Source of the DNA: Candidatus Halobonum tyrrellensis G22
GTDB lineage: Archaea > Halobacteriota > Halobacteria > Halobacteriales > Haloferacaceae
Direction of reading: 5' to 3'
Assembly: GCF_000495475.1 (NCBI RefSeq)
Contig: NZ_ASGZ01000068.1
Coordinates: 1 to 64,000 of the forward strand
DNA: 64,000 bases
The notes below the pieces were generated by a model. It made no database searches and was not told the DNA's origin. It saw nothing but the letters and a program-made list of their open reading frames with translations. Positions 1 to 64,000 of this stretch are shown here, one piece after another. How positions within the stretch are numbered: position 1 is the first letter of the stretch; each line of letters opens with the position of its first letter. The position numbers were made by a program, and so were the translations under genes.

Positions 1-399
1 GAGGAGGTTGACCACGTCGACGGCCATCACGGCCGCCAGCCCGGTCTCGTAGTCGGCGTCGGTCGAGCGGTCGAGGACGGCCGCCGTCAGCGCCTCGCCG
101 CCCACCTGCGCGAACGGCGTGAGTCCGTTGAGAAACGTCGCGCTCGCGTACACCGCGACCGCACGCGGCGGGGAGGCGGCGACGCCGAGCGTCCGGAGCG
201 CGACCCGCAGCGACAGCCCCCACGCGACCAGCCAGCAGGCCGCGGCCGCCAGCGCCGCGGCGACCCCCGCGGGGTCGGCGCCCGCGAGCCCCGCGAGTAC
301 GCGGTCGACGCCGGCGACCCACCCGAGACACGCGAGCGCCGCCAGCGCGACGAGGAAGCCGACGAGGACCGTCCGGGGTGGGACGAGCGGGCGCGACAT
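1..399 (-). CDS. UPF0104 / LPG-synthase-type membrane protein, N-terminal part
   Basis: The first 133 residues of a minus-strand protein are visible; the rest lies beyond the left edge. It starts at ATG (397-399) and has two strongly hydrophobic segments (about residues 9-30 and 43-65), followed by the sequence FLNGLTPFAQVGGEAL. That N-x-x-(T/L)P-x-x-x-GGE pattern is typical of the lysylphosphatidylglycerol-synthase transmembrane (UPF0104) family. Haloarchaeal members of this family include proteins near glycosylation genes (AglD-type C-termini), and a role as a flippase-like or integral membrane protein is often assumed. The function here is inferred from family resemblance only. The sequence and composition match the neighbours, so there is no sign of transfer. 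Confidence 0.75.
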   Translation of the reverse strand, partial: MSRPLVPPRTVLVGFLVALAALACLGWVAGVDRVLAGLAGADPAGVAAALAAAACWLVAWGLSLRVALRTLGVAASPPRAVAVYASATFLNGLTPFAQVGGEALTAAVLDRSTDADYETGLAAVMAVDVVNLL

Positions 400-562
400 C
401 GAGCGAGCCGACGTTCACGACCGCCCGACATAAACGCGCCGCGTCGACTCGCGCGCGTCGCGACGGCCGGGAGCGAACCGGCCGGGACGGATGCGGGACC
501 GGTGGCCGGCGAGCGTCGGGACGCCGGAAAGGGTAATGACCCGTCGCCGCCACGGGTAGGTG

Positions 563-2305
563 ATGACGCTCGGTCCCGCGATACTCTCTGACGGACGCGA
601 GTCGGTCGCGTCGTTCCTCCGGGGCGCCCCCTCGGTCCGACAGCTCCTGGCGAGCAGACACAGCGCATTCGAGAGCGCGCACCTCATCCTCCCGTCGACG
701 GCCGTCGTCGGCGAGTCGGTGACGCTCTCGGTGCAAGCGTGGGACCGCTACGAGCGGCTGGTTCCCGACCCCGAGGCGGCGTTCGCCGTCGAGACGACCG
801 ACCCCGCGGCGACGCTCCCGACGGCGCTGGCGTTCGACGGGTCGCCGGTGGTGCGACTCGACGGCGTGCGGTTCGAGACGCCCGGCGTCCACTACGTCGC
901 CGTCGAGCACCGCGAGACGGGCGAGCGGTTCGTGAGCAACCCCGTCGAGGTCCACGCGACCCCGCCCGACAGCCGGGTGTACTGGGGGGACCTGCACTTC
1001 CACTCGCGGCTCTCCGACGGGGTGGGCGGCGTCGCCACGGGGTTCGAGTTCGCGCGCGAGGTGATGGGTCTCGACGTGGTGGCGTGTACCGACCACGACA
1101 CGATGGGGTTCTTCATCCCGCCGTCGCTCCAGCGCCGGCGGATGCACCGGCGCTACTTCGACCGGACGAAGCGGCTGGTCGACGACCACCACGACCCCGG
1201 CGAGTTCGTCACGCTGTTCGGCTACGAGTGGACCAAACAGCCCAACGCGGGCGGACACATCAACGTCTACTACGAGTCGCCCGACGCCGCGCGGCTGTTC
1301 GACTCGCGGAGCCCCGAGTCGGACACGTACGAGAAGCTGTGGGCGCGCCTCCGCGAGTGGCGCGACGAGACCGGCGAGCGGGTGCTCACGATCCCGCACC
1401 ACCCCGCGGAGGCGCTGTACCCGTTCGACTTCGACGCCACCGACTACGACGACGAACTCGCGCCGCTGGTCGAGGTGTACTCCCAGTGGGGCAGCAGCGA
1501 ACTCCGCGGCGCCGACGGCAACCCCAAACCGATCGGCGGCATCGGCAACGGCGAGGTGGACGTCCCCGGCCACTACGTCCAGGACGCACTCGCGATGGGC
1601 CACCGCGTCGGGATGCTGGCGTCGTCGGACATCCACGGTCCCTACCCCGGCCACTCGCACATCCACGTCGACCCCCACCTTCCGCGAGCGTCGGAGTGGC
1701 TCCGAGACGGCGTCGGCTGGGGGCTGATCTGGCGGGTCTGGAACGAGCGGAGCTACCCGGGCGGGCTCACCGCCTTCCGCGCGTCCGACCTCTCGCGGGA
1801 GTCCGTGTTCGACGCGCTCGAAGGCCGGGCGGTGTACGGGACCACGCAGCCGCGCCGCATCCTGGTCTCCTTGTCGGTGGACGGCCACCGCCTCCGCGAC
1901 GAGGGGAGCGCCGTCGCCGTCGGCGGCCCCGACGCCGAGCGCCGGGTCGAGTGCTCGGTGGCGGGCACCGCCCCGCTCGACCGGGTGGAGGTGGTGAAGA
2001 ACAACGCCGTCTGGCGGGTCGCGGAGCCGGACGACTCGGCGAGCGACGACGGGGCGGCGAGCGGGGAGCCCGCGGCCGCGAACGGCTACGAGCGGAGGGG
2101 CGACGCGTTCGCGGCGTACACCCTGACCGCGTCGTTCGTCGACGACGAGCCGCTGTCGGGGATCCGGTGGGACGAGCGTCGGGGGACCGACGACGACCAC
2201 TACTACCTCCGCGTCCGGCAGGTCGACGGCGGGATGGCGTGGGCCGGCCCGATCTGGGCGAGCGCGGACGGCACGGACGACGCGGGCGCCGGCGGTGGGG
2301 AGTGA
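563..2305 (+). CDS. DUF3604 / PHP-like metal-dependent protein
   Basis: This is a 580-residue protein starting at ATG 563; an adjacent GTG at 560 is an alternative start. After a beta-rich N-terminal domain (about residues 35-130) comes WGDLHFHSRLSDG, with the HxH pair near residues 145-147, then CTDHDTMG near 177-179. This is the metal-binding layout of PHP-type hydrolases seen in DUF3604 proteins. A later DIHGPYPGHSH segment (about 355) supplies further His/Asp ligands. DUF3604 proteins are uncharacterised or poorly characterised; a phosphoesterase-like or amidohydrolase-like activity is inferred. There is no signal peptide. The gene stands alone: the next plus-strand gene begins 374 bases downstream. 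Confidence 0.85.
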   Translation: MTLGPAILSDGRESVASFLRGAPSVRQLLASRHSAFESAHLILPSTAVVGESVTLSVQAWDRYERLVPDPEAAFAVETTDPAATLPTALAFDGSPVVRLDGVRFETPGVHYVAVEHRETGERFVSNPVEVHATPPDSRVYWGDLHFHSRLSDGVGGVATGFEFAREVMGLDVVACTDHDTMGFFIPPSLQRRRMHRRYFDRTKRLVDDHHDPGEFVTLFGYEWTKQPNAGGHINVYYESPDAARLFDSRSPESDTYEKLWARLREWRDETGERVLTIPHHPAEALYPFDFDATDYDDELAPLVEVYSQWGSSELRGADGNPKPIGGIGNGEVDVPGHYVQDALAMGHRVGMLASSDIHGPYPGHSHIHVDPHLPRASEWLRDGVGWGLIWRVWNERSYPGGLTAFRASDLSRESVFDALEGRAVYGTTQPRRILVSLSVDGHRLRDEGSAVAVGGPDAERRVECSVAGTAPLDRVEVVKNNAVWRVAEPDDSASDDGAASGEPAAANGYERRGDAFAAYTLTASFVDDEPLSGIRWDERRGTDDDHYYLRVRQVDGGMAWAGPIWASADGTDDAGAGGGE

Positions 2306-2679
2306 GCGACCGCGTCGAGACGCTCGTGGGTCGGCTCCGCCGCGCCGAGAAACGCCGGCTGGTGGAGGGACGAGCCGGGGTCAGCCCCCCTTGACGACGC
2401 GGTCCCAGTCGCCGTCCCAGGAGGTGGGGCACTCGACGACGCATCTACCGCGGGTCGAGCTACGCGTTCCGCCTCGTGTGCGGCGGTCTCGCCGGGGTCG
2501 TACTGGTCGCGCTGCGCCGAATCCCGTCGTGACGCCGGAGCGACGGTCGACTCGGCTCCGGAGACCCCCGGAGATGGGCCGCGCCGCCACTCGACCTAGA
2601 GCCGAGGTGGATACCCGGTCGTGTCCGGTTTCGCTTGCAACCCACACGTTCAACCCGACCACGCGCGAAGCCAGCCGGC
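2306..2679. other. Intergenic stretch with no supported gene
   Basis: No convincing gene is visible. A minus-strand frame ending at 2381 closes with a protein-like tail (CPTSWDGDWDRVVKGG), but upstream it turns Arg-rich and loses coding character. It may be the decayed end of an old gene. The segment just before 2680 (CACACGTTCAACCC) may carry the promoter of the next gene, but no clear TATA box is seen. Confidence 0.4.
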
Positions 2680-3015
2680 ATGAGAGATGTCGTCGAGGAA
2701 CTCGAAGCCGTCGCGCTCCACGACCGAGTAACCGTCGAACTGGACGACGGAACGACCGTCGCGGGCACCGCCGCGCCCGTGGAGTTCGACCAGAACAATC
2801 GACTCCGGATCGAACTCCGGCCGGACGACGCCGCGGGGAGCGACGAGCGGTACGAACTCGCCGCGTCGGTCGACGACGGCGAGTGGTCGCCGGTCCGCGT
2901 CCGACGGCAGTCGGGCGACGAGGACTGGGCCGAGATGGGGGAGGCGGTGTCGGTCACGCGCGGCGACGAGCGCCAGTCTGACGACGACGGCGCCGCGGGG
3001 AGCGACGACCGATGA
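2680..3015 (+). CDS. Small acidic hypothetical protein
   Basis: This is a 111-residue protein starting at ATG 2680. It is strongly acidic, as is typical for a haloarchaeal cytosolic protein. The N-terminal 60 residues alternate short beta-strand-like stretches (DRVTVELDDGTTVAGTA), which resembles a small beta-barrel, and the C-terminus is a disordered Asp/Ser/Gly tail. I do not recognise a named family. Its stop overlaps the next start by four bases (ATGA at 3012-3015), so the two genes are probably co-translated. Confidence 0.7.
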   Translation: MRDVVEELEAVALHDRVTVELDDGTTVAGTAAPVEFDQNNRLRIELRPDDAAGSDERYELAASVDDGEWSPVRVRRQSGDEDWAEMGEAVSVTRGDERQSDDDGAAGSDDR

Positions 3016-3599
3016 CGCGCTCGCCGGTCGGTCGGCTGGTCGGTCTCGTCCGCCGCGGCGTCGGCGACGCGACGGGCGACCGGTCGACGGGCGACGACGC
3101 CGCGGCGGGCGAGACGAGCGGCGCGTTCGGCGCCGGGCGGGCGGCGCTCGCGGGCGGCGTGGGCGGGCTGCTCGGCACGGTCGGGATGACCGTCTACCGG
3201 CTGCCGGTGTTCCACGCGCTCCCGCCGACCGCGGAGTTCTGGGCGCAGTACGTCGGCGGCGGCGACGCCGAGGACCACCCTGTCGCGGGGCTCCTGCTCC
3301 ACCTGCTGTACGGGGTGGCCGCGGGCGCGGCGTTCGGTCCGGCGTACGCCGCGCTCGTCGAACGGCTCCCCGGGGAACCGGACGCGACCGGGATGGTCGG
3401 CGGTGCCGCCTACGGCGCCGCCCTCTCGGTGTTCGGCGAGCGCGTCCTCCTGGAGGGGCTGCTCGACCGGGAGTTGGAGCGCGAGCACGCGCTGGTCTTT
3501 CACGCCGGCCACGTCGTCTACGGGCTGACGCTGGGGACGTGGCTGGGAACGCGCGAGCGGCGCGGCGACGTGTACGACCGGCAGAGCGACGGGTCGTAG
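3012..3599 (+). CDS. Small hypothetical membrane protein
   Basis: This is a 195-residue protein that overlaps the preceding gene by four bases. It has a Ser/Gly/Asp-rich N-terminus of about 35 residues, then roughly four hydrophobic segments (about 38-58, 96-120, 128-150 and 163-180) rich in Gly and Ala. The pattern resembles DUF1440/DUF6789-type small membrane proteins, but I see no diagnostic motif and assign no function. The operon-like overlap suggests that it works with the acidic protein encoded just upstream. Confidence 0.7.
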   Translation: MTRSPVGRLVGLVRRGVGDATGDRSTGDDAAAGETSGAFGAGRAALAGGVGGLLGTVGMTVYRLPVFHALPPTAEFWAQYVGGGDAEDHPVAGLLLHLLYGVAAGAAFGPAYAALVERLPGEPDATGMVGGAAYGAALSVFGERVLLEGLLDRELEREHALVFHAGHVVYGLTLGTWLGTRERRGDVYDRQSDGS

Positions 3600-3678
3600 C
3601 GGACCGACGGGCGCGCGGCTCGGCGTGCGGAAAGACGGAGAACGGCGACGGAACGGAGAGCGGCCGGCCGGGCCGACC

Positions 3679-3921
3679 TTACAGTCGGCGGAGGAGGACG
3701 CGGTCGTCGTCGACCGACTCGACGTCGGCGTCCTGGAGCGGGTAGACGTCCTCGTCGTCGTCGACGTCGCCCCAGCCCAGTTTCGACTTCACCGTCTCGA
3801 ACATCCCCGGGTCGGGGTCGACGTACGCGGTCGCGTGGCGTACGTCGACGACGCGGCCGACGTCCTCGCCGTTCTGGTTGACAACCTTCTTGCCCTCGTC
3901 GTCGTCGGTGAACGTGACCAT
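3679..3921 (-). CDS. PRC-barrel domain protein
   Basis: This is an 80-residue minus-strand protein. Its start region, F-T-D-D-D-E-G-K-K-V-V-N, leads into NGEDVGRVVDVRHATAYVD, the characteristic opening of haloarchaeal PRC-barrel proteins (related to RimM/photoreaction-centre H subunit barrels). The rest, including WGDVDDDEDVYPLQDADV and VDDDRVLLRRL, fits the remaining strands. PRC-barrels act in protein-protein or RNA-associated binding; the partner is unknown. It is very acidic, has no signal peptide, and forms a single-gene unit. Confidence 0.85.
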   Translation of the reverse strand: MVTFTDDDEGKKVVNQNGEDVGRVVDVRHATAYVDPDPGMFETVKSKLGWGDVDDDEDVYPLQDADVESVDDDRVLLRRL

Positions 3922-4069
3922 CGACTCCGATAACGTGTCGGACGCGAGATAAGCGTTGTTGCCGCATCCGGTCCGAGGCGCCCGCGAGCGGCCGATACGT
4001 TGTTCCGTGCCGCCCGCGTAGCTTCGTGATTCGTTCCGGACGCCCGAGGGGTCGACGCCGACGGCCGGG

Positions 4070-4654
4070 CTACGACCCGTCGTCGTTCGCGTCGCCCGCG
4101 TCGCTCGCGTCGGCGCCCGCCCCGTCGTTCGAGAGCGTCCACACCTCGACCTCGCCGCCGGTCTCGGCGTCGCGGACGGCGGCCGCCTCGACCGCGTCGC
4201 GAGCGAGCGCGGCCGCCCCGTCGGCGTCGGCGCGTGTGTCCGCGTCCTCGATGACGCCGAGCGCGACCGCCGCGCCGGTTCCGAGCGCGACGACCGGACC
4301 CTCGGTGACCGCGCCGGTCGCGCCGACGCCGCGGACCCGCGCGACCCCGTCGGCGTCGCGCGCGACGACCGCCGCCTCGACCTCGGTCATCTCGGCCGCC
4401 TCCCGGGCGAGCGCCACGACCCGGTCGAGTCCGAGCGGGTCGTCGCGGTCGAGCCGTTCCGACCGGAGCGTCGCGCCGAGTTCCCGTTCGAACTCGTCGA
4501 CGCCGGCGCGGTCGCCGGTCGCCGCCGCGCCGACCCCCTCGAAGTCGAAGACGCGATCGACGTGTTTGCTCGTGACCGTCCCGTCGTGCGTCGCGAGCGA
4601 GTCGCCCGCGAGCGCTGCGCCGTCGTCGGTTTCGACCGCGACTACGGTTCCCAT
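4070..4654 (-). CDS. Proteasome beta-like Ntn-hydrolase-fold protein lacking catalytic Thr1
   Basis: This is a 194-residue protein starting at ATG 4652-4654. The N-terminus MGTVVAVETDDGAALAGDS aligns with the start of mature archaeal proteasome beta subunits (TTTVGIxxxDGVVLAADxRAT). Asp17 and the later GTGAAVALGVIE (substrate-loop and helix region) are conserved. By my alignment the nucleophile position (Thr1) is Gly and the Lys33 position is Arg, and there is no propeptide. It is therefore probably a non-proteolytic relative, or uses the neighbouring Thr. The C-terminus is an acidic, Ala/Asp/Ser-rich tail. It could be a regulatory or structural paralogue; the function is unknown. Confidence 0.75.
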   Translation of the reverse strand: MGTVVAVETDDGAALAGDSLATHDGTVTSKHVDRVFDFEGVGAAATGDRAGVDEFERELGATLRSERLDRDDPLGLDRVVALAREAAEMTEVEAAVVARDADGVARVRGVGATGAVTEGPVVALGTGAAVALGVIEDADTRADADGAAALARDAVEAAAVRDAETGGEVEVWTLSNDGAGADASDAGDANDDGS

Positions 4655-4769
4655 GTCGGGTCCGTGGGGACGGACCGTCAAGGGTGTCGTGGCCGCCCGG
4701 TCGTCGGTGGACCGACGGGGGCACGGCGGCCGGTCGCGTCGAACCGACGCCGGGTCGGCCGGGAGAGAC

Positions 4770-6173
4770 TCAGAGGTAGCCGAGCCGTTCGAGCTGTTCC
4801 TCGGTTCCCGCGGCGATCTCCGGTCCCTCGGTCTCCGCGGGGTGCTCGGAGAGCGTCTCGTCGATCCGACCGTCGAGCGCGGCCCACTCGTCGTCCCACG
4901 CCTCGTCGACCACCCGCTCGGTTCCCTCGTCGTCGATCCGCGTCAAGATCGGTTCGCCGCCGATCCGGCGGATCAGCTTCCGCCTCCGCGTTCGGACGCA
5001 CTGGAGGGCGTAGTCGAGTTCGTCGTACGCCTCGGCGGGCACCTCCCCCTCGACGTTCGATTCGAGCGCCGCGATCCCCGTGACGGGGTCGCCGTACTCC
5101 GCGAACACGGCGTCGCGCGTCTCGCCCGAGAACACGCTCCGCCCCTCGACCCCCTCGGGTACGTCGATTCCGAGCGCCTCGTAGATCGTCGGCGCGAGAT
5201 CGACGTGCGAGACGAGGTCGTCCGTACGCGTGCCCGCGCGCTCCCCCCCGGGGAGTTTGATCACCAGCGGGACGTGGATGAGTTCGTCGAAGAGGCTGAA
5301 CTGGTGGTACGCGCGGCCGTGTTCGCCGAAGTGTTCGCCGTGGTCGGCAGTGACGACGATCAGCGTCTCGTCGTACACGCCCTTCCGTTTCAGGATGCGC
5401 ACGAGTTCGCTGAACAGCGAGTCGGCGAACGCGATCTCGCCGTCGTACCAGTCTCCGAGCGCCCGCCACTCCGCCTCGGTCGGGTCGAGGTCGCCGACCA
5501 TGTAGGAGTTGCCCGCGTAGCGGGCCAGGTCCCACACGACGTCCATCCGGACCTCGTCGGGGTCGAACGACTCGAACCGCTCGCGGAAGCGCCGCGGCGC
5601 GTGGTACTGGTTGTGCGGGGAGTTGATGTTGATGAACCCGAAGAACGGCCGCTCGTCGTCGGCCCGGAGGCGCTTCTTGACCGCCGCCATCGTGAGGTAC
5701 TCGCCGGCCTTGCGGTCCATCCCCCGGTAGTCGCGCGCGAGACGCGCGTACCCCGGTAGGAGGTCGAAGACGTACTCGCGCGCCTCGTCGAGCGACCGGG
5801 GGACGAACGGCACCCGGTAGGTGGAGACGTAGTCGTCGAACCCACGCGCCACGTCGGTGTCGTACCCGATCTTGGGGTTGAGCGACGACCCGAACGTCCG
5901 GTAGCCGTGCGCCGAGAGCGTCTCCGCGAGCGTCGCCGCGCCGTCGACTCCCGACCCCGTGTCGAAGTAGCCGTGCGTCGACGGGTACGTCCCGGTGAAC
6001 ATCGACGCGTGCGAGGGCGGCGTCCACGGGGCGGCCGCGAACGCGTCGTCGAACACGATACCGTCCGACGCGAGCGCGTCGACGTTGGGCGTCGTTCGAC
6101 GGTCGTACCCGTTGACCGAGAGGTGGTCGTAGCGAGCCGCGTCGATGACGACGAAAAGAACGTTCGGTTTCAT
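4770..6173 (-). CDS. Sulfatase-like (alkaline phosphatase superfamily) protein
   Basis: This is a 467-residue protein starting at ATG 6173. It opens with NVLFVVIDAARYDHLSVNGY (first metal-binding Asp), followed by PWTPPSHASMFTGTYPS, the sulfatase signature region. The nucleophile position is Thr51 rather than the Cys that is converted to formylglycine. The second metal site is seen as VVTADHGEHFGEHG. The protein ends in QLERLGYL, a tail shared with other AlkP-fold proteins in this window. There is no signal peptide, so a cytosolic or membrane-associated site is likely. Family knowledge supports hydrolysis or transfer of a sulfate or phosphate ester; the substrate is unknown. It stands apart from the main glycan cluster. 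Confidence 0.88.
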   Translation of the reverse strand: MKPNVLFVVIDAARYDHLSVNGYDRRTTPNVDALASDGIVFDDAFAAAPWTPPSHASMFTGTYPSTHGYFDTGSGVDGAATLAETLSAHGYRTFGSSLNPKIGYDTDVARGFDDYVSTYRVPFVPRSLDEAREYVFDLLPGYARLARDYRGMDRKAGEYLTMAAVKKRLRADDERPFFGFININSPHNQYHAPRRFRERFESFDPDEVRMDVVWDLARYAGNSYMVGDLDPTEAEWRALGDWYDGEIAFADSLFSELVRILKRKGVYDETLIVVTADHGEHFGEHGRAYHQFSLFDELIHVPLVIKLPGGERAGTRTDDLVSHVDLAPTIYEALGIDVPEGVEGRSVFSGETRDAVFAEYGDPVTGIAALESNVEGEVPAEAYDELDYALQCVRTRRRKLIRRIGGEPILTRIDDEGTERVVDEAWDDEWAALDGRIDETLSEHPAETEGPEIAAGTEEQLERLGYL

Positions 6174-6251
6174 TACGGAATCGTATCCATTCGGACCGCA
6201 TCACTGTTACGGCGAGGGTCGGTAACCGTTCGGTTCGGCTCGCGGGCCACA

Positions 6252-6262
6252 CTAATTATACG
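6252..6262 (+). promoter_or_regulatory. TATA-like element of the 6284 gene
   Basis: The AT-rich run CTAATTATACG lies about 22-32 bases before ATG 6284. This is the spacing expected of an archaeal TATA box for a leaderless or nearly leaderless transcript. It stands out from GC-rich flanks. Confidence 0.55.
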
Positions 6263-6283
6263 TCAATAGCCAGAGTGGGAGGT

Positions 6284-6580
6284 ATGGGAAGCGTCATAGA
6301 CCGCCTGCCGACGAGCTTGCGGACGAAGAAGACCGACGTGGGAGCGCTCGAAGACGACATCGAGGAGGAACTCGACTCCAACAGCCAGATGGGTAAGGTC
6401 CGGATGCTCATGATGACCGGACAGGCGCTGTACTTCTGGCGGAAGGGACGGAAGGTCGACAGCCTGCTGCTGCTCGCCGCGGTGTTCATCGCGCCCAAGA
6501 GCGGGCGCGCCGCCTACCTCATCAACACCGCGGTCACGCTCAACACCCTCCGGAAGTACCTCAAAGGCCAGAAGAAGTAA
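6284..6580 (+). CDS. Small haloarchaeal hypothetical protein
   Basis: This is a 98-residue protein from ATG 6284; a GTG at 6275 is possible but sits too close to the TATA element. The first part is charged and helical (DVGALEDDIEEELDSNSQMG). A central amphipathic or hydrophobic stretch follows (VDSLLLLAAVFIAPKS), and the C-terminus is basic (RKYLKGQKK). No named family is recognised. It may be peripherally membrane-associated. Confidence 0.7.
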   Translation: MGSVIDRLPTSLRTKKTDVGALEDDIEEELDSNSQMGKVRMLMMTGQALYFWRKGRKVDSLLLLAAVFIAPKSGRAAYLINTAVTLNTLRKYLKGQKK

Positions 6581-6815
6581 CGCCGGCCGCGCGGTCGCCA
6601 CTCACCGGTTGAATTCTCGCGGCGTAGCGACCCGCTTGGTCGTTCTCGGGTCAGACTCCCGAACGGGGAGCGACGGGGACGGACGACCGGAGGGCGCCGT
6701 CGGCGTGTCGGCGCGAGCCGAGCCGTCGGCACCGAGCGGGTGAGACGCGTCGCTCGGCGGCGCGGGGGAGGGCCGAAAAATCGAGGCCGGTCGGAGACCG
6801 TGCGTCGAGGCCGCT

Positions 6816-6865
6816 ACGGGGCGACTCGGTCGGGCGAGAGCCGCGCCGCGGGCGTGGCGTCGACG
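6816..6865 (-). repeat. Dispersed repeat copy A (TPAARLSPDRVAP)
   Basis: About 50 bases beginning ACGGGGCGAC recur at 17293-17342 with only a handful of differences. Read on the minus strand, both encode TPAARLSPDRVAP. In this copy the peptide is the C-terminus of the frameshifted PKD protein; in the other it lies in apparently noncoding DNA. Confidence 0.65.
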
Positions 6866-7601
6866 GGTTCGCCGTCGACGTACACCGTCGCGTCGCCCTC
6901 GACGGTCAGGTCGGTCAGGTTGCCGGTGAACGTGTACACGTCGCTCCAGGTGCCAGTGACTCCGCCGCTCGCGGTCGACCCGACGATCGAGTCGCCGGAT
7001 TCGAGCGTGGAGCCGACGGCCGCCACCTCGCCGGCGGCCGAGAACTCGTAGGAGCTGTACTCACCGCTGCCGGTGAACCGGATCGTGTGCCGGTCGTCAC
7101 CGTAGTCGGCGGGGTCGACGGGTTCGCCGTCGACGTACACCGTCGCGTCGCCGTTCACCGAGAGCCGTTCGAGGCTGCCGGTGAACGTGTACGCGTCGCT
7201 CCACGTGCCGGTGACTCCGCCGCTCGCGGTCGACCCGACGATCGAGTCGCCGGACTTCGAGCGTGGAGCCGGCGGCCGCCACCTCGCCGGCGGCCGAGAA
7301 CTCGTAGGAGCTGTACTCACCGCTGCCGACGACCCGGAGCGTGTGCCGGTCGCCACCGTAGTCGGCGGGGTCGACGGATTCGCCGTCGACGTACACCGTC
7401 GCGTCACCGTTCACCGAGAGCCGTTCGAGGCTGCCGGTGAACGTGTACGCGTCGCTCCACGTGCCGGTGACTCCGCCGCTCGCGGTCGACCCGACGATCG
7501 AGTCGCCGGATTCGAGCGTGGAGCCGGCGGCCGCCACCTCGCCGGCGGCCGAGAACTCGTAGCTGCTGTACTCACCGCTGCCGACGACCCGGAGCGTGTG
7601 C
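6836..7601 (-). repeat. Three tandem copies of a 255-base coding repeat
   Basis: The units are approximately 7347-7601, 7091-7346 and 6836-7090. The first two are almost identical, including at synonymous positions, which indicates recent duplication; the third is more diverged. The middle copy is 256 bases because of one inserted base near 7255. Each unit encodes 85 residues ending in VYVDGExVDPADYG. Confidence 0.85.
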
Positions 7602-9412
7602 TCGGTCGGGTCGTCGTCGACGGTGGTCGTGAACTGCGCGCTCTCGCTGTCGTCGTCGGTGGCGACCGTCACGTCGTGGTCGCCCGCCGCGAGACTGGCG
7701 GTGTCGTAGTCGAACGTCACCGTCTCGCTCGCGCCGCCCGCGAGCGTCAGCGACCGACTGTCGACTTGGATGCCGTCGACGCCGAGCGTGACCGTCTCGG
7801 TCGCCTCGGTGTCGCCGGCGTTCTCGACGGTCGCCGAGACCGCAACGGTGTCGCCCTGCGCGACCGACGACGGGACGGTCAGCCCGGAGACCTGGAAGTC
7901 GGCCGGGGTGAGCGCCGCGCTCACCGAGACCGTCCGCGTCGCCGTGGCGGTCCCACCGTCGTCGTCCGTGACGGTGAGTTCGACCGTGTACTCGCCCGCC
8001 GAGTCGAACGTGTGGGCGGGCGTCGCGCCGGTCGCGCTGTCGCCGTCACCGAAGTTCCACGCGTACGAGGCGACCGAGCCGTCGGCGTCACTCGACGCCG
8101 AAGCGTCGAAGCTCACCGACTGGCCCGCCTCGGGCGCGTCGGGGGAGACGGTGAACGACGCCGAGGGGGCCTCGTTCTCCGGCGGCGCCGCACTCACGGA
8201 GACCGTCTGGGTCGCCGTGGCGGTCGCGCCCTCGTCGTCGGTGACGGTGACGCCGACCGTGTACTCGCCCGCCGAGTCGAACGCGTGCGTGACCGACGAG
8301 CCGGCGTCGTCGGCGCCGTCGCCGTCGCCGAACGTCCAGTCGTAGCTCTCGACCGAGCCGTCGTCGGACGCGGCGGCGGTGAACTCGACGGAGTCACCCG
8401 CCTGCGCGCTCGACGGACCGTCGAGCGAGACGGTCGGGGCGGCGTTGACCGGGGTGACCGTGACGGTCACGGTGTCCGTGTCCGACGCGACGCCGTCCGA
8501 GACGGACACCTCGAAGGTGAGCGTCGTCTCCGCGCTCACGTCGGGCGCGGTGAACGTCGGCGCCGCGGCGGCGCCGTCCGAGAGGGTGACGCCGGTGCCC
8601 GCGTCGTCGACGACCGACCAGTCGTAGCTCAGGTCGTCGCCGTCGGGGTCGGTCGACCCGCTCGCGTCGAGCGTGACCGTCTCACCCTCGGCGGCCGTCA
8701 GGTCGTCGCCCGCGTCGGCCGACGGGGGAGCGTTGGTCTCGGGCCGTTCGACGGTGAGCGTCGTGGTCTCGACCGTCTCCATCTCCTGGCCGTTCTTGGT
8801 CACCAGTCCGGTCGCGGTGATGTCGTACTCACCGCTGTCGGCGTCCTCGGGGACGGCGACCGTGTACGTGGTCGTCTGGTCGCCCGTGACGTTGCTCGGG
8901 TCGAACCAGATCCACTCGTTGCGTTGTTGCTGTGCGATACCGGTGCTCGTGCTCTCGGTGATCGACCACCCGTCGGGGAGGTCGACCGCGAGGCCCGCAC
9001 CGACGGTGTCGAGGGCGTCGACGTTGACCGTCGTCGTGACCTCGACCGTCTCGCCCGGGGCCACCGTCGCCGACGAGGGCGACTGGGTGACCACCAGGCC
9101 CTGGGCCGCCGCGGCCGTCCCCACCGGTCCGACGACCGAGAGGACGAGCGCGAGCGCCACCAGTGCGGCGGTGGTCCGTGTCGTGAAGTTTCGAACGCTA
9201 TCGTTCATTTGGTGTGTGTTGTGTCGTGTCGTGTGTGGGCTGTGCGTCGTCGTGTGACCGGGTCCGTCCCGGCGTCTGAGCCGACGAGGGGGTCCTCCGG
9301 CGGGGAGCCGTCATCGGCGCGCGGCCGGCGCCGGCGCTCGGGGCGCTCCGGAGCGCCGCGGGGCGAACGCCGGCGGCCGCGCGTGTCCCGCTCATCGGTG
9401 TCGTACGCGCCG

Positions 9413-12400
9413 TCAGGCGCTCTCCTCCGTCCCGACGATCTCGATCGCGCGGACCTCCGGGTTCTCGGCCGCGCCGGTCTCGAAGGCGACCGTTATCGCG
9501 CCGTCGCCGTCCTCGGTGACGGTGAAACTCTTCGTCACGCCGGTCGCGTGGCCGGCGTCGGCCACGGGGTCGTACTGGTTCAGCACCTGCTGACCCTCGA
9601 TGGAGACGTTGAACTGGCGGTCACCCGCCGCGTTCGTGTCCGGGAACGAGTTGGCGAGCGAGAGCCGCACCTCGACCGTCTCGCCGGCGTCGACCGTGAA
9701 CGTCCACGTGGAGTTGCCGTACCGCTCGCAGTCGAACACCCCGTCCGGGGTGGACGAGGGGACCGACGGGCCGGCCGTCACGTCGTCGCCGCCGCAGTAG
9801 TTGCCCGCGCCGGAACTCGCGACCGACGCGAGGTACGGCGAGCCGGTGTCCGCGACGCCGGTCCAGTCGGGACCGTCGTCCGTCGCGGTGACCGTGGTGC
9901 CCTCGCCCGCGTTCACGCGGTGGAGCACCTGCGCGGCGCCGCTCGACTGTTCGTAGTCGAGGGCCACGACGTCCGACGTCCGGCCGGTGTCGCCGTCGGC
10001 GTCCGCGACGGTCGCCACGAAGTAGTCGACGTTCGACGCGGAGAGGCTCACCGGGAGGGTGGCCTGACCGTTGGCGTCGAGCGTGACCGTCTCCGTGTCC
10101 ACCGACGCCGCGGAGTCGATCTCGTAGTCGTCCACGTCGTAGCTGCCCGACAGGTCCGCGCCGACCACGTGGGTCAGTTGGACCGTCGCGCCCGCCGGCC
10201 CGTTCAGGGTCAGCGTCTGGTCGGTGTCGTCGACCGTCGCCGCGACGTGAGCCGGGAAGTCGGTGCCGCTCAGCGAGACGTTCGCGACGCCGAGCGTCGG
10301 CGCCGCGGGAACGTCCGCCTTCGCGGTGGCTTGTGCGCCGCCCGCGCTGCCGTCGGCCGCCAGGTCGGTCGTCTGCGCCGACCCGTCGGCGTACGCGACG
10401 GTCACCGAGCTACCGGCGATCTCCAGCCCCGAGACGGAGCCCGCACCGCCGCTCCCGCTCGCGTTCTTGATCGTGGTCGGGTCGAGGTCGATCGAGAAGC
10501 CGACCGACTCGCCGGGGTCGAAGTCGTCGAACCCGACGGTCATCACGTCGTACCCCTCGGCGTCGTCCTGGCCGTTGTGCGGCTGGGCGAACACGTCGCC
10601 GTCGGCGGTGCTGACGACGCCGACGCCGTCACCCGACTGGCTGTCGATGCTGAGCGGCTTGGCGGTGCTATCGCCGGCGGTTCCGTCGGGGTCGAACACC
10701 GCGTCGGGGACGAGACTCCCGCTCACGTCGAACGTGACCGACTCGATCGCCTCGTCGCCGGTGTTGGTGACCTCGAACGAGTTCCCGCCGTAGGTGCTCG
10801 CGTCGACCCCGCCGTTCTCCGTGACCGCGACGTCGGCGGAGCCGGTGCCGGTGTCGGTGCCGTCGTCCGACCCGTTACCGGCTCGGCTCACCTCGATCGC
10901 GGAGACTTTCGCGTTGTCCGCGACGGTGGTGAACTCGGCGTTCAACTCGCCGTCGGTCACCTCGACCGTGACCGTCTCCGTGACCGCGGCGTGTGCGCCG
11001 CCCGTCTCGGCGTAGATGTCGTAGTCGTTCAGGACCTGCTGGCCCTCGACGGAGACGTTGAACACGCGGGCGCCCGCGCCGCCGTCGGTGGCGACGCCCT
11101 GGTAGAGTTCGGCGAACGAGAGGTCGACCTCGTAGGTGCCGTTCTCCACGGGCACGTCGTAGCCGAAGTCGCCGTACCGCTCGGTGTAGTACAGCTGGTC
11201 GTCGTCCGTGTTCGCGATCTCGGGAGTCGCGGGCGTCTCCGAGCCGCCGGTCGCGAACGTCGACCCGCCGTCGAAGTTCGTGTCCGCCGCGTACACCGTG
11301 CCGTCGGCCGCGGTGTACTCGGGACCGCCGGCGTTGACGGCGAACACCGTCTCGTTCTCGCCGGCGCCGTCGTCCGCGGACGCGTCGTAGTGGAGCACCA
11401 CCACGTTCGAGGCGAGTCCCGTGTCGCCGGAGACGTCGCCGTGTGCGGCCACGAAGTAGTTGTAGCCCGCGTCGTCGTCGTCGTCGGCGCCGTCGGTCAG
11501 CGTGACCGGCACCGCCGCCTCGCCGTCCGAGTCGAGGGTGGCCTCGTAGTACTCGACGCCGACCACGTTGTTCGCTTCGAGCGCCTCGACGTCGTAGCCG
11601 CCGTCGGGCACGTTGCTCAACGCGAGTTCGCCCTCGACGCGCACCAGCGAGACCGTCTCGCCGGGTTCGCCGGTGACCGTGACGGTCTGGTCCGCGTCGG
11701 CGACCGTCGCGCCGCTGTGGTAGTCGTCGAGGACCGACCCGTCGAGCGAGACGTTCTCGACGCCGACCGTCGGCGCGGGCGCCTCGCTCGCGTTCACGAC
11801 GGCGGTCGCGCCGCCGTCGGAGCCGTCACCCATCAGCTGGGTGGTCTGGGTGGTCCCGTCCGCGTAGGTGACCGTCACCGTCGAGCGGGCGAGTTCGAGC
11901 CCCGAGACCGGGCCGGCCTCCTGGGAGCCGACCGTCGCGCCCTTGATGCTCGTCGGGTCGTTGTCCGCCCAGAACGTCGCCGTCTCGCCGCTCTGGAAGT
12001 CGTCGAACGCGACGGTCATCACGTCGTAGCCGTCGTCGGCGTTCTGGCCGTTGTGCGGCTGGCTGAACGCCTCGCCGGTTCCGGGTTCGGTGACGATGCC
12101 GGTACCGCCCTCGCTGACGATGTTGAGACCCTCACCGGTCGGGTCGCCCGCGGTCCCCTGCGGGTCGAACACCATGTCCGGGAGCGTCGCGGTGCTCAGG
12201 TCGAACGAGACCGACGTGATGTTCGCCTCGCCGGTGTTCGTCACCTGGTACGACCCGGAGCCGTACGTCGACTGGTCGACGTTGTCGCTGTCGGGGGTGA
12301 CCTCGACGAGCGCCGACCCGACCGCGTCGCTGCCGTCGCCGACGGACGCGCCGGTCTCCCAGAGGTCGGTGAGCGCCAGCATCTCGCTCAGCCCGATGGT

Positions 12401-15400
12401 CTCTCCGCCCGTTCCGGGAACTTCCGCGCCGGTCTGGTACCAGTCGATGGCGGTCAACAGCTCCTGTTGGCTGACCGTGGTGTCGTCGCCGGCGCCGTGG
12501 CTCGCGACCGCCTGCACGACGGTCGTCGTGCCGGCGTCGCCGTCGGCGTCCTCGACGGTCACCTCGACCGTGTCGGTGGTCGCGTCGGTGCCGTCGGAGA
12601 CGCTGACCTCGAAGGTGAGCGTCTCGTCGCCGTCGACCTCGGGCGCGGTGAACGACAGCGTCGCCGAGTCGAAGTAGCTCAGTCCCGCGTCGGGACCGCC
12701 GGTCTGCGACCAGGTGTAGCCGAGCGTGTCGCCGTCCGGGTCCGAGGAGTTCGAGGCGTCGAGCGTGACCTGCTCGCCCTCCTCGACGGTGACGTCAGCG
12801 CCCGCGTCGGCCACGGGGGCCCCGTTCGCGGGCGGGGTGACGTACTCGACGGAGAGGTCGGTCCACGTCGCGTCGAACGTCGACTCCGCGCTGTACGACG
12901 TCGAGATGACGCCGACCGCCAGCCCCGTGCCGTCGGAGCTGTCGAGCCACGACGCCGGGACGGTGGTCTCGCCGACGTACGTCCGCTCGCCGCCGTCGGC
13001 CGTGTAGTACGCCACGACGGTGTCGTTGCTCGGGTACACCGTCATCGAGAGGTCCGTGTCGTTGCTCGGACCCACGACGCCGGCGTCGGCCGGGTAGGCG
13101 ACCTGCGAGAAGCCGTCGCCGGTCTCCCCGCCGAACTGGACGCCGCCCTGCCCGCCCTTGGCGCCGACGACGAGTTTCAGGTAGTTGTCCTGGTCGCCGT
13201 TGCCGATGTAGATGCCGAGTCCCTGGTAGTCCGAGGGGTCGGCCGGCATGCCGTTGACCGTCGTGGAGACGGTGAACGGTTCGTCGGGCGCGTCGACGCC
13301 GCGCTGGAACGCGAACTGCTGGTCGTTGTTCGTGGCGTCGCCCGCGGGGACGTTCTCGACCGTCAGCACCTGCGCCGCGCCGCCGACCGTCATCTGGTCG
13401 GGGTCGTACAGGTCGGCGTAGTCGGTCTCGCCGTTCGTCATCAACCCGGTCCAGCCCTGGCCGTTCTCGCCGAACAGCTGGGTCTCCGAGAAGTCCATCA
13501 CGACCGGCAGCGACGTCGTGGTCCCGTTGTCCGCGTCGACCGCGAACGGGTCGAAGGTGTCGGGTGCGCCGTCGTTGTCGTCGTCGGGGTCGTTGACGTT
13601 CGACGTGCCGTCGTCGTCGAAGTCGGCGGGCGTCGACGCCGCCGAACACGGGTTCGTCCCCGCGTCGAGTTCGTCGGCGTTGTCGTAGCCGTCGTCGTCC
13701 TCGTCGAGACTCGCGTCGTCGGCGCCCGTACACTGCGGTCCGTCGCCGCCGCCGGTGTTGCCGTAGTCGGTCGGCTCGAACACCGTGATGCCGCCGCGGG
13801 CAGTCCAGACGGTCCCGGGGAAGGGGTCGTCGTCGCCCTGCGTGGTGATGCCGAGCGCGCTGAGGTCGCTGAAGAAGTTGCCGTCCTGGTCGGTCACGCC
13901 GTCGCCCGCGTCGGTGAGCTGGACGCGCGTGACCGAACTGGAGCCGACGACGACGAGCAGGTCGCCCTGCATCTTCTCGCCGAAGTTCGAGGCGGTGTAC
14001 TCCTCCATCCCGCCGGTCCACCCGAAGGTGTCACCGAGGGAGTTGTCCTCGCTCGGACTCTGGTAGTCGCACTCGACCGGGTTCACCTTCGAGGCGGGAA
14101 CGGGGCTGTTGGCCTCCGTGATGTTGAGGACCATGTTGCCGTCCGCGTCGTAGACGTCCGCGCCGGTCGGGTTGCCCCGGGTGGGGTTGGGGTGACCCGC
14201 GTAGCTCCCCTCGCTCGCGAGGTGGAGTTGGTCGCCCGTGCCCGAGCCGGGGTCGTTCGGCTCGTTTGTACACATACCACCGGGACCCTCGTCGACCGGC
14301 TGGTCGCCCCAGCCGCCGTTCGGGCCGTTGTCGATGGCGTAGAGCCGTCCGTCCGCCGTGAGTGCGACGTCGTACGGGTTGCGGTAGCCCGACGCGTACA
14401 CCTGCACGGGACCGTTCTCGACCCACTTGGCCTGGTTGACGCCGTCGTCGCCGCCGAACGGCAGGTCGTCGCCGTCAGTGGCGTCGTCGGTTTGGATCGT
14501 CGGGAGGGCGTAGTAGAAGTCGAGGTCGGGGTACGACCCACTGCTCCCCTGCGGGTCGTAGCTCTGGAGGCTCTTGGCCGCGTAGTCGGCCTCGATCTGT
14601 GCGAGGTCGACCGACAGCACCGCGGCCGACAGCGCGTACTCGGGGGTGTGCCCGAAGTTGTTCGAGGGCGCACCCTGGTTGGTGTGGCCGCCCTGTGCGG
14701 CGTACAGCGTGTCGCCGTCCGCCGAGAGGGCGAGCCCGTTGGTCGCGTGGTTCTCCTCCGACCGCGGCAGGCCGACCACGAGTACGTCGTGGTCGACGCC
14801 CGCGAGGTTCCCCTCGGCGTTCCAGTCGAACGTCAGCCGGGAGATGGCGCCGGAGTTGGTGTCGGTGTCGTCGTCGTCCGTCCCGACGTCGATCGTCGGG
14901 TCGCTCGACGAGACGTACACCACCGGCTGGGCCGCGGTGCCGCCCACCGTCAGCCCGGTCACCTGTCGGGTCCCCTCGCCGGGGACGTAGTTGCCGTTGT
15001 CGTCGTGGTTCGGGATCTCCTGGATCGCGCCGATCGCCTCCTGGGAGTCGACGGTGTAGTCGTTCTCCGCGGTGCGGGTGACGTCGAGCGCGTACACCAT
15101 CCCGTTCTGCTGGGCGACGTACAGGCGGCCGTCCGGGCCGAACTCCAGCGCCGTGAGCGGCCCCTGGTCGAAGCCCTCGAGGGTGCTCTTGCCGAAGCCG
15201 ACCTCCGCCGCGCTGGTCCCCTCGCCGGAGAGGGAGACGTTCAGCGGCGAGTCGACGCCGGTGTGTGCGACCTCGAGGGTCGCGCTCTCGGCGCCGAACT
15301 CGGACGGCGAGAACGTCACCTCGACCGTCGCGGAGTCGCCGGGCGCGAGCGTCGTCTCCGAGGGCGCCCCGACCGCGAACGCGTCGGCGCCGTCACCGGC

Positions 15401-16180
15401 GACCGAGACGTCGGTGAGGTCGATGCTCGGGTCGCCGTCGCCGCCGAGGTTGGTCAGCGTCACCGTCTCGGTGGCGCTCTCCCCCGCGACGACGCCGCCG
15501 AAGTCGACGCTCAACGCCGCGCCGAGCGTGTCGGGTTGGGGCTCGGCCGCGACGATCTCTATCGCGGAGACCTTCGCGTTGTCCGTGACGGTGGCGAACG
15601 AGACGTTGATCTCGCCGTCGTCGGGCGTGACCGCGTACGACTTCATCACGCCCGTGTTCGCGCCCACGTCGGCGTAGATGTCGTAGCCGTCGAGTTCGAG
15701 GTCGCCGCCCTCGACGTTCACGTCGAACACGCGCGCGTCGGCGCTGTCTTGGTATATCTCGGCGAAGTAGAGGCGGACCTCGTACCGCTGGCCGCTCTGG
15801 ATGCCGTCGGTGAACGACCAGTCCATGTCGCCGTACAGTTCCGTGGTGAACAGGCCCGTGGGCGTCCCCGCCGGGACGGAGTCGTCGAGCGAGACCGACG
15901 CGTCTCCCGAGTACGTCGACCCGTCCGAGACGCTCACTCCCGCCGTGGATCCGGGCGTCGTCCAGTCGGGCCCGGCGTCGGTCGAGGCGACCGACGACCC
16001 GCCCGCGTTCACGCGATACACGGCGTCACCCGGGGCTGCGACGGCGGGGGCGACCGCGCCCCCGCCCGCCGGTCCCGTGGTGGCCGCCGCGACCCCGATG
16101 GGGCCGACGGCGACCGACAACACCATGACCGCTGCCAGTAATACCGTCCTTGCCGTCTCCGCTCGTGATGTTTGTCTCAT
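9413..16180 (-). CDS. Giant secreted malectin / beta-propeller / PKD protein
   Basis: This is a 2,255-residue protein. I choose ATG 16178-16180 because a signal peptide follows directly (RTVLLAAVMVLSVAVGPIGV). Approximate order: malectin-like domain 50-212 (VYRVNAGG); ASH-like beta domain 215-323; six-bladed glucose/sorbosone-dehydrogenase-like propeller 325-803 (LTALEFGPDGRLYVAQQNG); Asp-rich thrombospondin-3/EF-type Ca sites 815-880 (DEDDDGYDNADELDAGTNP); LamG-like 885-1113; PKD 1117-1212; dockerin-like segment 1224-1277; then two copies of a STYG..NTG..FDP.GTAGD domain pair, each followed by another malectin-like domain (1610-1763 and 2083-2253). There is no C-terminal anchor, so it is probably secreted or held by binding glycan. 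Carbohydrate binding is inferred from the malectin folds. Confidence 0.88.
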   Translation of the reverse strand: MRQTSRAETARTVLLAAVMVLSVAVGPIGVAAATTGPAGGGAVAPAVAAPGDAVYRVNAGGSSVASTDAGPDWTTPGSTAGVSVSDGSTYSGDASVSLDDSVPAGTPTGLFTTELYGDMDWSFTDGIQSGQRYEVRLYFAEIYQDSADARVFDVNVEGGDLELDGYDIYADVGANTGVMKSYAVTPDDGEINVSFATVTDNAKVSAIEIVAAEPQPDTLGAALSVDFGGVVAGESATETVTLTNLGGDGDPSIDLTDVSVAGDGADAFAVGAPSETTLAPGDSATVEVTFSPSEFGAESATLEVAHTGVDSPLNVSLSGEGTSAAEVGFGKSTLEGFDQGPLTALEFGPDGRLYVAQQNGMVYALDVTRTAENDYTVDSQEAIGAIQEIPNHDDNGNYVPGEGTRQVTGLTVGGTAAQPVVYVSSSDPTIDVGTDDDDTDTNSGAISRLTFDWNAEGNLAGVDHDVLVVGLPRSEENHATNGLALSADGDTLYAAQGGHTNQGAPSNNFGHTPEYALSAAVLSVDLAQIEADYAAKSLQSYDPQGSSGSYPDLDFYYALPTIQTDDATDGDDLPFGGDDGVNQAKWVENGPVQVYASGYRNPYDVALTADGRLYAIDNGPNGGWGDQPVDEGPGGMCTNEPNDPGSGTGDQLHLASEGSYAGHPNPTRGNPTGADVYDADGNMVLNITEANSPVPASKVNPVECDYQSPSEDNSLGDTFGWTGGMEEYTASNFGEKMQGDLLVVVGSSSVTRVQLTDAGDGVTDQDGNFFSDLSALGITTQGDDDPFPGTVWTARGGITVFEPTDYGNTGGGDGPQCTGADDASLDEDDDGYDNADELDAGTNPCSAASTPADFDDDGTSNVNDPDDDNDGAPDTFDPFAVDADNGTTTSLPVVMDFSETQLFGENGQGWTGLMTNGETDYADLYDPDQMTVGGAAQVLTVENVPAGDATNNDQQFAFQRGVDAPDEPFTVSTTVNGMPADPSDYQGLGIYIGNGDQDNYLKLVVGAKGGQGGVQFGGETGDGFSQVAYPADAGVVGPSNDTDLSMTVYPSNDTVVAYYTADGGERTYVGETTVPASWLDSSDGTGLAVGVISTSYSAESTFDATWTDLSVEYVTPPANGAPVADAGADVTVEEGEQVTLDASNSSDPDGDTLGYTWSQTGGPDAGLSYFDSATLSFTAPEVDGDETLTFEVSVSDGTDATTDTVEVTVEDADGDAGTTTVVQAVASHGAGDDTTVSQQELLTAIDWYQTGAEVPGTGGETIGLSEMLALTDLWETGASVGDGSDAVGSALVEVTPDSDNVDQSTYGSGSYQVTNTGEANITSVSFDLSTATLPDMVFDPQGTAGDPTGEGLNIVSEGGTGIVTEPGTGEAFSQPHNGQNADDGYDVMTVAFDDFQSGETATFWADNDPTSIKGATVGSQEAGPVSGLELARSTVTVTYADGTTQTTQLMGDGSDGGATAVVNASEAPAPTVGVENVSLDGSVLDDYHSGATVADADQTVTVTGEPGETVSLVRVEGELALSNVPDGGYDVEALEANNVVGVEYYEATLDSDGEAAVPVTLTDGADDDDDAGYNYFVAAHGDVSGDTGLASNVVVLHYDASADDGAGENETVFAVNAGGPEYTAADGTVYAADTNFDGGSTFATGGSETPATPEIANTDDDQLYYTERYGDFGYDVPVENGTYEVDLSFAELYQGVATDGGAGARVFNVSVEGQQVLNDYDIYAETGGAHAAVTETVTVEVTDGELNAEFTTVADNAKVSAIEVSRAGNGSDDGTDTGTGSADVAVTENGGVDASTYGGNSFEVTNTGDEAIESVTFDVSGSLVPDAVFDPDGTAGDSTAKPLSIDSQSGDGVGVVSTADGDVFAQPHNGQDDAEGYDVMTVGFDDFDPGESVGFSIDLDPTTIKNASGSGGAGSVSGLEIAGSSVTVAYADGSAQTTDLAADGSAGGAQATAKADVPAAPTLGVANVSLSGTDFPAHVAATVDDTDQTLTLNGPAGATVQLTHVVGADLSGSYDVDDYEIDSAASVDTETVTLDANGQATLPVSLSASNVDYFVATVADADGDTGRTSDVVALDYEQSSGAAQVLHRVNAGEGTTVTATDDGPDWTGVADTGSPYLASVASSGAGNYCGGDDVTAGPSVPSSTPDGVFDCERYGNSTWTFTVDAGETVEVRLSLANSFPDTNAAGDRQFNVSIEGQQVLNQYDPVADAGHATGVTKSFTVTEDGDGAITVAFETGAAENPEVRAIEIVGTEESA

Positions 16181-16579
16181 CTTACACGTGCGGCCGTCCC
16201 CAAGCGATACCGCATGATTGTTATTAATGAACTGCCGTGTAGTCTCGGACGCCGACACCCGCTCTGTCCGGACGAGAGGTCGTCTCTCGCCCATCGAGAC
16301 GGGTAACTGGCACCGCCGGACCGCCGGCAACGAGGACGTACGAGGGGGGCGTCCCGACGGCCCACGACCGGGGGCGGATCCGAGGGACGCGAGACCCGGG
16401 AGTAAGGAGTGGTTACACCCCACACGCCCGGCCCGACGGCGGCGGAGGTGTCGCCGTCGCTCCCGCCGGAATCGTGGCGGCTACGGGCGGTACGCTCCGC
16501 CTGCGACCCGGGGCGCGCCCCGCCGTCCGCCGGGGATGGATTCGCCGAGCGGGGCGATAATCGAACCCTGAGGCCGGTA
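16181..16579. other. Divergent intergenic region
   Basis: It lies between the giant malectin gene (minus) and the DUF7344-type gene (plus). It contains a TATAACAAAG-like element at 16216-16225 facing the malectin gene, with AT-rich flanks. The remainder is GC-rich with no supported gene. Confidence 0.6.
16216..16225 (-). promoter_or_regulatory. AATAACAATC element before the malectin gene
   Basis: On the coding strand this reads AATAACAATC, 36 bases before the ATG at 16180. It is one of at least twelve related elements oriented toward surface genes in this window. Confidence 0.5.
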
Positions 16580-17218
16580 ATGACAGCGTCGCATACTCTT
16601 GTGGGGGGGGACCGTACCGCCGGTAGTGTAGTGAGCCTCCGAAACCAGGTTCGGGGTGACCCCCCGCGCGAGGAGTCGCGGTTGACCCGCGAGGACGTCT
16701 TCTCGCTCCTGAGCAACCGGCGGCGCCGGTACGTGCTGTACAGCCTGCGGAGCGAGGACGGGACGACGACCATCGGCGACCTGGCGACCCGGATCGCCGC
16801 CTGGGAGGCTGAGGTCGCGCCGGCGGCGGTGGGGTCGCGTCGGCGGAAGGTGGTGTACAACTCCCTCCAGCAGTCGCACCTCCCGCGTCTCGCCGAGAAC
16901 GACCTGGTCGTCTACGACCGCGAGGCGGGGACGGTCGACCTCACCGACCGCGGCGCGCGCGTCGGCGACTACCTCGCACGGGTGCCGGGGCGCGACCGTC
17001 GGTGGGGGTGGCTGTATCTCGGGCTGGCGGGCGTCGCCTGTCTCGTCGCCGTCGCCCACCTCGGCGGCGTCCCGCCGGTGGCCGGGGTAGCGGGCGAGGT
17101 GTGGTTCACGCTGTTCGCGGCGACGCTCCTGTTCGTGGCCGTCGGCAACGTCTCGACCGAGTACGTCGGGCGGTCGTCGGTCGAGGAGCCGCCCGAGCGG
17201 ACGGGCGAAGAAGGGTAA
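16580..17218 (+). CDS. DUF7344-type winged-helix membrane regulator
   Basis: This is a 212-residue protein from ATG 16580; an in-frame GTG at 16631 is a plausible alternative. The sequence LTREDVFSLLSNRRRRYVLY begins a winged-helix domain (about residues 40-130) with the hallmark (I/T)GDLATRIAAWE and HLPRLAENDLVVYD segments of DUF7344. Two hydrophobic C-terminal segments follow (about 145-167 and 170-190). DUF7344 proteins are common haloarchaeal putative transcription regulators. Two further members occur at 22675 and 55947, all next to surface-protein genes, which suggests local regulation. Ligand and targets are unknown. Confidence 0.85.
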   Translation: MTASHTLVGGDRTAGSVVSLRNQVRGDPPREESRLTREDVFSLLSNRRRRYVLYSLRSEDGTTTIGDLATRIAAWEAEVAPAAVGSRRRKVVYNSLQQSHLPRLAENDLVVYDREAGTVDLTDRGARVGDYLARVPGRDRRWGWLYLGLAGVACLVAVAHLGGVPPVAGVAGEVWFTLFAATLLFVAVGNVSTEYVGRSSVEEPPERTGEEG

Positions 17219-17292
17219 CCGCGGGCGCCGGAGGGCCGGCGGGGACCGGACGCCGGAACGGCCGAGAGGAACGGTCGCCAGTCGGGTCCCAA

Positions 17293-17342
17293 CGGGGCGA
17301 CCCGGTCGGGCGAGAGCCGCGCCGCAGGCGTGCCGTCGGCGG
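17293..17342 (-). repeat. Dispersed repeat copy B (TPAARLSPDRVAP)
   Basis: This matches 6816-6865 over about 50 bases. On the minus strand it reads NDPADGTPAARLSPDRVAPL within a frame without a credible gene. It may be a relic of the same C-terminal coding sequence or a recombination footprint. Confidence 0.6.
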
Positions 17343-17562
17343 GGTCGTTCGTCCAGTAGCTCGCGTCCTCGTTCGGGTGGTTCGTCACCGCCGGCACCGA
17401 CCGCCGACCACGGCTCCGCCCCGCCTCGACACCGGCGGGCGGCGACGGGCCGCCAACCCCAAACCTGCGCCGATACGGCCGTGAAACCGATTTTACTGCG
17501 GACGGAGTGGGGTCGACCGACCGGGGAGACGGCGGTCGCGGTCGCGCCGCGAGCGACGTGCT

Positions 17563-17582
17563 ACCCCACCGCGTCCGCCGTT
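17563..17582 (-). repeat. ORB-like origin repeat 1
   Basis: The minus strand reads AACGGCGGACGCGGTGGGGT, which matches the AACRGCGGACNNNGTGGKG consensus. It is the outermost left copy. Confidence 0.7.
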
Positions 17583-17766
17583 GTCGGGCGCGTTCGAGCG
17601 TCAGGGGTCCCACGAACGGAACGCAGGTTCGACCGAAACGGCGGGCGGAGCGAGATACCACCCTCGGCGGGAATCGAGCGACTGTCGGGACCGTTCGACC
17701 GGTCGCTACTCGGGCGGCGGGCGTTCGGTCGGGTCCTCGAACGAACGCCTGTCGTCGACGCCGAAC

Positions 17767-17786
17767 ACCCCACCGCGTCCGTAGTT
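17767..17786 (-). repeat. ORB-like origin repeat 2, degenerate
   Basis: The minus strand reads AACTACGGACGCGGTGGGGT. The GCG core is altered but the right half is intact. Confidence 0.5.
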
Positions 17787-17808
17787 AGGTTGACACGATC
17801 GGGGGTGG

Positions 17809-17828
17809 AACAGCGGACATCGTGGTGT
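17809..17828 (+). repeat. ORB-like origin repeat 3
   Basis: This reads AACAGCGGACATCGTGGTGT and is identical to the copy at 19885-19904 on the other side of the initiator gene. Confidence 0.75.
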
Positions 17829-17922
17829 GCGGCGGTAGATCGAATCGAGAAGTTGGCGGTAGAATCCCTAAGACGGGAGATAACGAGGAGATAGACGTTC
17901 AAACGGAGCCGTCCACACACTC

Positions 17923-17942
17923 CCCCCACTGTGTCCGCCGTT
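17923..17942 (-). repeat. ORB-like origin repeat 4, long form
   Basis: The minus strand reads AACGGCGGACACAGTGGGGG and continues into GGAGTGTG, an extended G-string shared with the copy at 18112. The two long copies are inverted and face away from each other across the AT-rich stretch. Confidence 0.8.
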
Positions 17943-17977
17943 CTTGCGCCGAAGGTGGGGGTGGGGGGTCGCGAGCG

Positions 17978-18060
17978 GTTTGTTTCACTACCCACTACTC
18001 GTTTTATTCTCGACGAAAGTGGAGTACGGTGAACTACGGCTAGATGGATTATAAAACTAC
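17978..18060. other. AT-rich candidate unwinding element
   Basis: This stretch is clearly AT-richer than its surroundings (GTTTTATTCTCGACG, GGATTATAAAACTAC) and lies between the two long inverted ORB-like repeats. It is the likely duplex-unwinding region of the origin, inferred from position and composition. Confidence 0.65.
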
Positions 18061-18111
18061 CGCCGGTCTAGAGCCTCCCGTCCGAGGGGGGAGGGGGAGG
18101 TTCGGAGCGAG

Positions 18112-18131
18112 AACAGCGGACATAGTGGGGG
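18112..18131 (+). repeat. ORB-like origin repeat 5, long form
   Basis: This reads AACAGCGGACATAGTGGGGG followed by GGAGTGT. It is the inverted partner of 17923-17942. Confidence 0.8.
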
Positions 18132-18164
18132 GAGTGTTCCCCCCGTTTCCTTTAAGTCAGCGAG

Positions 18165-18184
18165 AACAGCGGAAACAGCGGACG
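18165..18184 (+). repeat. ORB-like origin repeat 6, degenerate
   Basis: It holds two adjacent ACAGCGGA cores (AACAGCGGAAACAGCGGACG), followed by a CGGACGCGGTGG half-site. It overlaps the promoter of orc1/cdc6, so Orc binding could repress its own gene. Confidence 0.55.
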
Positions 18185-18195
18185 CTCCGGACGCG

Positions 18196-18205
18196 GTGGT
18201 TTTAT
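18196..18205 (+). promoter_or_regulatory. TATA-like element of orc1/cdc6
   Basis: GTGGTTTTATG lies about 33-40 bases before ATG 18238. It is the only AT-rich hexamer at this spacing and directly abuts an ORB half-site. Confidence 0.5.
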
Positions 18206-18237
18206 GCTCGCGTACGAGAGAGCGTGCGTCGAACACG

Positions 18238-19572
18238 ATGGGGTTGTTCGAACGGGACACGGAGATCTACCGGGACCGGGACGCGCTCCGGGAGGACTAC
18301 CAGCCGGCGGAGTTGGTCGGGCGCGACGAGGAGTTGCGGACGTACCGGGCGGCGCTCCAGCCGGTGATCAACGGCGAGCAACCGAACAACATCTTCCTCT
18401 ACGGCAAGACGGGGGTGGGGAAGACCGCGGCCACGCGCTATCTGCTCGAACACCTGAAGGACGACGCCGCGGAGTACGACGACATCGAACTCACCGTCGT
18501 CTTCCTCAACTGCGACGGGCTGACCTCGTCGTATCAGATCGCGACGCGACTGGTCAACGAGTTCCGGGGGGAGGCCGACCAGATCAGCACCACGGGCTAC
18601 CCACGCGCGAGCGTCTACGAGATGCTGTGGGACGAACTCGACGCGTGTGCGGGGACGGTGCTGGTCGTCCTCGACGAGGTTGACCACGTGGAGGACGACT
18701 CGATCCTCTATCAACTCCCGCGCGCCCGCGCGAACCAGAATCTCGGCGACGCGAAGGTGGGGATCGTCGGCATCTCGAACGACTTCTCGTTCCGCGACGA
18801 CCTCTCGCCGAAGGTGCGGAGCTCGCTGTGTGAACAGGAGATCCACTTCCCGGCGTACGACGCGACCGACCTCCAGAAGATCCTCGAACAGCGCGTCGAG
18901 GTGGCGTTCCACGAGGACGTCCTCGAACCCGGGGTGATCCCGCTGTGTGCGGCGTACGGCGCGAAGGACGCGGGCGACGCCCGGCAGTCGATCGACCTGC
19001 TGATGAAGGCGGGCGACCTGGCCCGGGACGACGACACCGACGTGGTGACCGAGGACCACGTCGACGGCGGTCGGCGGGCGCTCGAACGCGGCCGGATCAA
19101 GGAGGGGATCACCGGGCTGACCCAACACGGTCACCTCGTGTTGTACGCGCTGCTCACGCTCGAACTCGAGGGGGACGCGCCGATCCGCTCTCGGGACGTC
19201 CGCCCGCGGTACACCCGCTTCGCCGAGATGGCCGACCGCGACCCGCTGGTGCCGCGCCGGATGCGCGACCACCTCTCGGAACTCGCCATGCTCGGCATCA
19301 TCTCGGTCACCGAACGGAACGAGGGCCGCCGCGGCGGCACCTACCGCGAGTACGCCCTCGACATGGACGTCGACCTGATCCTCGACGCGATGGAAGACAC
19401 CGTCCGCGACGTCGGCGTCCACGGCTCCGTCCAGGACTTCCTCATCCGCGGCGACGCGCCCGACGACAACGGGGCGGGTCAGCACGGCGGTTCCAAGGGG
19501 TTCGACGCCGACCGGTCGGACTCGGCGTCCGACGACGACGGCGGCCGCGACCTCACGAACTTCGGCGACTGA
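18238..19572 (+). CDS. orc1: Orc1/Cdc6 replication initiator
   Basis: This is a 444-residue AAA+ protein from ATG 18238. The N-terminal PAELVGRDEELRTY box leads to Walker A GKTGVGKT (about residues 56-63). Walker B is VLVVLDEVDH (about 141-150), sensor 1 lies in GIVGISNDFSF, and sensor 2 in AKDAGDARQSIDLL. A C-terminal winged helix follows (about 310-400; RRMRDHLSELAMLGII). The end is an Asp/Ser-rich tail. It binds origin repeats, promotes melting and loads MCM. Its neighbours are origin repeats on both sides (17563-18184 and 19718-19962), so it very probably serves this origin. The composition matches that of the chromosome. Confidence 0.95.
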   Translation: MGLFERDTEIYRDRDALREDYQPAELVGRDEELRTYRAALQPVINGEQPNNIFLYGKTGVGKTAATRYLLEHLKDDAAEYDDIELTVVFLNCDGLTSSYQIATRLVNEFRGEADQISTTGYPRASVYEMLWDELDACAGTVLVVLDEVDHVEDDSILYQLPRARANQNLGDAKVGIVGISNDFSFRDDLSPKVRSSLCEQEIHFPAYDATDLQKILEQRVEVAFHEDVLEPGVIPLCAAYGAKDAGDARQSIDLLMKAGDLARDDDTDVVTEDHVDGGRRALERGRIKEGITGLTQHGHLVLYALLTLELEGDAPIRSRDVRPRYTRFAEMADRDPLVPRRMRDHLSELAMLGIISVTERNEGRRGGTYREYALDMDVDLILDAMEDTVRDVGVHGSVQDFLIRGDAPDDNGAGQHGGSKGFDADRSDSASDDDGGRDLTNFGD

Positions 19573-19717
19573 GTTCGGCGACTGAGTTCGGCGGCCGCCC
19601 CTCGGCGACCACCCTCACCGACCGTCTCCCGGCGACCGATTCCCGGCGACCGATCCCCAGCGTTTCTCCGGACACGGTGGTGTCGACCGACCCGGTCACC
19701 GGGGGTCGGTCGCCCCG

Positions 19718-19737
19718 ACCCCACCGTGTCCGCTGTT
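19718..19737 (-). repeat. ORB-like origin repeat 7
   Basis: The minus strand reads AACAGCGGACACGGTGGGGT, a full match to the consensus. Confidence 0.75.
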
Positions 19738-19843
19738 CGTGGGCGATCCGGGCCGAGAACGGGTGGGTTACTCCACATCTGCTTACTCGGTACTGACTGC
19801 TCTACCTTGTTTCGTACCGAATACGGCCGAACGAGACCGAAAC

Positions 19844-19863
19844 ACACCACTGTGTCCGCTGTT
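19844..19863 (-). repeat. ORB-like origin repeat 8
   Basis: The minus strand reads AACAGCGGACACAGTGGTGT. It forms an inverted pair with the copy at 19885, about 21 bases away. Confidence 0.75.
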
Positions 19864-19884
19864 CTCCCGCGTCGACTCCCGAAG

Positions 19885-19904
19885 AACAGCGGACATCGTG
19901 GTGT
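19885..19904 (+). repeat. ORB-like origin repeat 9
   Basis: This reads AACAGCGGACATCGTGGTGT, identical to the copy at 17809. Confidence 0.75.
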
Positions 19905-19942
19905 GTCGGGCCGGCGGACGCGCCGGGTGGACGGCCGTGACG

Positions 19943-19962
19943 ACCCCACCGCGTCCGCTGTT
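19943..19962 (-). repeat. ORB-like origin repeat 10
   Basis: The minus strand reads AACAGCGGACGCGGTGGGGT. It is the outermost right copy. Confidence 0.75.
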
Positions 19963-20078
19963 CTCCCGGTCGGGTCACCGTAATCGGAACCGACCGCGGC
20001 GAGTCGGACCCGCCCGGTTCCGGTCGGCGCTCGCGACCGTCGAAACGCCTTACCCCCGCACGGCCGAACGGTCACCGG

Positions 20079-21524
20079 ATGCCAGTCGAGGTCACCCGTC
20101 GGGCAGCCCTCCTGAGTCTCGCATCGGGCGTCGTCGTCGGGCGCACGTCGGCGACCGGGCCGAACCGGTCCGCCGACCCGGTTCGCACACCCGAACCGAC
20201 CCGAACGACCCGCGGGGTCGACGCGACCGACGACCCCGCGGTCACGCTGGCGACGCGGAACCTCTACCTCGGCGCCGACCTGTTCCGCCTGTTCGCCGAA
20301 CGGGAGGGGTCCCCGGCGGCGGTGATCGGGTCGCTCCTCCGGCAGGTCGACGCGAGCGCGGTCGAACGGCGGATGGACGCCATCGCGGGCACGCTCGCGT
20401 CGACGCGGCCGGACGTCGTCGGCGTTCAGGAGGCGGCGCTGATCCGGACGGACGAGTCGAGCGACGGGCGGGACGTGGACGACCCGGACGCGACCACGGT
20501 CCGGTACGACTTCCTCGAACTCCTGCGCGAGGGCCTCTCCGCGCGCGGCGCCGCCTACGACGTGGCGGTCGTCTCCGAGACCACCGACGCGGAGTTCCCC
20601 GCGCTCGTCGACGACGAACGGGTCGACGTTCGGCTGACCGACCGCGACGCGGTGCTCGTCCGTCGAGGGGTGACCGAGGTTACCGACACACGGACGGCGA
20701 CGTTCGACACCGCGCTCACCGTCCCCGTCGGCGACGGGTTCACGCTCACGCGGGGGTACGCCGCGGTCGACTTGCGCGTCCGCGGGCGCGACCTCACCGC
20801 CGCGAGCACGCACCTCGAACCCGCCGACCCGGCGGTGCGGACCGCGCAGGCGCGGCAGCTCCGGTCGGCGGTGTCGTCGTCGCCCGCGGCGGTGCTCGGC
20901 GACCTGAACGACGGCCCGGCCGACCCGACGCAGGGGACGGACCCGGGCGCCTACGAGGTGCTGGCGGAGGCGTTCGACGACGCGCACGCCGCGAGCCGTC
21001 CGGACGGTGCCGTCGAACCGACCTGTTGTTTCCCGCCGTCGCTCCGGGACGGCGACCCGGAGACGGCGCTCACCGGACGGTACGACGTGGTGCTCTCGCG
21101 GGGACTCCGCCCGACCGCGGCGCGGCGGGTCGGCGTCGACCCCGACGCCAGAGTCGACGCGGACGGCGACCTGCTGTGGCCGTCGGACCACGCGGGCGTC
21201 GTCGCGTCGTTCGACCCCGCGGGGACCGGCGGCTCGACGGCCGCTCCCGGTCCGACGGCGACGACCGGGACGACAGCGACCAACGGGACGACCACGTCCG
21301 CGGCGCCCACAGCCGCCACACCGCCCGCCGACACCGCGTCGCCCGCCGCGACCGCCGCGCCGTCGACGCGGGGGACGACGGACGCCGAGCCGTCGACCGG
21401 GACGGCGTCTACTGGGACGGCGTCGACCGGAACGGCCGCTCCCGGGTTCGGGGCGCTCGCGGCGGTCGCCGGCGCACTCGCTGCCGGCGCGGGGCTGGCC
21501 TGGCGGTCCAACGACCCGGAGTGA
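20079..21524 (+). CDS. Tat-exported endonuclease/exonuclease/phosphatase-fold protein with PGF-CTERM tail
   Basis: This is a 481-residue protein from ATG 20079. The N-terminus has twin arginines (TRRAALLSLASGVVVG, residues 6-21). The EEP fold is marked by LATRNLYLGADL, the metal Glu in VVGVQEA (about 126), LTAASTHLEP (about 247), GDLNDGPAD (about 275) and the terminal SDHAGVV (about 370). A Thr/Ala/Pro-rich stalk (about 385-455) leads to APGFGALAAVAGALAAGAG plus charged residues, the PGF-CTERM archaeosortase signal. The protein is therefore exported folded and lipid-anchored on the surface. It probably hydrolyses phosphodiesters; the substrate (extracellular DNA, phospholipid or other) is unknown. 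Confidence 0.88.
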   Translation: MPVEVTRRAALLSLASGVVVGRTSATGPNRSADPVRTPEPTRTTRGVDATDDPAVTLATRNLYLGADLFRLFAEREGSPAAVIGSLLRQVDASAVERRMDAIAGTLASTRPDVVGVQEAALIRTDESSDGRDVDDPDATTVRYDFLELLREGLSARGAAYDVAVVSETTDAEFPALVDDERVDVRLTDRDAVLVRRGVTEVTDTRTATFDTALTVPVGDGFTLTRGYAAVDLRVRGRDLTAASTHLEPADPAVRTAQARQLRSAVSSSPAAVLGDLNDGPADPTQGTDPGAYEVLAEAFDDAHAASRPDGAVEPTCCFPPSLRDGDPETALTGRYDVVLSRGLRPTAARRVGVDPDARVDADGDLLWPSDHAGVVASFDPAGTGGSTAAPGPTATTGTTATNGTTTSAAPTAATPPADTASPAATAAPSTRGTTDAEPSTGTASTGTASTGTAAPGFGALAAVAGALAAGAGLAWRSNDPE

Positions 21525-21533
21525 CGGGCCGGC

Positions 21534-21824
21534 TCAGGCGCGCGTGACGACGATCTGCCCGTCGGACGTGAGCGTGACGGAGCAGCCGGCGTAGGTGAAG
21601 TCGACCCGGCCCGGCCCGCGGTTGTCGCCGGAGAGCGCGGGGGTGAACAGTTCGGCGAGCGCGTCGCTGTCGATCGAGGCGTCGAGCGGTTCGAGCGACT
21701 CGGTTCGCTCGTCGCGGAGCTGTGCGACGCTGGTCACGATCGTCGTGACGACGGAGTCGGGTTCGGTCGGGTCGCAAGACGACAGCAGCCTGTCTTTCCC
21801 TTCGGGTGCGGACTGTCGTCTCAT
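21534..21824 (-). CDS. HalOD1-type output domain protein
   Basis: This is a 96-residue protein from ATG 21822-21824. The pattern VVTTIVTSVAQLRD, LDASIDSDALAELF and VDFTYAGCSVTLTSDGQIVV matches the haloarchaeal output domain HalOD1, found alone or as the effector of response regulators. The role is presumably signal output by protein interaction. It is transcribed away from the TATATATATT element at 21853-21863, and converges on the EEP gene with a 9-base gap. Confidence 0.85.
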   Translation of the reverse strand: MRRQSAPEGKDRLLSSCDPTEPDSVVTTIVTSVAQLRDERTESLEPLDASIDSDALAELFTPALSGDNRGPGRVDFTYAGCSVTLTSDGQIVVTRA

Positions 21825-21852
21825 CGGTGTCGAGGCTTCATATCGGACGGTG

Positions 21853-21863
21853 TATATATATTA
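21853..21863 (-). promoter_or_regulatory. TATA box of the HalOD1 gene
   Basis: An 11-base alternating AT run (minus strand AATATATATA) lies 29-39 bases before the ATG at 21824. This is the expected TATA spacing for a leaderless or short-leader mRNA. Confidence 0.65.
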
Positions 21864-21984
21864 TGAATGGGGCAGGATACCACACCTCGAACCCGGGTAG
21901 CCGGTGGCTCACCCGGGAGAGGGACGGCGATCGGGGCGGGGCCGGCGTCGGCCGGCCCGCGTATCCGCTCGCGTCCCGGGCGCG

Positions 21985-22260
21985 TTATACCAGGCCCTCC
22001 GCGTTGAGACGGCGCCAGACGCGCTCACCGCGCTCGGTGATCCCGTAGACGCGCCCCTTGCGCTGCTCTTCCGAGACGAGTAGTTCGACCATCTCCTGTT
22101 CGCGGAGGTCCGAGAGGCTCCGGGAGACGTGTGTGATCGCGATCCCCGTGTCGGTCGCTAGCTGCGACGGGGTCGCCGGCCCTTCGAACAGTCGCTCGAG
22201 CACCCGCAGTCGGTAATCGGACCGAAGTACGAAGCTGAGCGTGTCCCAATCGTCATCCAT
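21985..22260 (-). CDS. Winged-helix transcription regulator
   Basis: This is a 91-residue protein from ATG 22258-22260. Longer upstream starts are possible, but the domain begins here. The sequence DYRLRVLERLFEGPATPSQL is the first helices, LATDTGIAITHVSRSLSDLREQ the recognition helix region, and GRVYGITERGERVWRRLNAEG the wing and last helix. It is a compact MarR/ArsR-like HTH typical of haloarchaea. The divergent region with perfect palindromes at 22458-22501 is the likely operator area. Targets are not known; the divergent DUF7344-type gene is a candidate. Confidence 0.85.
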   Translation of the reverse strand: MDDDWDTLSFVLRSDYRLRVLERLFEGPATPSQLATDTGIAITHVSRSLSDLREQEMVELLVSEEQRKGRVYGITERGERVWRRLNAEGLV

Positions 22261-22457
22261 GTGTATGTGAGTTGCCGGCAGATGGTACCGAACGGTGATA
22301 AGAAGGGTAGATCGTGTACGCCCTGTTTCAGGCGATATGAGGTACTTAACGAGCGAATACACCGTATTATGCCGAGTAGTCACCGGTTCCACGCTTCCGA
22401 GGACGCGACCGACCGTTCTGTCCTCTCCCATCCGACTCGAACCCGGGAACACTCTCC

Positions 22458-22469
22458 CTTATCGATAAG
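22458..22469. promoter_or_regulatory. Perfect 12-base palindrome CTTATCGATAAG
   Basis: A self-complementary sequence between two divergent regulator genes, about 200 bases from each. It is a candidate operator. Confidence 0.45.
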
Positions 22470-22473
22470 TAGT

Positions 22474-22485
22474 GAGTAATTACTC
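22474..22485. promoter_or_regulatory. Perfect 12-base palindrome GAGTAATTACTC
   Basis: It starts four bases after the previous palindrome and shares TACTCGG with an inverted CCGAGTA at 22495-22501. This clustering of dyads suggests a dimer-binding site. Confidence 0.5.
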
Positions 22486-22674
22486 GGCCCGTCACCGAGT
22501 AGGGACCCGACTACTCCCGGATTCGAGGCGGTTACATTCGAGATAACTCCCGTCGGATCGAGTACATAAATTACCGTCTACTTACTGGTTAGTGCCTCAT
22601 TGCCCGGTAGGGGCAGGCCGTACACATCCAGTATAACTATACCATCTGGATGAATGGTACTCGCCAGGGAGCCC

Positions 22675-23352
22675 ATGACAGAAACGAGTCTCAGCACGGC
22701 CGACGACGCTCCGAGCGATTCCACCGCGTCGAACGGGGGGGCGGAGCTGGCCGAGTCCACCGGGCAGGGGGAACTGGACGTAGGTGCCGAGGGGGAACAA
22801 GGCGACGTTAATGCGCCCGAACCGCTCACTACGAACGATATACACTCGCTACTCAAGAACCAACGGCGACGGTACGTCCTCGAGTACCTCCGGGACAACG
22901 ACGAACCCGTCCGCCTGCGTGACGTGGCCGAACAGATCGCCGCCTGGGAGAACGACAAGGAACTCAAGACGATCACGTCGAGCGAGCGCAAGCGCGCGTA
23001 CGTCGGTCTCTACCAGTGCCACCTGCCGAAGATGGACGACGCCGACGTCGTCTCGTTCGACCAGAACCGCGGCGACATCGAGATCGGTCCGAACGCGGAC
23101 CAGCTCATGTCGTACCTCACCGACGACGAGGAGACGGAAGAAACGGACGCGGCCGTCCACTCGTGGGCCGACCGCTACCTCGCGGTCTCCGGCGCGGCAC
23201 TGCTGGTGACGGTCGTCGTCGCGGCCGGGTTCGGCGCGAGCGGCGTCGGGGTGGCACTCGCGGCGCTCACGTCGCTGTCGGTCGGCGCGCTCTCGCTCGC
23301 CGAGAAGCGATCGCTCGCCGCCGACGACGGCGACGACGAGACCGCGGCGTAA
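22675..23352 (+). CDS. DUF7344-type winged-helix membrane regulator
   Basis: This is a 225-residue protein from ATG 22675; ATG 22654 is an alternative start. An acidic N-terminal tail (about 55 residues) precedes NDIHSLLKNQRRRYVLEYLR and LRDVAEQIAAWENDKE. The later YVGLYQCHLPKMDDADVVSFD completes the DUF7344 winged-helix domain (about 58-150). Two hydrophobic segments (about 170-190 and 192-210) give a membrane hairpin, then an acidic end. It has the same architecture as the proteins at 16580 and 55947. It is probably a transcription regulator anchored at the membrane. A GTATAACTATACC box at about 22631 may be its promoter. Confidence 0.85.
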   Translation: MTETSLSTADDAPSDSTASNGGAELAESTGQGELDVGAEGEQGDVNAPEPLTTNDIHSLLKNQRRRYVLEYLRDNDEPVRLRDVAEQIAAWENDKELKTITSSERKRAYVGLYQCHLPKMDDADVVSFDQNRGDIEIGPNADQLMSYLTDDEETEETDAAVHSWADRYLAVSGAALLVTVVVAAGFGASGVGVALAALTSLSVGALSLAEKRSLAADDGDDETAA

Positions 23353-24015
23353 CGACGCGACACACCCGCCGGGCCTCGGGGACGTGACCCCGTTTTCGGT
23401 CTTTTTCCACCGCCGACGAGCCGCGGCGCCGCTCGTCGTCGACTCGCCGCCGTCGCTTTCGTCTCCCCAACCAGCCGACGGCTTCCCCGGCGGACCCCGT
23501 CGGGGGTGGACGCGCGGAACCGTCCCGCCGGCTGACTCCCGGGAGTTCGAGACCGTGGTCCACCGTTCATCGGGCCTCCCGCGGCCGGAACCCCGCGGAC
23601 GGCACCGGCACGCCTGACGGTCTCGACACGCCGGTCGCCTCCGGTCGAGGCGCTTCGGCGCGGGGGGACAGCCGGAACGTATATGAGCCTCGGTTACGAT
23701 ATACCACTCACGCGGGGTTACCCGCGGTTCACCGAACCTCGATCGTGTGGCAACGTGGGAACGCCGCGCCGGCCGCGCCGGCGCCCGTTCCCGTTCGGTG
23801 CCTTCTGGCGTCGCCCGACCACAGAGCCGCGCCTCCGTTCGGGCGACGCCGACTCCGGCGAACGACGAGCGGCGGCACTGTCTCGACGGGTCGACGACTC
23901 GGAGGGACGACGCGTCCGATCGGTCGGGTAGCCGCTCGGCTCGGCGAGTGGTCTCGATAAAAAGGAACGGCGTAGGGTCGACTGCGGTTCGCGGTCGGAC
24001 CGACCGGCGTTCGGC
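23353..24015. other. Intergenic stretch, 663 bases, no gene
   Basis: Apart from the T-tracts above I see no gene, repeat or clear promoter. The frames that stay open are Arg/Pro-rich and look like GC artefacts. The segment separates convergent transcription units. Confidence 0.5.
23391..23407 (+). terminator. T-rich terminator after the DUF7344-type gene
   Basis: The plus strand has GTTTTC then CTTTTTCC about 40 bases past the stop. Oligo-T tracts act as archaeal terminators; they are rare in this GC-rich DNA. Confidence 0.4.
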
Positions 24016-27000
24016 CTACTCGCTCCCCTCCCGGCGCACGCCGAGTGCGACCCCGGCGAGCGCCACGAGCGCTGCGAGTAGCGCGGTGACCGGGCCGAAC
24101 CCGGGCGTCGTGGTCTCGGTCACGCCGGCGGTCGCCGTCTGGCCGGCGCCGGCCCCTTCGCCGACGCTGAGACTCACCGTCTCGTCGTCGACCTGCGCGG
24201 TGTACGTCCCGGCCGCGTCGATGGTCTGGACGAAACTGACCGAGACCGTCTCCCCGCCGGGCACCTCGACCGTCCGCTGGTTGACGACTTCGCCGAACAG
24301 TTCGAGTTCGACCGTGTAACTCCCCGCCTCGTCGCCCGCGTTCTCGACGGTGGCGGTGAGTTCGACCGGCTGACCGGTTCCGACGGTCGTCCGGTTGGCT
24401 TCGAGCGCGGTGACGCTGATGTCGGCCGGCGCGGGCGTCGCAGTCGGCGTGTCCGTGGGCGTCTCGGTCGGCGTGTCCTCGTCGTCGTCGTCGTCGCCGC
24501 CGCCTCCGCCGCCCGCGTTGCTGCCGCCGTCGTCACCATTGTCACCGCCGCCTCCGCCTCCACCGCCTCCACCGCCACCGCCACCGCCGCCACCGCCTCC
24601 ACCGCCACCGCCGCCACCGCCGCCACCGCCTCCGCCGCCACCGCTACTGGCGGCCGCCACGGTCACGTTGTAGGTGGTGGTGTCGGTGTTGTTCTCGTCG
24701 TCGGTGACGCTGAGTTCGACCGTGAACTCGCCGTCGTCGTCGTAGGTGTGGGTCACCGACTCGCCGGTGGCCGTCCCGCCGTCGCCGAACGCCCACTCGT
24801 AGCTCTCGATCGTCCCGTCGTCGCTGGAGTTGGCCGCCGAGAACTCGATCTCTTCGCCGGCGGTCGCGTTCGCGGGCGCGTCGATGATCGCCAGCGGCTG
24901 ACCCTCGTCGGTCCCGACGACCTCGACGGTCGCGAGCGCGTCGGCGGTCGAGCCGTTGGCGTCGACCACCGTCACGACGACCGTCGCGTCGCCCGCTTCG
25001 GTGAACGTGTAGTCGACCGTCGGCTCGCTCGTGGTCCGGTCGACCGTGAGGTCGCCGTCGAAGTCCCAGCGGTACTCGGCGACGCCGTCCTCGTCGGACG
25101 ACCCGCTGGCGTTGAGCGTGACCTCCTCGTCGACGGTCGCGTTCGCGGGCGCCTCCAGGACGGCCGTCGGCGGCGTCGCGTTGGCGTCGGCGGGCGCCAC
25201 GTCGACGGTCGTCGTGACCGTATCGGCGTTGTTCGCGGCGTCCGTGACGGTGAGTTCGACCGTGTAGTTGCCGGGGTCGGTGTACGTGTGTTGGACGACC
25301 TCCTCCGAGGCGCCCGAGCCGTCACCGAACGTCCACTCGTAACTGTCGATCCCGACGTTGTCCGCCGACCCGACCGCCGAGAACGTCACGGCGTTGTTCG
25401 CCGTCGCGTTCGTGCGGACGGCGATGTCGGCCGTCGGCGACTCCGCGTCGGTGACCGTCACCGTCCGACTCGTCGACGCGGTCGCCCGGTCCCCGTCGAC
25501 GACGGTGAGCGTCACCGTGACGGTACCGACCGTGGTGAACTCGTGGTCGATCGTCGGCTCCGTGGTGCGGGCGTCGAGCGACCCGTCGCCGTCGAGGTCC
25601 CAGCGGTACTCGACGATGCCGTTCTCGTCGGACGACCCGCTGGCGTTGAGCGTCACCGCCGTCCCCGCGGGGACGGTGTCGTCGACGGTGAACGCCGCGG
25701 TCGGCGGCGTGTCGGCCGCCTCGACGCTGATCGACTGGGTGGTCGAGTTGGCGTTGCCGTCGTCGTCGGTGACGGTGAGTTCGACCGTGTAGTTGCCGGC
25801 GTCGTCGTAGGCGTACTCGACCGTCTCGCCGGTCGCGGTGGCGCCGTTACCGAACTCCCACTCGTAGCTCTCGATCGTCCCGTCGTCGCTGGAGTTGGCC
25901 GCCGAGAACTCGATCTCTTCGCCGGCGGTCGCGTTCGCGGGCGCGTCGATGACCGCGGTCGGCGGCGTCTCGTTCGCCGCGACGCTGATCGACCGGGTGG
26001 TCGAGTTGGCGTTGCCGTCGTCGTCGGTGACGGTGAGTTCGACCGTGTAGTTGCCGGCGTCGTCGTAGGCGTACTCGACCGTCTCGCCGGTCGCGGTGGC
26101 GCCGTCACCGAGCTCCCACTCGTAGCTCTCTATCGTCCCGTTGTCGGTCGACGCCGACCCGGAGAACTCGACGGCGCTCCCGACGGTCGCGTTCGTCGGT
26201 CCGTCGATGACCGCCACCGGCGCGTCGTCGGTCGCGTTCGGCGTGCCGGTGTCGTTCGCCGCGACCGAGATATCGGCGGTGGCGGTGTCGGTGTTGCCGT
26301 CGTCGTCGGTGACGGTGAGTTCGACCGTGTACTCGCCGGCGTCGGCGTAGGCGTACTCGGCCGTCTCGCCCGTGGCGGTGGCGCCGTCACCGAGCTCCCA
26401 CTCGTAGCTCTCGATCGACCCGTCGTCGGTCGACCCGCTCGCGTCGAGCGTGACCTCCTCGCCGGCGGTCGCGTTCGCGGGCGCGTCGATAGCCGCGGTC
26501 GGCCCGTCGTCGGGTGCGGGCTGGCCGTCCGTCGCGTTGCCGAACAGCGTGAAGACGTACACGTTGGTTTCGACCGGGTCCAGCCCGTCGGCCGTGACCG
26601 TGTTCGTCTCGGTGTCGAGCGTCGCGCTCCCGACGCGCTGCCACTCGCCGTCGGCCCGCGAGCCGCCCTCTTGTGACTCCACGTACACGTACTGCCACAG
26701 TTCGAGCGACGACTCCTCGACCCCGGCGACCTCGTCGTCGGAGTAGGACATGCTGAACGTATCGAGCACCGGGTTCTGGATGACCGGCGAGTACTGGAGG
26801 TAGTCGCCGGTGCTAGTCAGATTCGACGACGGGGCGCTCACGGATCTCGTGTCGGTGAACGTCGCGCCGCTGCCGCCGGTGAATCCGAAGTTGGTGTCGT
26901 CGCCGGCGGTCATGTTGATCACCTCGTGGTCGAGCGCGCCGAAGTACCGGTTCCCGGCCCCGGGGAAGTGGTAGTACGCCCAGTCGTTGTCGATGGAGGT

Positions 27001-28503
27001 TACGTCGGTCAGCGTCGCGTTCGGACTCTCCGCCTCGAAGTGGAACCCCCACTGGTTGCCGACCGCCGTCGTATTGCGGTGGATGACGTCGTTCGCGTTG
27101 TTGTGTGCGAACCCGATGTCCTGATTGTCCTCCGAGCGACTGTCGGTGATCGTCACGCCGTCCGACCCAACGGTGAACGTCCCGTAGAGGTTGCCGCTGG
27201 TCATGAGGTTGGTGATCGTGGCGTTCTGCGAGTTCCGGACCTCGACGCCGACGGTCCAGCCGCCGCCGCTGCTCTCGGTGGTGACGTTCCGCACGGTCAC
27301 GTTCGAGACGCCCTCGACGCCGACCGCGGCCCGGCCGCTGCCGGCGATCGTGTGGCCGTTGCCGTCGAACGTCACGTCGTCGGCGTTCACGTCGATACAG
27401 GTGTCGCTTCCGTCGGAGATGTCGCCCGTGAGTTCGTACGTCCCGGACTCGTTGATGGCGCGACAGCCCGCCACCTCGGTGGCGACGGTCTCGACGGTCA
27501 GCGACTCGGTCGCGGCGTCGTCGTTACGGCCCTCGTCGATCACCGTCACGGTCGCCTCGAACTCGCCGCCGCTCGGGTAGGTGTACTCGACGGTCGGCTC
27601 CTCGGTCGTCGTCTCGACCGTGCCGTCGCCGTCGAAGTCCCACTGGTACTCGATGATCGCGCCGTCGTCGGTCGACCCGCTGGCGTCGAACGACACCGCC
27701 TCGTCGGTGGTCGCGTCCGTCGGGTCGGCCGTGAGGTCGGCGTCGGGCGCGACGTCGTCGCACGTACCGGGCTCGACGGTGACGTTCTCGTTCATCTCGA
27801 GCGTCACGTTCTCGTCGCCGCCCGTGCGGACGAACCACTCGGTGAGCGTGTTGTTCTCGGGGCTCCCGCTCCACTCCTCGAACGGGTACGCCGACGACTC
27901 CTCGTTGAACGCGGGGTCGATCGTGATCCGGTCGAACGACCGGTTCAGCCCGGTGAACGCGCCGCCGTCGTTGCGGTCGTCGGACCACATCCAGACGACG
28001 TTGCTCCGCGACCCGTTATGGACGAACTGGTCGTCGCGGTTGTAGTAGTCGTCGTCCTCGACGGTCCACGAGCCGTTCTCGGGCAGGCCGGTGAACGTCA
28101 TCTCGACGGTCCCGCCGTTCGACCCGTTCACCGCGTCGTGCAGTAGGACCAGGCTGGTACCGTCCGACCCGTCGTAGACGAAGAACTGGCTGGCCTGGTT
28201 CTCCTGGAGGTCGATCGTTCCGATCGAACTGTAGGTCGCCCGCGAGTCGTTGATCCGGTAGTCGTAGAACTCTTCGACGGTCTGTGAGCCGTCGCCGAGC
28301 GGCTGGATCACCTCACAGGTGTCGCCCTGTCTGACCGCGTACTGGTCGGACGACGGCGGAACGTCGCCCGGGATGTCGGCCGCCGCGGCCGCCCCGCCCG
28401 ACGTGGAGACCGCTCCCGCCACGGAGACGGTCATCGTCGAGGCGACGACGGCGACGACGACCGCGAGCGTGAGCAGTCGCTCGCCCGTCCCGTGCCCGTT
28501 CAT
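24016..28503 (-). CDS. PKD / beta-helix surface protein with 33-glycine run and PGF-CTERM anchor
   Basis: This is a 1,495-residue protein from ATG 28501-28503. A signal peptide (LLTLAVVVAVVASTMTVSVAG) is followed by a beta domain (about 45-240), a PKD domain (250-338), a NosD-type parallel beta-helix (about 346-648; VTIADSRS-like turns such as GVTITDSRSEDN), and seven more PKD domains (about 660-1283; YTVELTVTDDDGN repeated). Then come 33 consecutive glycines, a second Gly/Asp run, a Thr/Pro stalk, a CARDB-like domain (about 1362-1448) and the tail TPGFGPVTALLAALVALAG plus Arg/Glu. This is the PGF-CTERM signal for archaeosortase processing and lipid anchoring. The role is probably adhesion or surface matrix. 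Confidence 0.9.
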   Translation of the reverse strand: MNGHGTGERLLTLAVVVAVVASTMTVSVAGAVSTSGGAAAAADIPGDVPPSSDQYAVRQGDTCEVIQPLGDGSQTVEEFYDYRINDSRATYSSIGTIDLQENQASQFFVYDGSDGTSLVLLHDAVNGSNGGTVEMTFTGLPENGSWTVEDDDYYNRDDQFVHNGSRSNVVWMWSDDRNDGGAFTGLNRSFDRITIDPAFNEESSAYPFEEWSGSPENNTLTEWFVRTGGDENVTLEMNENVTVEPGTCDDVAPDADLTADPTDATTDEAVSFDASGSTDDGAIIEYQWDFDGDGTVETTTEEPTVEYTYPSGGEFEATVTVIDEGRNDDAATESLTVETVATEVAGCRAINESGTYELTGDISDGSDTCIDVNADDVTFDGNGHTIAGSGRAAVGVEGVSNVTVRNVTTESSGGGWTVGVEVRNSQNATITNLMTSGNLYGTFTVGSDGVTITDSRSEDNQDIGFAHNNANDVIHRNTTAVGNQWGFHFEAESPNATLTDVTSIDNDWAYYHFPGAGNRYFGALDHEVINMTAGDDTNFGFTGGSGATFTDTRSVSAPSSNLTSTGDYLQYSPVIQNPVLDTFSMSYSDDEVAGVEESSLELWQYVYVESQEGGSRADGEWQRVGSATLDTETNTVTADGLDPVETNVYVFTLFGNATDGQPAPDDGPTAAIDAPANATAGEEVTLDASGSTDDGSIESYEWELGDGATATGETAEYAYADAGEYTVELTVTDDDGNTDTATADISVAANDTGTPNATDDAPVAVIDGPTNATVGSAVEFSGSASTDNGTIESYEWELGDGATATGETVEYAYDDAGNYTVELTVTDDDGNANSTTRSISVAANETPPTAVIDAPANATAGEEIEFSAANSSDDGTIESYEWEFGNGATATGETVEYAYDDAGNYTVELTVTDDDGNANSTTQSISVEAADTPPTAAFTVDDTVPAGTAVTLNASGSSDENGIVEYRWDLDGDGSLDARTTEPTIDHEFTTVGTVTVTLTVVDGDRATASTSRTVTVTDAESPTADIAVRTNATANNAVTFSAVGSADNVGIDSYEWTFGDGSGASEEVVQHTYTDPGNYTVELTVTDAANNADTVTTTVDVAPADANATPPTAVLEAPANATVDEEVTLNASGSSDEDGVAEYRWDFDGDLTVDRTTSEPTVDYTFTEAGDATVVVTVVDANGSTADALATVEVVGTDEGQPLAIIDAPANATAGEEIEFSAANSSDDGTIESYEWAFGDGGTATGESVTHTYDDDGEFTVELSVTDDENNTDTTTYNVTVAAASSGGGGGGGGGGGGGGGGGGGGGGGGGGGGGGGGGDNGDDGGSNAGGGGGGDDDDDEDTPTETPTDTPTATPAPADISVTALEANRTTVGTGQPVELTATVENAGDEAGSYTVELELFGEVVNQRTVEVPGGETVSVSFVQTIDAAGTYTAQVDDETVSLSVGEGAGAGQTATAGVTETTTPGFGPVTALLAALVALAGVALGVRREGSE
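24544..24642 (-). repeat. GGN trinucleotide tract encoding 33 Gly
   Basis: Ninety-nine bases of glycine codons, mixed GGC and GGT/GGA, with no interruption. Length variation by slippage is plausible because the codons are arranged in short periodic blocks. Confidence 0.85.
25736..26140 (-). repeat. Near-identical PKD-coding repeats
   Basis: About 115 bases around 25738-25850 recur almost exactly at 25993-26107. A further block at 25858-25957 recurs near 24790-24890. The identity extends to silent positions, showing recent intragenic duplication or conversion within the PKD array. Confidence 0.75.
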
Positions 28504-28568
28504 TCGTATCCTCCCCCGCCGTCGAGGACCAACCCTCGTGTCATACCCGCCCTCATACACCGAGGGGG

Positions 28569-28580
28569 TTTTGTTATAAC
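28569..28580 (-). promoter_or_regulatory. GTTATAACAAAA element before the PKD/beta-helix gene
   Basis: The coding strand reads GTTATAACAAAA, 66 bases before the ATG at 28503. It belongs to the recurrent TATAACAAAG-like set and would give a leader of about 40 bases. Confidence 0.5.
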
Positions 28581-28734
28581 CAGGCTTAACGCCCACAATG
28601 GTCTCGTGTCGACGTTTGATTCCGTTCCTTGCGTCGCATCCGTCGACGAACTATCTCCCTCGACTCGCTGATTCCTCCCGCCTCCGTCCGGCGATACCTA
28701 TCGGGCCACGCACGTGTTCCGAGGAATATGTGCG

Positions 28735-28744
28735 TCATAACAAC
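28735..28744 (+). promoter_or_regulatory. TCATAACAAC element before the 28771 AlkP gene
   Basis: It ends 26 bases before ATG 28771, exactly where a TATA-like core element would sit for a leaderless mRNA. Confidence 0.5.
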
Positions 28745-28770
28745 CACACCACGGGGACAATATCCGGCCA

Positions 28771-30417
28771 ATGAGTACTGGCGAACGGACCGTGGTCGTC
28801 GGTTTCGACGCACTCGATTTCGAGTATCTCGACAGGTTCGATCTTCCCGCGTTCGACACGCTCCGCTCGGACGGCGTCGAAGCCCCGCTCTCGTCGACGT
28901 TCCCCCCGTGGACGGGGAGCGCCTGGCCCTCCACGTACACCGGATCGACTCCCGACCACCACGGCGCGTTCTCCTTCTTCGATTTCGCCGACCACACACC
29001 CGCGGACGCCCCGATACTCTCGCGGAACGAGGTTCGCCTCCCCGCCATCTGGGACTACCTGACCGCACGCGGGGCGTCGTCGATCGTCGTGAACGTCCCC
29101 GTCACGCACCCCGCCGACGAGATCGAGGGAGTGCTCGTCCCCGGCTATCTGGCGCCCGAACGCGAGCCGAGCCACCCCTCGGGCGTTCGATCTGAGATCT
29201 CCGAGGCGATCGGCCGGGAGTACCGGATCTACTCCGAGACCGAGACCGACTCCGGAGCGGAGGCGGTTGACAAACTCGACAGCTACGTCGACCTCATCAG
29301 GAGTCGTGGGGAAGCCGCCGAGTACCTCCTCGACGCGTACGACTGGGAGTTCGCGTTCGTCCAGGTCCAGAAGACCGACGCGGTGTTCCACGAGTTCACC
29401 GAGGAGTCCGCGTTCGAGCGCGTCTACCGCGCCGCCGACGAGGTGCTCGATACGGTCCGGTCGGCGGCGCCCGACGCGAACGTCGTCGTCTGCTCGGACC
29501 ACGGCATCGGGCCGGTGACCGGGTCGCAGGTCGCCGTCAACGAGATACTCAGACGCGAGGGGTTCCTCGAGTCCGCCCCCGACGGCGAACTCCCCTCGTT
29601 GAGCGACCGGAAGAAGACGCTCGACGTGACGGTCAACGGGAACGAACGCACCCGGGGTCGACCGAGCGTGGCGGCGCGGGCGGCGTCGACGGCCGAGTCG
29701 GTGCTCCGCACCGCCGGGTTGACGCCCGACGACGTGTACGCGGTCACCAAACGGCTCGGCGTCGACGAGCAGGTCCGACGGCTGCTCCCCGAGGACGTGC
29801 TCGACTCGGCCAGACAGGGGGTCGACTGGGGGGAGTCACGGGCGTACTGCCGACTGGCGCCCGAACTCGGCGTGCGGCTGAACGTCGAGGGGCGCGACCC
29901 CGAGGGGGTCGTCCCCCCCGACGAGTACGAGGCGACCCGGGACGCCATCGTCGACCTGCTCGCGGGCGTGACGGCGCGCGACGGCGACCCCGTCTTCGAG
30001 TGGGTCGAACCCCGCGAGGCGGTGTACGACGGTCCCGCCGCCGAGGACGCCTGCGACGTACTGTTCTACCCCCGGGAGATGAACCACGTCGTCACTACCC
30101 GCGTGGGCGGGCGCCCGGTCAACAGCGCCGACACCTACAACCACAAGCAGAACGGCGTGTTCGTCGCCGCGGGCCCGTCGTTCGCGGAGGCGTCGGCCGA
30201 CGCGGTCCCCTCGCCCATGTCGCTGACGTCGGTCGCCCCGGTGGCGCTCGCGGCGTCGGGCTACCCCGTCCCCGAGCGGATGACCGGCGAGGTGCCCGCG
30301 GGGCTCGGAGTTCCGGCGACGCGTGAACGCTACGGGAACGTCTCGTTCGCCGGCGGCGCGGCCGACGACGACGAGGGCGACGTCCGCGACCGGCTGTCGG
30401 ACCTCGGCTACCTGTAA
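28771..30417 (+). CDS. AlkP-superfamily phosphodiesterase/transferase-like protein
   Basis: This is a 548-residue protein from ATG 28771. TVVVGFDALDFEYLDRF carries the first metal Asp. FPPWTGSAWPSTYTG places Thr48 at the nucleophile position, as in type I phosphodiesterase/nucleotide pyrophosphatases. VVCSDHGIGP gives the second metal site, and the C-terminal half contains YNHKQNGVFVAAGP. It ends in DRLSDLGYL. The middle segment NVEGRDPEGVVPPDEY is almost identical to that in the frameshifted paralogue at 31543-33181. It is a cytosolic or membrane-surface enzyme; a phosphate or phosphoglycan ester substrate is inferred from the glycan-locus context. Confidence 0.88.
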   Translation: MSTGERTVVVGFDALDFEYLDRFDLPAFDTLRSDGVEAPLSSTFPPWTGSAWPSTYTGSTPDHHGAFSFFDFADHTPADAPILSRNEVRLPAIWDYLTARGASSIVVNVPVTHPADEIEGVLVPGYLAPEREPSHPSGVRSEISEAIGREYRIYSETETDSGAEAVDKLDSYVDLIRSRGEAAEYLLDAYDWEFAFVQVQKTDAVFHEFTEESAFERVYRAADEVLDTVRSAAPDANVVVCSDHGIGPVTGSQVAVNEILRREGFLESAPDGELPSLSDRKKTLDVTVNGNERTRGRPSVAARAASTAESVLRTAGLTPDDVYAVTKRLGVDEQVRRLLPEDVLDSARQGVDWGESRAYCRLAPELGVRLNVEGRDPEGVVPPDEYEATRDAIVDLLAGVTARDGDPVFEWVEPREAVYDGPAAEDACDVLFYPREMNHVVTTRVGGRPVNSADTYNHKQNGVFVAAGPSFAEASADAVPSPMSLTSVAPVALAASGYPVPERMTGEVPAGLGVPATRERYGNVSFAGGAADDDEGDVRDRLSDLGYL

Positions 30418-30538
30418 CTCGGACGCCGCGGGCGGCGCGACTCGCCGAGCCAGGATCCCGATCTCCGACCCGTCGCGGGGCAGTCGCTCCCGGTTACCGG
30501 TGCTGTGTGAGCGGTGAGAAAACGCCGCGGGCCGCCCC

Positions 30539-31546
30539 CTACCCGAACCGGCGGTAGAGGTGGGCCGCGCCCCGCACCGCGGGCGAGCCGCGTTCGAGGG
30601 TGTAAAAGCCCGCGAGCGACGGCGCGAACTTCGACTTGTACTCACAGAGCCGCGGTTCGTCCGCGCCCACCAGGTCGTACGTCTCCACGCCCCGGTCGGC
30701 CGCGCTCGTGATCACGTGCCAGTCGAGCAGGTCGTTCACCGGCGCGTCGGCGTCGTGTTTCGCCCCGCCCTGCCAGCGGTAGACGGTGTCGTCGCTCTCG
30801 TAGAGGACGATCCCCCCGGCGGGTTCACCCTCCAACAGGAGTTCGGTCGGCCGGATCGCTCCCTCGGGGAGCGCGTCGTACAGGTCACACACCGTCCCCG
30901 TCGAGAGGGGGTACTCCTTCTCTTGGGCGTCGTATCGTTCGCGCACGCGCGCGAGGATGCGTTCGATGGCGGCGTGGCCGCCCTCGCGTACGTCGTAGTC
31001 GACGTCCTCGCCCCGGCGGACGTTCTTCCGGGCGTCGCTGCTGAACGCCGAGAGGAGGTCGTCGGGCCCCTCGGTCAGGTCGACGTGGTAGGTGTGTTTC
31101 GGCGTCGCCTCGAACTCGCCCCACTGGAACGGCCGCACGTCGGGGTACGCGGGGGTGGTCCGGAGGCTGACGTAGCGGGGGTCCGCCAGTTCGTCGACCC
31201 GGTCGAGACACGCCTCGAGGAACCGCCGGTGGCGGCGCTCGCGCTTCCGGCGCTTCAGTTTGTCGAGGTTCATCGGTGCCGGCCCCAGATACGGGACCAG
31301 CAGCGACGGCGGCGGCGAGAACGCGGTCTCGACGCCGAACACGTCCCGCGTGAACAGCGGGAACACGCCCACCGGCTCCTGTCCCTTGAACCCGACCAGC
31401 GGGAGGGGGTCGGTGCCCGACGCCTCCGCGAGTACGTCGAGCGCCTCGTAGCGGTGTAGCGGTGTGGCCGTCGGCGCGCGGTCGACGTAGCCGTTCCACG
31501 TCTCGGCGTCGGCGGGGTCGACCGCCTCGACGTCGATGCCGCTCAT
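30539..31546 (-). CDS. FemAB/GNAT-fold acyltransferase-like protein
   Basis: This is a 335-residue protein from ATG 31544-31546. It has the tandem GNAT layout of FemAB-like proteins: LHRYEALDVLAEASG, then VGFKGQEPVGVFPLF, then the C-terminal AcTP-like LLEGEPAGGIVLYE and NDLLDWHVITSAADRGVETYDL. In surface-polysaccharide loci this family is assigned to amino-acyl or acyl transfer onto glycans or lipid-linked precursors; the donor here is unknown. Its start overlaps the upstream AlkP gene by four bases (GAATGAGC), so the pair forms an operon with linked function. Confidence 0.85.
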   Translation of the reverse strand: MSGIDVEAVDPADAETWNGYVDRAPTATPLHRYEALDVLAEASGTDPLPLVGFKGQEPVGVFPLFTRDVFGVETAFSPPPSLLVPYLGPAPMNLDKLKRRKRERRHRRFLEACLDRVDELADPRYVSLRTTPAYPDVRPFQWGEFEATPKHTYHVDLTEGPDDLLSAFSSDARKNVRRGEDVDYDVREGGHAAIERILARVRERYDAQEKEYPLSTGTVCDLYDALPEGAIRPTELLLEGEPAGGIVLYESDDTVYRWQGGAKHDADAPVNDLLDWHVITSAADRGVETYDLVGADEPRLCEYKSKFAPSLAGFYTLERGSPAVRGAAHLYRRFG

Positions 31547-33181
31547 TCGACGTACCCCAGGTCCCGCAGGCGGTTCTCGACGGCGCCGTCGTCGGTCGGT
31601 CCCGTCGGCGTCGGCGGCTCGTACGGCGGGTACGCCTCCCGGCCGGCGTCCGCCACCGGCGGGAGCACCTCCCCGTCCATCCGGGTGTCGGCGGGGACGC
31701 CCATCGTCGCGAGCACGGTGGGTGCGACGTCGACGATGTGTGGGTCGGCGGCGTCGAGCGCGTCCGTGGCGGACGCGGGGTCGGTCTCGGTGGTCGCGTC
31801 CGTCACCGAGAGGATCCCGTACAGCTTGTGGTTCTGCGGCTCGGAGGGCGGGCCGAACTGCTCGCCCCGGAGGCTCTCGGTGAGGAACTGGTCGAACGCC
31901 GTCGGGACGGTCACGATGTCGACCGCCTCCTCCGCGCGCGGTCCCTCGAAGTACGTCTCGCGAGGCTCGACCGCCTCGAAGACGGGGTCGCCGTCGGGCG
32001 TCTCCACCGCCGCGAGTTCCTCGATCAGTCGGTCGCGTGTCTCCTCGTACTCGTCGGGTGGAACGACCCCCTCGGGGTCGCGCCCCTCGACGTTCAGCCG
32101 CACGCCGAGTTCGATCCGCGAGCGCATGTACGCCAGCGAGTCGGCGAAGTCGACGCCCTCGGTGCCCGCCCGCACCACGTCGTCGGGGACGACCCGGAGG
32201 ACGGCGCCGGTGAGACCGAGTCGGTCGAGGACCGCGCCGATCCGCTGGCTGGTGAGACCGACCCGCGCGGCGGCCTCGACGGCCCGTTCGGCCGCCGACG
32301 GACCCGCCTCCCCGTCGGCCGTCCGCCCCACCGCCCGCGAGTTCCTCGTCGCGCACGGGTGCCCACGAGGGCATCCCGCCGCTGCTGGTCGTCTCGACGT
32401 CGCCGCGGTCCCGGAGGAACTCGTTGACGCGGAACTCGTACCCCTCGTAGTCGCCCATCCCGTGGTCGCTCGCGAGCACGACCGTCTCGGCGTCACACGC
32501 GTCGAGCGCCCGGCCGATGGCGGCGTCGACCGCCGCGTACGTCTCCGCGACGGCGTCGTCGTCGTTCGGACACTCGTGGAACACCGAGTCGGTCACCTGG
32601 AACTGGAGGAAGCCGAAGTCGGGGTCGAACCGGTCGACGAGATAGCGGAACGCGGCGTCCCGAAGCTCCGCACACCGGCGGTACTCGGCGACCTTCTGAT
32701 CGCGTGTCGCGTCGCCGCCGCCCGTGTGGCGGGGGTAGACGCGGTACTCGCCGAGTTCAGCGCGAAGCTCCGAGAGCAACCCCTCCGGATGACAGGTGGG
32801 GTCGTCGGGCGCGGTGTAACCGGGGACGAGCGCGCCGTCGAACTCGTCGGGCGGGTGGGTCACCGGCACGTTCACCACGACGCTCGACAGGCCGAACTCG
32901 TCGAGCGCGGTCCACAGGGGGTGTGCCCCCCGCTCGGCGGCGTCGACGACCGACCAGTCGTACCCCTCGAACGAGAGGAACCCGAACACCCCGTGTTTGC
33001 CCGGGTTGACACCGGTCGTCACCGTGGTCCACGCGCTCGGCGTCCACGGCGGGATCCCGGACTCCAGCGGCGCGGTCGCGCCCCGATCCAACAGTCCGTC
33101 GATGTTCGGGGTCGTCCCGTCCGGGAGTCGGTCGAGCACCGGCCGGCAGGCCGCGTCGACCCCGAGGAGAAGCGTCTCCAT
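31543..33181 (-). pseudogene. AlkP-superfamily protein interrupted by a one-base frameshift
   Basis: It starts at METLLLGVDA (ATG 33179-33181; a GTG- or ATG-type start six codons upstream is also open). Thr47 lies in IPPWTPSAWTTVTTG, and DHG is in LASDHGMGDYEG. At the run of four C's at 32326-32329 (G's on the coding strand) one base is extra. The intact frame upstream ends in DEELAGGG; the protein-like frame resumes at RTADGEAGPSAAER and runs to NRLRDLGYVE. Deleting one G restores a continuous protein of about 545 residues, a close relative of the intact 28771 gene. It is a real inactivation, a phase-variable tract or a sequencing error. The downstream gene is translationally overlapped. Confidence 0.85.
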
Positions 33182-33206
33182 CTGGCTCCCGTTACCCAAC
33201 CTGACC

Positions 33207-33216
33207 GCTTTGTTAT
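33207..33216 (-). promoter_or_regulatory. ATAACAAAGC element before the frameshifted AlkP gene
   Basis: The coding strand reads ATAACAAAGC, 26 bases before the ATG at 33181. This is core-promoter spacing. Confidence 0.55.
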
Positions 33217-33365
33217 CCGTCTGTTACCCACCGTCGACCGCCCCGCCACGCCCCCGTCGACCCCCGGTAAGAGCCGGATACTTTCCCACTATCTCGACTG
33301 TTTCACCCTGCTGTCCGACCGTCATACTGGTTCACACGACGTCGTGTCCTAGTATTTAATCTGAT

Positions 33366-33387
33366 AATCGGTACTAAATCGGTACTA
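33366..33387. repeat. Two tandem copies of AATCGGTACTA
   Basis: An exact 11-base direct repeat lies in the AT-rich region about 60-80 bases upstream of the beta-helix gene. It is a candidate activator or repressor site. Confidence 0.45.
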
Positions 33388-33444
33388 AAATGGCTCCCAC
33401 ATCTATCAAAACGAGTGTATTAGAGAACAAGCTTTATACCGGTA

Positions 33445-35478
33445 ATGAATCTGTACTCGACTGTGCCACACGACCGGAACGGTGAACAACGGTGCGACGA
33501 CGGCGACAGCGCGGGACTAGTCGGGCGGCGGAACTGTCTGAAGGGGATCGGGGGGCTCGTCGCGGCGGCGGGCGTCGTCGGTACGGCGGCCGGCACCGCG
33601 TCGGCGTCGACCACGCGACGCGGTATCGAGTTCGACCGGACGGTGAACGTCGTCGAGGAGTTGGGTCTCGACCCGAACGGGAACGAACCGATCCAGAAGA
33701 AGCTAAACAGCAACAAGCAGAGCGGGACGCTGTACGTCTTCCCCGAGGGGGAGTACCTGGTGACCGACCGCATCCTCATGCTGTTTCTGGACACCGTCGG
33801 GTTCCTCGGCAAAGGTGACGTTCGATTCACCGTCCCCGAGCGGTTCAACGACTGGGCGGTCATCATGGACCACGGCCAGAACGCCCTCTTCGAGAACATC
33901 GACATCGACCTCCGCGCGGACGGCGCCACGCCCGGCTGCCGGTTCGCCGGCTACGACCGGATCCAGGTCCACGACGTCGAGATGGTGGGTCAGGGGATCC
34001 ACCTCGACAGCGACCCGCGGGGGGAGGGACAGGGGAATCCCGAGGTCACACCGGCGTTCGCGTTCGTCGCACGCGACGACGACGCCGAGGTTCACGCCGA
34101 GAACCTCGTCGCGCGCAACCGCGGGCTGATGGGCGCGTACAACTACGGTAAGGGCCGAAAGGGGGTGTGGGTCGGCCGCGGGAGCAAGGGAACGGTGACG
34201 ATGCGGAACTGTCACTTCTCGGGCTTCCCGAACAACGGTCTCTACACCAGCCGGACGCGGGGTGTCGTGCAGGTCGAGGGCGGCGTCTTCCGCAACAACG
34301 ACGTCTCGCAGGTTCGGCTGGGGAGCGAGGGGAGCTACGTCAAGAACGCGCTCATCGAGGTCGACCCCTCCATGAGTAAAAGCCCCAACCCCGAGGACAT
34401 CCTCTGTGCGCGTGGGGTTCGCATCGAGAGCGGCCAGATCGACTCGGCGGGCGTCACCGTCGAGAACTGCGACATCCGTATCGCCGACGGCGTCAACTCG
34501 CTGGGTGGCGTGGTCGCGGCGCGGCCGGGCGGGATGTTCGACGTGGTCGACACCCGGATCCAGGTCGACGCCAAGTACACGTCCGGGGTTCTCGGGCGCG
34601 TCCCCGACGGCGGGTCGCACAACCCGCCGCCGAAGCCCCACCGGGTGCGGATGGAGAACGTGAGCATCACGGGCGACGCCGACGGCGGGGCGGCCGTCGA
34701 CATCCGCTCGCGCCCCGACTCGATGGTCCGGTCGTGCTGTATCCAACAGACCGGCGACAACCGCGACGCCGTCAAGATGACCGACTCCGACGGGTCGACG
34801 GTGCGCGAGTCGACGCTGAACACCACCGGCAAGTGGTACGACATGCGCAATACGGACGCCAACACGTGGGGCAACTCCGGGAGCGGGTCGTGCTCGCTCC
34901 CCGACATGGACGACTCGGACAGCCCCGCGAGCGGCACGGACGGCTCCGACTCGGACGACGGGTCCGACTCGACCGACGGCGGGTCCGACTCGGGGTCGAG
35001 CGGTTCGGAAGACCTGAAGCGTCTCGAGATCAGGGGGAAGTCGAGCAACGCGGCGAAGTTCCGGGTCGAGGTGAGCGGCGAGATCAACGGCGCCGAGAGC
35101 GCCGAGTCCAACGAGCAGGGCTCCGGCGGGTCGGTGACCGGCTGGGTCGGCAAGGGTCTCGACGCGTTCACCTACACCGGCCGGATCGAGGAACTGGTGG
35201 TCGAGGCCGACTGCTCGTTCACGTACAAACAGCGGCCGGGTCCGGACCTGTACAAACTCCACGGCAACGAGACCGGCGACATGCTCCAGTACACCGGCAA
35301 GGTGACCGACTCGTTCTGGGGCGGCGGCAACGGGGGCGACTCGATCAGTACGACCCCCACCGGCGACGAGGTGACCGGCTGGATCGGCGGCTGGCGCGAC
35401 TTGTACAAGTGCAACGGGGAGTTCCGGTCGGTCTCGGTCGACGGGGTCTTCGACATCACCGTCTCGGAGGAGGCGTGA
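33445..35478 (+). CDS. Tat-exported right-handed beta-helix protein, paralogue 1
   Basis: This is a 677-residue protein from ATG 33445. A CTTTATACC box only 10-15 bases upstream suggests that GTG 33463 may be the real start, giving the same spacing to the Tat motif as in the paralogue at 50068. Arg28-Arg29 in GRRNCLKGIGGLVAAAG form a Tat signal. Residues 55-480 are a parallel beta-helix (VTMRNCHFSGFPNNGLYTSR, VTVENCDIRIADG) of the pectate-lyase or carbohydrate-binding type. An Asp/Ser-rich linker (about 487-521) leads to a C-terminal domain (523-677) with two units of the SVTGWVGKGLDAFTYTGRIE type. Substrate and activity are unknown; a surface glycan is likely. Confidence 0.88.
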   Translation: MNLYSTVPHDRNGEQRCDDGDSAGLVGRRNCLKGIGGLVAAAGVVGTAAGTASASTTRRGIEFDRTVNVVEELGLDPNGNEPIQKKLNSNKQSGTLYVFPEGEYLVTDRILMLFLDTVGFLGKGDVRFTVPERFNDWAVIMDHGQNALFENIDIDLRADGATPGCRFAGYDRIQVHDVEMVGQGIHLDSDPRGEGQGNPEVTPAFAFVARDDDAEVHAENLVARNRGLMGAYNYGKGRKGVWVGRGSKGTVTMRNCHFSGFPNNGLYTSRTRGVVQVEGGVFRNNDVSQVRLGSEGSYVKNALIEVDPSMSKSPNPEDILCARGVRIESGQIDSAGVTVENCDIRIADGVNSLGGVVAARPGGMFDVVDTRIQVDAKYTSGVLGRVPDGGSHNPPPKPHRVRMENVSITGDADGGAAVDIRSRPDSMVRSCCIQQTGDNRDAVKMTDSDGSTVRESTLNTTGKWYDMRNTDANTWGNSGSGSCSLPDMDDSDSPASGTDGSDSDDGSDSTDGGSDSGSSGSEDLKRLEIRGKSSNAAKFRVEVSGEINGAESAESNEQGSGGSVTGWVGKGLDAFTYTGRIEELVVEADCSFTYKQRPGPDLYKLHGNETGDMLQYTGKVTDSFWGGGNGGDSISTTPTGDEVTGWIGGWRDLYKCNGEFRSVSVDGVFDITVSEEA

Positions 35479-35702
35479 GCGTGCCCCGTCCAGCCAGTCG
35501 GTCCGACTGGGAGGACCAGCCCGACGACCCCGACCTCGAACACGACCTGGGGTACGAACTGCTCGAGATGCGCTCGGTGAAGGCGCGAAGCGGGGGCCGC
35601 GACCACCTGCTGTTCCTCCCCGAGGAGGACGAGATGCTGCGGTCGGAGGCGTTCATCGTGGCCCACCCCGACGTGGTCTGCCAACTCGAAGAGCACATCT
35701 GA
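35475..35702 (+). CDS. Small haloarchaeal hypothetical protein
   Basis: This is a 75-residue protein starting at GTG 35475, overlapping the previous stop by four bases (GTGA). The acidic N-terminus (DQPDDPDLEHD) is followed by LGYELLEMRSVKARSGGRD and HLLFLPEEDEMLRSEAFIVA. The compact alpha/beta pattern is not one I can name. Translational coupling to the beta-helix gene suggests co-production. It has no signal peptide, so it would remain in the cytosol, perhaps as a chaperone or regulator of its partner; this is inference only. Confidence 0.65.
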   Translation: MSVPRPASRSDWEDQPDDPDLEHDLGYELLEMRSVKARSGGRDHLLFLPEEDEMLRSEAFIVAHPDVVCQLEEHI

Positions 35703-35823
35703 CCGAGACGGTTACACCCCTCGGGGTGGAGTTCATCGTCGACGTCGAGAGGTCACGATCCCTCGGTGGTCGCCGTCGGTACCGGTACGGCTCCGCGTTC
35801 CGACCCGGCCTACGGGGCGTATC

Positions 35824-37713
35824 CTATCCCGTCGCCGACTCGTTGCCGGAGCCGTTGATGAGGTAGCCGCGCACCTCGCCGCTGTCGTGGACGCGGCTGA
35901 CCCCTACCTGCCTGTCGAGTGCGGCGAAGTCGGATTCGTCGTACCGGACCTGTTGGTACGCGATCAACTCCCTCAGCCTGTCGAACTCGGTGAACGCCAA
36001 GTACCTGCTCTCGTTGTACTTGCTCGGTAACTGAACGAGCGTGTCGTTCGGGACGCTCTCCCAGTCGCCACTCAGGCCGGTACCCTGACTCCCCTCTTCG
36101 ACCCCGTAGATCGCGTGGAGGTATCGCCGGTCGGTCGCTCTGAGGCGTACGTCGTCGACCCCTTCGACTTGGTGTTCGAAGAACGACTCGTACCCGCCCA
36201 TCGCCTGCTCGGTCACCTGCCGGTTTGGACGGTAGATGTAGGGGTCCTTGAACATGATCGCGAGCGAGTGAGTCATCAGCGCCACCACCACGACGACCGC
36301 GAGGGCGGTCCGGATGCTGCTCGCGGTCGGTCCGAGGTCGCGTAACCGGCGGACGATCGACCGGCCCCGTACCGACCCTCGAAGCAGGATGGGGAGGTAG
36401 CCGAGCGCGAGCACGCCGACGATGGTCGAGACCATCATGATGCTCCCCAGGTTGCGGAAGAAGAGCTTCGAGACGTTGCCGACGAACAGCGCGAGCGAAG
36501 CCGGAACCAGAACGGCCAGCCCCAACGCGAGGTGCGTGACGACCGCTCCGGTGTCCGACCGGCCCGCGCGAACCCGACCGACGCCCGCGGCGAGGATGAG
36601 TATCCCGCTCAGCGCCGCGAACACCCCCATCACCAGGAACATCCGGAGGAAGACGTCGAAGTAGGAGACGCCGATCGCCGAGAGCGCTCCGCCGCGCTGT
36701 TGGACGACACCCCCGACGCTGCTACCGCCGCCGAAGAGGAAATCGCGGACCTCCGATAGGACGACGTTGAGCGTCCGGTCGCCCCGGGAGTGGAGGATCG
36801 TCCACCCTCCGGCTAACAGGGCGAATCCAACTGTGTGGGGGAGCAGCGAGCGCTGCGTCAACAGACGGTGGTCGGGCTGGAGGACCCACCGCCCGCCGAT
36901 CTGGATGACCACCGCGAACCCGAGGACGACCAGCAGGTTCACCGCGTGTTCCGGGTGATAGAAGACGGCCCCGATCAGGAACAGTGCGAACGCTCCCCCG
37001 ATCGCCGTCAGCCGGCGTTCGCCGACCGCGGCGTCGTCGCGCCTACTGACTAGGTAGAGCGCCATCGTGTACAGCGCCAGCGGGAACATCTGCGTCGACT
37101 GCGAGAACGGGTGCGTCGACATGTAGTGGGTCGACACCTGATTGATGCTGAGATAGCAGAGCCCGGCGAACACGCCCGCGGTCACGAGCCAGCGGCGCTG
37201 GGTCAGGATCCACACGGTGAGCGGCACGAACACCGCCGACATGACGACGAAGCTCAGTACCGCGAACAGCATCGACCGGTGGAACGGGAGGTCGGTTACG
37301 CGCGAGATGAATATCGAGTAGACGTGCATCCCGGGGTAGAGCATCTGCGCCGGGTCCAGCACGCCGAAAACGATGTCCTTCACCCATCCGAGATGGGTGA
37401 GCGCGTCGGCGGTTCCGTAGAAGTAGTACCCGCGGATGATCGGGAGCGCACAGACGGTGAGCGCCGCGCCGCCCGCACCGACCACGCCGCCGGCCCACGC
37501 CCACGTCGACCGGGCGGTGACGGCGGCGTACGCCGAGGCGACCAGCGCGACGCCGAGCGGAATCCAGACGGTCAGCGGGGTCGCACCGTAGAGCGATATC
37601 TCGTATCCCGTCGTCGGTGCCCAGTGGGCGGCGAGCAGGGCCACTCCGAGCGCGCAGAAGCCGACCGCGAGCGCAAGGAGAGTCCGTCGCCGGGCGGGAG
37701 GTGACGTCGACAT
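35824..37713 (-). CDS. Polytopic membrane protein, GT-C-like
   Basis: This is a 629-residue protein from ATG 37711-37713 with about 12-13 hydrophobic segments in the first 460 residues and a soluble C-terminus (about 470-629). The first extracytoplasmic loop contains YYFYGTADALTHLGWVKDI, resembling the catalytic Asp loop of GT-C glycosyltransferases, and a later HPFSQSTQMFPLALY. It may transfer sugars from lipid-phosphate donors at the outer face of the membrane, or polymerise glycan like a Wzy protein. The precise family was not resolved. The promoter-like element at 37743 precedes it. Confidence 0.75.
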   Translation of the reverse strand: MSTSPPARRRTLLALAVGFCALGVALLAAHWAPTTGYEISLYGATPLTVWIPLGVALVASAYAAVTARSTWAWAGGVVGAGGAALTVCALPIIRGYYFYGTADALTHLGWVKDIVFGVLDPAQMLYPGMHVYSIFISRVTDLPFHRSMLFAVLSFVVMSAVFVPLTVWILTQRRWLVTAGVFAGLCYLSINQVSTHYMSTHPFSQSTQMFPLALYTMALYLVSRRDDAAVGERRLTAIGGAFALFLIGAVFYHPEHAVNLLVVLGFAVVIQIGGRWVLQPDHRLLTQRSLLPHTVGFALLAGGWTILHSRGDRTLNVVLSEVRDFLFGGGSSVGGVVQQRGGALSAIGVSYFDVFLRMFLVMGVFAALSGILILAAGVGRVRAGRSDTGAVVTHLALGLAVLVPASLALFVGNVSKLFFRNLGSIMMVSTIVGVLALGYLPILLRGSVRGRSIVRRLRDLGPTASSIRTALAVVVVVALMTHSLAIMFKDPYIYRPNRQVTEQAMGGYESFFEHQVEGVDDVRLRATDRRYLHAIYGVEEGSQGTGLSGDWESVPNDTLVQLPSKYNESRYLAFTEFDRLRELIAYQQVRYDESDFAALDRQVGVSRVHDSGEVRGYLINGSGNESATG

Positions 37714-37742
37714 TCGGTTGTCCGTTCCTCCGTTCGGGCGGG

Positions 37743-37752
37743 CTTTGTTATA
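37743..37752 (-). promoter_or_regulatory. TATAACAAAG element before the GT-C-like gene
   Basis: The coding strand reads TATAACAAAG, a full match to the consensus, 30 bases before the ATG at 37713. Confidence 0.6.
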
Positions 37753-37822
37753 GGTGGAATACCGCCGAGCGGCGGCGCGACGAGCGCTCGCGTTCCCCCG
37801 GGTTCGAGGCGGTATGAGACTC

Positions 37823-38914
37823 TTAATCCCGGGGCGGCGTCGGGGAGTGGTCGACGCACCGGTCGATCAGGTCGGCCGTCAGGTCGACCGCCTCCCGTCG
37901 GACGCGCCGCGCCCGTTCGGTGTCGCCGCCGGGCGTCGGCTCCGTCGAGCCGACGTGTTCGACGACCGCGGCGGGGTCGCGCGAGTGGAACAGCCGTCCG
38001 CGCTCGGTCAGGTCGCGGTCGACCGACAGCAGCGGTCCCGGGAAAAACGACACCGCGGGCGTCTCCATCGCCGCCGCCTCGCGGGCCATCGTCCCCGACC
38101 CGGTGAGCACGCAGCGGGCGTGCCACGCCAACTGGAGACCGTCGAGCGGTTCGGACGGCACGTACACGTCCGTCGGGTCGTACGGCGCGGCGTGGCCGCG
38201 GTCACCACGCCCGCGGGGGAGGTAGACGACGCCGACGCCCCGCTCGACGAACCGGTCGAGGAGCGCGGGCACCAGCGACCGCTCGGCGTGGACGTACGTC
38301 GCGTCGAGCGCCTCCGGCCGCACGACGACGTACGAACCCGGGTCGAACGGGACGCGGTCTCCGAACGCGGGGTCGGGGTCGAAGTCGGCGACGTAGAGGT
38401 CCTCCTTCGTCCCGTCGAACCGGTGGACGCGCTCGGGGTCAGCGCCGCGGTCGGTCAGAACCGTCGTGTCGAACGCCGCCGGGACCACGTTGTGGGTCGC
38501 AGCCGCTTCGAGGCGGGCGTACACCGACTCGCCGGTCACGCCCTCGTCGTGTCGCATGATGTCGTTGTCGGTGAAGTGGACCGACGGCACCCCTCGGACC
38601 CGCGAGGCGAGTACGCACATCGCGTTCCGGAGCGACAGCGACACGTCGCACGGCGGCATCCGCCGAACCAACTGGAGGGTCCGGTACGGGATACCGAACT
38701 TCCGGGCGAGCGGGCGGTCGTAGTCGCGACCCACCACGGTGTGTTCGATCCCGAGTTCGCGCGCGAGCGGCACCGTCTCCGTCTTCTCGCGCGCCGTCGT
38801 CCGGGCGGTCACGCCGTCGAGTCCGGCGAGGAGCGACCGGAAGAAGAACGGGTGGCCCGGGCTCGCCAGGTCGACCCACGCGCGGACGGGGTGGCGTCGG
38901 GGAGCGCCGCCCAC
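37823..38914 (-). CDS. DUF354 protein (GT-B-like)
   Basis: This is a 363-residue protein from GTG 38912-38914; an internal GTG at VRAWVD is also possible. WVDLASPGHPFFFRSLLAG is the standard DUF354 opening. SVHFTDNDIM, VVRPEALDA and the C-terminal LTGSGTMAREAAAMETPAVSF (donor-site region) fit a GT-B fold related to UDP-GlcNAc 2-epimerases. DUF354 genes are common in archaeal surface-glycan loci and are presumed glycosyltransferases or sugar epimerases. One base separates it from the upstream dehydrogenase gene, so they share a transcript. Confidence 0.85.
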   Translation of the reverse strand: MGGAPRRHPVRAWVDLASPGHPFFFRSLLAGLDGVTARTTAREKTETVPLARELGIEHTVVGRDYDRPLARKFGIPYRTLQLVRRMPPCDVSLSLRNAMCVLASRVRGVPSVHFTDNDIMRHDEGVTGESVYARLEAAATHNVVPAAFDTTVLTDRGADPERVHRFDGTKEDLYVADFDPDPAFGDRVPFDPGSYVVVRPEALDATYVHAERSLVPALLDRFVERGVGVVYLPRGRGDRGHAAPYDPTDVYVPSEPLDGLQLAWHARCVLTGSGTMAREAAAMETPAVSFFPGPLLSVDRDLTERGRLFHSRDPAAVVEHVGSTEPTPGGDTERARRVRREAVDLTADLIDRCVDHSPTPPRD

Positions 38915-38915
38915 G

Positions 38916-40166
38916 TCAGACCACCCGGAGGTCGACCCCCGCGGCGCGCCACGCCCGGCGGTCGAGCACGCCCACCGCGTCGACGGCGCCCGTCCCGTCC
39001 ATCGCCGCCGCGGCGCGCTCGGGGTCCACCTCGGCGTACCGCCCGTGGCCGGTGGTGAACGCGGCGGCGTCGGCGCCCGACAGCGCCGACTCCAGGTGGG
39101 TCGTCACGTCGGCCGCCGCCACGAACGGGTCGTGGTACGTCACGTCGGTTCCGCCGGCTTCGAGAACCTGTCCCACCCGCCGACCCGGGCTGTTGCGCGC
39201 GTCGGCGACGCCGGGCTTGTAGGCGACGCCGCAGACGGCGACCCGCGCGCCGTCGGGGCTCCGGTCGCCGAGGGCGTCGGCGACGAGTTCGGCGACGTAC
39301 TCCGTCATCCCGTCGTTCACCGCGCGGGCGCGCCTGACGAGTTCCATGTCGGCGCCCGCGGCGAGGAACCACGGGTCGACCGGGATGCAGTGGCCGCCCA
39401 CGCCCGGCCCGGGGGAGTGGATGTCGACCCGCGGGTGGGCGTTCGCCAGCGCGATGGTGTCGCGGGCGTCGACGTCGTACGCCGCGGCGGCGCGCGCGAA
39501 CTCGTTGGCGAGCGCGATGTTCACGTCGCGGTAGGTGTTCTGGGCGAGTTTGGCGAACTCAGCGGCGGTCGGCGACGCCGCGACCCGGACCTCGCCGTCG
39601 GTGAAGCCCGCGTACAGGTCGCGCGCGGCGGCCGCGGACGCGTCGTCGACGCCGCCGACGACGCGGTCGTTCGCCCGGAGTTCCGCGAGGACGTTCCCCG
39701 GCGCCACCGTCTCGGGGGCGTACGCCAGCCGGAAGTCGTCGCCGACGGCCAGCCCCGACCCGGCGAGCGCGTCCGCGAACGGGCCGACGGTCGTCCCCGG
39801 CGGCACCGTCGACTCGAGTACGACGGCGTCGCCCGCCCGAAGCAGGTCGGCGACCGTCCGTCCGGCCGCCTCAACCATCGAAAGATCGGCCGTCGGCTCC
39901 GGCCCGTCGGCGAGCGGCGTCGGGACGCAGACGACGTGGACCGCCGCGGACGCGGGGTCGGTCGACACGCGGAGCGACCCGTCGAGCGCCTCGCGGACGA
40001 ACGCCGACAGTTCGGCCGACCCGTCGACCGCGGGGTCGTCGCCGCGGATCCGTTCGACGCGGCTCCCGTCGACGTCGAACCCGCAGACGTCGTACCCCTC
40101 GTGGGCGAGCACCGCCGCCGTGGGGAGACCGACGTGGCCGAGTCCGTGGACGCAGACGTCGGTCAC
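38916..40166 (-). CDS. wecC: UDP-N-acetyl-D-mannosamine dehydrogenase-like
   Basis: This is a 416-residue protein from ATG 40164-40166. The NAD-binding Rossmann motif is VHGLGHVGLPTAAVLAHEGY. The substrate and hinge region is AKLAQNTYRDVNIALANEF, and the catalytic Cys260 lies in GVGGHCIPVDPWF. The length and HCIPVDP form match WecC-type UDP-ManNAc dehydrogenases, which oxidise UDP-ManNAc twice to UDP-ManNAcA with NAD+. The partner UDP-GlcNAc 2-epimerase lies in the same cluster at 41894. A second, different dehydrogenase is encoded at 59529. Confidence 0.88.
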   Translation of the reverse strand: MTDVCVHGLGHVGLPTAAVLAHEGYDVCGFDVDGSRVERIRGDDPAVDGSAELSAFVREALDGSLRVSTDPASAAVHVVCVPTPLADGPEPTADLSMVEAAGRTVADLLRAGDAVVLESTVPPGTTVGPFADALAGSGLAVGDDFRLAYAPETVAPGNVLAELRANDRVVGGVDDASAAAARDLYAGFTDGEVRVAASPTAAEFAKLAQNTYRDVNIALANEFARAAAAYDVDARDTIALANAHPRVDIHSPGPGVGGHCIPVDPWFLAAGADMELVRRARAVNDGMTEYVAELVADALGDRSPDGARVAVCGVAYKPGVADARNSPGRRVGQVLEAGGTDVTYHDPFVAAADVTTHLESALSGADAAAFTTGHGRYAEVDPERAAAAMDGTGAVDAVGVLDRRAWRAAGVDLRVV

Positions 40167-40326
40167 GCCCTCACCCCGCGGCCGTACTGCCGCCCACGGT
40201 CCGTCGGCGCGACCTGGCTCGGTCGCACGGATCGTGTGGACCGCGCGGGTCCCCTCGGGGGGCGGGCGGACTCGACGTCCCGTCGGGCCGCGGGGGCGGT
40301 CGTTCCACCGACGACACCGTCCCCCC

Positions 40327-41745
40327 TCATCCGTCCATGACGTACCCGAGGTCTTCGAGTCGTTGTTTCGCGGCGTCGGAGTGGCTGGCCGACGCGGTGC
40401 TCTCGACCGGCTGACCGTATCGGTCGAACCAGTCGTCGTACAAGCCGTCGAACTCGTCGCGCACGTCGGGGTGGTCGTCGGAGACGTCGGTCGTCTCGTC
40501 CGGGAGGTTGAACAGTTCGGTCCGGTCGTCGCTCCGGACGTACTTGTACTCCGCCGTCCGGAGCGCGGTCACCAGCGAGTCGTGGACGTCGGGGTGGCTC
40601 GTGAACTCGGGGTTGAACTCCTGGGCCCGGGTGAACGTCCGGTCGCGGGTCTCTTTCCCGCGCTGGCTCACCGCGTAGGGGCGCGACTCCTCGCGGAGGT
40701 CGTACCCCGCCATCCCGTTCGTCGACGCTCCGCCCGCGGCCACCAGCGTCTCGATCAGGTCTATATGCTGGACCACCTCGTCGGTCCGGCTGCCGACGTC
40801 GGGGAACCCGTACGTGACCGCGGGGACGTGCAACAGCGCGTCGTCGGTCGAGAGGTTGTGCGAGATCAGGCCGTGTTCGCCCAACAGGTCGCCGTGGTCG
40901 GCGGTCACGACTAGCACCGTGTTCTCCATCCCCTCCGCCTGGAGGTGGTCGAACAGTTCGCCGACCAGCCAGTCGCTGTACGCGACCGAGGCGTCGTACA
41001 CCGCCTGGAGCGCCGCCCACTCGTCGTCCGTGTACGCACACCCGTTCGCGATCTCGCGGTAGATGTTGCTCGACCGGTCGTACGCGAACGCCATCGCTTC
41101 CTCGAGCGACATCTCAGTCTCGCCCGCCACGAACTCCTCGGCCCACTGCGGCGGTGCGTAGTAGGGGTAGTGCGCTCCCTGGTAGTGGGCGTACATGAAG
41201 AACGGGTCGTCGCCCTCCGCGAGGTCCGATATCCACCGTTTGGCGATCTCGTTGACCACGAAATCCTGTCTGTGCTTCGACACCTCGGTCGAGAACCCGG
41301 CCGAGTGCGAGCGGATCCGCCGAAGGTACTTGAGCGCGGGGACGACGCTGTCGCGGGTCAGGAAGTCCTTCACGGAGGTGATCGCGCGGAACCGGTCGAA
41401 CCCCCGGTCGAGTTGGGTCGCCTCGCTGAAGAAGGGGTTGATCGAGAGCCCCGCGGTGGTGTACCCCGCCCGGTCGAACCGGGTCGAGACGGGTTCTATC
41501 TCCGACGGGAGCACCTCGTTGTGGAGTCCGGCGCCGTGGGCCGAGGGGTACGTCCCGGTGAGCATCGACGTGATCGAGGGCTGCGACCAGATGGCGTGGG
41601 AGAAACAGTCGTCGAACGCGGCGCCCTTCGGCGCTGTCGCGATCCGTTCCATCTCGGGCGTGGTCCGCCGGTCGTACCCGTGGACAGATGTCCTGTCGGC
41701 TCGGACGCTGTCAAGGGTGAGCCAGATGACGTTAGGGGCGTCCAT
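40327..41745 (-). CDS. Sulfatase-like AlkP-superfamily protein
   Basis: This is a 472-residue protein from ATG 41743-41745. NVIWLTLDSVRADRTSVHGY has the first metal Asp. HAIWSQPSITSMLTGTYPS gives Ser54 at the nucleophile position instead of Cys. VVTADHGDLLGEHG has the second metal site. The C-terminus reads QRLEDLGYVMDG. The protein is closely similar in plan to the one at 4770. Ser-type members may still be formylglycine sulfatases after anaerobic maturation, or may be phosphotransferases. The upstream TTTAATTTTATA sequence is a good TATA box. Confidence 0.88.
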   Translation of the reverse strand: MDAPNVIWLTLDSVRADRTSVHGYDRRTTPEMERIATAPKGAAFDDCFSHAIWSQPSITSMLTGTYPSAHGAGLHNEVLPSEIEPVSTRFDRAGYTTAGLSINPFFSEATQLDRGFDRFRAITSVKDFLTRDSVVPALKYLRRIRSHSAGFSTEVSKHRQDFVVNEIAKRWISDLAEGDDPFFMYAHYQGAHYPYYAPPQWAEEFVAGETEMSLEEAMAFAYDRSSNIYREIANGCAYTDDEWAALQAVYDASVAYSDWLVGELFDHLQAEGMENTVLVVTADHGDLLGEHGLISHNLSTDDALLHVPAVTYGFPDVGSRTDEVVQHIDLIETLVAAGGASTNGMAGYDLREESRPYAVSQRGKETRDRTFTRAQEFNPEFTSHPDVHDSLVTALRTAEYKYVRSDDRTELFNLPDETTDVSDDHPDVRDEFDGLYDDWFDRYGQPVESTASASHSDAAKQRLEDLGYVMDG

Positions 41746-41767
41746 TGGCGGCTTCTTCGACGGGTGC

Positions 41768-41780
41768 GTATAAAATTAAA
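41768..41780 (-). promoter_or_regulatory. TATA box of the 40327 AlkP gene
   Basis: The minus strand reads TTTAATTTTATAC, 23-35 bases before the ATG at 41745. It is a canonical-looking archaeal TATA box, unlike the ATAACAAAG elements of most neighbours. Confidence 0.6.
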
Positions 41781-41893
41781 CAGCTGATACTCGCCGTCCG
41801 CCTCGTCGAACGGATCGCCTCCCCACGTCGGCTCCGCCCGCCGGGTCACCATCGTCCGTCACACCGGTCGCGTCGGCCGGGAGCGGAGGGGTA

Positions 41894-43012
41894 TCACGTC
41901 GTGACCTCGCGGTCGCTCTCCGACCGGGAGCCGACGAGCGCATCGAGTACCCGGTCGGCGGCGTCGCCGTCGCCGAACGGGTTCTCCCAGTCGCCCGGTC
42001 GGTCGCACATCGCCTCCGCCGCGGCCACCACCGACTCGGGGTCGACGCCGGCGACCCGGTTGGCGCCGACGGTGACCGTCTCCGGCCGCTCGGTCGAGTC
42101 GCGGAGGGTGACGCAGGGCGTCCCCAGCACGCACGCCTCCTCCTGGACGCCGCCGGAGTCGGTGAACACCAGCGCCGCGTCGTCTTCGAGCCTGAGGAAG
42201 TCGAGGTACCGAAGCGGCTCGACCGTCCGTATCGCGTCGGGCACGTCGACCCCGGACGACTCGATGCGCTCGGCCGCCCGCGGGTGGACCGGATAGACGA
42301 CCGGGAGACCGACCCGGTCGGCGTACCGCGCGACCCCCTCGAGCAGGCGGCCGAACCGGTCGGGGTCGTCGACGTTCTCCTGTCTGTGAGCGGTCAACAG
42401 CAGGAACTCCCCCGCCTCGACCCCGACGTCGTCGAGCACCGTGCTCCGGTCGGCGGCCACGCGGGCGTGCTCGCGGACCGCGTCGACGACCGTGTTGCCC
42501 GTCACGACGATCCGCTCGTCGGGCAGGCCCTCCGCACGCAGATTCTCGCGCGCGCGTTCGGTCGGCGCCAGCAGGCTGTCGGCGACGTGGTCGACGAGCA
42601 CCCGGTTCACCTCCTCGGGCATCTCGCGGTCGTAGCTCCGCAGGCCCGCCTCGACGTGTGCGAGCGTCGTCGGGAGCTTCGACGCGACGACACCGCCCGC
42701 GAGCGACGAGTTGGTGTCCCCCTGGACCACGACTATCTCGGGGTCCTCGTCGGCGACGACCGCCTCCACCGCCTCTATCATCTCGCCGGTCTGTTCGGCG
42801 TGGCTCCCCGACCCGACGCCCAGGTGGTGGTCGGGTTCGGGGATCGAGAGGTCGTCGAAGAACACGCCGTCGAGCGCCCGCGAGTAGTGCTGTCCCGTGT
42901 GGACGAGCGAGTAGTCCACGCCCCGCCGCTCGCAGGCGCGGATCACCGGCGCGAGTTTGACGAGTTCGGGCCGCGTCCCGAGCACGATACAGACCACCGG
43001 GCCGGCGCTCAT
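41894..43012 (-). CDS. wecB: UDP-N-acetylglucosamine 2-epimerase (non-hydrolysing)
   Basis: This is a 372-residue protein from ATG 43010-43012. GTRPELVKLAPVIRACERRG, HTGQHYSRALDGVFFDD, VQGDTNSSLAGGVVASK, HVEAGLRSYDREMPEEVNR and FTDSGGVQEEACVLGTPC are all hallmark segments of WecB, which interconverts UDP-GlcNAc and UDP-ManNAc. Together with the dehydrogenase at 38916 it would provide UDP-ManNAcA. A paralogue is at 62214. The promoter-like element at 43115 lies 103 bases upstream, implying either a leader or a longer N-terminus. Confidence 0.93.
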   Translation of the reverse strand: MSAGPVVCIVLGTRPELVKLAPVIRACERRGVDYSLVHTGQHYSRALDGVFFDDLSIPEPDHHLGVGSGSHAEQTGEMIEAVEAVVADEDPEIVVVQGDTNSSLAGGVVASKLPTTLAHVEAGLRSYDREMPEEVNRVLVDHVADSLLAPTERARENLRAEGLPDERIVVTGNTVVDAVREHARVAADRSTVLDDVGVEAGEFLLLTAHRQENVDDPDRFGRLLEGVARYADRVGLPVVYPVHPRAAERIESSGVDVPDAIRTVEPLRYLDFLRLEDDAALVFTDSGGVQEEACVLGTPCVTLRDSTERPETVTVGANRVAGVDPESVVAAAEAMCDRPGDWENPFGDGDAADRVLDALVGSRSESDREVTT

Positions 43013-43114
43013 CGACCGCCCCCGGCGGCGGCCGCTTCCCGCGGCGCACCCCGCGGCTCGTCGCTCGCGTGTGAACTCGCCGTCATCCGTTGGCCGGGCT
43101 ACTCGCCACGAGGG

Positions 43115-43124
43115 CATTGTTATT
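43115..43124 (-). promoter_or_regulatory. AATAACAATG element before wecB
   Basis: The coding strand reads AATAACAATG, about 100 bases before the wecB start, with AT-rich flanks (CATACATACC). Confidence 0.45.
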
Positions 43125-43180
43125 CCATACATACCCTCGCGTTACGCTTACTTACCGGGCGGCGAGCGCCCGGTCGGGCG

Positions 43181-44428
43181 CTACCGCGGGGTCGGCTCGG
43201 GGGAGTCGGGGGCGAGCAGGTACGTGGCCGTCGCGTACGACATCCACGCCTGACACCACCGCATGAGGGTGAACCGCCGAGTGTAGTAGCGGTCCTGTCG
43301 GAAGTAGAACCGCCCGTCGCCGGCGTGGAGGTGCGCGAGCGTCCACGACAGCACCCGCCGCGCGCGGTCGAGTTCGCCCGTCTTCGAGAAGACGATGATC
43401 CCCTGGGCGGCGGCGTGGGTGTCGCGCGGGTACGCCTTCCGCTCGTCCCAGTTGGGCGCGCCGTCGGGTTCGAACAGTTGTTCGCGGTAGAAGTCCAGCC
43501 CGCTGTCGAGCGCGTCGGCGTAGCGGTCGTCGCCCACGAGCGTCCGGTAGCGGAGCAGCGACTCGACGACGAACCCGTTGTGGTGGTTGTCCATCGAGAG
43601 GTGCGAGCTGTCGGGCGGGTCGCGGTAGCGCCAGCCGCCGACCGGCTCCTGTCTGGAGACGACGTAGTCGAGCAGTTTCCGCGCGCGTTCGAGGTGGCGC
43701 TCCTCGTCGAACCGCTCGTGCAGTTCGAGCAGCAGCACCGCCCCGAGCGCGACCGCGTTGAGCGTGTAGTTGTCGGTGCCGTGGGCGGGGACGTACTTGA
43801 TCCGCGCGGTGTCGTCGACCTCGTGGTACGCGAGGTCCTCGTAGATGAAGTCGGCGGCCGAGCGCACCGCCTCCTCGTACCGGGGTTCCTCCAGTTCGTC
43901 GGCGGCCGCCAGCAGCGCCTTCACCGCGTAGACGGTCGAGACGACGTCGGGGTCTTGGGGGGTGCCGACCCGGTCGCGCCACTGGATCGAGTGGCGGTGG
44001 CCGCCACAGAACCCCGCGTGCCCGCGGATCCGGTGTTCGACCAGCCAGTCGGCGAGGTCGCGCGCCTCAGCGCGGTAGGCGTACGGGTCCGGGTCGAGCA
44101 TCCCCCGCTCGGCCAACTCGGCCGCGCCGAGGTTCGCCATCGTGAACAGCGCGGTGCCCTTGTAGTTGCGCCGCCGTTCGACCCGGAACAGCGGGCGGAC
44201 GTTGACGGGCGAGCGCTTGATACCCTCCTGGACGGCGGCGTTGACCCACTTGTTGTCGACCGGCAGTCGCTGGAGGAGACGGCTGCTCATCCCGTCGCCG
44301 TAGTCCCAGCCGGTGTAGTCGCGGTCGCGGGCGTACGTCAGCGTCGCGTCGAGGGTGTCGACGAGGTACTGGCGGTCCTCGGCGGTGTCCGGCGGCGTCG
44401 CGGGACGGGCCGGCGGAGCGCTGGTCAT
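43181..44428 (-). CDS. Alpha/alpha-toroid protein of a glycan locus
   Basis: This is a 415-residue protein from ATG 44426-44428. It is helix-rich throughout, with repeated aromatic and Trp/Tyr-containing turns: YKGTALFTMANLGAAEL, VSTVYAVKALLAAADELEEP, MDNHHNGFVVESLLRYR, DTHAAAQGIIVFSKTG and MRWCQAWMSYATATYLL. This is the pattern of (alpha/alpha)6 barrels found in glycoside hydrolases, polysaccharide lyases and epimerases. There is no signal peptide. Such proteins may be named as ABC permeases in databases, which the sequence does not support (no membrane segments). It may cleave or epimerise an intracellular glycan. Confidence 0.75.
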   Translation of the reverse strand: MTSAPPARPATPPDTAEDRQYLVDTLDATLTYARDRDYTGWDYGDGMSSRLLQRLPVDNKWVNAAVQEGIKRSPVNVRPLFRVERRRNYKGTALFTMANLGAAELAERGMLDPDPYAYRAEARDLADWLVEHRIRGHAGFCGGHRHSIQWRDRVGTPQDPDVVSTVYAVKALLAAADELEEPRYEEAVRSAADFIYEDLAYHEVDDTARIKYVPAHGTDNYTLNAVALGAVLLLELHERFDEERHLERARKLLDYVVSRQEPVGGWRYRDPPDSSHLSMDNHHNGFVVESLLRYRTLVGDDRYADALDSGLDFYREQLFEPDGAPNWDERKAYPRDTHAAAQGIIVFSKTGELDRARRVLSWTLAHLHAGDGRFYFRQDRYYTRRFTLMRWCQAWMSYATATYLLAPDSPEPTPR

Positions 44429-44453
44429 CGAACTCGACTACCCCCCGGACGCG

Positions 44454-44463
44454 GTTTGTTATG
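44454..44463 (-). promoter_or_regulatory. CATAACAAAC element before the toroid gene
   Basis: The coding strand reads CATAACAAAC, 26 bases before the ATG at 44428, at core-promoter spacing. Confidence 0.5.
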
Positions 44464-44706
44464 CGGCTACTTCGGGGCGGTGTCGACCGCCGAGACGGCC
44501 GAGTGGAACCGGAGCCATCGGGGAGGGGCCCCGTCCGAGCGGCGAGCGGGGTACTGCCGAGAGAACCTCGTCGGACCGTCCGTCGACCGGACGGATCGCC
44601 CCCCGCAGGGCCGGTCCGGAGTTCGCGGCCGACCCCGGCGAACGGGGGACCGCGGGGGAAGGCGACGACGCCCCGTCCGGACGTTCGACTGCGCGTCGTC
44701 CGTGGG

Positions 44707-46332
44707 TCAGTCGCGCCCGCGCGCGAACAGGAGCGCGGCGCACGCCAGCGCGACGAGGGGGACGAGCGGGCCGAGCGGCGCGGTCGTCGCGGTGCCGCCG
44801 GCCGCCCCGCCGTCGTCCGTTCCCTCGGCCGTCGCGGCGTCGCCGGCCGCGTCGGTCGTCGCGGCGGCCGTCGTCTCGGTCGCCGCCGCCGCCGAGACGC
44901 TGATCGTCGCGGTGGTCTCGAGTCCCGTGTCGGGCACCGCCACCGTCAGGCTGTACTCGCCGCGGTCGAACGCGGTCGTGTCGACCGCGAGGCGGCCGTC
45001 GGCGGGCACGCGGACGGCGACGCCCTCGTGGTCGCCGGCCGCGGTCACCGTCGCGTCGCCGAACGCCGCGCGGAGGGCGTCGTCGTCGATGCCGTCGGCG
45101 CGCACCCAGGCGGTGTAGCCGCCGCGCTCGGAGTCGAGCACGAGCGAGCCGTCCTCGACCGACGCCGAGACCGACTGGGTCGCGACCGTCATGGCGTCGT
45201 CGCTCACCCGCCGGTCGCCGTCGCCGTCGAGGTCGACGACGGCGCTCTTCAGGCGGTTGACGAGGACGTACCGGTCGCCGACCGCCAGATCGCTCGTGTT
45301 CACGACTACCACCCCGTCGGCGGAGGCGGTCCGTGTCGACACCGCGTCGCCGACGTCACCGTCGTCGGTCACGCGGTGGAGGGCGTACGGCGTGTTCGGA
45401 CGCCCCTCGTACAGTAGCGTCTGGCCGGCCCACACCGTCCCGCCGGCCGCGTACGCGTCCGCGTCGGGGACGGTCACGCTCACGGTCCGGGTCGGCGCCG
45501 TCCCGGTGTTGCGGTACGGCTCGTCGACGCCGTCGTCGTAGGAGGCGTTTCCGCTGGTCTCGCGGTACAGCGACAACTGGAGCCGTTCGCCGTCCGCCAC
45601 CGGTCGGTTCAGGGGAACGTCCACGTCGCGTCTGGTGTGGTTCGGCGTCACGTACTCGGAGACGCCGACGACCTCGCCGGTCTCCGAGCCGGCCGTCTCG
45701 CGGACGACGACGTAGCCGCGGTTCGGGAGGACGCCGCTGACGTGGAGCGTCTGCGGGGTCTCGAACGGGGCGACCACGCGGGTCTGCAGGTCCGCGTGCG
45801 CCTCGATGACGCTGTACTCGACGCGCGTCGGACCGGCGACGTTGCCCGCCGGGTCGGTGGCGGAGACGGCGACTTCGAACCGCTGGCCGGTCCTCGACTC
45901 CAGGATCGACGAACTCGTCCCGTTGGCGACGTGAACGTACATCCGGTCGCCGGCGCTCGCGTTCACCGGCGTCTCCAACTGTATCGTCACCCGCTCTCTG
46001 TCGGGCGTGACGGTGACCGCCGAGACGTTCCGGCGCTGGCGGTCGATGTAGAGGGTCACGTCCTCGACGGACGCGTTCCCGACCGTCCCGTCGAACTTCT
46101 CGTCGACGCCGAAGTCGAGCGTGACGCTACTGACCGCGGCGGGTCCGCCACCCGTGGTCACGACGCTGTCTCCCGGTTCGAACTCGACGCCCACCGAGTA
46201 CGTCGTCTGCGTTACTGGCGTGTGTGGGTGGGGAGTCGCTCCCAACGGCTCGATGGCGGCGACCGGTCCCGTGAGACCGGCGACCACCAAGAGGCAGATC
46301 AGCCCCCCTGCCCGGATTCGGTTGCGTATCAT
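44707..46332 (-). CDS. BGTF-type surface domain protein
   Basis: This is a 541-residue protein from ATG 46330-46332. A signal peptide (LICLLVVAGLTGPVAA) precedes beta-sandwich domains. VTVPDADAYAAGGTVWAGQTLLYEG and NTPYALHRVTDDGDV (about 290-330) match the BGTF/S-layer-like surface domain of haloarchaeal glycoproteins. A Thr/Ala-rich stalk (about 480-515) leads to a C-terminal hydrophobic helix (LVPLVALACAALLFARGRD). This tail resembles a membrane anchor but lacks the exact PGF triplet. Several N-x-S/T sites are present. The role is as a surface structural or adhesion protein. Confidence 0.8.
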   Translation of the reverse strand: MIRNRIRAGGLICLLVVAGLTGPVAAIEPLGATPHPHTPVTQTTYSVGVEFEPGDSVVTTGGGPAAVSSVTLDFGVDEKFDGTVGNASVEDVTLYIDRQRRNVSAVTVTPDRERVTIQLETPVNASAGDRMYVHVANGTSSSILESRTGQRFEVAVSATDPAGNVAGPTRVEYSVIEAHADLQTRVVAPFETPQTLHVSGVLPNRGYVVVRETAGSETGEVVGVSEYVTPNHTRRDVDVPLNRPVADGERLQLSLYRETSGNASYDDGVDEPYRNTGTAPTRTVSVTVPDADAYAAGGTVWAGQTLLYEGRPNTPYALHRVTDDGDVGDAVSTRTASADGVVVVNTSDLAVGDRYVLVNRLKSAVVDLDGDGDRRVSDDAMTVATQSVSASVEDGSLVLDSERGGYTAWVRADGIDDDALRAAFGDATVTAAGDHEGVAVRVPADGRLAVDTTAFDRGEYSLTVAVPDTGLETTATISVSAAAATETTAAATTDAAGDAATAEGTDDGGAAGGTATTAPLGPLVPLVALACAALLFARGRD

Positions 46333-46376
46333 CGTATGTGGCTCCTGTGAGTCGAGTTACTATCTGCATCTATCCG

Positions 46377-46387
46377 GCTTTGTTATT
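46377..46387 (-). promoter_or_regulatory. AATAACAAAGC element before the surface protein gene
   Basis: The coding strand reads AATAACAAAGC, 45 bases before the ATG at 46332. TATAC lies just upstream. Confidence 0.55.
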
Positions 46388-46529
46388 GTATACTTACCGA
46401 CCCGGTGCCCAGGAGGGCGGTCGTCCCGGCTGTCGGCGCGACCCGACCGCGGAGGGGCGGAGAGGTCCGGGTATCGGGGTCCGGCAGTCGGAGACGCGAC
46501 CCCGCCTGGGCGCCGGACCAGCGCGTCCG

Positions 46530-46658
46530 GTGGACGACGCGCCCGACCGGTTGGTCGAGGCGCGTGACGAGCAGTTCGACGCGCTCGGCGGCGGCTCCCG
46601 GACCGCGTCGTTAACCGACAAGGAGATTGACCACCTCGAAGCACTAGGGGACGTATGA
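46530..46658 (+). pseudogene. Possible remnant of a sulfatase-like C-terminus
   Basis: A 42-residue frame (GTG start) reads as a normal acidic protein ending in DKEIDHLEALGDV. The end resembles the RLxxLGYL tail of AlkP-fold proteins nearby. Upstream the frame becomes Arg/Pro-rich, so it looks like a fragment. It could instead be a genuine microprotein. Confidence 0.35.
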
Positions 46659-46708
46659 CGACGACACAGGCCCACGATCCCGACCGCCAGACGCGGGAGT
46701 GCCGCTGA

Positions 46709-47848
46709 ATGCACGTCGCACAACTCATCTCGACCGACTTCCCGCCCGAGGAGGGGATCGGGTACTACACGTACAATCTCGCACAGCAACTGCTCGACCG
46801 CGGGCACGAGGTCACGGTCATCACGCGGGGGTCGACGCGTCGCGAACGGTTCACGTACGACGGGATCCGGGTCGTGAAGCTCCCCTTCCTCCCGGTGTAC
46901 CCGTTCCACGTCGACGTCCACGGCTGGTTCGTCAGGCGCGCGCTCTCGGAGATGGAGTCGCAGTTCGACCTGGTCCACCTCCACTCGCCGCTCACACCGC
47001 CCATCGACACGTCGCTGCCCGTCGTCGCCACCGTCCACACCTCCGTCGTCGAGGATACCAGACAGATGCAGGACGGGACGCTCAGGGAACTGTACCAGAA
47101 GGCGGTGGCGTGGGCGAGCAGCCGGCGGATCATCGACAGCCAGTGTCGCACCGCCGACCGGGTCACGACCGTCGCCTACTCGGTGGCGGACGAACTGGCG
47201 GACTACTACGGCGTCGACGACGCGCTCGTGTTGGGGAACGCGGTGAACCTCGCGGAGTTCGACTCCCTCCCCACCGTCGACACCGACGACCCGTTCGTCC
47301 TGTACGTCGGCCGACTGGACAACCGGAAGGGCGTACCCGACTTCCTCGAGGCGGCCGAGCGGGTGTCCCGGACCCACGACGTCGGGTTCAAACTCGTCGG
47401 GCAGGGCCCTCTCGAGGAGAAACTGCGTCGGAAGGCGGACGACCTCGGTATCGCCGACCGGACCGAGTTCCTCGGGTACACCGAGCGGGACCGACTGCTC
47501 CAACTGTTCGGTGAGGCGACCGTGTTCGTGCTCCCCTCCCACTACGAGGGGCTCCCCACGACGCTACTCGAGGCGATGGCGTCCGGAACACCCGTCGTCG
47601 CGACGGCGGTCAGCGGCGTCCCCGACGTGGTCGACGACGGGGAGAACGGGCTGCTCGTCCCGCCCCGCGAGCCGACGCGCATCGCCGACTCGGTCTCGCG
47701 ACTCCTCGACGACCCGGAACTGTCCGAACGGCTCTCGCGTGCGGGCCGGGAGACGATCGAGCGTGAGTACACCTGGGAGTCGATCGGGCGGGAGTTCGAG
47801 TCGCTCTACGCCACGCTCGTCGACGGCGAGCAGGCGTCCGAGCGGTGA
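46709..47848 (+). CDS. GT4-family glycosyltransferase
   Basis: This is a 379-residue GT-B protein from ATG 46709. The N-terminus DFPPEEGIGYYTYNLAQQL (acceptor-side glycine loop) is followed by the linker VLYVGRLDNRKGVPDFLEA. The C-terminal donor site VLPSHYEGLPTTLLEAMASG has the E-x7-E arrangement, and GVPDVVDDGENGLLVPP is typical of retaining GT4 enzymes. It transfers a sugar from a nucleotide donor in the cytosol, probably onto a lipid-linked glycan, given the nearby Wzx-type flippase. Sugar specificity is not visible. Confidence 0.9.
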   Translation: MHVAQLISTDFPPEEGIGYYTYNLAQQLLDRGHEVTVITRGSTRRERFTYDGIRVVKLPFLPVYPFHVDVHGWFVRRALSEMESQFDLVHLHSPLTPPIDTSLPVVATVHTSVVEDTRQMQDGTLRELYQKAVAWASSRRIIDSQCRTADRVTTVAYSVADELADYYGVDDALVLGNAVNLAEFDSLPTVDTDDPFVLYVGRLDNRKGVPDFLEAAERVSRTHDVGFKLVGQGPLEEKLRRKADDLGIADRTEFLGYTERDRLLQLFGEATVFVLPSHYEGLPTTLLEAMASGTPVVATAVSGVPDVVDDGENGLLVPPREPTRIADSVSRLLDDPELSERLSRAGRETIEREYTWESIGREFESLYATLVDGEQASER

Positions 47849-48222
47849 GCGACAGGTCGCTGACGCCGCCCGATGTGACGTGGTTCCGACGCCGAGAGCG
47901 TCCCGGCCTCCGAGTAGGGGAGGTCTGTCCGCCGCCGCGCCCTATCACCCCCTCGGTCACCCTCGTCCCCGGGATCGGTGAATGCGCTCTATAACAAAGG
48001 CCGCGACACGCCGAGGTGCGGTGTAGCCATCTCACTATCGCTAATGTACGCACAACGTCTACTCCGAACTCGACGGGTCTCTCGGCTCTTTCCGGCTCCC
48101 GTCTCGAACGCGCGTGCGCGACATCGTAGCGAACGCGGAACTGTCCTCCGGGCGCCGCGTAGACCTCACCGGCCGGTGGCGGGCGCTACCGCCGGTGGGT
48201 CTCTCTCCTCTCCGCACCACGT
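47849..48222. other. Intergenic region before the flippase gene
   Basis: It contains the CTCTATAACAAAGG element at 47987-48000, 222 bases before the Wzx start. If transcription begins just after it, the mRNA has an unusually long leader for a haloarchaeon. A short frame between them is not protein-like. Confidence 0.5.
47987..48000 (+). promoter_or_regulatory. CTCTATAACAAAGG element before wzx
   Basis: An exact core TATAACAAAG that extends to CTC on the left, as at 52228. It lies 222 bases before the ATG at 48223. Confidence 0.6.
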
Positions 48223-49809
48223 ATGACAGAAGAAATCGCTTCTAGCTCCCCCGACGGGGAGGACGAACCGACGGACTCGGATAGTACACCGACCGACAGC
48301 GACCTCTCGAAGCTGATGTCGAGCGCCACGCTCGTCATCGCCGGCCAGATACTCTACTCCGCCTCCAACCTGATCGAACGCGCGATCATCGCGAACGCGC
48401 TCTCGACCGAGGCGTACGGGCAGGTCGGGATCGGGCTCTCGCTTCTGTTCATCGGAACCACCGTCGGCTTGCTCGGATTCCGCTCGGGCATCCCACGGTA
48501 CGTCTCGCGGTTCACCGACGACACGGAGATCCGGGGGGCGGTCGTCACCGGACTGGTGGCGAGCGTGGCTTCAAGCGTCGTCGTCGCCGTCGTCCTCTAC
48601 ACCAACGTCGATCTCATCGCCTCCTACCTGCTCGACCCGGGCGACAGCACGCTGCTCTTGCGGCTGTTCATCCTGACGATCCCGGTCGTCACGCTCCTCC
48701 AGATCGGTACCTCGGCGATCCGCGGGATGGAGAACACCCTCTACCGGACGTACGCCGAGCAGTTGGCCTACCCCGGGTTACGACTGCTCCTGATGGCGGT
48801 CTTCCTCCTCGGGTTGGGCTGGGGGATCGCCGCCACCGGATACGCGTACCTCGCCTCCGCGGCCGTCGGCGTGATCATCGCGTTCGCGCTCTTCAACCGC
48901 CTGTTCTCGATGCGCGGCCCCGTCGAGACGAGCTTCCGCGAGATGCTGTCGTACTCGCTCCCGCTCGTCCTCTCGGGGCTAGCCGTCCGACTGCTCACCA
49001 AGGCGGACACGCTGATGGTCGGCTACTTCCAGACCACCGTCGACGTGGCGTACTACGAGGCGGCGTTCCCGCTCGCGACCGGACTCCAACTGTTCCTCGG
49101 CGCGTTCGGGTTCCTGTACTTCCCGCTCATCTCGCGGCTCGACTCCGAGGACCGTCTCGGCGAGGTGAACAACATGTACAAGCTCACCACCAAGTGGGTG
49201 TACCTGCTCACGTTCCCGGTGTTCCTCCTGTTGTTCGCGTTCCCGTCGGACGTGCTCCGTATCGTGTTGCGACCTGAGTACTCGGCCGCCGGGCTCGCGC
49301 TGTCGATCCTCTCGGTCGGCTACTTCACCCAGGCGGCCGCGGGGCGGTGTATCGAGACCCTCTCGGCGTTCGGCCGAACGCGTCTGGTCTTCATGATCAA
49401 CGGGCTGAGCTTCCTCCTCAACTTCTGTCTGAACCTCTATCTCATCCCCGAGTACAGCTTCGTTGGCGCGGCCGTCTCGTCGGCGGTCGCGTTCGTCTTC
49501 CTGAACTCGCTCACCGTCGGGCTACTCTGGCGGCTGTACGGCGTGACCCCCTTCTCCACCCACTCCGTTCGCACGTTCGTCGCACTCCCGTTCGCGCTCG
49601 TCCCGCCCGCACTCGTGGTCTCGCGACTCGTCACCCTCTCGCTCCCCACGTTCGTCCTCGCGGTCGTCGTCCTCCCGATTCTGTCGGTGGTCGTCTACGT
49701 GGCTGCCGGCTGCACGGAGTCGGAAGACCGGATCGTGGTCGACCTCGCCGAGGACAAACTCGGCCGGTCGATCCCGTTCGTCGACCGCATCATTCCACCG
49801 CGCGAGTGA
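48223..49809 (+). CDS. Wzx-type polysaccharide flippase (MOP superfamily)
   Basis: This is a 528-residue protein from ATG 48223. A charged N-terminal tail (about 30 residues) precedes 14 predicted membrane segments. SATLVIAGQILYSASNLIERAII begins TM1, and LSTEAYGQVGIGLSLLFIG and RLLTKADTLMVGYFQTTVDVAYYEAAF match the RfbX/PST flippase repeats. It moves lipid-linked oligosaccharide or polysaccharide units across the membrane. Its neighbours (GT4, beta-helix and DUF1616 genes) place it in a surface-glycan assembly pathway. Substrate specificity cannot be read. Confidence 0.92.
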   Translation: MTEEIASSSPDGEDEPTDSDSTPTDSDLSKLMSSATLVIAGQILYSASNLIERAIIANALSTEAYGQVGIGLSLLFIGTTVGLLGFRSGIPRYVSRFTDDTEIRGAVVTGLVASVASSVVVAVVLYTNVDLIASYLLDPGDSTLLLRLFILTIPVVTLLQIGTSAIRGMENTLYRTYAEQLAYPGLRLLLMAVFLLGLGWGIAATGYAYLASAAVGVIIAFALFNRLFSMRGPVETSFREMLSYSLPLVLSGLAVRLLTKADTLMVGYFQTTVDVAYYEAAFPLATGLQLFLGAFGFLYFPLISRLDSEDRLGEVNNMYKLTTKWVYLLTFPVFLLLFAFPSDVLRIVLRPEYSAAGLALSILSVGYFTQAAAGRCIETLSAFGRTRLVFMINGLSFLLNFCLNLYLIPEYSFVGAAVSSAVAFVFLNSLTVGLLWRLYGVTPFSTHSVRTFVALPFALVPPALVVSRLVTLSLPTFVLAVVVLPILSVVVYVAAGCTESEDRIVVDLAEDKLGRSIPFVDRIIPPRE

Positions 49810-50067
49810 CAGCCACCGTCTTCGGCTGTTACCTTTAACGTTAAGTGTATAATTCCTGTCTATAACTCTCGCGTCGGCTCGCGGCGCTCGTTGCGTCTCG
49901 CTCGTTCGTGTGAACCCGTACCACCCCGGATCGACGGCCCCTGGTGAAGTGTGGAGATCGTTTTGATCCGTTCTACCCCGGCGCAGTACGCCGTTTTACT
50001 CTCCTCTTACCGTTGGGGACGGTTTACGAAACGGTGAGGGAACCGGGCGGTAAAAACAGTTAACGTA

Positions 50068-52053
50068 GTGTTTCCCTCAGTCCGCATCGTGTCATATCCG
50101 GACTTTGGCGGAAACAGCGGTAGAGATGACAGCAGTTCTTTCGGACGCCGGACGTGTCTTCGCGGTCTCGGTGGCCTGGCGGCCGCAGCCGGTGGGGCAG
50201 GAGCCTTCTCGGAGCGTGCGTCCGCGGCGACGACGCGACGGGGTATCAAGTTCGACCGACGGGTGAACGTCGTCGACGACCTCGGACTCGACCCGAACGG
50301 GAACGAGCCGATCCAGGGGAAACTCAACAACGCCGAACAGGATGGCACCTTGTTCGTGTTCCCGGAGGGGGACTACCTGGTGACCGACCGCATCCTCATG
50401 CTGTTCAACGACGCCGTCGGGATGGTCGGGCAGGGCAACGTCCGCTTCACCACCCCGAGCGGGTACAACGACTGGGCGGTCATCATCGACCACGGCGAGT
50501 ACGGACTCTTCGAGAATATCGACGTCGACCTCCGTGCGAACAACGCCACACCCGGCTGTCGGATCGCCGGCTACACCGACGTTCAGATCCGCGACGTCGA
50601 GTTCATCGGGCAGGGGATCCAAAACAGGGCCGCCGACGTCAACCCGGCTCTCGGGCTCATCGCTCGCGACTCCGACGCCGAGGTGCTCGCGGAGAACGTG
50701 GTCGCACGGAACAAGGGGCGGATGGGGGAGTACAACCGAGGTAACGGCCGCGTCGGCGCGTGGGTCGGTCAATCGAGTAAGGGGACGGTGACGATCCGGA
50801 ACTGCCACGTCTCGGGATTCCCGAACAACGGGCTGTACACCAGCCGGACCCCGGGCGCCGTGCAGGTCGAGGGCGGCGTCTTCCGTAACAACGACATCTC
50901 GCAGGTTCGGCTGGGGAGTGAGGGGAGCTACGTCAAGAACGCGCTCATCGAGGTCGACCCCTCGAAGAGCAACAGTCCCAACCCGTGGGGGATGCTCAAC
51001 GGGCGGGGGGTCCGCATCGAGAGCGGCCAGATCGACTCGGCGGGCGTCACCGTCGAGAACTGCGACATCCGTATCGCCGACGGTGCCAGCTCGCAGGGTG
51101 GCGTGGTCGCGGCGCGGCCGGGCGGGATGTTCGACGTGGTCGACACCCGGATCCAGGTCGACGCCAAGTACGCGTCCGGGGTTCTCGGGCGCGTCCCCGA
51201 CGGCGGGTCGCACAACCCGCCGCCGAAACCCCACCGAGCGCGACTACGGAACGTGAGCGTCACGGGCGACGCCGACGGCGGGGCGGCCGTCGACATCCGC
51301 TCGCGCCCCGACTCGATGGTCCGGTCGTGCTGTATCCAACAGAGCGGTAACAGGCGGACGGGTGTCAAGTTGGTCGACTCGAACGGGTCGGCGGTACGCG
51401 AGTCGACGGTGAACGTCTCCGGGCAGACGGTCGAGACGGAGAGCACCAACGCGAATGTCTGGGGGAACTCGACCGGCGGGTCGTGCCCCGCGCCCGGAGA
51501 GGGCGGGGCCTCGACGACCGACGCGGGCGGGTCGGACGACGACGGTGGCGACGACTCGTCGTCCGACGCGTCGAACGAGGGGAAACGGCTCACGGTCCGG
51601 GGGAAGAGCCACAACTCGTTCAAGTACGTGGTCGAGGTGAGCGGGGAGATTCACGGAACGGACAAAGCGGAGTCCGGCGAGGGTGGGTCCGGCGGGTCGG
51701 TGACCGGCTGGGTCGGCAAGGGTGAGGACTCGTTCACCTTCACGGGAGAGATCGAACGGCTCGTCGTGAAGGGGAAGATGACGCTCCGGTACCGCCGGTC
51801 GGACGGCTCGCCGAACGTGATGAAGTTCGGCGGCAACCACACCGGGGAGATAGCCTGGTACAACGGACGGGTCAGCGGCGACGCCGGCCGGACCTGGAAG
51901 CTCGAAGACGGCGACTCGATCTCCTCGGACGGCTCCGAGACGTTGCTGGACGGTTGTGTCGCCGGCGGCGGCTGGTGGGACTCGTATCACACCCACGGGG
52001 AGTTCCGGTCCGCGCTCCTCGACGGGGACTGTGCGGTGTCGGTCGACGACTGA
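50068..52053 (+). CDS. Tat-exported right-handed beta-helix protein, paralogue 2
   Basis: This is a 661-residue protein from GTG 50068; GTG 50089 is an equally good start. Arg27-Arg28 in GRRTCLRGLGGLAAAAG form a Tat signal. The beta-helix (about 50-475) matches the protein at 33445 residue for residue over long stretches. DNA between about 50820 and 51340 is nearly identical to 34210-34745, silent sites included. An Asp/Ser/Gly linker precedes one SVTGWVGKGEDSFTFTGEIE unit and a diverged second unit (about 505-661). It is probably carbohydrate-binding or a lyase-like surface protein. It is placed between the flippase and DUF1616 genes. Confidence 0.88.
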   Translation: MFPSVRIVSYPDFGGNSGRDDSSSFGRRTCLRGLGGLAAAAGGAGAFSERASAATTRRGIKFDRRVNVVDDLGLDPNGNEPIQGKLNNAEQDGTLFVFPEGDYLVTDRILMLFNDAVGMVGQGNVRFTTPSGYNDWAVIIDHGEYGLFENIDVDLRANNATPGCRIAGYTDVQIRDVEFIGQGIQNRAADVNPALGLIARDSDAEVLAENVVARNKGRMGEYNRGNGRVGAWVGQSSKGTVTIRNCHVSGFPNNGLYTSRTPGAVQVEGGVFRNNDISQVRLGSEGSYVKNALIEVDPSKSNSPNPWGMLNGRGVRIESGQIDSAGVTVENCDIRIADGASSQGGVVAARPGGMFDVVDTRIQVDAKYASGVLGRVPDGGSHNPPPKPHRARLRNVSVTGDADGGAAVDIRSRPDSMVRSCCIQQSGNRRTGVKLVDSNGSAVRESTVNVSGQTVETESTNANVWGNSTGGSCPAPGEGGASTTDAGGSDDDGGDDSSSDASNEGKRLTVRGKSHNSFKYVVEVSGEIHGTDKAESGEGGSGGSVTGWVGKGEDSFTFTGEIERLVVKGKMTLRYRRSDGSPNVMKFGGNHTGEIAWYNGRVSGDAGRTWKLEDGDSISSDGSETLLDGCVAGGGWWDSYHTHGEFRSALLDGDCAVSVDD

Positions 52054-52227
52054 ACCGGCCGTCCAGTTCGGTCGGACCTCGCGGCGACGACGCGCGTCTT
52101 CGTCGGTCGGAGTGGACTCCACATGTCGGGCGAGTGGCGAGCGGGTTGCTAACGGTCCGCAGTCGGCCGCTCTCCGCCGCTGTCGGCGTGTGTACCTCCC
52201 TACGACGACGGACCCGCGGAATATGGA

Positions 52228-52240
52228 CTCTATAACAATG
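52228..52240 (+). promoter_or_regulatory. CTCTATAACAATG element before the DUF1616 gene
   Basis: It lies 76 bases before ATG 52317 and shares the CTC-TATAACAA core with 47987. Confidence 0.55.
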
Positions 52241-52316
52241 TCTCTCGCTGTATCGCGTTACTGCATGGCTGTCGGGACCGCTCGCTGTCGGGGAGACGCA
52301 CAGGACGGGGGAGTCG

Positions 52317-53426
52317 ATGGATAGCGGCCGGAGTGAACCGGACGGGGGGCAGACGGCGGTTCGGGACGTCTCGTCGGGACCGCTCGCGTCGGTTCCGCTC
52401 GACATCGCCGGCCTCCTGGTGTTTCTCGCCGTCGCGCTCCCGTTTACGCTCGGAGTCGCCTCGCTCCCCGACCCGGTACAGATCCTCGTCGGACTCCCGC
52501 TCGTGATGCTCCTCCCGGGGTACGCGCTCACCACCGCGCTGTTCCCCAAGCGGGCACGAGGGGAACTCGACGCGAACGTCTCGGCACTCGGCGCCGACGC
52601 GATCCCCCACCGCATCCGCGGACTCTCGGACCGCGGGCTGGTCGGCGCCGAGCGGGTGGCGCTCGGGTTCGCCGTGAGCGTGGTGCTGGTGCCGCTGTAC
52701 GGTCTCCTGATCAACTTCAGTCCGCTCGACTGGTCGACCCAGTCGATCGTCGGGATCCTCACCGTCGTGACGGTGGTGGCTTCGATCGCCGCGCTCGTCC
52801 GACACCGCGAACTCGCCGCGGTCGACACCACCGGGTACACCGTCGCCGGCGCGGTCGCCGCGTTCCGGCAGTCGCTCCGGCGGTCGACGTTCGACGCGAC
52901 GCTGACGGTCGTGGTCGTCGTCTGTATCCTCTTTGCGGGCGTCAGCGGGGCGTTCGCCCTCACGTCGCCGCTCGACCGGTCGACGTACACCGATTTCAGC
53001 CTGGTGACCCAGACCGACGGCGGGGAGTACGTCGAGGCGAACTACCCGGACACGCTCGTCGCGGGCGAGCCGACCGACTTCCACGTCGGGATCGTGAACA
53101 ACGAACAGCGGCCGACGGACTACACGGTGGTGGTCCAACTCCAGCGGGTTCGGACCCAAGACGGCGACGTGAGCGTGCTGACACGGAACCGCCTCGCGTC
53201 GTTCTCGACCCAGCTCGGTACGGGCGAGTCGACGTACGCACAGACGAGCCTCACGCCGCAGTCGCTCGGCGAGAACTTCCGGCTGGCGTTCCTCCTCTAC
53301 GACGGGAGTGACCCGCCGGCGAACCCGACGATCGACAACGCCTACCGGTACACGTTCGTCTGGGTCGACGTCGTCGGCGAGGAGTCGGCCGCCGCGTCGG
53401 CCGGGTCGACCAACAGCAGTTCGTAG
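52317..53426 (+). CDS. DUF1616 membrane protein
   Basis: This is a 369-residue protein from ATG 52317. There are five or so hydrophobic segments (about 26-48, 50-73, 108-132, 137-160 and 198-222). LVGLPLVMLLPGYALTTALFP is the defining DUF1616 signature. The C-terminal soluble domain (about 225-345) is exported and beta-rich (TLVAGEPTDFHVGIVNNEQRPTDYTV). DUF1616 genes occur in haloarchaeal surface-glycan loci but the activity is unknown. The end is Ser/Ala-rich. Confidence 0.88.
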   Translation: MDSGRSEPDGGQTAVRDVSSGPLASVPLDIAGLLVFLAVALPFTLGVASLPDPVQILVGLPLVMLLPGYALTTALFPKRARGELDANVSALGADAIPHRIRGLSDRGLVGAERVALGFAVSVVLVPLYGLLINFSPLDWSTQSIVGILTVVTVVASIAALVRHRELAAVDTTGYTVAGAVAAFRQSLRRSTFDATLTVVVVVCILFAGVSGAFALTSPLDRSTYTDFSLVTQTDGGEYVEANYPDTLVAGEPTDFHVGIVNNEQRPTDYTVVVQLQRVRTQDGDVSVLTRNRLASFSTQLGTGESTYAQTSLTPQSLGENFRLAFLLYDGSDPPANPTIDNAYRYTFVWVDVVGEESAAASAGSTNSSS

Positions 53427-54014
53427 GACCCCTCGTCACCCCCCGGCTCTCAACTCGGGTTCCGCTTCGTTTCTCCCACTCGTATCCCCCCGCTCCTCCA
53501 CCTCCCTTCGGGCGTCACGCACCCCACGCGACGACGCCCGCCGACACCGCTGTGACGTACAGCCGACGGACCCCACTACTTGCCAGCGGCTCCCGGCCGT
53601 CTCGCGTCGACGGTACGGACGCGTCCGCGCTCGTCGCGCGGCCCGCCGTCGCGGTCCGTCACTCGCGCGTCGGCGGACGTGGACGGGGCCGTCCGGTCGC
53701 CGTCGTCCGTCGGCGGCTCTACGGCGTCGCGTCGGTCCTGCAGCGTCGCGTCGGTCTGCGGCGTCGCGCGCCGACTCGGTCGCGATCGCGATGTCGTTCC
53801 CCACCGACTCGATCGGTGACTCGGCCGCGTACGACTCCCGGTTGGTGCGCTCGGACCGCCCCCGGCGCGAGTGTGGCGGCCGATGGCCCGGCGCGTCGGG
53901 GCGAGAGCGACGAGGGAGGGAACGGTCGGAGGCCCGAGGCGGCGGCTCAGCGGGGAGAGGGGCGTCGAAAACGAACGGTCGGTCGCGCGGGTCGGTACGG
54001 TCGGAACCGCGGCC
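53427..54014. other. Intergenic stretch, 588 bases, no firm gene
   Basis: A minus-strand ATG at 53804 opens a short plausible peptide (MGNDIAIATESARDA) that soon becomes Arg-rich. A protein-like acidic stretch in a different frame ends at 53576. This could be a frameshifted small gene, but the evidence is weak. No promoter motif is seen. Confidence 0.4.
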
Positions 54015-54299
54015 TCAGAGGTAGCCCAGCGACTCGAGGCGACTCTCGACTTCCTCGTTGTCCTCGTCGTCGTTCTCCCGGTCGAGCGGGTCGGCGGCGG
54101 CGCCGGTCGTCGTGCTCCCCTCCTCGACCCGCGAGAGCACCTCTTCGAGGGTGTACTCGACGTACTCCGCGGGGGTCTCGAAGTCGGTCCCCTCGACTCG
54201 GGCGGCGACGCGCTCGTGGATAGAGTCGCGGATCGCGACGTTCGTCGTGTCCTCGTCCGTGTCCTCACGCGAGTCGGCCGCGTCGCTTCCGTCGGTCAT
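54015..54299 (-). CDS. Ribbon-helix-helix-like protein with sulfatase-type C-terminal tail
   Basis: This is a 94-residue protein from ATG 54297-54299. TTNVAIRDSIHERVAARVEG forms the strand and first helix, and ETPAEYVEYTLEEVLSRVEE the second helix of a CopG/MetJ-like ribbon-helix-helix. After an acidic linker it ends in EEVESRLESLGYL. That end is nearly the same as the tails of the AlkP-fold proteins at 4770 (QLERLGYL) and 28771 (DRLSDLGYL). It is transcribed divergently from the AlkP gene at 54467, whose product lacks such a tail. It may regulate its neighbour or bind the same partner; this is inference. Confidence 0.75.
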   Translation of the reverse strand: MTDGSDAADSREDTDEDTTNVAIRDSIHERVAARVEGTDFETPAEYVEYTLEEVLSRVEEGSTTTGAAADPLDRENDDEDNEEVESRLESLGYL

Positions 54300-54382
54300 C
54301 GTCTACCGATGCCGCCGTGTCCACTTGAGTATACTGTACATTCGCAGGGGGCCGCCGCCCCCGGTGTCCGGCCCGCGTATAA

Positions 54383-54396
54383 GTAGCTGTATAATT
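54383..54396 (+). promoter_or_regulatory. TATA-like element of the 54467 AlkP gene
   Basis: GTATAATTAAGCC lies about 70-84 bases before ATG 54467 in the divergent region; a second AT-rich GTATAAG is just upstream. Confidence 0.4.
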
Positions 54397-54466
54397 AAGC
54401 CCCCCCGTCGAAACACGGGACTGTGAGCGAACACACCGTTCCGGCTCCCGTCAGGGGTGAGCCACG

Positions 54467-55756
54467 ATGAGCGCCGGCGCCGACGGCGACGGAGAGGGTG
54501 ACGAGCGGCAGAACGTCATCCTCGTCTCGGTCGACAGCCTCCGTGCGGACCGCTGCGGACATCTGGGGGGGACGAGTCGGATGCCGACGCTCGACTACCT
54601 CGCCGAGGAGGGGCTGGCGTTCGACCAAGCCGTCGCGCCCGGACCCACGACCACCGACACGATGACGGTGATGCACACCGGGGAGTTCCCGACGATGACC
54701 GCCGACGACGAGCGGGCCGGGATGAAACGCAAGATCCGCCGACACCTCCTCTCGCGCGAGACGCTCGCCCAGCGGTTCAAACGGAAGGGGTACTCCACGG
54801 CGGCGTTCACGACGAACCCCTGGACGTCGAGCTACTTCGGCTTCGACAAGGGGTACGACCGCTTCGAGGACTTCATGGAGGGTGACGCGTCGAGTTCGCT
54901 CATCCGGAACACGCTCGAAGACACGAGTGTCCCCGGCTCGACGCTGGTCCAGAACCTCCTCAGTTGGACGCAGGGGCAGAACATGTACATGTCGTGGCGG
55001 CAGTTCTTCGGCGACATCCGCGAGTGGATCCGCGAGGCGCCGGAGCCGTACTTCCTCTGGATCTTCCTGGTCGACGCCCACATGCCGTACCAGCCGAGTC
55101 CGGCGAACCGCACTCACCCGCGCCCGCTGAGCCTGGCGGCGAACGCGTGGCTCTACGGCGGCGCGGACGACCGGGTGGAGGACCTGTTCCGACCGATACT
55201 GCTCCAAGCGTACGACGACACCGTGTACGACGTCGACGACTTCGTCGCGACCCTCCGCGGAAGCGTCGACTCGGACACGCTCCTCGGCTTCCACGCCGAC
55301 CACGGCGAGCTGTTCGGCGAGGGGGGCGAGTACGGCCACGGGGTGAACCTCCGCGAGGAACTCGTTCGCGTCCCGTTCGTCATCGCCAACGGTCCCACCG
55401 GCCGGATCGACGAGCCGTTCCCGCTCCGGGACATGCCGCGGATGCTCCCGAAACTCGCGACCGGCGGCGGCATCGAGGCGGTCGAGGAGTTCACCAAACC
55501 CCACGTGCGGACGCGAAACTACGACCCGCAGTTCGGCGTCTGGGGGACCGACTGGACGTACGTCGACCGCGCGTCCGACGAGATCGTGTACGAGCGCGGC
55601 TCGCTCGGGTCCGAGCAGGAACAGTCCGTCGGTCCGACCAACGAGGAGCACGCCGAGGTCGGCCGCGAGGTGGTCGGCCGGTGGCGACGGGGCCTCGAAG
55701 AGCGGCGCCAGGTGTCGGCCGCCGCCGCTCAGGTGGCCGCCGAAGCCGACCTGTAA
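54467..55756 (+). CDS. Sulfatase-like AlkP-superfamily protein, tail-less
   Basis: This is a 429-residue protein from ATG 54467. NVILVSVDSLRADRCGHLGG has the first metal Asp. GPTTTDTMTVMHTGEFPT places Thr62 at the nucleophile position by spacing from the TG. GFHADHGELFGEGG has the second metal site. YFLWIFLVDAHMPYQPS is the sulfatase substrate-pocket region. Unlike the other four family members here, the end is Ala-rich (SAAAAQVAAEADL) with no RLxxLGYL tail. There is no signal peptide. The biochemical role is ester hydrolysis or group transfer on a glycan; the substrate is unknown. Confidence 0.87.
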   Translation: MSAGADGDGEGDERQNVILVSVDSLRADRCGHLGGTSRMPTLDYLAEEGLAFDQAVAPGPTTTDTMTVMHTGEFPTMTADDERAGMKRKIRRHLLSRETLAQRFKRKGYSTAAFTTNPWTSSYFGFDKGYDRFEDFMEGDASSSLIRNTLEDTSVPGSTLVQNLLSWTQGQNMYMSWRQFFGDIREWIREAPEPYFLWIFLVDAHMPYQPSPANRTHPRPLSLAANAWLYGGADDRVEDLFRPILLQAYDDTVYDVDDFVATLRGSVDSDTLLGFHADHGELFGEGGEYGHGVNLREELVRVPFVIANGPTGRIDEPFPLRDMPRMLPKLATGGGIEAVEEFTKPHVRTRNYDPQFGVWGTDWTYVDRASDEIVYERGSLGSEQEQSVGPTNEEHAEVGREVVGRWRRGLEERRQVSAAAAQVAAEADL

Positions 55757-55946
55757 CCCGGCTGGGTCCGTTCCCGTTCGCGGGTCTCTCCCTGGCGGCT
55801 TCCGTCGTCCGTTCTCCGCTCACCGACGGCCCGACCGCTCGACGAGTTCGAGCGACAGCGTCAGTTTCGCCCGTTCGGCCCGCCGAGCGGTCGGGTGATC
55901 CGGCGGTCGAAGGAGCGGTGAGGGAGGTCGGCGCGAGACTAACCGG

Positions 55947-56480
55947 TTACCAGTACTCGGGGACGTCCGCGCCGTCCCGCGTTTCGAGGTAGTGGTAGCC
56001 GGCGAGGAGGAGGAACCCGGCGGCGAGCCCGAGCGCCACGTACGCGTCCGGGAGGGCGTCGAAGCCGGGAACGTCGACGGCGGCGGCGCCGGCGACGACG
56101 CCGCCTGCGACCCCCAGCGCGAGGTAGTACCGGAGCCAGGGGCGGTCGTCGTGCCGTTCGGTCATGTACCGGGTCACCTCGTCGGCGTCGCCGGTGAGTG
56201 CGACCAGCCGCTCCTCGTCGTCGTAGGTGACCACGCCCGCCTCCTCGAGTTTCGGGACGTGCGTCTGGTAGAGCGAGATGTACGTCTTCTTGCGGTCCTC
56301 GCGGGTCAACTCGTCGACGTCGGTGCCGCTCTCCCAGGCGGCGATCTGTTCTGCGAGTTCGTGGATCCCGACCGGCGAGCCGTGGTGGCTCAGATACGAG
56401 ATGACGAACCGCCGCCGAGGGTTGCTCAACAGCGTGAACGCTAAGTCCTCCGATAGACCGGCCGTCTCGGCGTCAGACAT
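55947..56480 (-). CDS. DUF7344-type winged-helix membrane regulator
   Basis: This is a 177-residue protein from ATG 56478-56480. LAFTLLSNPRRRFVISYLSHH, IHELAEQIAAWESGTDVDEL and KKTYISLYQTHVPKLEEAGVV are the DUF7344 winged helix (about 10-105). Two hydrophobic segments (about 118-138 and 143-165) form a membrane hairpin. It sits at the head of the diacetamido-sugar operon, transcribed divergently from it. It is therefore the best local candidate for controlling that operon. Related proteins are at 16580 and 22675. Confidence 0.87.
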   Translation of the reverse strand: MSDAETAGLSEDLAFTLLSNPRRRFVISYLSHHGSPVGIHELAEQIAAWESGTDVDELTREDRKKTYISLYQTHVPKLEEAGVVTYDDEERLVALTGDADEVTRYMTERHDDRPWLRYYLALGVAGGVVAGAAAVDVPGFDALPDAYVALGLAAGFLLLAGYHYLETRDGADVPEYW

Positions 56481-56602
56481 GCGAACTAGCGTACCTCACA
56501 TACAGTTGGCATCGGGGGTCGTCACACACGGTTCGGAGAGCGTGCCGCCCGGCGCCGCTCGGCCCCGGTTCGTAACACGGTCCCGTCGTTGTCGGCCTCC
56601 TC

Positions 56603-56613
56603 GCTTTGTTACT
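56603..56613 (-). promoter_or_regulatory. AGTAACAAAGC element before the DUF7344-type gene
   Basis: The coding strand reads AGTAACAAAGC, about 123 bases before the ATG at 56480. One position differs from the consensus. Confidence 0.45.
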
Positions 56614-56724
56614 CTCTCACTACTCGCTCACTAACGCACACGAGGGGGGACCCGGCGTCGAACGGTCCGAGGGGCCGTCGCGGTCGATTCCGGCCGAAAT
56701 AACCTCATACTACCGGGAAAGTGA

Positions 56725-56737
56725 CTCATAACAAAGC
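56725..56737 (+). promoter_or_regulatory. CTCATAACAAAGC element before the sugar operon
   Basis: It matches the consensus and lies 126 bases before ATG 56863, suggesting a leader of about 100 bases. Confidence 0.55.
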
Positions 56738-56862
56738 GTCGAAGATGGGTACTGTTCCACAACGCGAGGCGGAGCGTACCGCCGCCGCGATATCGATGAC
56801 AGCACGACAACTCGCGACCGTCCGTCACGTTCCCCCCGGACGGTCACAGTGGGGTAGCCGGG

Positions 56863-57450
56863 ATGAGTAGTGCCTCCTTCGGCGACGGGGCGGAGGTGAG
56901 CGACGCCGCGACGGTGGGGCACGCGTACGCCGCGGAGTCGACACCGCCCGAGTTCGGCACGGACGCGCGCGTTCGCGCCGAGACGATCATCTACGACGAC
57001 GTGACCGTCGGCGACGGGTTCCAGACCGGTCACGGCGCACTCGTCCGCGAGGGGACGACCGCGGGCGACGACGTGCTCGTCGGGACGAACGCCGTCCTCG
57101 ACGGCGACGTCACCGTCGGCTCGCACGTCAGCATCCAGACGGGCGTCTACCTCCCGCCGGGCACGACGGTCGGCGACCGGGTGTTCCTCGGGCCGTGCGC
57201 GACGGCGACGAACGACCGCCGGCCCGTCCGGCAGTCGGGCGACCCCGACCTGGACGGCCCGACGCTCGAAGACGACGTCTCCGTCGGCGCGAACGCGACC
57301 ATCCTCCCGGGCGTCACCGTCGGGGCGGGCGCGTTCGTCGCCGCCGGCGCCGTCGTCACGCGGGACGTCCCCTCGGAGACGCTCGCGGTCGGGGTTCCCG
57401 CCCGGCACGAACCCCTCCCGGACGACCTCCAGCCGCCCAACGAACTATGA
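56863..57450 (+). CDS. Left-handed beta-helix N-acetyltransferase (WbpD/WlbB-like)
   Basis: This is a 195-residue protein from ATG 56863. Hexapeptide repeats run throughout ([59 protein letters not shown]), and the C-terminal [24 protein letters not shown] is typical of sugar O/N-acetyltransferases. In the Wbp/Wlb route this enzyme acetylates the 3-amino group of UDP-GlcNAc3NA with acetyl-CoA. The next four genes encode the other steps, which makes this assignment likely. It overlaps the aminotransferase gene by four bases. Confidence 0.85.
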
Positions 57451-58559
57451 CGGGGGAGATACCCATCGCCGACCCGCAGCTCGGCGACGCGGAGGCCGCG
57501 AAGCTGACCGAGGTGCTCGACTCCGGCTGGCTCGCGGGCGGACCCGAGGTGGAGGCGTTCGAACGCGAGTTCGCCGCGGCCCACGGGGCGGACCACGCCG
57601 TCGCCACGGCGAACGGCACCGCGGCGTTACACGCCGCCTTCGAGGGGTTAGAGATCGGTCCCGGCGACCGCGTGGTGACGTCGCCGTTCTCGTTCGTCGC
57701 GTCGGCGAACGCGGTCCGGCTCGCGGGCGCCGAACCCGTCTTCGCCGACATCGACCCCGAGACGTACGCGCTCGACCCCGCGGCGGTCGACGACGCGCTC
57801 TCGGCACACGACGCGGACGCGGTGCTCGCGGTCCACCTGTTCGGGCTGCCCGCGGACGTGCACGCGCTCCGCGACGTCGCGGACGACCACGGCGTCCCGC
57901 TGGTCGAGGACGCCGCACAGGCGCACGGCGCGACCGTCGACGGCCGGCCGGTCGGCTCGCTCGGCGACGTTGCCTGTTTCAGTTTCTACCCGACGAAGAA
58001 CATGACGACCGGCGAGGGCGGGGCGGTCCTCACGGACGACCCCGACGTCGCGGAGCGGGTCCGACGGTACGCCAACCACGGCCGCGCGACCGACGGCGGG
58101 ACGTACGAACACGTCTCGGTCGGCCACAACTACCGGATGCCGGCGCTCGCGGCGGGGCTCGGCCGGGTCCAACTCGACCGCCTGCCCGAGTTCACCGACG
58201 CGCGCCGCGAACACGCCGCGGCGCTGACCGAGCGGCTCTCGGCGGCCGAAACACCCGTGACACCCCCGGTCGAACCGGACGGACGTACCCACGTGTACCA
58301 CCAGTACACCGTCCGCTGTGACGACCGCGACGCGCTCGCCTCCCACCTCGACGACCGGGGGGTCGGCTCGGCGGTGTACTACCCGCACGTCATCCCCGAC
58401 CAACCGGCGTACGACGGCGTGGACGCGGACGTGCCGGCCGCCCGCGAGGCCGCGCGGACGGTGCTGTCGCTGCCGGTCCACCCCGGGCTGTCGGACGAAG
58501 ACGTCAGACGTATCGGGGATGCGGTCGTTGACTTCGGGACGGTGACCGCCGATGAGTGA
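57447..58559 (+). CDS. DegT/DnrJ/EryC1 aminotransferase (WbpE-like)
   Basis: This is a 370-residue PLP enzyme from ATG 57447 (ATGA overlap). [16 protein letters not shown]-type opening ([18 protein letters not shown]), [34 protein letters not shown], and the PLP lysine Lys184 in [13 protein letters not shown] are all family hallmarks. YNYRMP-type [18 protein letters not shown] follows. It would transfer the amino group from glutamate to the 3-keto sugar made by the downstream oxidoreductase, giving UDP-GlcNAc3NA. It overlaps the next gene by eight bases. Confidence 0.92.
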
Positions 58560-59532
58560 GACCGCGCCGTTCAGCGTGGGCGTCATCGGTGTCGGCTCGA
58601 TGGGCCGTCACCACGCCCGGGTGTACCACGAGCTTCCGATCGCGGAGCTCGTCGGCATCCACGACGTCGACACCGACCGCGCGCGCGAGGTGGCGACCGA
58701 CAACAACAGCCGCGCGCTCCCGCTGCCGGACCTGCTCGCGGAGGCGGACGCCGTCTCCGTGGCGGTCCCCACCGAGTACCACGAGGACCTGGTTCGGACC
58801 TGCATCGACGCCGGGGTGGACGTGCTCGTCGAGAAGCCGATCACGGGCGACCCCGAGACCGGGCGCGAACTGGTCGACATGGCCGAGGAGGCGGGGGTCC
58901 GGCTCCACGTCGGCCACGTCGAGCGGTTCAACCCCGCGGTGACGGCGCTGACCGAGATGATCGGCGAACTCTCGCCGGTCGCGCTGTCGGCGCGGCGGCT
59001 CGGCCCGCCGCCGGGGCGCGACATCGCCGACGGCCCGGTGACGGACCTCATGATCCACGACATCGACGTGCTGTTGTCGCTGTTCGACGAGCCGTCGGAG
59101 GTGACGGCGGCGTACGCGAACGGACACCCGCACGTCTCGGCGCAGTTGCGCTACGACGACGGCTTCCTCGCGACGCTCACCGCGAGCCGCGCGAGCCAGA
59201 AGCGCGTGCGCGAACTCGAACTCACCGCCGAGGAGTGCACCGTCTCGCTCGACTACACCGACCAGTCGATCCGGATCCACCGCCGGACGGTCCCGGAGTA
59301 CGTCCAGCAGAACGGCGACGTGCGCTTCCGGAACCGCTCGGTGGTCGAACTCCCGACGATCGACAGCGTCGAGCCGCTCAAAGAGGAGCTGTCGACGTTC
59401 ATCGAGGCGTGTGCGACCGGCGAGGACCACCCCGTCAGCGGCGAGGACGGCCTGCGCGCGCTGAAGATGGCGCGACGCATCCAGCGGGCGGCGGCGGCCG
59501 ACGACGCCTCCCGACCGGAGGTGTCGCGGTGA
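58552..59532 (+). CDS. Gfo/Idh/MocA oxidoreductase (WbpB/WlbA-like)
   Basis: This is a 326-residue protein from ATG 58552. The Rossmann motif GVIGVGSMGRHHARVYHEL, then VAVPTEYHEDLVRTCIDAG, the conserved EKP in VLVEKPITGDP, and HVGHVERFNP and MIHDIDVLLSLF are diagnostic. WlbA-type members oxidise the C3 hydroxyl of UDP-GlcNAcA with NAD+ to the 3-keto sugar. Placement between the aminotransferase and nucleotide-sugar dehydrogenase genes supports that step. It overlaps the next gene by four bases (GTGA). Confidence 0.9.
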   Translation: MSETAPFSVGVIGVGSMGRHHARVYHELPIAELVGIHDVDTDRAREVATDNNSRALPLPDLLAEADAVSVAVPTEYHEDLVRTCIDAGVDVLVEKPITGDPETGRELVDMAEEAGVRLHVGHVERFNPAVTALTEMIGELSPVALSARRLGPPPGRDIADGPVTDLMIHDIDVLLSLFDEPSEVTAAYANGHPHVSAQLRYDDGFLATLTASRASQKRVRELELTAEECTVSLDYTDQSIRIHRRTVPEYVQQNGDVRFRNRSVVELPTIDSVEPLKEELSTFIEACATGEDHPVSGEDGLRALKMARRIQRAAAADDASRPEVSR

Positions 59533-60992
59533 GCCGACACCCGCCGAAGCTCCACGACCCCGCCCGCTCGGAGGCGGAGCGGGGCCGGCTGCTCAGGGAG
59601 GCGCGGGTGCCCATCGCGGTGTACGGGCTAGGGAAGATCGGTCTCCCGCTCGCGTCCGTCCTCGCCGACGAGACGGGGAACGTCGTCGGCGCGGACATCG
59701 ACGAGGCCGTCGTCGAGACGGTCAACGAGGGCGAGGTGCCCGACCGGGTGCGCGAACCCGGACTGCCGGAACTGCTCTCGCGGACGGTCGGCTACGGCGA
59801 ACTCCGCGCGACGACCGACCTCCGGACGACCGCCCGCGAGGCGGCGGTCCACGTCGTCGTCGTGCCGACGCGGCTGTCGGCGGACGGCACCGCCGACCTC
59901 GACGCGGTCGAGGCGGTGGTGAGCGAGGTTGCGTCGGGGCTCACCCCGGGCGACCTGGTCTGTATCGAGAGCACGCTCCCGCCGGGGGCGACCGAGGACG
60001 CGGTGTTGCCGACGCTGGTCGCCGAGAGCGGCCTCGAACCCGACGAGTTCGGCGTCGCGTTCTGCCCCGAGCGAACCTCCAGCGGGCGCGCGATCGAGGA
60101 CATCCGCGGCGCGTACCCGAAGGTGGTCGGCGGCGTCGACGAGGAGAGCACGCGCGCGGCGACGGTGCTGTACGAGGCGATCAACTCCGCGGGCGTCATC
60201 CCCGTCTCGGACGCGACCACCGCCGAGTCGGTGAAGCTGTTCGAGGGGGTGTACCGCGACGTCAACATCGCGCTCGCGAACGAACTCGCGCGCTTCACCG
60301 ACGCGCTCGGCGCGGACGTGCTCGACGCCATCGAGGCGGCGAACACCCAGCCGTACTGCGACATCCACCAGCCGGGTGCGGGCGTCGGGGGCCACTGCAT
60401 CCCCTACTACCCGCGATTCCTGGTCAACGCGATCGACGCGTCGGCGCCGCTGATCCGGACCGCCCGCCGGGTGAACGACTCGATGCCGACGTTCATGGTC
60501 GACCAGTTGGAGGACCGGCTCCGCGCCGCCGACCGCCCGCTCGCGACGACGACCGTGTTGGTCTGCGGCGTCACCTACCGGCCGGGCGTCGTCGAGACGG
60601 CCGAGACGCCCGCGGCGCCGACCATCGAGGAACTCGAAGCGCGCGGCGCGGACGTGCTCGTGGTCGACCCGATGCTCGACGACGAGGCGACCGCGCAGTT
60701 CGGCGGCACGCCCGTCACGCTCGCGGACCTGCCCGACTGCGAGGTGGACGCCGCGGTGGTGGTGACCGACCACGCGGAGTTCGAGGCGTGCGACTGGGAC
60801 GCGGTCGGCGGCGACGACCCGATGACGGTCGTCGACGGCCGCGGGGTCGAGGCGCTCGCCGACTCCAGACATGCGGTCTACCGGGTCGGCCGGGGCCGGA
60901 CGGGCCGCGGCAGCGTCGCGGCGCCGGCCGACGACCGGCGGCCGGCGGACGGGTCGGCCGCGGAGCTGACGAACGAGGGTGATAGCCGATGA
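59529..60992 (+). CDS. Nucleotide-sugar dehydrogenase (WbpA/UDP-GlcNAc 6-dehydrogenase-like)
   Basis: This is a 487-residue protein from GTG 59529, which overlaps the previous stop. The N-terminal 30 residues are a charged extension. IAVYGLGKIGLPLASVLADE binds NAD, and VKLFEGVYRDVNIALANEL and the catalytic Cys290 in GVGGHCIPYYPRF are conserved. A Cys-Gly-Val-Thr-Tyr-Arg-Pro segment and a C-terminal domain (about 345-450) complete the family fold. A disordered tail of about 35 residues is added. In this operon it would oxidise UDP-GlcNAc to UDP-GlcNAcA, the first step. It differs from the HCIPVDP type encoded at 38916. Confidence 0.9.
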   Translation: MSRHPPKLHDPARSEAERGRLLREARVPIAVYGLGKIGLPLASVLADETGNVVGADIDEAVVETVNEGEVPDRVREPGLPELLSRTVGYGELRATTDLRTTAREAAVHVVVVPTRLSADGTADLDAVEAVVSEVASGLTPGDLVCIESTLPPGATEDAVLPTLVAESGLEPDEFGVAFCPERTSSGRAIEDIRGAYPKVVGGVDEESTRAATVLYEAINSAGVIPVSDATTAESVKLFEGVYRDVNIALANELARFTDALGADVLDAIEAANTQPYCDIHQPGAGVGGHCIPYYPRFLVNAIDASAPLIRTARRVNDSMPTFMVDQLEDRLRAADRPLATTTVLVCGVTYRPGVVETAETPAAPTIEELEARGADVLVVDPMLDDEATAQFGGTPVTLADLPDCEVDAAVVVTDHAEFEACDWDAVGGDDPMTVVDGRGVEALADSRHAVYRVGRGRTGRGSVAAPADDRRPADGSAAELTNEGDSR

Positions 60993-62221
60993 CGTACGGG
61001 GACCGTACGGTCGCCGTCGTCGTCCCCGCGTACAACGAGTCGGGGTTCATCGGCGACGTCGTCGAGACGGTCCCGGCGTTCGTCGACCGCGTCTACGTGG
61101 TCGACGACAAGTCGAGCGACGCGACGTGGGAGGAGATGACCGAGGCGGCCGACCGGATGAACGACCGGCTGTCCGGTCCCGACGGCGGCGACTGGGTCGT
61201 CACGATCCGCCACGAGGTCAACCAGGGCGTCGGCGGCGCGATCAAGACGGGGTACGACCGCGCGCTCGAAGACGGGATGGAGGTGCTCGCGGTGATGAAC
61301 GGCGACGGCCAGATGGACCCCAACCAACTCCACCGGCTGGTCCACCCGGTCGCGGTCGGCGACGCCGGCTACGCGAAAGGTGACCGGCTGAGCCACCCCG
61401 GCCACCGCGACGGGATGTCGCCGTGGCGGTCGTTCGGCAACCACCTCCTGACGACGCTGACCCGCGTCGGGAGCGGCTACTGGCGGATGCACGACCCGCA
61501 GAACGGCTACACCGCCGTCTCCAGCGAGGCGTTGGAGGCGATCGACTACGAGTCGACGTACGACCGGTACGGGTTCTGTAACGACCTGTTAGTCCGGTTC
61601 AACGTCCGGGGGGTCCCGCTGGTGGACGTGCCGATGCCCGCGGTGTACGGCGACGAGACGAGCCACATCCGCTACTCGCAGTTCGCGCCCGGGCTGTCGC
61701 TGCTGCTGTTGAAGTCGTTCCTCCGCCGGCTGGCTCGCTCGCTGGTCTCGCCCGCGGGCGACCGCGGCCGCGGCTCGGCGCTGTTGTACCTCGGCGGGCT
61801 GCTGCTGTCGGCGGCGAGCGTCGTCGCGCTGTTCGGACGCGGCCGGACGCGCGTGACGCTCCCCGCGGGGCTCGCGCTCGTCGTCGGCGGGATGGCCGTA
61901 GACGCCCGGTCGAACGCGGAGCTGTACCACCGGGCACCGCCGGTCGACGCGGTCGACGCGCCCAGCATGCCCGCGAGCGCACACGCGGCCGCGGACGCGG
62001 AAGCGAACGACGACGCGGTCGACGCGTCGGCGGACGGGACGGACGGATCGACGGAGCTCACCGAGATGGACACGGACGACACAGAGACGACGGAGACGAC
62101 GGGGGGGACCGAGGAGACGAACGGCCGGGAGGGCCGCGAGCGGCCCGACGAGGCGGCGACCGACGGCGGCTCGTCCGGGGCGGACGACGGCGCCGCGGCC
62201 GGCGAGGAGGACGATGGCTGA
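60989..62221 (+). CDS. GT2-family glycosyltransferase
   Basis: This is a 410-residue protein from ATG 60989 (ATGA overlap). VVVPAYNESGFIGDVVETVP, the VVDDKSSDATWE metal loop and AVMNGDGQMDPNQLHRL (DxD-like) form the GT-A domain (about 6-235), similar to dolichol-phosphate-sugar synthases. Two C-terminal hydrophobic segments (about 265-285 and 290-305) anchor it in the membrane, and a long acidic Asp/Glu/Thr tail follows (about 330-410). It probably transfers the operon's sugar to a polyprenyl phosphate or growing glycan. It overlaps the next gene by eight bases. Confidence 0.9.
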   Translation: MTYGDRTVAVVVPAYNESGFIGDVVETVPAFVDRVYVVDDKSSDATWEEMTEAADRMNDRLSGPDGGDWVVTIRHEVNQGVGGAIKTGYDRALEDGMEVLAVMNGDGQMDPNQLHRLVHPVAVGDAGYAKGDRLSHPGHRDGMSPWRSFGNHLLTTLTRVGSGYWRMHDPQNGYTAVSSEALEAIDYESTYDRYGFCNDLLVRFNVRGVPLVDVPMPAVYGDETSHIRYSQFAPGLSLLLLKSFLRRLARSLVSPAGDRGRGSALLYLGGLLLSAASVVALFGRGRTRVTLPAGLALVVGGMAVDARSNAELYHRAPPVDAVDAPSMPASAHAAADAEANDDAVDASADGTDGSTELTEMDTDDTETTETTGGTEETNGREGRERPDEAATDGGSSGADDGAAAGEEDDG

Positions 62222-63353
62222 GGCCGCCGACGGTGTCGACGCGGCCGACGGCGCCCGGCCGACGGTGCTGACGGTGGTCGGCGCCCGGCCGCAGTTCATC
62301 AAGGCGGCGCCGGTCTCGCGCGCGCTCGCCGCCGGCGGCTACGACGAGGTGTTGGTCCACACCGGCCAGCACTACGACGACGGCCTGTCGGGCGTCTTCT
62401 TCGACGAACTCGACATCCCGCGGCCCGACTACCACCTCGGCGTCGGGTCGGGGAGTCACGGCGAACAGACCGGGCGGATGTTGAGCGCGCTCGGCGAGCG
62501 GATCGCGGCGGTCGACCCGGAGTTCGTCGTCGTCTACGGCGACACCAACTCGACGCTCGCGGGCGGCATCGCGGCGAGCAAGTTGGACACGACGCTCGTC
62601 CACGTCGAGGCGGGCCTGCGGAGCGGCCGCCGGGAGATGCCCGAGGAGGTGAACCGCCTGATGACCGACCACGCGGCGGACGTGCTGCTCGCGCCGACCG
62701 AGCGCGCGATGGAGTCGCTCGCCCGCGAGGGGCTGTCCGAGCGCGCCCACCGGACGGGCGACGTCTCCGCGGACGCGGTCCGGTGGGCGCGCGAGCGCGC
62801 GCCCGCCGTCGCGGACGTGTTCGCCGACCTCGGAGTCGACGACCCGCCCGCGGCGGGCGAGTTCGTGCTCGCGACGGTCCACCGGCCGCGCAACACCGAC
62901 GACGGCGCGCGCCTGCGCGCCATCGTGAAGACGCTGACCGACTCGCCGCTCCCGGTCGTGTTCCCCGCACACCCGCGGACGACCGCGGCGCTCGAAGAGC
63001 ACGGCCTGCTCGAAGCGTTGGAGGAGTCCGAGTCCGTAATCCTGGTCGAACCCGTGGGCTACCTCGGGTTCGTGCGGCTGATGAGCGCGGCCGACCGGGT
63101 GCTCACCGACTCCGGCGGCGTCCAGAAGGAGACGTTCCTGCTCGGCACGCCGTGTGTCACGCTCCGCGAGGAGACCGAGTGGCCCGAGACGGTCGAGGCG
63201 GGCTGGAACGTCCTGGTCGGCGCGGACCCCGAGGCGATGGCCGCCGGGCTGACCGGCGAGGTGCCCGAGGCGCCCGCCGACTCCCCGTCGCCGTACGGCG
63301 ACGGCGACGCCGCATCGGAGATCGTGGAGGTGCTCGACGGTGTCCGTTCCTGA
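62214..63353 (+). CDS. UDP-sugar 2-epimerase (WecB/WbpI-like)
   Basis: This is a 379-residue protein from ATG 62214. TVVGARPQFIKAAPVSRALA, HTGQHYDDGLSGVFFDELD, VYGDTNSTLAGGIAASK, HVEAGLRSGRREMPEEVNR and LTDSGGVQKETFLLGTPC are the family segments. The GARPQFIKAA form is frequent in WbpI-type enzymes, which convert UDP-2,3-diacetamido-glucuronic acid to the manno isomer. The operon context favours that over plain UDP-GlcNAc epimerisation, which the gene at 41894 already covers. The polysaccharide deacetylase start lies within its last codons. Confidence 0.88.
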   Translation: MAEAADGVDAADGARPTVLTVVGARPQFIKAAPVSRALAAGGYDEVLVHTGQHYDDGLSGVFFDELDIPRPDYHLGVGSGSHGEQTGRMLSALGERIAAVDPEFVVVYGDTNSTLAGGIAASKLDTTLVHVEAGLRSGRREMPEEVNRLMTDHAADVLLAPTERAMESLAREGLSERAHRTGDVSADAVRWARERAPAVADVFADLGVDDPPAAGEFVLATVHRPRNTDDGARLRAIVKTLTDSPLPVVFPAHPRTTAALEEHGLLEALEESESVILVEPVGYLGFVRLMSAADRVLTDSGGVQKETFLLGTPCVTLREETEWPETVEAGWNVLVGADPEAMAAGLTGEVPEAPADSPSPYGDGDAASEIVEVLDGVRS

Positions 63354-64000
63354 CGGCCACGAGTTCGCGCTCTGTCTCACGCACGACGTCGACCGGCCGT
63401 ACAAGCGGAGCTACCGCGCGCTCGCGGACGCCGCGGGCGGCCGTCCCGGTGCGCTGGTCGACCGGGCGCGCGGTGACAACTCCTACTGGCAGTTCGGCAC
63501 GGTGCGGCGGGTGGAGGAGAGCCTGGGCGTCCGCTCGTCCTTCTACTTCCTCTCGTCGAAACACCTGCTCCGCGACCGGCCCCCTTACGAGTGGGTCCGC
63601 CCGCGGTACGTGCTCGAACACCTCGGGCGGTACGACCCGACCGCCTCCGAGGTGGCCGACGAGATGCGGCGGCTCGACGACGGCGGCTGGGAGGTCGGTC
63701 TCCACGGCTCGTACGACTCGTACGACGACCGCGACCGCCTCCGCTACGAGAAGGAGCGGCTGGAGACGGCGCTGGGCCACCCGGTCGCGGGCGTCCGCCA
63801 GCACTACCTCAACCTGACGCCGTCGACGACGTGGCACCACCACGCCGCGCTCGGGTTGGGGTACGACACCAGTCTGGGGTCGTCGACCGAGTACGGGTTC
63901 GACCACGGCTACGACCCGATCCGGCCGTTCGACGACGCGTTCGTCGTCTTCCCGCTCACGCTGATGGAGACGGCGCTGCCCGACCCCGGCGACGACGCCG
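63341..64000 (+). CDS. Polysaccharide deacetylase family protein, N-terminal part
   Basis: It starts at GTG 63341, inside the end of the epimerase gene, and runs off the right edge (220 codons visible). FALCLTHDVDRPYKRSYRAL carries the NodB motif 1 Asp pair (THDVD), and WEVGLHGSYDSYDDRDRL the motif 2 His. The YLNLTPSTTWHHHAALGLGYD segment follows. Family members remove N- or O-acetyl groups from glycans, or act on cell-wall precursors, with a divalent metal. There is no signal peptide in the visible part. As the operon's last visible gene it may modify the diacetamido sugar or the finished glycan. Confidence 0.87.

Follow-up and report, generated by a model that had tools for sequence, protein, structure and literature searches.

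A short recurrent element in the genome of Candidatus Halobonum tyrrellensis G22, followed here from a window of 64,000 nt (positions 1 to 64,000 of contig C68), is probably a core promoter that stands in for the TATA box in a cell-surface glycan regulon and depends on membrane-anchored DUF7344 regulators; we put the probability of this reading at about 0.6. The promoter position and the regulon are well supported by the sequence comparisons below; we infer that DUF7344 proteins bind the element and that they activate rather than repress its genes. The original prediction of a shared noncanonical core promoter and a surface regulon agrees with the position, orientation, gene content and recurrence of the element and with its lack of a canonical TATA word, and the cause then proposed, a dedicated TBP/TFB pair or activator, stands only in part.

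Element copies in the G22 genome

All 12 sites noted originally carry TAACAA on the predicted strand, in intergenic DNA and facing a gene, and 10 of them score above the threshold of an independently trained matrix (those at 16216 and 28735 fall below it). The copies are as follows, with distances measured from the first T to the start:

16215..16236, minus strand, first T at 16223; 43 nt before ATG 16180 of a gene for a giant, probably secreted protein (by eye); below matrix threshold
28568..28589, minus strand; 73 nt before a PKD-domain protein; 22.6 bits
28725..28746, plus strand; 33 nt before a type I phosphodiesterase-like gene (28771); below matrix threshold
33207..33228, minus strand; 34 nt before METLLLGVD... 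(ATG 33181), a frameshift-broken gene; 27.2 bits
37742..37763, minus strand; 37 nt before ATG 37713 of a gene without Pfam match, encoding a membrane protein by eye; 26.6 bits
43114..43135, minus strand; 110 nt before UDP-GlcNAc 2-epimerase; 22.4 bits
44453..44474, minus strand; 33 nt before a 415-aa protein without Pfam match; 24.6 bits
46377..46398, minus strand; 53 nt before a DUF7282 protein (secreted by eye); 23.9 bits
47979..48000, plus strand; 231 nt before a polysaccharide flippase gene; 26.8 bits
52220..52241, plus strand; 84 nt before a DUF1616 protein; 24.1 bits
56603..56624, minus strand; 131 nt before DUF7344-A (g36), a putative case of autoregulation; 19.6 bits
56716..56737, plus strand; 134 nt before a hexapeptide transferase, divergent from the copy at 56611; 25.0 bits

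Truncated start predictions lengthen some of the spacings measured in this work. Five copies had originally been placed 26–36 bases before a start codon; of the 12, only those at 28735, 33207, 37743 and 44454 lie at or near the distance of a leaderless transcript. At 43 nt, the copy at 16216 is near the leaderless promoter distance. The frameshift-broken gene has an intact relative, G021_g28, which also resembles the phosphodiesterase-like protein at 28771.

With up to one mismatch, TATAACAAAG matches seven times in the window versus 0.05 expected. The bare TAACAA is present at 103 places in the genome (100 of them listed individually) versus 89 in the reversed control, so that the hexamer is hardly enriched genome-wide; the eight copies of ATAACAAAG in the 3.68-Mb genome all lie on contig C68 (reversed control, one). 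Nineteen of the 103 TAACAA places fall within one 71-kb stretch (C68:16,218-87,264; 2.0 expected; Poisson P = 6e-13, for an interval picked after the sites were seen), and the element locus extends past the window, up to 87 kb on C68. By gene calls (starts of g10 and g23 corrected by hand, gene g20b added), 18 of the 19 are intergenic and one (50886) lies within a gene. All 18 intergenic copies face the downstream gene, as predicted, and orientation was correct in the eight of eight cases where one orientation alone could face a gene; 21 of the 38 transcription units in this stretch have no element. Intergenic position alone says little, because 67 of the 81 listed TAACAA in the rest of the genome are also intergenic by a crude gene caller. 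The trained matrix found 15 sites on C68 and none in the reversed control; on TAACAA-bearing pieces elsewhere in the genome, it found five matches versus one reversed.

Shape and promoter position of the element

Relatives show a bipartite signal, GNA-N8-ATAACAAW. The element thus reaches about 12 bases further upstream than originally described (GNA at -12 to -10), so the CTC or CTCA noted to the left of three copies is only a weak part of a longer motif. Its symmetry, palindrome or direct repeat, is ambiguous (0.54 versus 0.51).

Positions were compared over 361 predicted transcription-unit starts from 11 loci of one family (106 with TAACAA and 255 without; G015b left out, and genes <60 nt from the previous gene omitted as operon-internal). 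Of the TAACAA occurrences, 46 start between -36 and -32, just upstream of the canonical TATA peak, and none between -31 and -17; in the 255 starts without TAACAA, TATA-like words peak at -31 to -28 (32 of the 68 word occurrences within -60 to -6, overlapping words counted), and none of the 106 starts with the element has a TATA-like word there. The element is thus AT-rich and about as far from the start codon as a TATA box, but it reads ATAACAAW rather than TTWT, with no CGAAA-type BRE directly upstream (A ≤18% at positions -7 to -2). At 6252 and 21853, where plain housekeeping TATA boxes had been predicted, AT-rich words do stand.

Distribution, genes behind the element and DUF7344 proteins

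The element recurs in other genera and families. The matrix was trained on 84 sites from other genomes, with G005 and G015b excluded from training and from the orientation count; because training sites were picked by exact TAACAA, the matrix is invariant by design at positions 0 to 5. On 80 named haloarchaeal loci (the best 80 of 433 DUF7344 stretches, hence selected by DUF7344), it found 184 sites versus 8 reversed, in genomes that may include relatives of the training genomes. Among the 159 of these sites that were analysed, in the 72 of 80 loci with gene calls, 136 have a start within 250 nt downstream and two lie inside coding sequence. The element is oriented correctly at 47 of 49 and at 61 of 65 informative sites. 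In a class-wide count, many genomes of genus g21 and families f2, f3, and f8 had no more elements than the reversed control, and a widespread but patchy element is the best reading of its distribution in haloarchaea. Within Haloferax, DUF7344 occurs together with the element in L213, L217, L219, L232, and L233, and without it in L189, L202, L203, L204, and L239; the latter loci are possible controls.

The first genes behind the element encode glycan enzymes and, in repeated cases, a DUF7344 protein. The 136 first genes include 20 DUF7344, 16 Phosphodiest, 16 Hexapep, and 14 DegT, versus nine DUF7344, two Hexapep, and two DegT among 110 further genes from these loci (Phosphodiest was not among the 25 families shown). 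Some of the control genes are later members of element-driven operons, and selecting the loci by DUF7344 raises its count in both sets. In family f4, genes that resemble RosR/PadR by eye carry the element.

The window encodes three DUF7344 proteins, all well above the Pfam cut-off for PF24035 (27.8 bits), and a small winged-helix protein:

16631..17218, plus strand; g11, third DUF7344 protein; 95.7 bits
21985..22203, minus strand; g15, small winged-helix protein of the HVO_A0261_N family, divergent from DUF7344-B
22675..23352, plus strand; DUF7344-B (g16), second DUF7344 protein, with a degenerate TATAACTAT at -41; 108 bits
55947..56480, minus strand; DUF7344-A (g36), Pfam PF24035 at 3e-30 (104.8 bits), winged helix plus two C-terminal hydrophobic helices

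DUF7344-A is the leading candidate regulator of the element. Its AlphaFold2 model (pLDDT 87.8) and its hydropathy fit a predicted membrane-anchored one-component regulator, with a DNA-binding fold and putative transmembrane helices; a Foldseek search with the model placed SrnR, BigR, and HlyU among the first ranks (best E 9.8e-3; no match at E ≤ 0.001), and a search of solved structures by sequence gave no match. A DUF7344-A match of at least 200 bits was found in 16 of 19 element-rich and in none of 27 element-poor genomes (Fisher P = 1e-9), with the cut chosen after the scores were seen and the 46 genomes hand-picked from the extremes of element counts; within genus g21, the figures were six of seven and none of 12. 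Weaker DUF7344 matches are present in 26 of the 27 element-poor genomes. G145, G055, and G049 carry five to seven element matches and no DUF7344-A match of 200 bits, and G015 has no DUF7344 match near its element cluster. Of the 70 DUF7344 genes through which the named loci were selected, only two have an element within 400 nt upstream. Element-driven DUF7344 genes are mainly of the A type, which is not resolved as a clade in a tree where bootstrap is not settled and the label of an element nearby was assigned per genome for some relatives; no element is found near the members of a separate clade of 13 DUF7344 rows.

Competing explanations and known systems

Under the main reading, the element would replace the TATA box of many surface-glycan and surface-protein genes. 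TBP and TFB alone would probably use it weakly, because AACAAW stands about where TATA normally does but resembles it poorly, and a CGAAA-type BRE is missing on its upstream side. A winged-helix protein of the DUF7344-A type, anchored in the membrane, would contact the upstream GNA part, ATAACAA, or both, possibly acting with DUF7344-B and the small HVO_A0261_N protein, and would recruit TBP/TFB, turning the regulon on in response to the state of the envelope. In a number of genomes a DUF7344-A gene itself follows the element, so such a switch would be autoregulatory. DUF7344 and the element may also co-occur merely as parts of the same accessory glycan locus.

Among the alternatives, the element may instead be an operator on the core promoter, where a repressor (DUF7344 or the HVO_A0261_N winged helix) sits on ATAACAA and shuts out TBP, which could use TATAACAA unaided once the repressor leaves. 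Small winged-helix regulators of the kind that the DUF7344 model resembles are often repressors, the element overlaps the core promoter, and an HVO_A0261_N (g15) cluster is found in 25 of 53 DUF7344 loci with the element versus one of 19 without; a TATA word could persist under a repressor, however, and the starts with the element have none at -31 to -28. We regard an operator as unlikely. Less probable still is that the element is a special core promoter read by a dedicated TFB (or TBP) paralogue, DUF7344 being no more than a neighbour. Haloarchaea have many TFBs (10 full-length and one partial match in the G22 genome), a TFB gene accompanies DUF7344 at 17 of the 72 loci with gene calls and also occurs in G008 and G009, and the TFB gene of Halovenus L192 has an element 98 nt upstream. 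Against this, C68 carries no TFB or TBP gene (the genome has two TBPs), 14 of the 17 TFB-bearing loci belong to Natrialbaceae, TFB presence does not track the element (in 14 of 53 element loci and three of 19 others), and a tree singles out no one TFB of G22 as a partner. The dedicated TBP/TFB pair of the original prediction is thus weak, and the sequence comparisons make the DUF7344 family a better-supported partner.

The patchiness of both the element and DUF7344-A between species, together with the accessory nature of many glycan loci, would also suit a general weak promoter that has no dedicated factor and was copied with glycan genes by horizontal transfer. This we consider very improbable, since different genes at different places share the same bipartite element with fixed spacing, and in family f6 copies of it are spread over the chromosome, at sites that recur. 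An origin in chance AT-rich words or in a mobile repeat was rejected by the counts against expectation in the window and by reversed controls, near zero in the G22 genome; the flanks of the copies also look unrelated by eye.

We tentatively raise a broader possibility, which we consider doubtful: Halobacteria may have, as a second class, core promoters that lack TATA and are read by DUF7344 as their dedicated, membrane-tethered specificity factor, which aids the basal machinery at ATAACAA, runs surface-glycan synthesis in much of the class and controls its own gene. If so, DUF7344 would be the archaeal equivalent of alternative sigma factors that sense the envelope. A single BRE/TATA model is the usual description of archaeal promoters, and to our knowledge the regulation of surface glycans in archaea is largely open; with a TATA-replacing element and a candidate regulator anchored in the membrane, both questions can be tested directly in genetically tractable haloarchaea. 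The element may also serve as a marker for finding surface-glycan genes, and the proposed role is a first functional hypothesis for DUF7344, a Pfam domain of unknown function.

No description of the element or of DUF7344 was recognised in the titles and abstract openings of the open-licence PubMed Central papers searched. According to excerpts, the canonical haloarchaeal core promoter consists of a CGAAA BRE, a TTWT TATA box and WW at -10 (PMC4983044); the element shares its orientation rule and a near-equal distance to the start codon of leaderless genes, but has ATAACAAW with an upstream GNA box and neither an adjacent CGAAA nor a canonical TATA word. RosR of Halobacterium is, like DUF7344 as predicted, a haloarchaeal DNA-binding regulator; its site as given in an excerpt, TCGnCGACGAGnTCGnCGAC (PMC4287449), is unrelated to the element consensus by eye, and RosR was rejected as its reader. 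ArnR and ArnR1 of Sulfolobus, described in an excerpt as transmembrane helix-turn-helix regulators of a surface structure (PMC13286277), resemble the membrane-anchored regulator proposed here for DUF7344, in another lineage and with another target. At the archaellum promoters of Methanococcus and Pyrococcus, the winged-helix activator EarA is thought to offset a weak BRE and help recruit TFB (excerpt of PMC13286277); the proposed role of DUF7344 likewise involves a winged-helix activator aiding TFB recruitment in one surface-structure regulon, but EarA is by description another protein, and here the TATA position itself is replaced and the targets are glycan genes. CsmR of Haloferax volcanii is also a winged-helix regulator of surface structures with a site at the core promoter; that site, TATCA(N4)TGATA, is unlike the element consensus by eye, so that CsmR was rejected as reader, and it adjoins an ordinary BRE/TATA on the upstream side (excerpt of PMC13286277), whereas the element described here would take the place of the TATA box.

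Element copies and consensus on contig C68

All twelve sites at which the original prediction had placed a TAACAA-centred element before surface-locus genes are present as described. In the window, which spans positions 1-64000 of contig C68, TATAACAAAG with at most one mismatch presented seven matches, as compared to 0.05 expected from shuffles. Across the whole genome (3,675,087 bases, 72 contigs), ATAACAAAG presented eight matches, all on contig C68 (NZ_ASGZ01000068.1) between 33 and 87 kb, and its reversed-pattern control presented one. TAACAA itself occurs 103 times genome-wide (reversed control, 89); C68:16,218-87,264 holds 19 occurrences versus 2.0 expected (Poisson P = 6e-13, for an interval picked after the fact), 18 of them intergenic by our gene calls and a single copy, at 50886, within a gene. 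The claim that copies face the downstream gene held for all 18 intergenic C68 copies, and orientation was correct in all eight C68 cases where just one direction could face a gene. The element locus extends past the window, as far as C68:87 kb; of the 38 transcription units lying at 16-88 kb, 17 have the element. Among the 81 other listed genomic TAACAA, the next base was C or G in 54 and the spacing to predicted starts was scattered; 67 were also intergenic according to a crude gene caller applied to short pieces.

The element extends beyond the originally described bases to include a second, upstream part. In a pool of 50 sites from C68 and the loci of three relatives, this part consists of G at -12 (72%) and A at -10 (90%), counted from the T of TAACAA; the core is flanked by A at -1 (86%) and A or T at +6 (94%), and followed by G at +7 (64%) and C at +8 (68%). 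The resulting pattern, GNA-N8-ATAACAAW, presented 12 genome matches, 11 of them on C68, and none in reversed controls, while the looser GNA-N9-TAACAA presented 20 (12 on C68; three reversed). The CTC previously noted to the left of three copies belongs to this longer pattern, of which it is only a weak part; half-site symmetry is ambiguous. Degenerate forms stand before g16, a DUF7344 gene (TATAACTAT), and g51 (TAACTTA), suggesting that the regulon may exceed what exact TAACAA shows.

Position, orientation and replacement of the TATA box

A matrix trained on 84 sites in loci of relatives, with C68 left out, presented 15 matches on C68 (10 of the 12 predicted sites and five past the window) and none on the reversed contig; 65 pieces with this genome's other listed TAACAA presented five matches versus one reversed. 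A second set, 80 named haloarchaeal loci chosen solely for encoding a DUF7344 protein (the best 80 of 433), presented 184 matches versus eight reversed, with at least one match in 61 loci (control, eight). In the 72 of these loci with gene calls, 136 of 159 sites pointed to a start no more than 250 nt away, the distance being 32-33 nt in 26 cases, and two lay inside coding sequence. Orientation was correct at 61 of 65 informative sites in the named loci and at 47 of 49 in loci of the host's family.

The predicted starts of 361 transcription units in 11 loci of this family were compared; TAACAA lay within 150 nt in 106 and was absent from that interval in 255. The first base of TAACAA lay at -36 to -32 relative to the start codon 46 times, and nowhere from -31 to -17; at leaderless distance, AACAAW thus spans about -31 to -26 and overlaps the usual TATA position. 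In the 255 starts without TAACAA, TATA-like words are most frequent at -31 to -28 (32 of 68 word occurrences between -60 and -6), and none was found at -31 to -28 among the 106 starts with it. Position, orientation and TATA replacement together give good support to the reading of the element as a putative core promoter.

Genes behind the element and distribution among haloarchaea

Window genes behind the element encode a PKD-domain protein, a DUF7282 protein and a giant protein (surface proteins, by eye); phosphodiesterase-like enzymes, a UDP-GlcNAc 2-epimerase, a flippase and a hexapeptide transferase; and a DUF1616 protein, two proteins without Pfam match and one DUF7344 candidate regulator. 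The 136 first genes in the named loci include DUF7344 (20), Phosphodiest (16), Hexapep (16), DegT aminotransferases (14), SIS/glutamine-amidotransferase (GlmS-like; seven), nucleotidyltransferases (seven) and UDP-GlcNAc 2-epimerases (six), as compared to nine DUF7344, two Hexapep and two DegT in a random draw of 110 from the 1,029 other genes of these loci, where Phosphodiest is absent from the 25 families shown. RosR/PadR-like genes (by eye) stand behind the bipartite element in four loci (L140, L141, L151, L154) of three family f4 genomes (G412, G355, G188).

Several C68 proteins share a tail, roughly RLxxLGYL/V:

Proteins with the shared tail RLxxLGYL/V
g7, window 4770-6173
g18, window 28771-30417, Phosphodiest match
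g20 piece, window 31543-32331, no family match
g26, window 40327-41745, Sulfatase match
g34 (94 aa), window 54015-54299, no family match
g48, C68:68513-69934, Sulfatase match

The gene at 31543-33181 (-) is split by a frameshift, with its N-terminal METLLLGVD... in one frame and its C-terminal part in another, representing either an assembly error or a pseudogene; its relatives resemble phosphodiesterase-like proteins (e.g., G021_g28, one open frame). C-terminal hydrophobic segments were found in g13 (20079-21524), g17 (24016-28503) and g29 (44707-46332), two of which carry a PGFG tail, features that presumably resemble those of archaeosortase substrates. In the interval 17219-19572, the Cdc6/Orc1 gene g12 follows a gene-free gap of 1 kb (by gene prediction), a possible replication origin adjoining the surface locus. 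A decayed gene is suggested at C68:83661-84951 (L001/L002 border), where a glycosyltransferase-like piece of 83 aa (by eye) adjoins a low-scoring ORF.

Among same-family genomes whose places were listed, bipartite matches cluster in one locus in several, including G021 (C14, 6/6), G008 (C12, 10/16) and G009 (C1, 10/16), with no comparable cluster in others such as G004-G007, G010, G013 and G017; in genus g6, many genes in a locus of this kind have TAACAA 32-36 nt ahead of the start codon. Across the class, the bipartite pattern matched at least once in 363 of 391 genomes. In families f4 and f6, counts were often 10-20 versus 0-4 in reversed controls (outliers: G415, 23 versus 10; G299, 0 versus 0), and in f6 matches recur, among the places listed, at sites dispersed along the chromosome; genus g21 and families f2, f3 and f8 include many genomes whose counts were not above the reversed control. 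The element is therefore patchy, not private to this genome, and in some families found outside a single locus.

Candidate regulators

The C68 locus encodes three full-length proteins (g11, g16, g36) of the winged-helix family DUF7344 (PF24035). In the predicted structure of g36 (pLDDT 87.8), a winged helix precedes two C-terminal helices, hydrophobic in a 19-residue scan, likewise in g11 and g16; the solved folds closest to the g36 model are small winged-helix regulators (best E-value a weak 9.8e-3, probability 1.00). In a DUF7344 tree, the element is upstream of 23 of 135 rows, 21 being of the g36-like A type (an unresolved set) and two in the large clade holding the g16-like B type; another 13 rows form a clade of their own, with no nearby element. 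Three g6 genomes (G012, G016, G020) present the order DUF7344, GlmS-like, divergent elements, nucleotidyltransferase-like, DUF7344, the two enzyme genes being named by eye.

Among 46 genomes selected by element count, DUF7344-A matches of at least 200 bits, a cut set after scores were seen, were found in 16 of 19 element-rich versus 0 of 27 element-poor genomes (P = 1e-9), and in 6 of 7 versus 0 of 12 within genus g21; all but one of the 27 element-poor genomes do have lower-scoring DUF7344 matches, and G145, G055, G049 and the G015 locus are exceptions to the pairing. This co-occurrence could reflect a common accessory locus. The cluster of g15, a small HVO_A0261_N winged helix, is represented in 25 of 53 loci with the element versus 1 of 19 without. 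The original prediction had suggested a shared noncanonical core promoter, which position, orientation and TATA replacement support, or a dedicated TBP/TFB pair or activator. For TFB genes we found no association with the element, as they occur in 14 of 53 loci with it versus 3 of 19 without; of these 17 loci, among the 72 where genes could be called, 14 belong to Natrialbaceae. None of this genome's ten full-length TFB genes or two TBP genes lies on C68, and a TFB tree singled out no one partner here. In Halovenus carboxidivorans (L192), an element lies 98 nt upstream of a TFB gene (L192_g6). RosR and CsmR were rejected as readers, their published sites, in the source portions available, being unlike the element. 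We infer that DUF7344-A may read the element, as the best explanation of co-occurrence, profile and possible self-regulation; activation would be preferred over repression, since no canonical TATA word is left.

In the open-licence literature searched, the term DUF7344 appears in no paper and no description of the element was found. The available part of PMC4983044 gives the haloarchaeal consensus as a BRE (CGAAA), a TATA box (TTWT) and a WW -10 element, and leaderless transcripts as 72% of protein-coding transcripts in Haloferax volcanii; compared with the canonical promoter in that account, the element has neither BRE nor TATA word, and what appears to be new is a TATA-replacing box in an archaeal core promoter, tied to a probably membrane-anchored regulator family.

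Follow-up and report, generated by a model that had tools for sequence, protein, structure and literature searches.

The C-terminal tail RLxxLGYL is found on AlkP-fold enzymes, on a small ribbon-helix-helix (RHH) protein and on CysD-like proteins of Candidatus Halobonum tyrrellensis, and the AlkP gene that adjoins the RHH gene encodes no such tail. The chances seem evenly balanced that these genes form a sulfation module whose LGYL tail works as a docking helix, borne by the enzyme itself in cis or lent to it in trans by the RHH protein. A sulfation module is the simplest reading because RHH operons elsewhere include sulfate-activation genes and because AlkP-fold proteins sulfate N-glycans (PMC11980604).

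The window, which is the whole stretch of 64,000 nucleotides analysed, is a haloarchaeal surface-glycan cluster that includes glycosyltransferases, a flippase-type Polysacc_synt protein, two UDP-GlcNAc 2-epimerases and DUF1616. It contains five AlkP-fold genes, including a frameshifted one. A tail of the form (R/Q)LxxLGY(L/V) ends four of the five, and the exception is 54467(+). The features concerned are as follows.

4770..6173, minus strand: tailed AlkP-fold protein, ending EEQLERLGYL, with a Thr nucleophile, PWTPPSHASMFTG; AF2 model
28771..30417, plus strand: tailed AlkP-fold protein of the PF01663 type, with the end DVRDRLSDLGYL
31543..33199, minus strand: frameshifted AlkP-fold gene (PF01663), whose C-terminal half ends VENRLRDLGYVE
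40327..41745, minus strand: tailed AlkP-fold protein, ending KQRLEDLGYVMDG (also given as QRLEDLGYVMDG), with a Ser nucleophile, IWSQPSITSMLTG
54015..54299, minus strand: 94-aa acidic ribbon-helix-helix-like protein ending LGYL (tail carrier); family alignments and AF2
54018..54053, minus strand: tail EVESRLESLGYL of that RHH protein, with the end VESRLESLGYL; family alignment
54300..54466, no strand assigned: divergent intergenic region with TATA-like boxes, between the RHH gene and the 54467 AlkP gene
54467..55756, plus strand: 429-aa AlkP-fold protein without an LGY tail; PF00884, 1.6e-28; in the 34-row tail-less clade
54650..54652, plus strand: Thr codon aligned with the catalytic nucleophile of the 54467 AlkP, PTTTDTMTVMHTG; any of three adjacent Thr

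The initial annotation had proposed that proteins at 4770, 28771, 31543, 40327 and 54015 end in the same motif, and each of the five tails is a genuine, in-frame C-terminus. The tail at 31543 does not end a separate protein, as had been supposed, but the C-terminal half of a frameshifted PF01663 gene (minus strand), whose N-terminal half lies in ORF 30539-33199 and whose tail-bearing half lies in ORF 31543-32496. The frameshift reflects either a sequencing error or a pseudogene. ORF 30539-33199 (minus strand) also extends into an Acetyltransf_6/FemAB-like domain. A supposed relic of the tail at 46530 (DHLEALGDV) closes ORF 46338-46658(+), whose body is of low complexity and whose ending reads LGD in place of LGY, and its kinship is unsupported.

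The 54467 AlkP was correctly described as tail-less, because it ends VAAEADL, and the small divergent protein at 54015 does end SRLESLGYL. The two genes, 54015(-) and 54467(+), are separated by 167 bp. The 54467 protein scores 100.3 bits with PF00884 (cut-off 25) and belongs to that family, and the AlkP metal-site columns D..HG are invariant in A3. It has Thr in PTTTDTMTVMHTG and no CxPxR, and so lacks the C/S-x-P-x-R signature of FGly (type I) sulfatases. AlkPs adjoining RHH genes (54467, L134, L138, L140 and others) have an alternative C-terminal helix, ExxRIxxAxxxLxxxGx(I/L). This helix is a candidate RHH-binding surface.

Chance does not explain the tail. When all six frames of the complete 3.68-Mb genome were scanned for codons of LxxLGY(hydrophobic) with a stop nearby, 18 matches were obtained, compared with 1 in the reversed control. 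Fifteen of the 18 are in-frame C-termini, belonging to 11 AlkP-fold or AlkP-like proteins, two PAPS_reduct/CysD-like proteins, the RHH protein of the window and L054, an arginine-rich and probably spurious ORF. Most of the 11 are above the PF00884 or PF01663 cut-off; L037 and L046 are sub-threshold PglZ/sulfatase-like proteins, and L042 has an AlkP-like TADHAN motif and no Pfam match. A second tailed RHH protein of this genome, L002, escaped the codon pattern. In this genome, LxxLGY(L/V/I/M) C-termini are thus confined to AlkP-fold/AlkP-like, small RHH and CysD-like families. In AT-rich, low-GC genomes, counts of the tail pattern were too noisy to reveal anything beyond the operons already known.

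The RHH family is spread widely among archaea. Conservation is higher in the tail than in the RHH domain, and L88, L91, G92 and Y93 are the sole invariant columns among 51 aligned members. As would be expected of a positionally conserved element, the tail is the C-terminal end of 81 of 83 distinct family proteins, with 1-3 residues after LGY, and the two members that lack it sit in short MAG contigs. A single-protein scan of the genome collection gave 13 loci. Profile searches of the host family distinguish two groups, one of window-like proteins, with patchy distribution and strong matches, and the other a near-universal, single-copy paralogue. The latter is represented here by L002 (G000:C20:59589-59816), which has the tail LGYLE and adjoins a family-2-like glycosyltransferase, with no AlkP directly beside it. 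The idea that small RHH-like proteins ending in LGY(L/V/I) lie next to AlkP genes applies to a widespread set of proteins and not to this paralogue. Bacterial occurrences in Aerophobetes and Cloacimonadota (L095 and L100) are near archaeal ones in sequence and may represent misbinned MAG contigs, so they carry no claim.

The 54015 protein, which has a net charge of -23, has no Pfam or NCBIfam match of its own. The suggestion that it is RHH-like is supported instead by its relatives and by modelling. PF01402 matches 7 of the 51 members (best 7.9e-7), and L002 and L098 RHH1 score above its cut-off. The AF2 model predicts a beta-alpha-alpha-like core, comprising a strand-like stretch and then two helices (residues about 20-61, pLDDT 90-95), after which come a linker of low confidence and, at residues 71-91, a well-predicted C-terminal helix. 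The best PDB matches of this model in Foldseek are mostly RHH proteins, although weak (E>1), and a sequence-profile search of the PDB found no relative of the family. CdrS, a 55-aa cell-division RHH protein encoded beside ftsZ2 (PMC7439475), was considered as an identity for both groups. It was rejected for the near-universal paralogue on the basis of that length and neighbour, and for the window protein, which has 94 aa, a tail and other neighbours. A type II toxin-antitoxin pair with an RHH antitoxin was likewise rejected, as the neighbour in the window and in homologous loci is an AlkP-fold protein (429 aa in the window), and no toxin gene is present.

In loci centred on RHH genes, the adjoining gene almost always encodes an AlkP that has no tail, and tails of their own are found on other AlkPs encoded there. 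Genes are arranged either as a divergent pair or in the order AlkP(tail)-RHH(tail)-AlkP(no tail), which occurs at L115, L121, L126 and L127. At several loci the RHH gene lies within an operon, 1-18 bp from the AlkP gene. Three-gene operons of this order are seen at L121, L126, L127 and L177, in which the RHH gene and the second AlkP gene overlap or are a few bases apart. RHH and tail-less sulfatase-like genes are also present on plasmids of Halomarina (NZ_CP100449), Halorientalis (NZ_CP095483) and Halorussus (NZ_CP096661). Divergent RHH/AlkP promoters at L105, L106, L112, L114, L116 and L120 have a common ATAACAA box before the AlkP gene, and L105 and L106 have a further ATAACAA box facing the RHH gene.

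Co-occurrence across genomes follows the same pattern. AlkPs of the 54467 type (E<1e-44, a threshold chosen after the gap was seen) are found in 24 of 171 genomes of the host family, and all 24 have a window-type RHH protein, which is present in 32 genomes (p=9e-23). With a looser threshold of 1e-40, 25 of 31 genomes with such an AlkP have the RHH protein (p=2.7e-18); both p-values treat genomes as independent although they are related. The two genes are 1-310 bp apart in 16 of the 24 genomes, and the pair is patchily distributed across 12 genera.

The tail is also associated with the nucleophile of the AlkP enzyme. PF00884 places from this genome and eight others (9 genomes) were typed by the residue aligned with the nucleophile. 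None of the 12 Cys-nucleophile (FGly-sulfatase type) proteins has a tail, compared with 60 of 76 of the Ser/Thr type (p=1.5e-7). The tailed proteins have T in 48 cases, S in 12 and C in none, and the CxPxR motif is absent from them. An RHH gene lies within 900 bp of 2 of 60 tailed Ser/Thr AlkPs and of 8 of 16 tail-less ones (p=2.5e-5). These contrasts draw on few independent lineages, however, and their p-values, calculated per protein, take no account of relatedness; an independent-pairs test, which had only 5-6 pairs, was not significant. In the tree, RHH-linked tail-less AlkPs chiefly form one clade of 34, of which 26 are within 2.5 kb of an RHH gene, and Cys-type AlkPs mainly form one clade. 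Smaller, separate RHH-linked tail-less lineages are the L133/L134/L138/L140/L187 group, L180 and L101, and L125, L135, L098 and L276 are additional cases of the PF01663 type. Two kinds of protein depart from the split: two tailed AlkPs adjoin an RHH gene, and some tail-less Ser/Thr AlkPs (L209, L233) have an RHH gene several kb off or none in the fetched stretch.

The principal context, which the initial annotation does not mention, is sulfate activation, because the tail is common to CysD, and RHH genes outside haloarchaea are found in CysDN, Sat and APS-kinase operons. On ANME and methanogen contigs the order, with variants, is RHH(tail)-CysD(tail)-TauE permease-CysN-AlkP(no tail)-RHH(tail). 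CysD in these organisms ends KLRALGYM, and CysD endings are GYM or GYF. The CysD proteins of L098 and L104 lie beside CysN and score 360 and 325 bits with PRK05253 (cut-off 195), and the L098 CysN scores 349.8 with TIGR02034 (cut-off 336.1). ANME CysDN has hitherto been interpreted as serving sulfate assimilation (PMC6286981). Another 20 Halobacteriota loci were compared, and 17 of them have RHH(tail)-[Sat]-[DHH]-AlkP/PF01663(no tail)-APS kinase as their gene order; several of these include a TauE-type permease. No PAPS reductase occurs among the identified genes of RHH operons, and the DHH phosphoesterase could remove PAP. APS kinases of RHH operons (L272-L289) often have (E/K)(L/M)GYL-like ends, such as VGKLKEMGYL in L281.

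In the H. tyrrellensis genome itself, CysN, Sat and a bona fide APS kinase were not found. Two adjacent tailed CysD-like PAPS_reduct genes (L144 4702-5670 and 5837-6844, G000:C12) end RLRDLGYM. Their scores of 82 and 77 bits are under the CysD cut-off of 195, and there is no CysN, so they are not assigned to CysD. This pair is the only candidate for sulfate activation in the genome, and the donor route here would depend on sub-cut-off proteins.

These arrangements are suggestive of the following mechanism. The RLxxLGYL tail would be a docking helix of archaeal sulfation machinery. In Ser/Thr-nucleophile AlkP-fold enzymes, which are probable glycan sulfotransferases, it would form the C-terminus and be joined to the enzyme by a linker. 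A further AlkP group, which lost or never had the tail, may obtain it in trans from the RHH-LGYL protein of the adjacent gene, and this protein would dimerise via its RHH domain and bind the tail-less enzyme. The tail probably brings the AlkP enzyme to sulfate-activating enzymes, one of which is probably its receptor, and APS or PAPS would then be handed over locally. The AF2 model of the 4770 AlkP (mean pLDDT 89) places the tail in a separate helix, 455-463, with confidence about 80, after a linker of about 64-67. A separate predicted tail helix after a low-confidence linker, as modelled both here and in the RHH protein, is compatible with docking. More tentatively, an interchangeable C-terminal docking tail of AlkP-fold sulfotransferases, CysD and, in trans, the RHH mini-protein might assemble a donor-channelling complex, in which the RHH fold would have been turned from DNA binder to enzyme adaptor.

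Most RHH proteins act as transcription factors or antitoxins, and in the main rival to the docking-tail reading the RHH protein binds DNA and autoregulates the divergent AlkP/sulfation operon. The tail would then be an inter-dimer contact or a sensor helix, functionally separate from the tail of AlkPs. This possibility accounts for the divergent promoters in the window and at many homologous loci, and some members have polar residues in the DNA-contact strand, including Lys at the CopG-like position 8 (RHH1 type) and Ser in the universal paralogue. However, the residue there is mixed across the family (E 18, K 15, S 15 and T 9), with Glu commonest at the central strand position. Also, nine loci were examined, three of which gave no intergenic stretch, and no palindrome is shared between the divergent region of the window and its homologues. 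Autoregulation is further at odds with loci in which the RHH gene is inside the operon, 1-18 bp from AlkP, and it leaves unexplained both why the enzymes AlkP and CysD have the same tail and why the AlkP beside the RHH gene usually has none. We regard it as rather unlikely.

Perhaps, instead, the tail is a catalytic element that folds over the AlkP active site and aids binding of the donor nucleotide, with the RHH protein inserting its tail in trans. Exchange between cis and trans and the restriction to Ser/Thr-type enzymes are consistent with this idea, as are the GYM/GYF ends of CysD, another nucleotide enzyme, and the fairly good confidence, about 80, of the AF2 tail helix. The linkers, however, are long, variable, acidic and of low confidence, which fits docking better, and such a lid, which would be another form of the cis/trans idea, seems improbable. 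Finally, the tail could be a generic C-terminal feature, reflecting a degron, stability or composition, with no common partner. The motif is short, few residues can converge, and pattern counts are noisy in low-GC genomes. That the tail occurs in only three families, with 18 matches versus 1 in the control, and that these families are linked in operons makes this explanation very improbable.

The components are of known kinds, and the combination of RHH protein, tail and AlkP/sulfation is, to our knowledge, new. The literature searched, from which subscription journals were mostly absent, contains no link between RHH, the tail and AlkP/sulfation, and nothing on LGYL in sulfatases, an RHH-sulfatase link or the structure of the CysD tail. 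It also gives no account of how archaeal AlkP-fold sulfotransferases obtain activated sulfate. If the docking-tail reading is true, a tail common to transferase, activating enzyme and small adaptor makes donor supply testable by a few deletions. Public annotation merges probable sulfotransferases and true sulfatases as "sulfatase", and the tail, taken together with the nucleophile residue, would tell them apart. The RHH-tail gene would likewise mark sulfation operons in genomes usually interpreted in terms of sulfate assimilation.

The closest known proteins are Agl30 (VNG1056C) and Agl31 (VNG1057C), AlkP-fold proteins shown in 2025 to sulfate N-glycans of Halobacterium salinarum and, when expressed in Haloferax volcanii, to do so in that host as well. 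Like the AlkPs of the window, they have an AlkP/sulfatase-like fold and belong to a haloarchaeal glycosylation cluster, whereas the part of that report available to us does not mention an RHH partner, a C-terminal tail or a sulfate donor (PMC11980604). The glycan cluster of the window and the sulfate-activation operons elsewhere lead us to predict that the window AlkPs are sulfotransferases of the Agl30/Agl31 kind.

We know of no canonical assimilatory CysDN operon that includes an RHH-LGYL or AlkP gene. The methanogen and ANME CysD and CysN proteins resemble the CysDN ATP sulfurylase (1ZUN) in that they pass NCBIfam cut-offs, and differ in that they sit in an RHH operon. 1ZUN chain A has EEKKRQGY at its matched end, which resembles the CysD tail KLRALGYM. 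In contrast, the haloarchaeal CysD-like proteins are under the cut-off and lack CysN.

RHH regulators and antitoxins (PF01402; CopG, CdrS, ParD and MazE) have the beta-alpha-alpha order that is predicted for RHH-LGYL proteins, relatives of which match PF01402. The RHH-LGYL proteins differ in their conserved C-terminal LGYL helix and in their partner, which is an AlkP-fold enzyme and not a toxin or ftsZ2. A precedent for contact between donor enzyme and sulfotransferase comes from human PAPS synthase 2 and SULT2A1. Those proteins have unrelated folds, no common tail and no adaptor, but, as is proposed here, the donor-making enzyme touches the sulfotransferase and thereby favours sulfation (PMC6016456).
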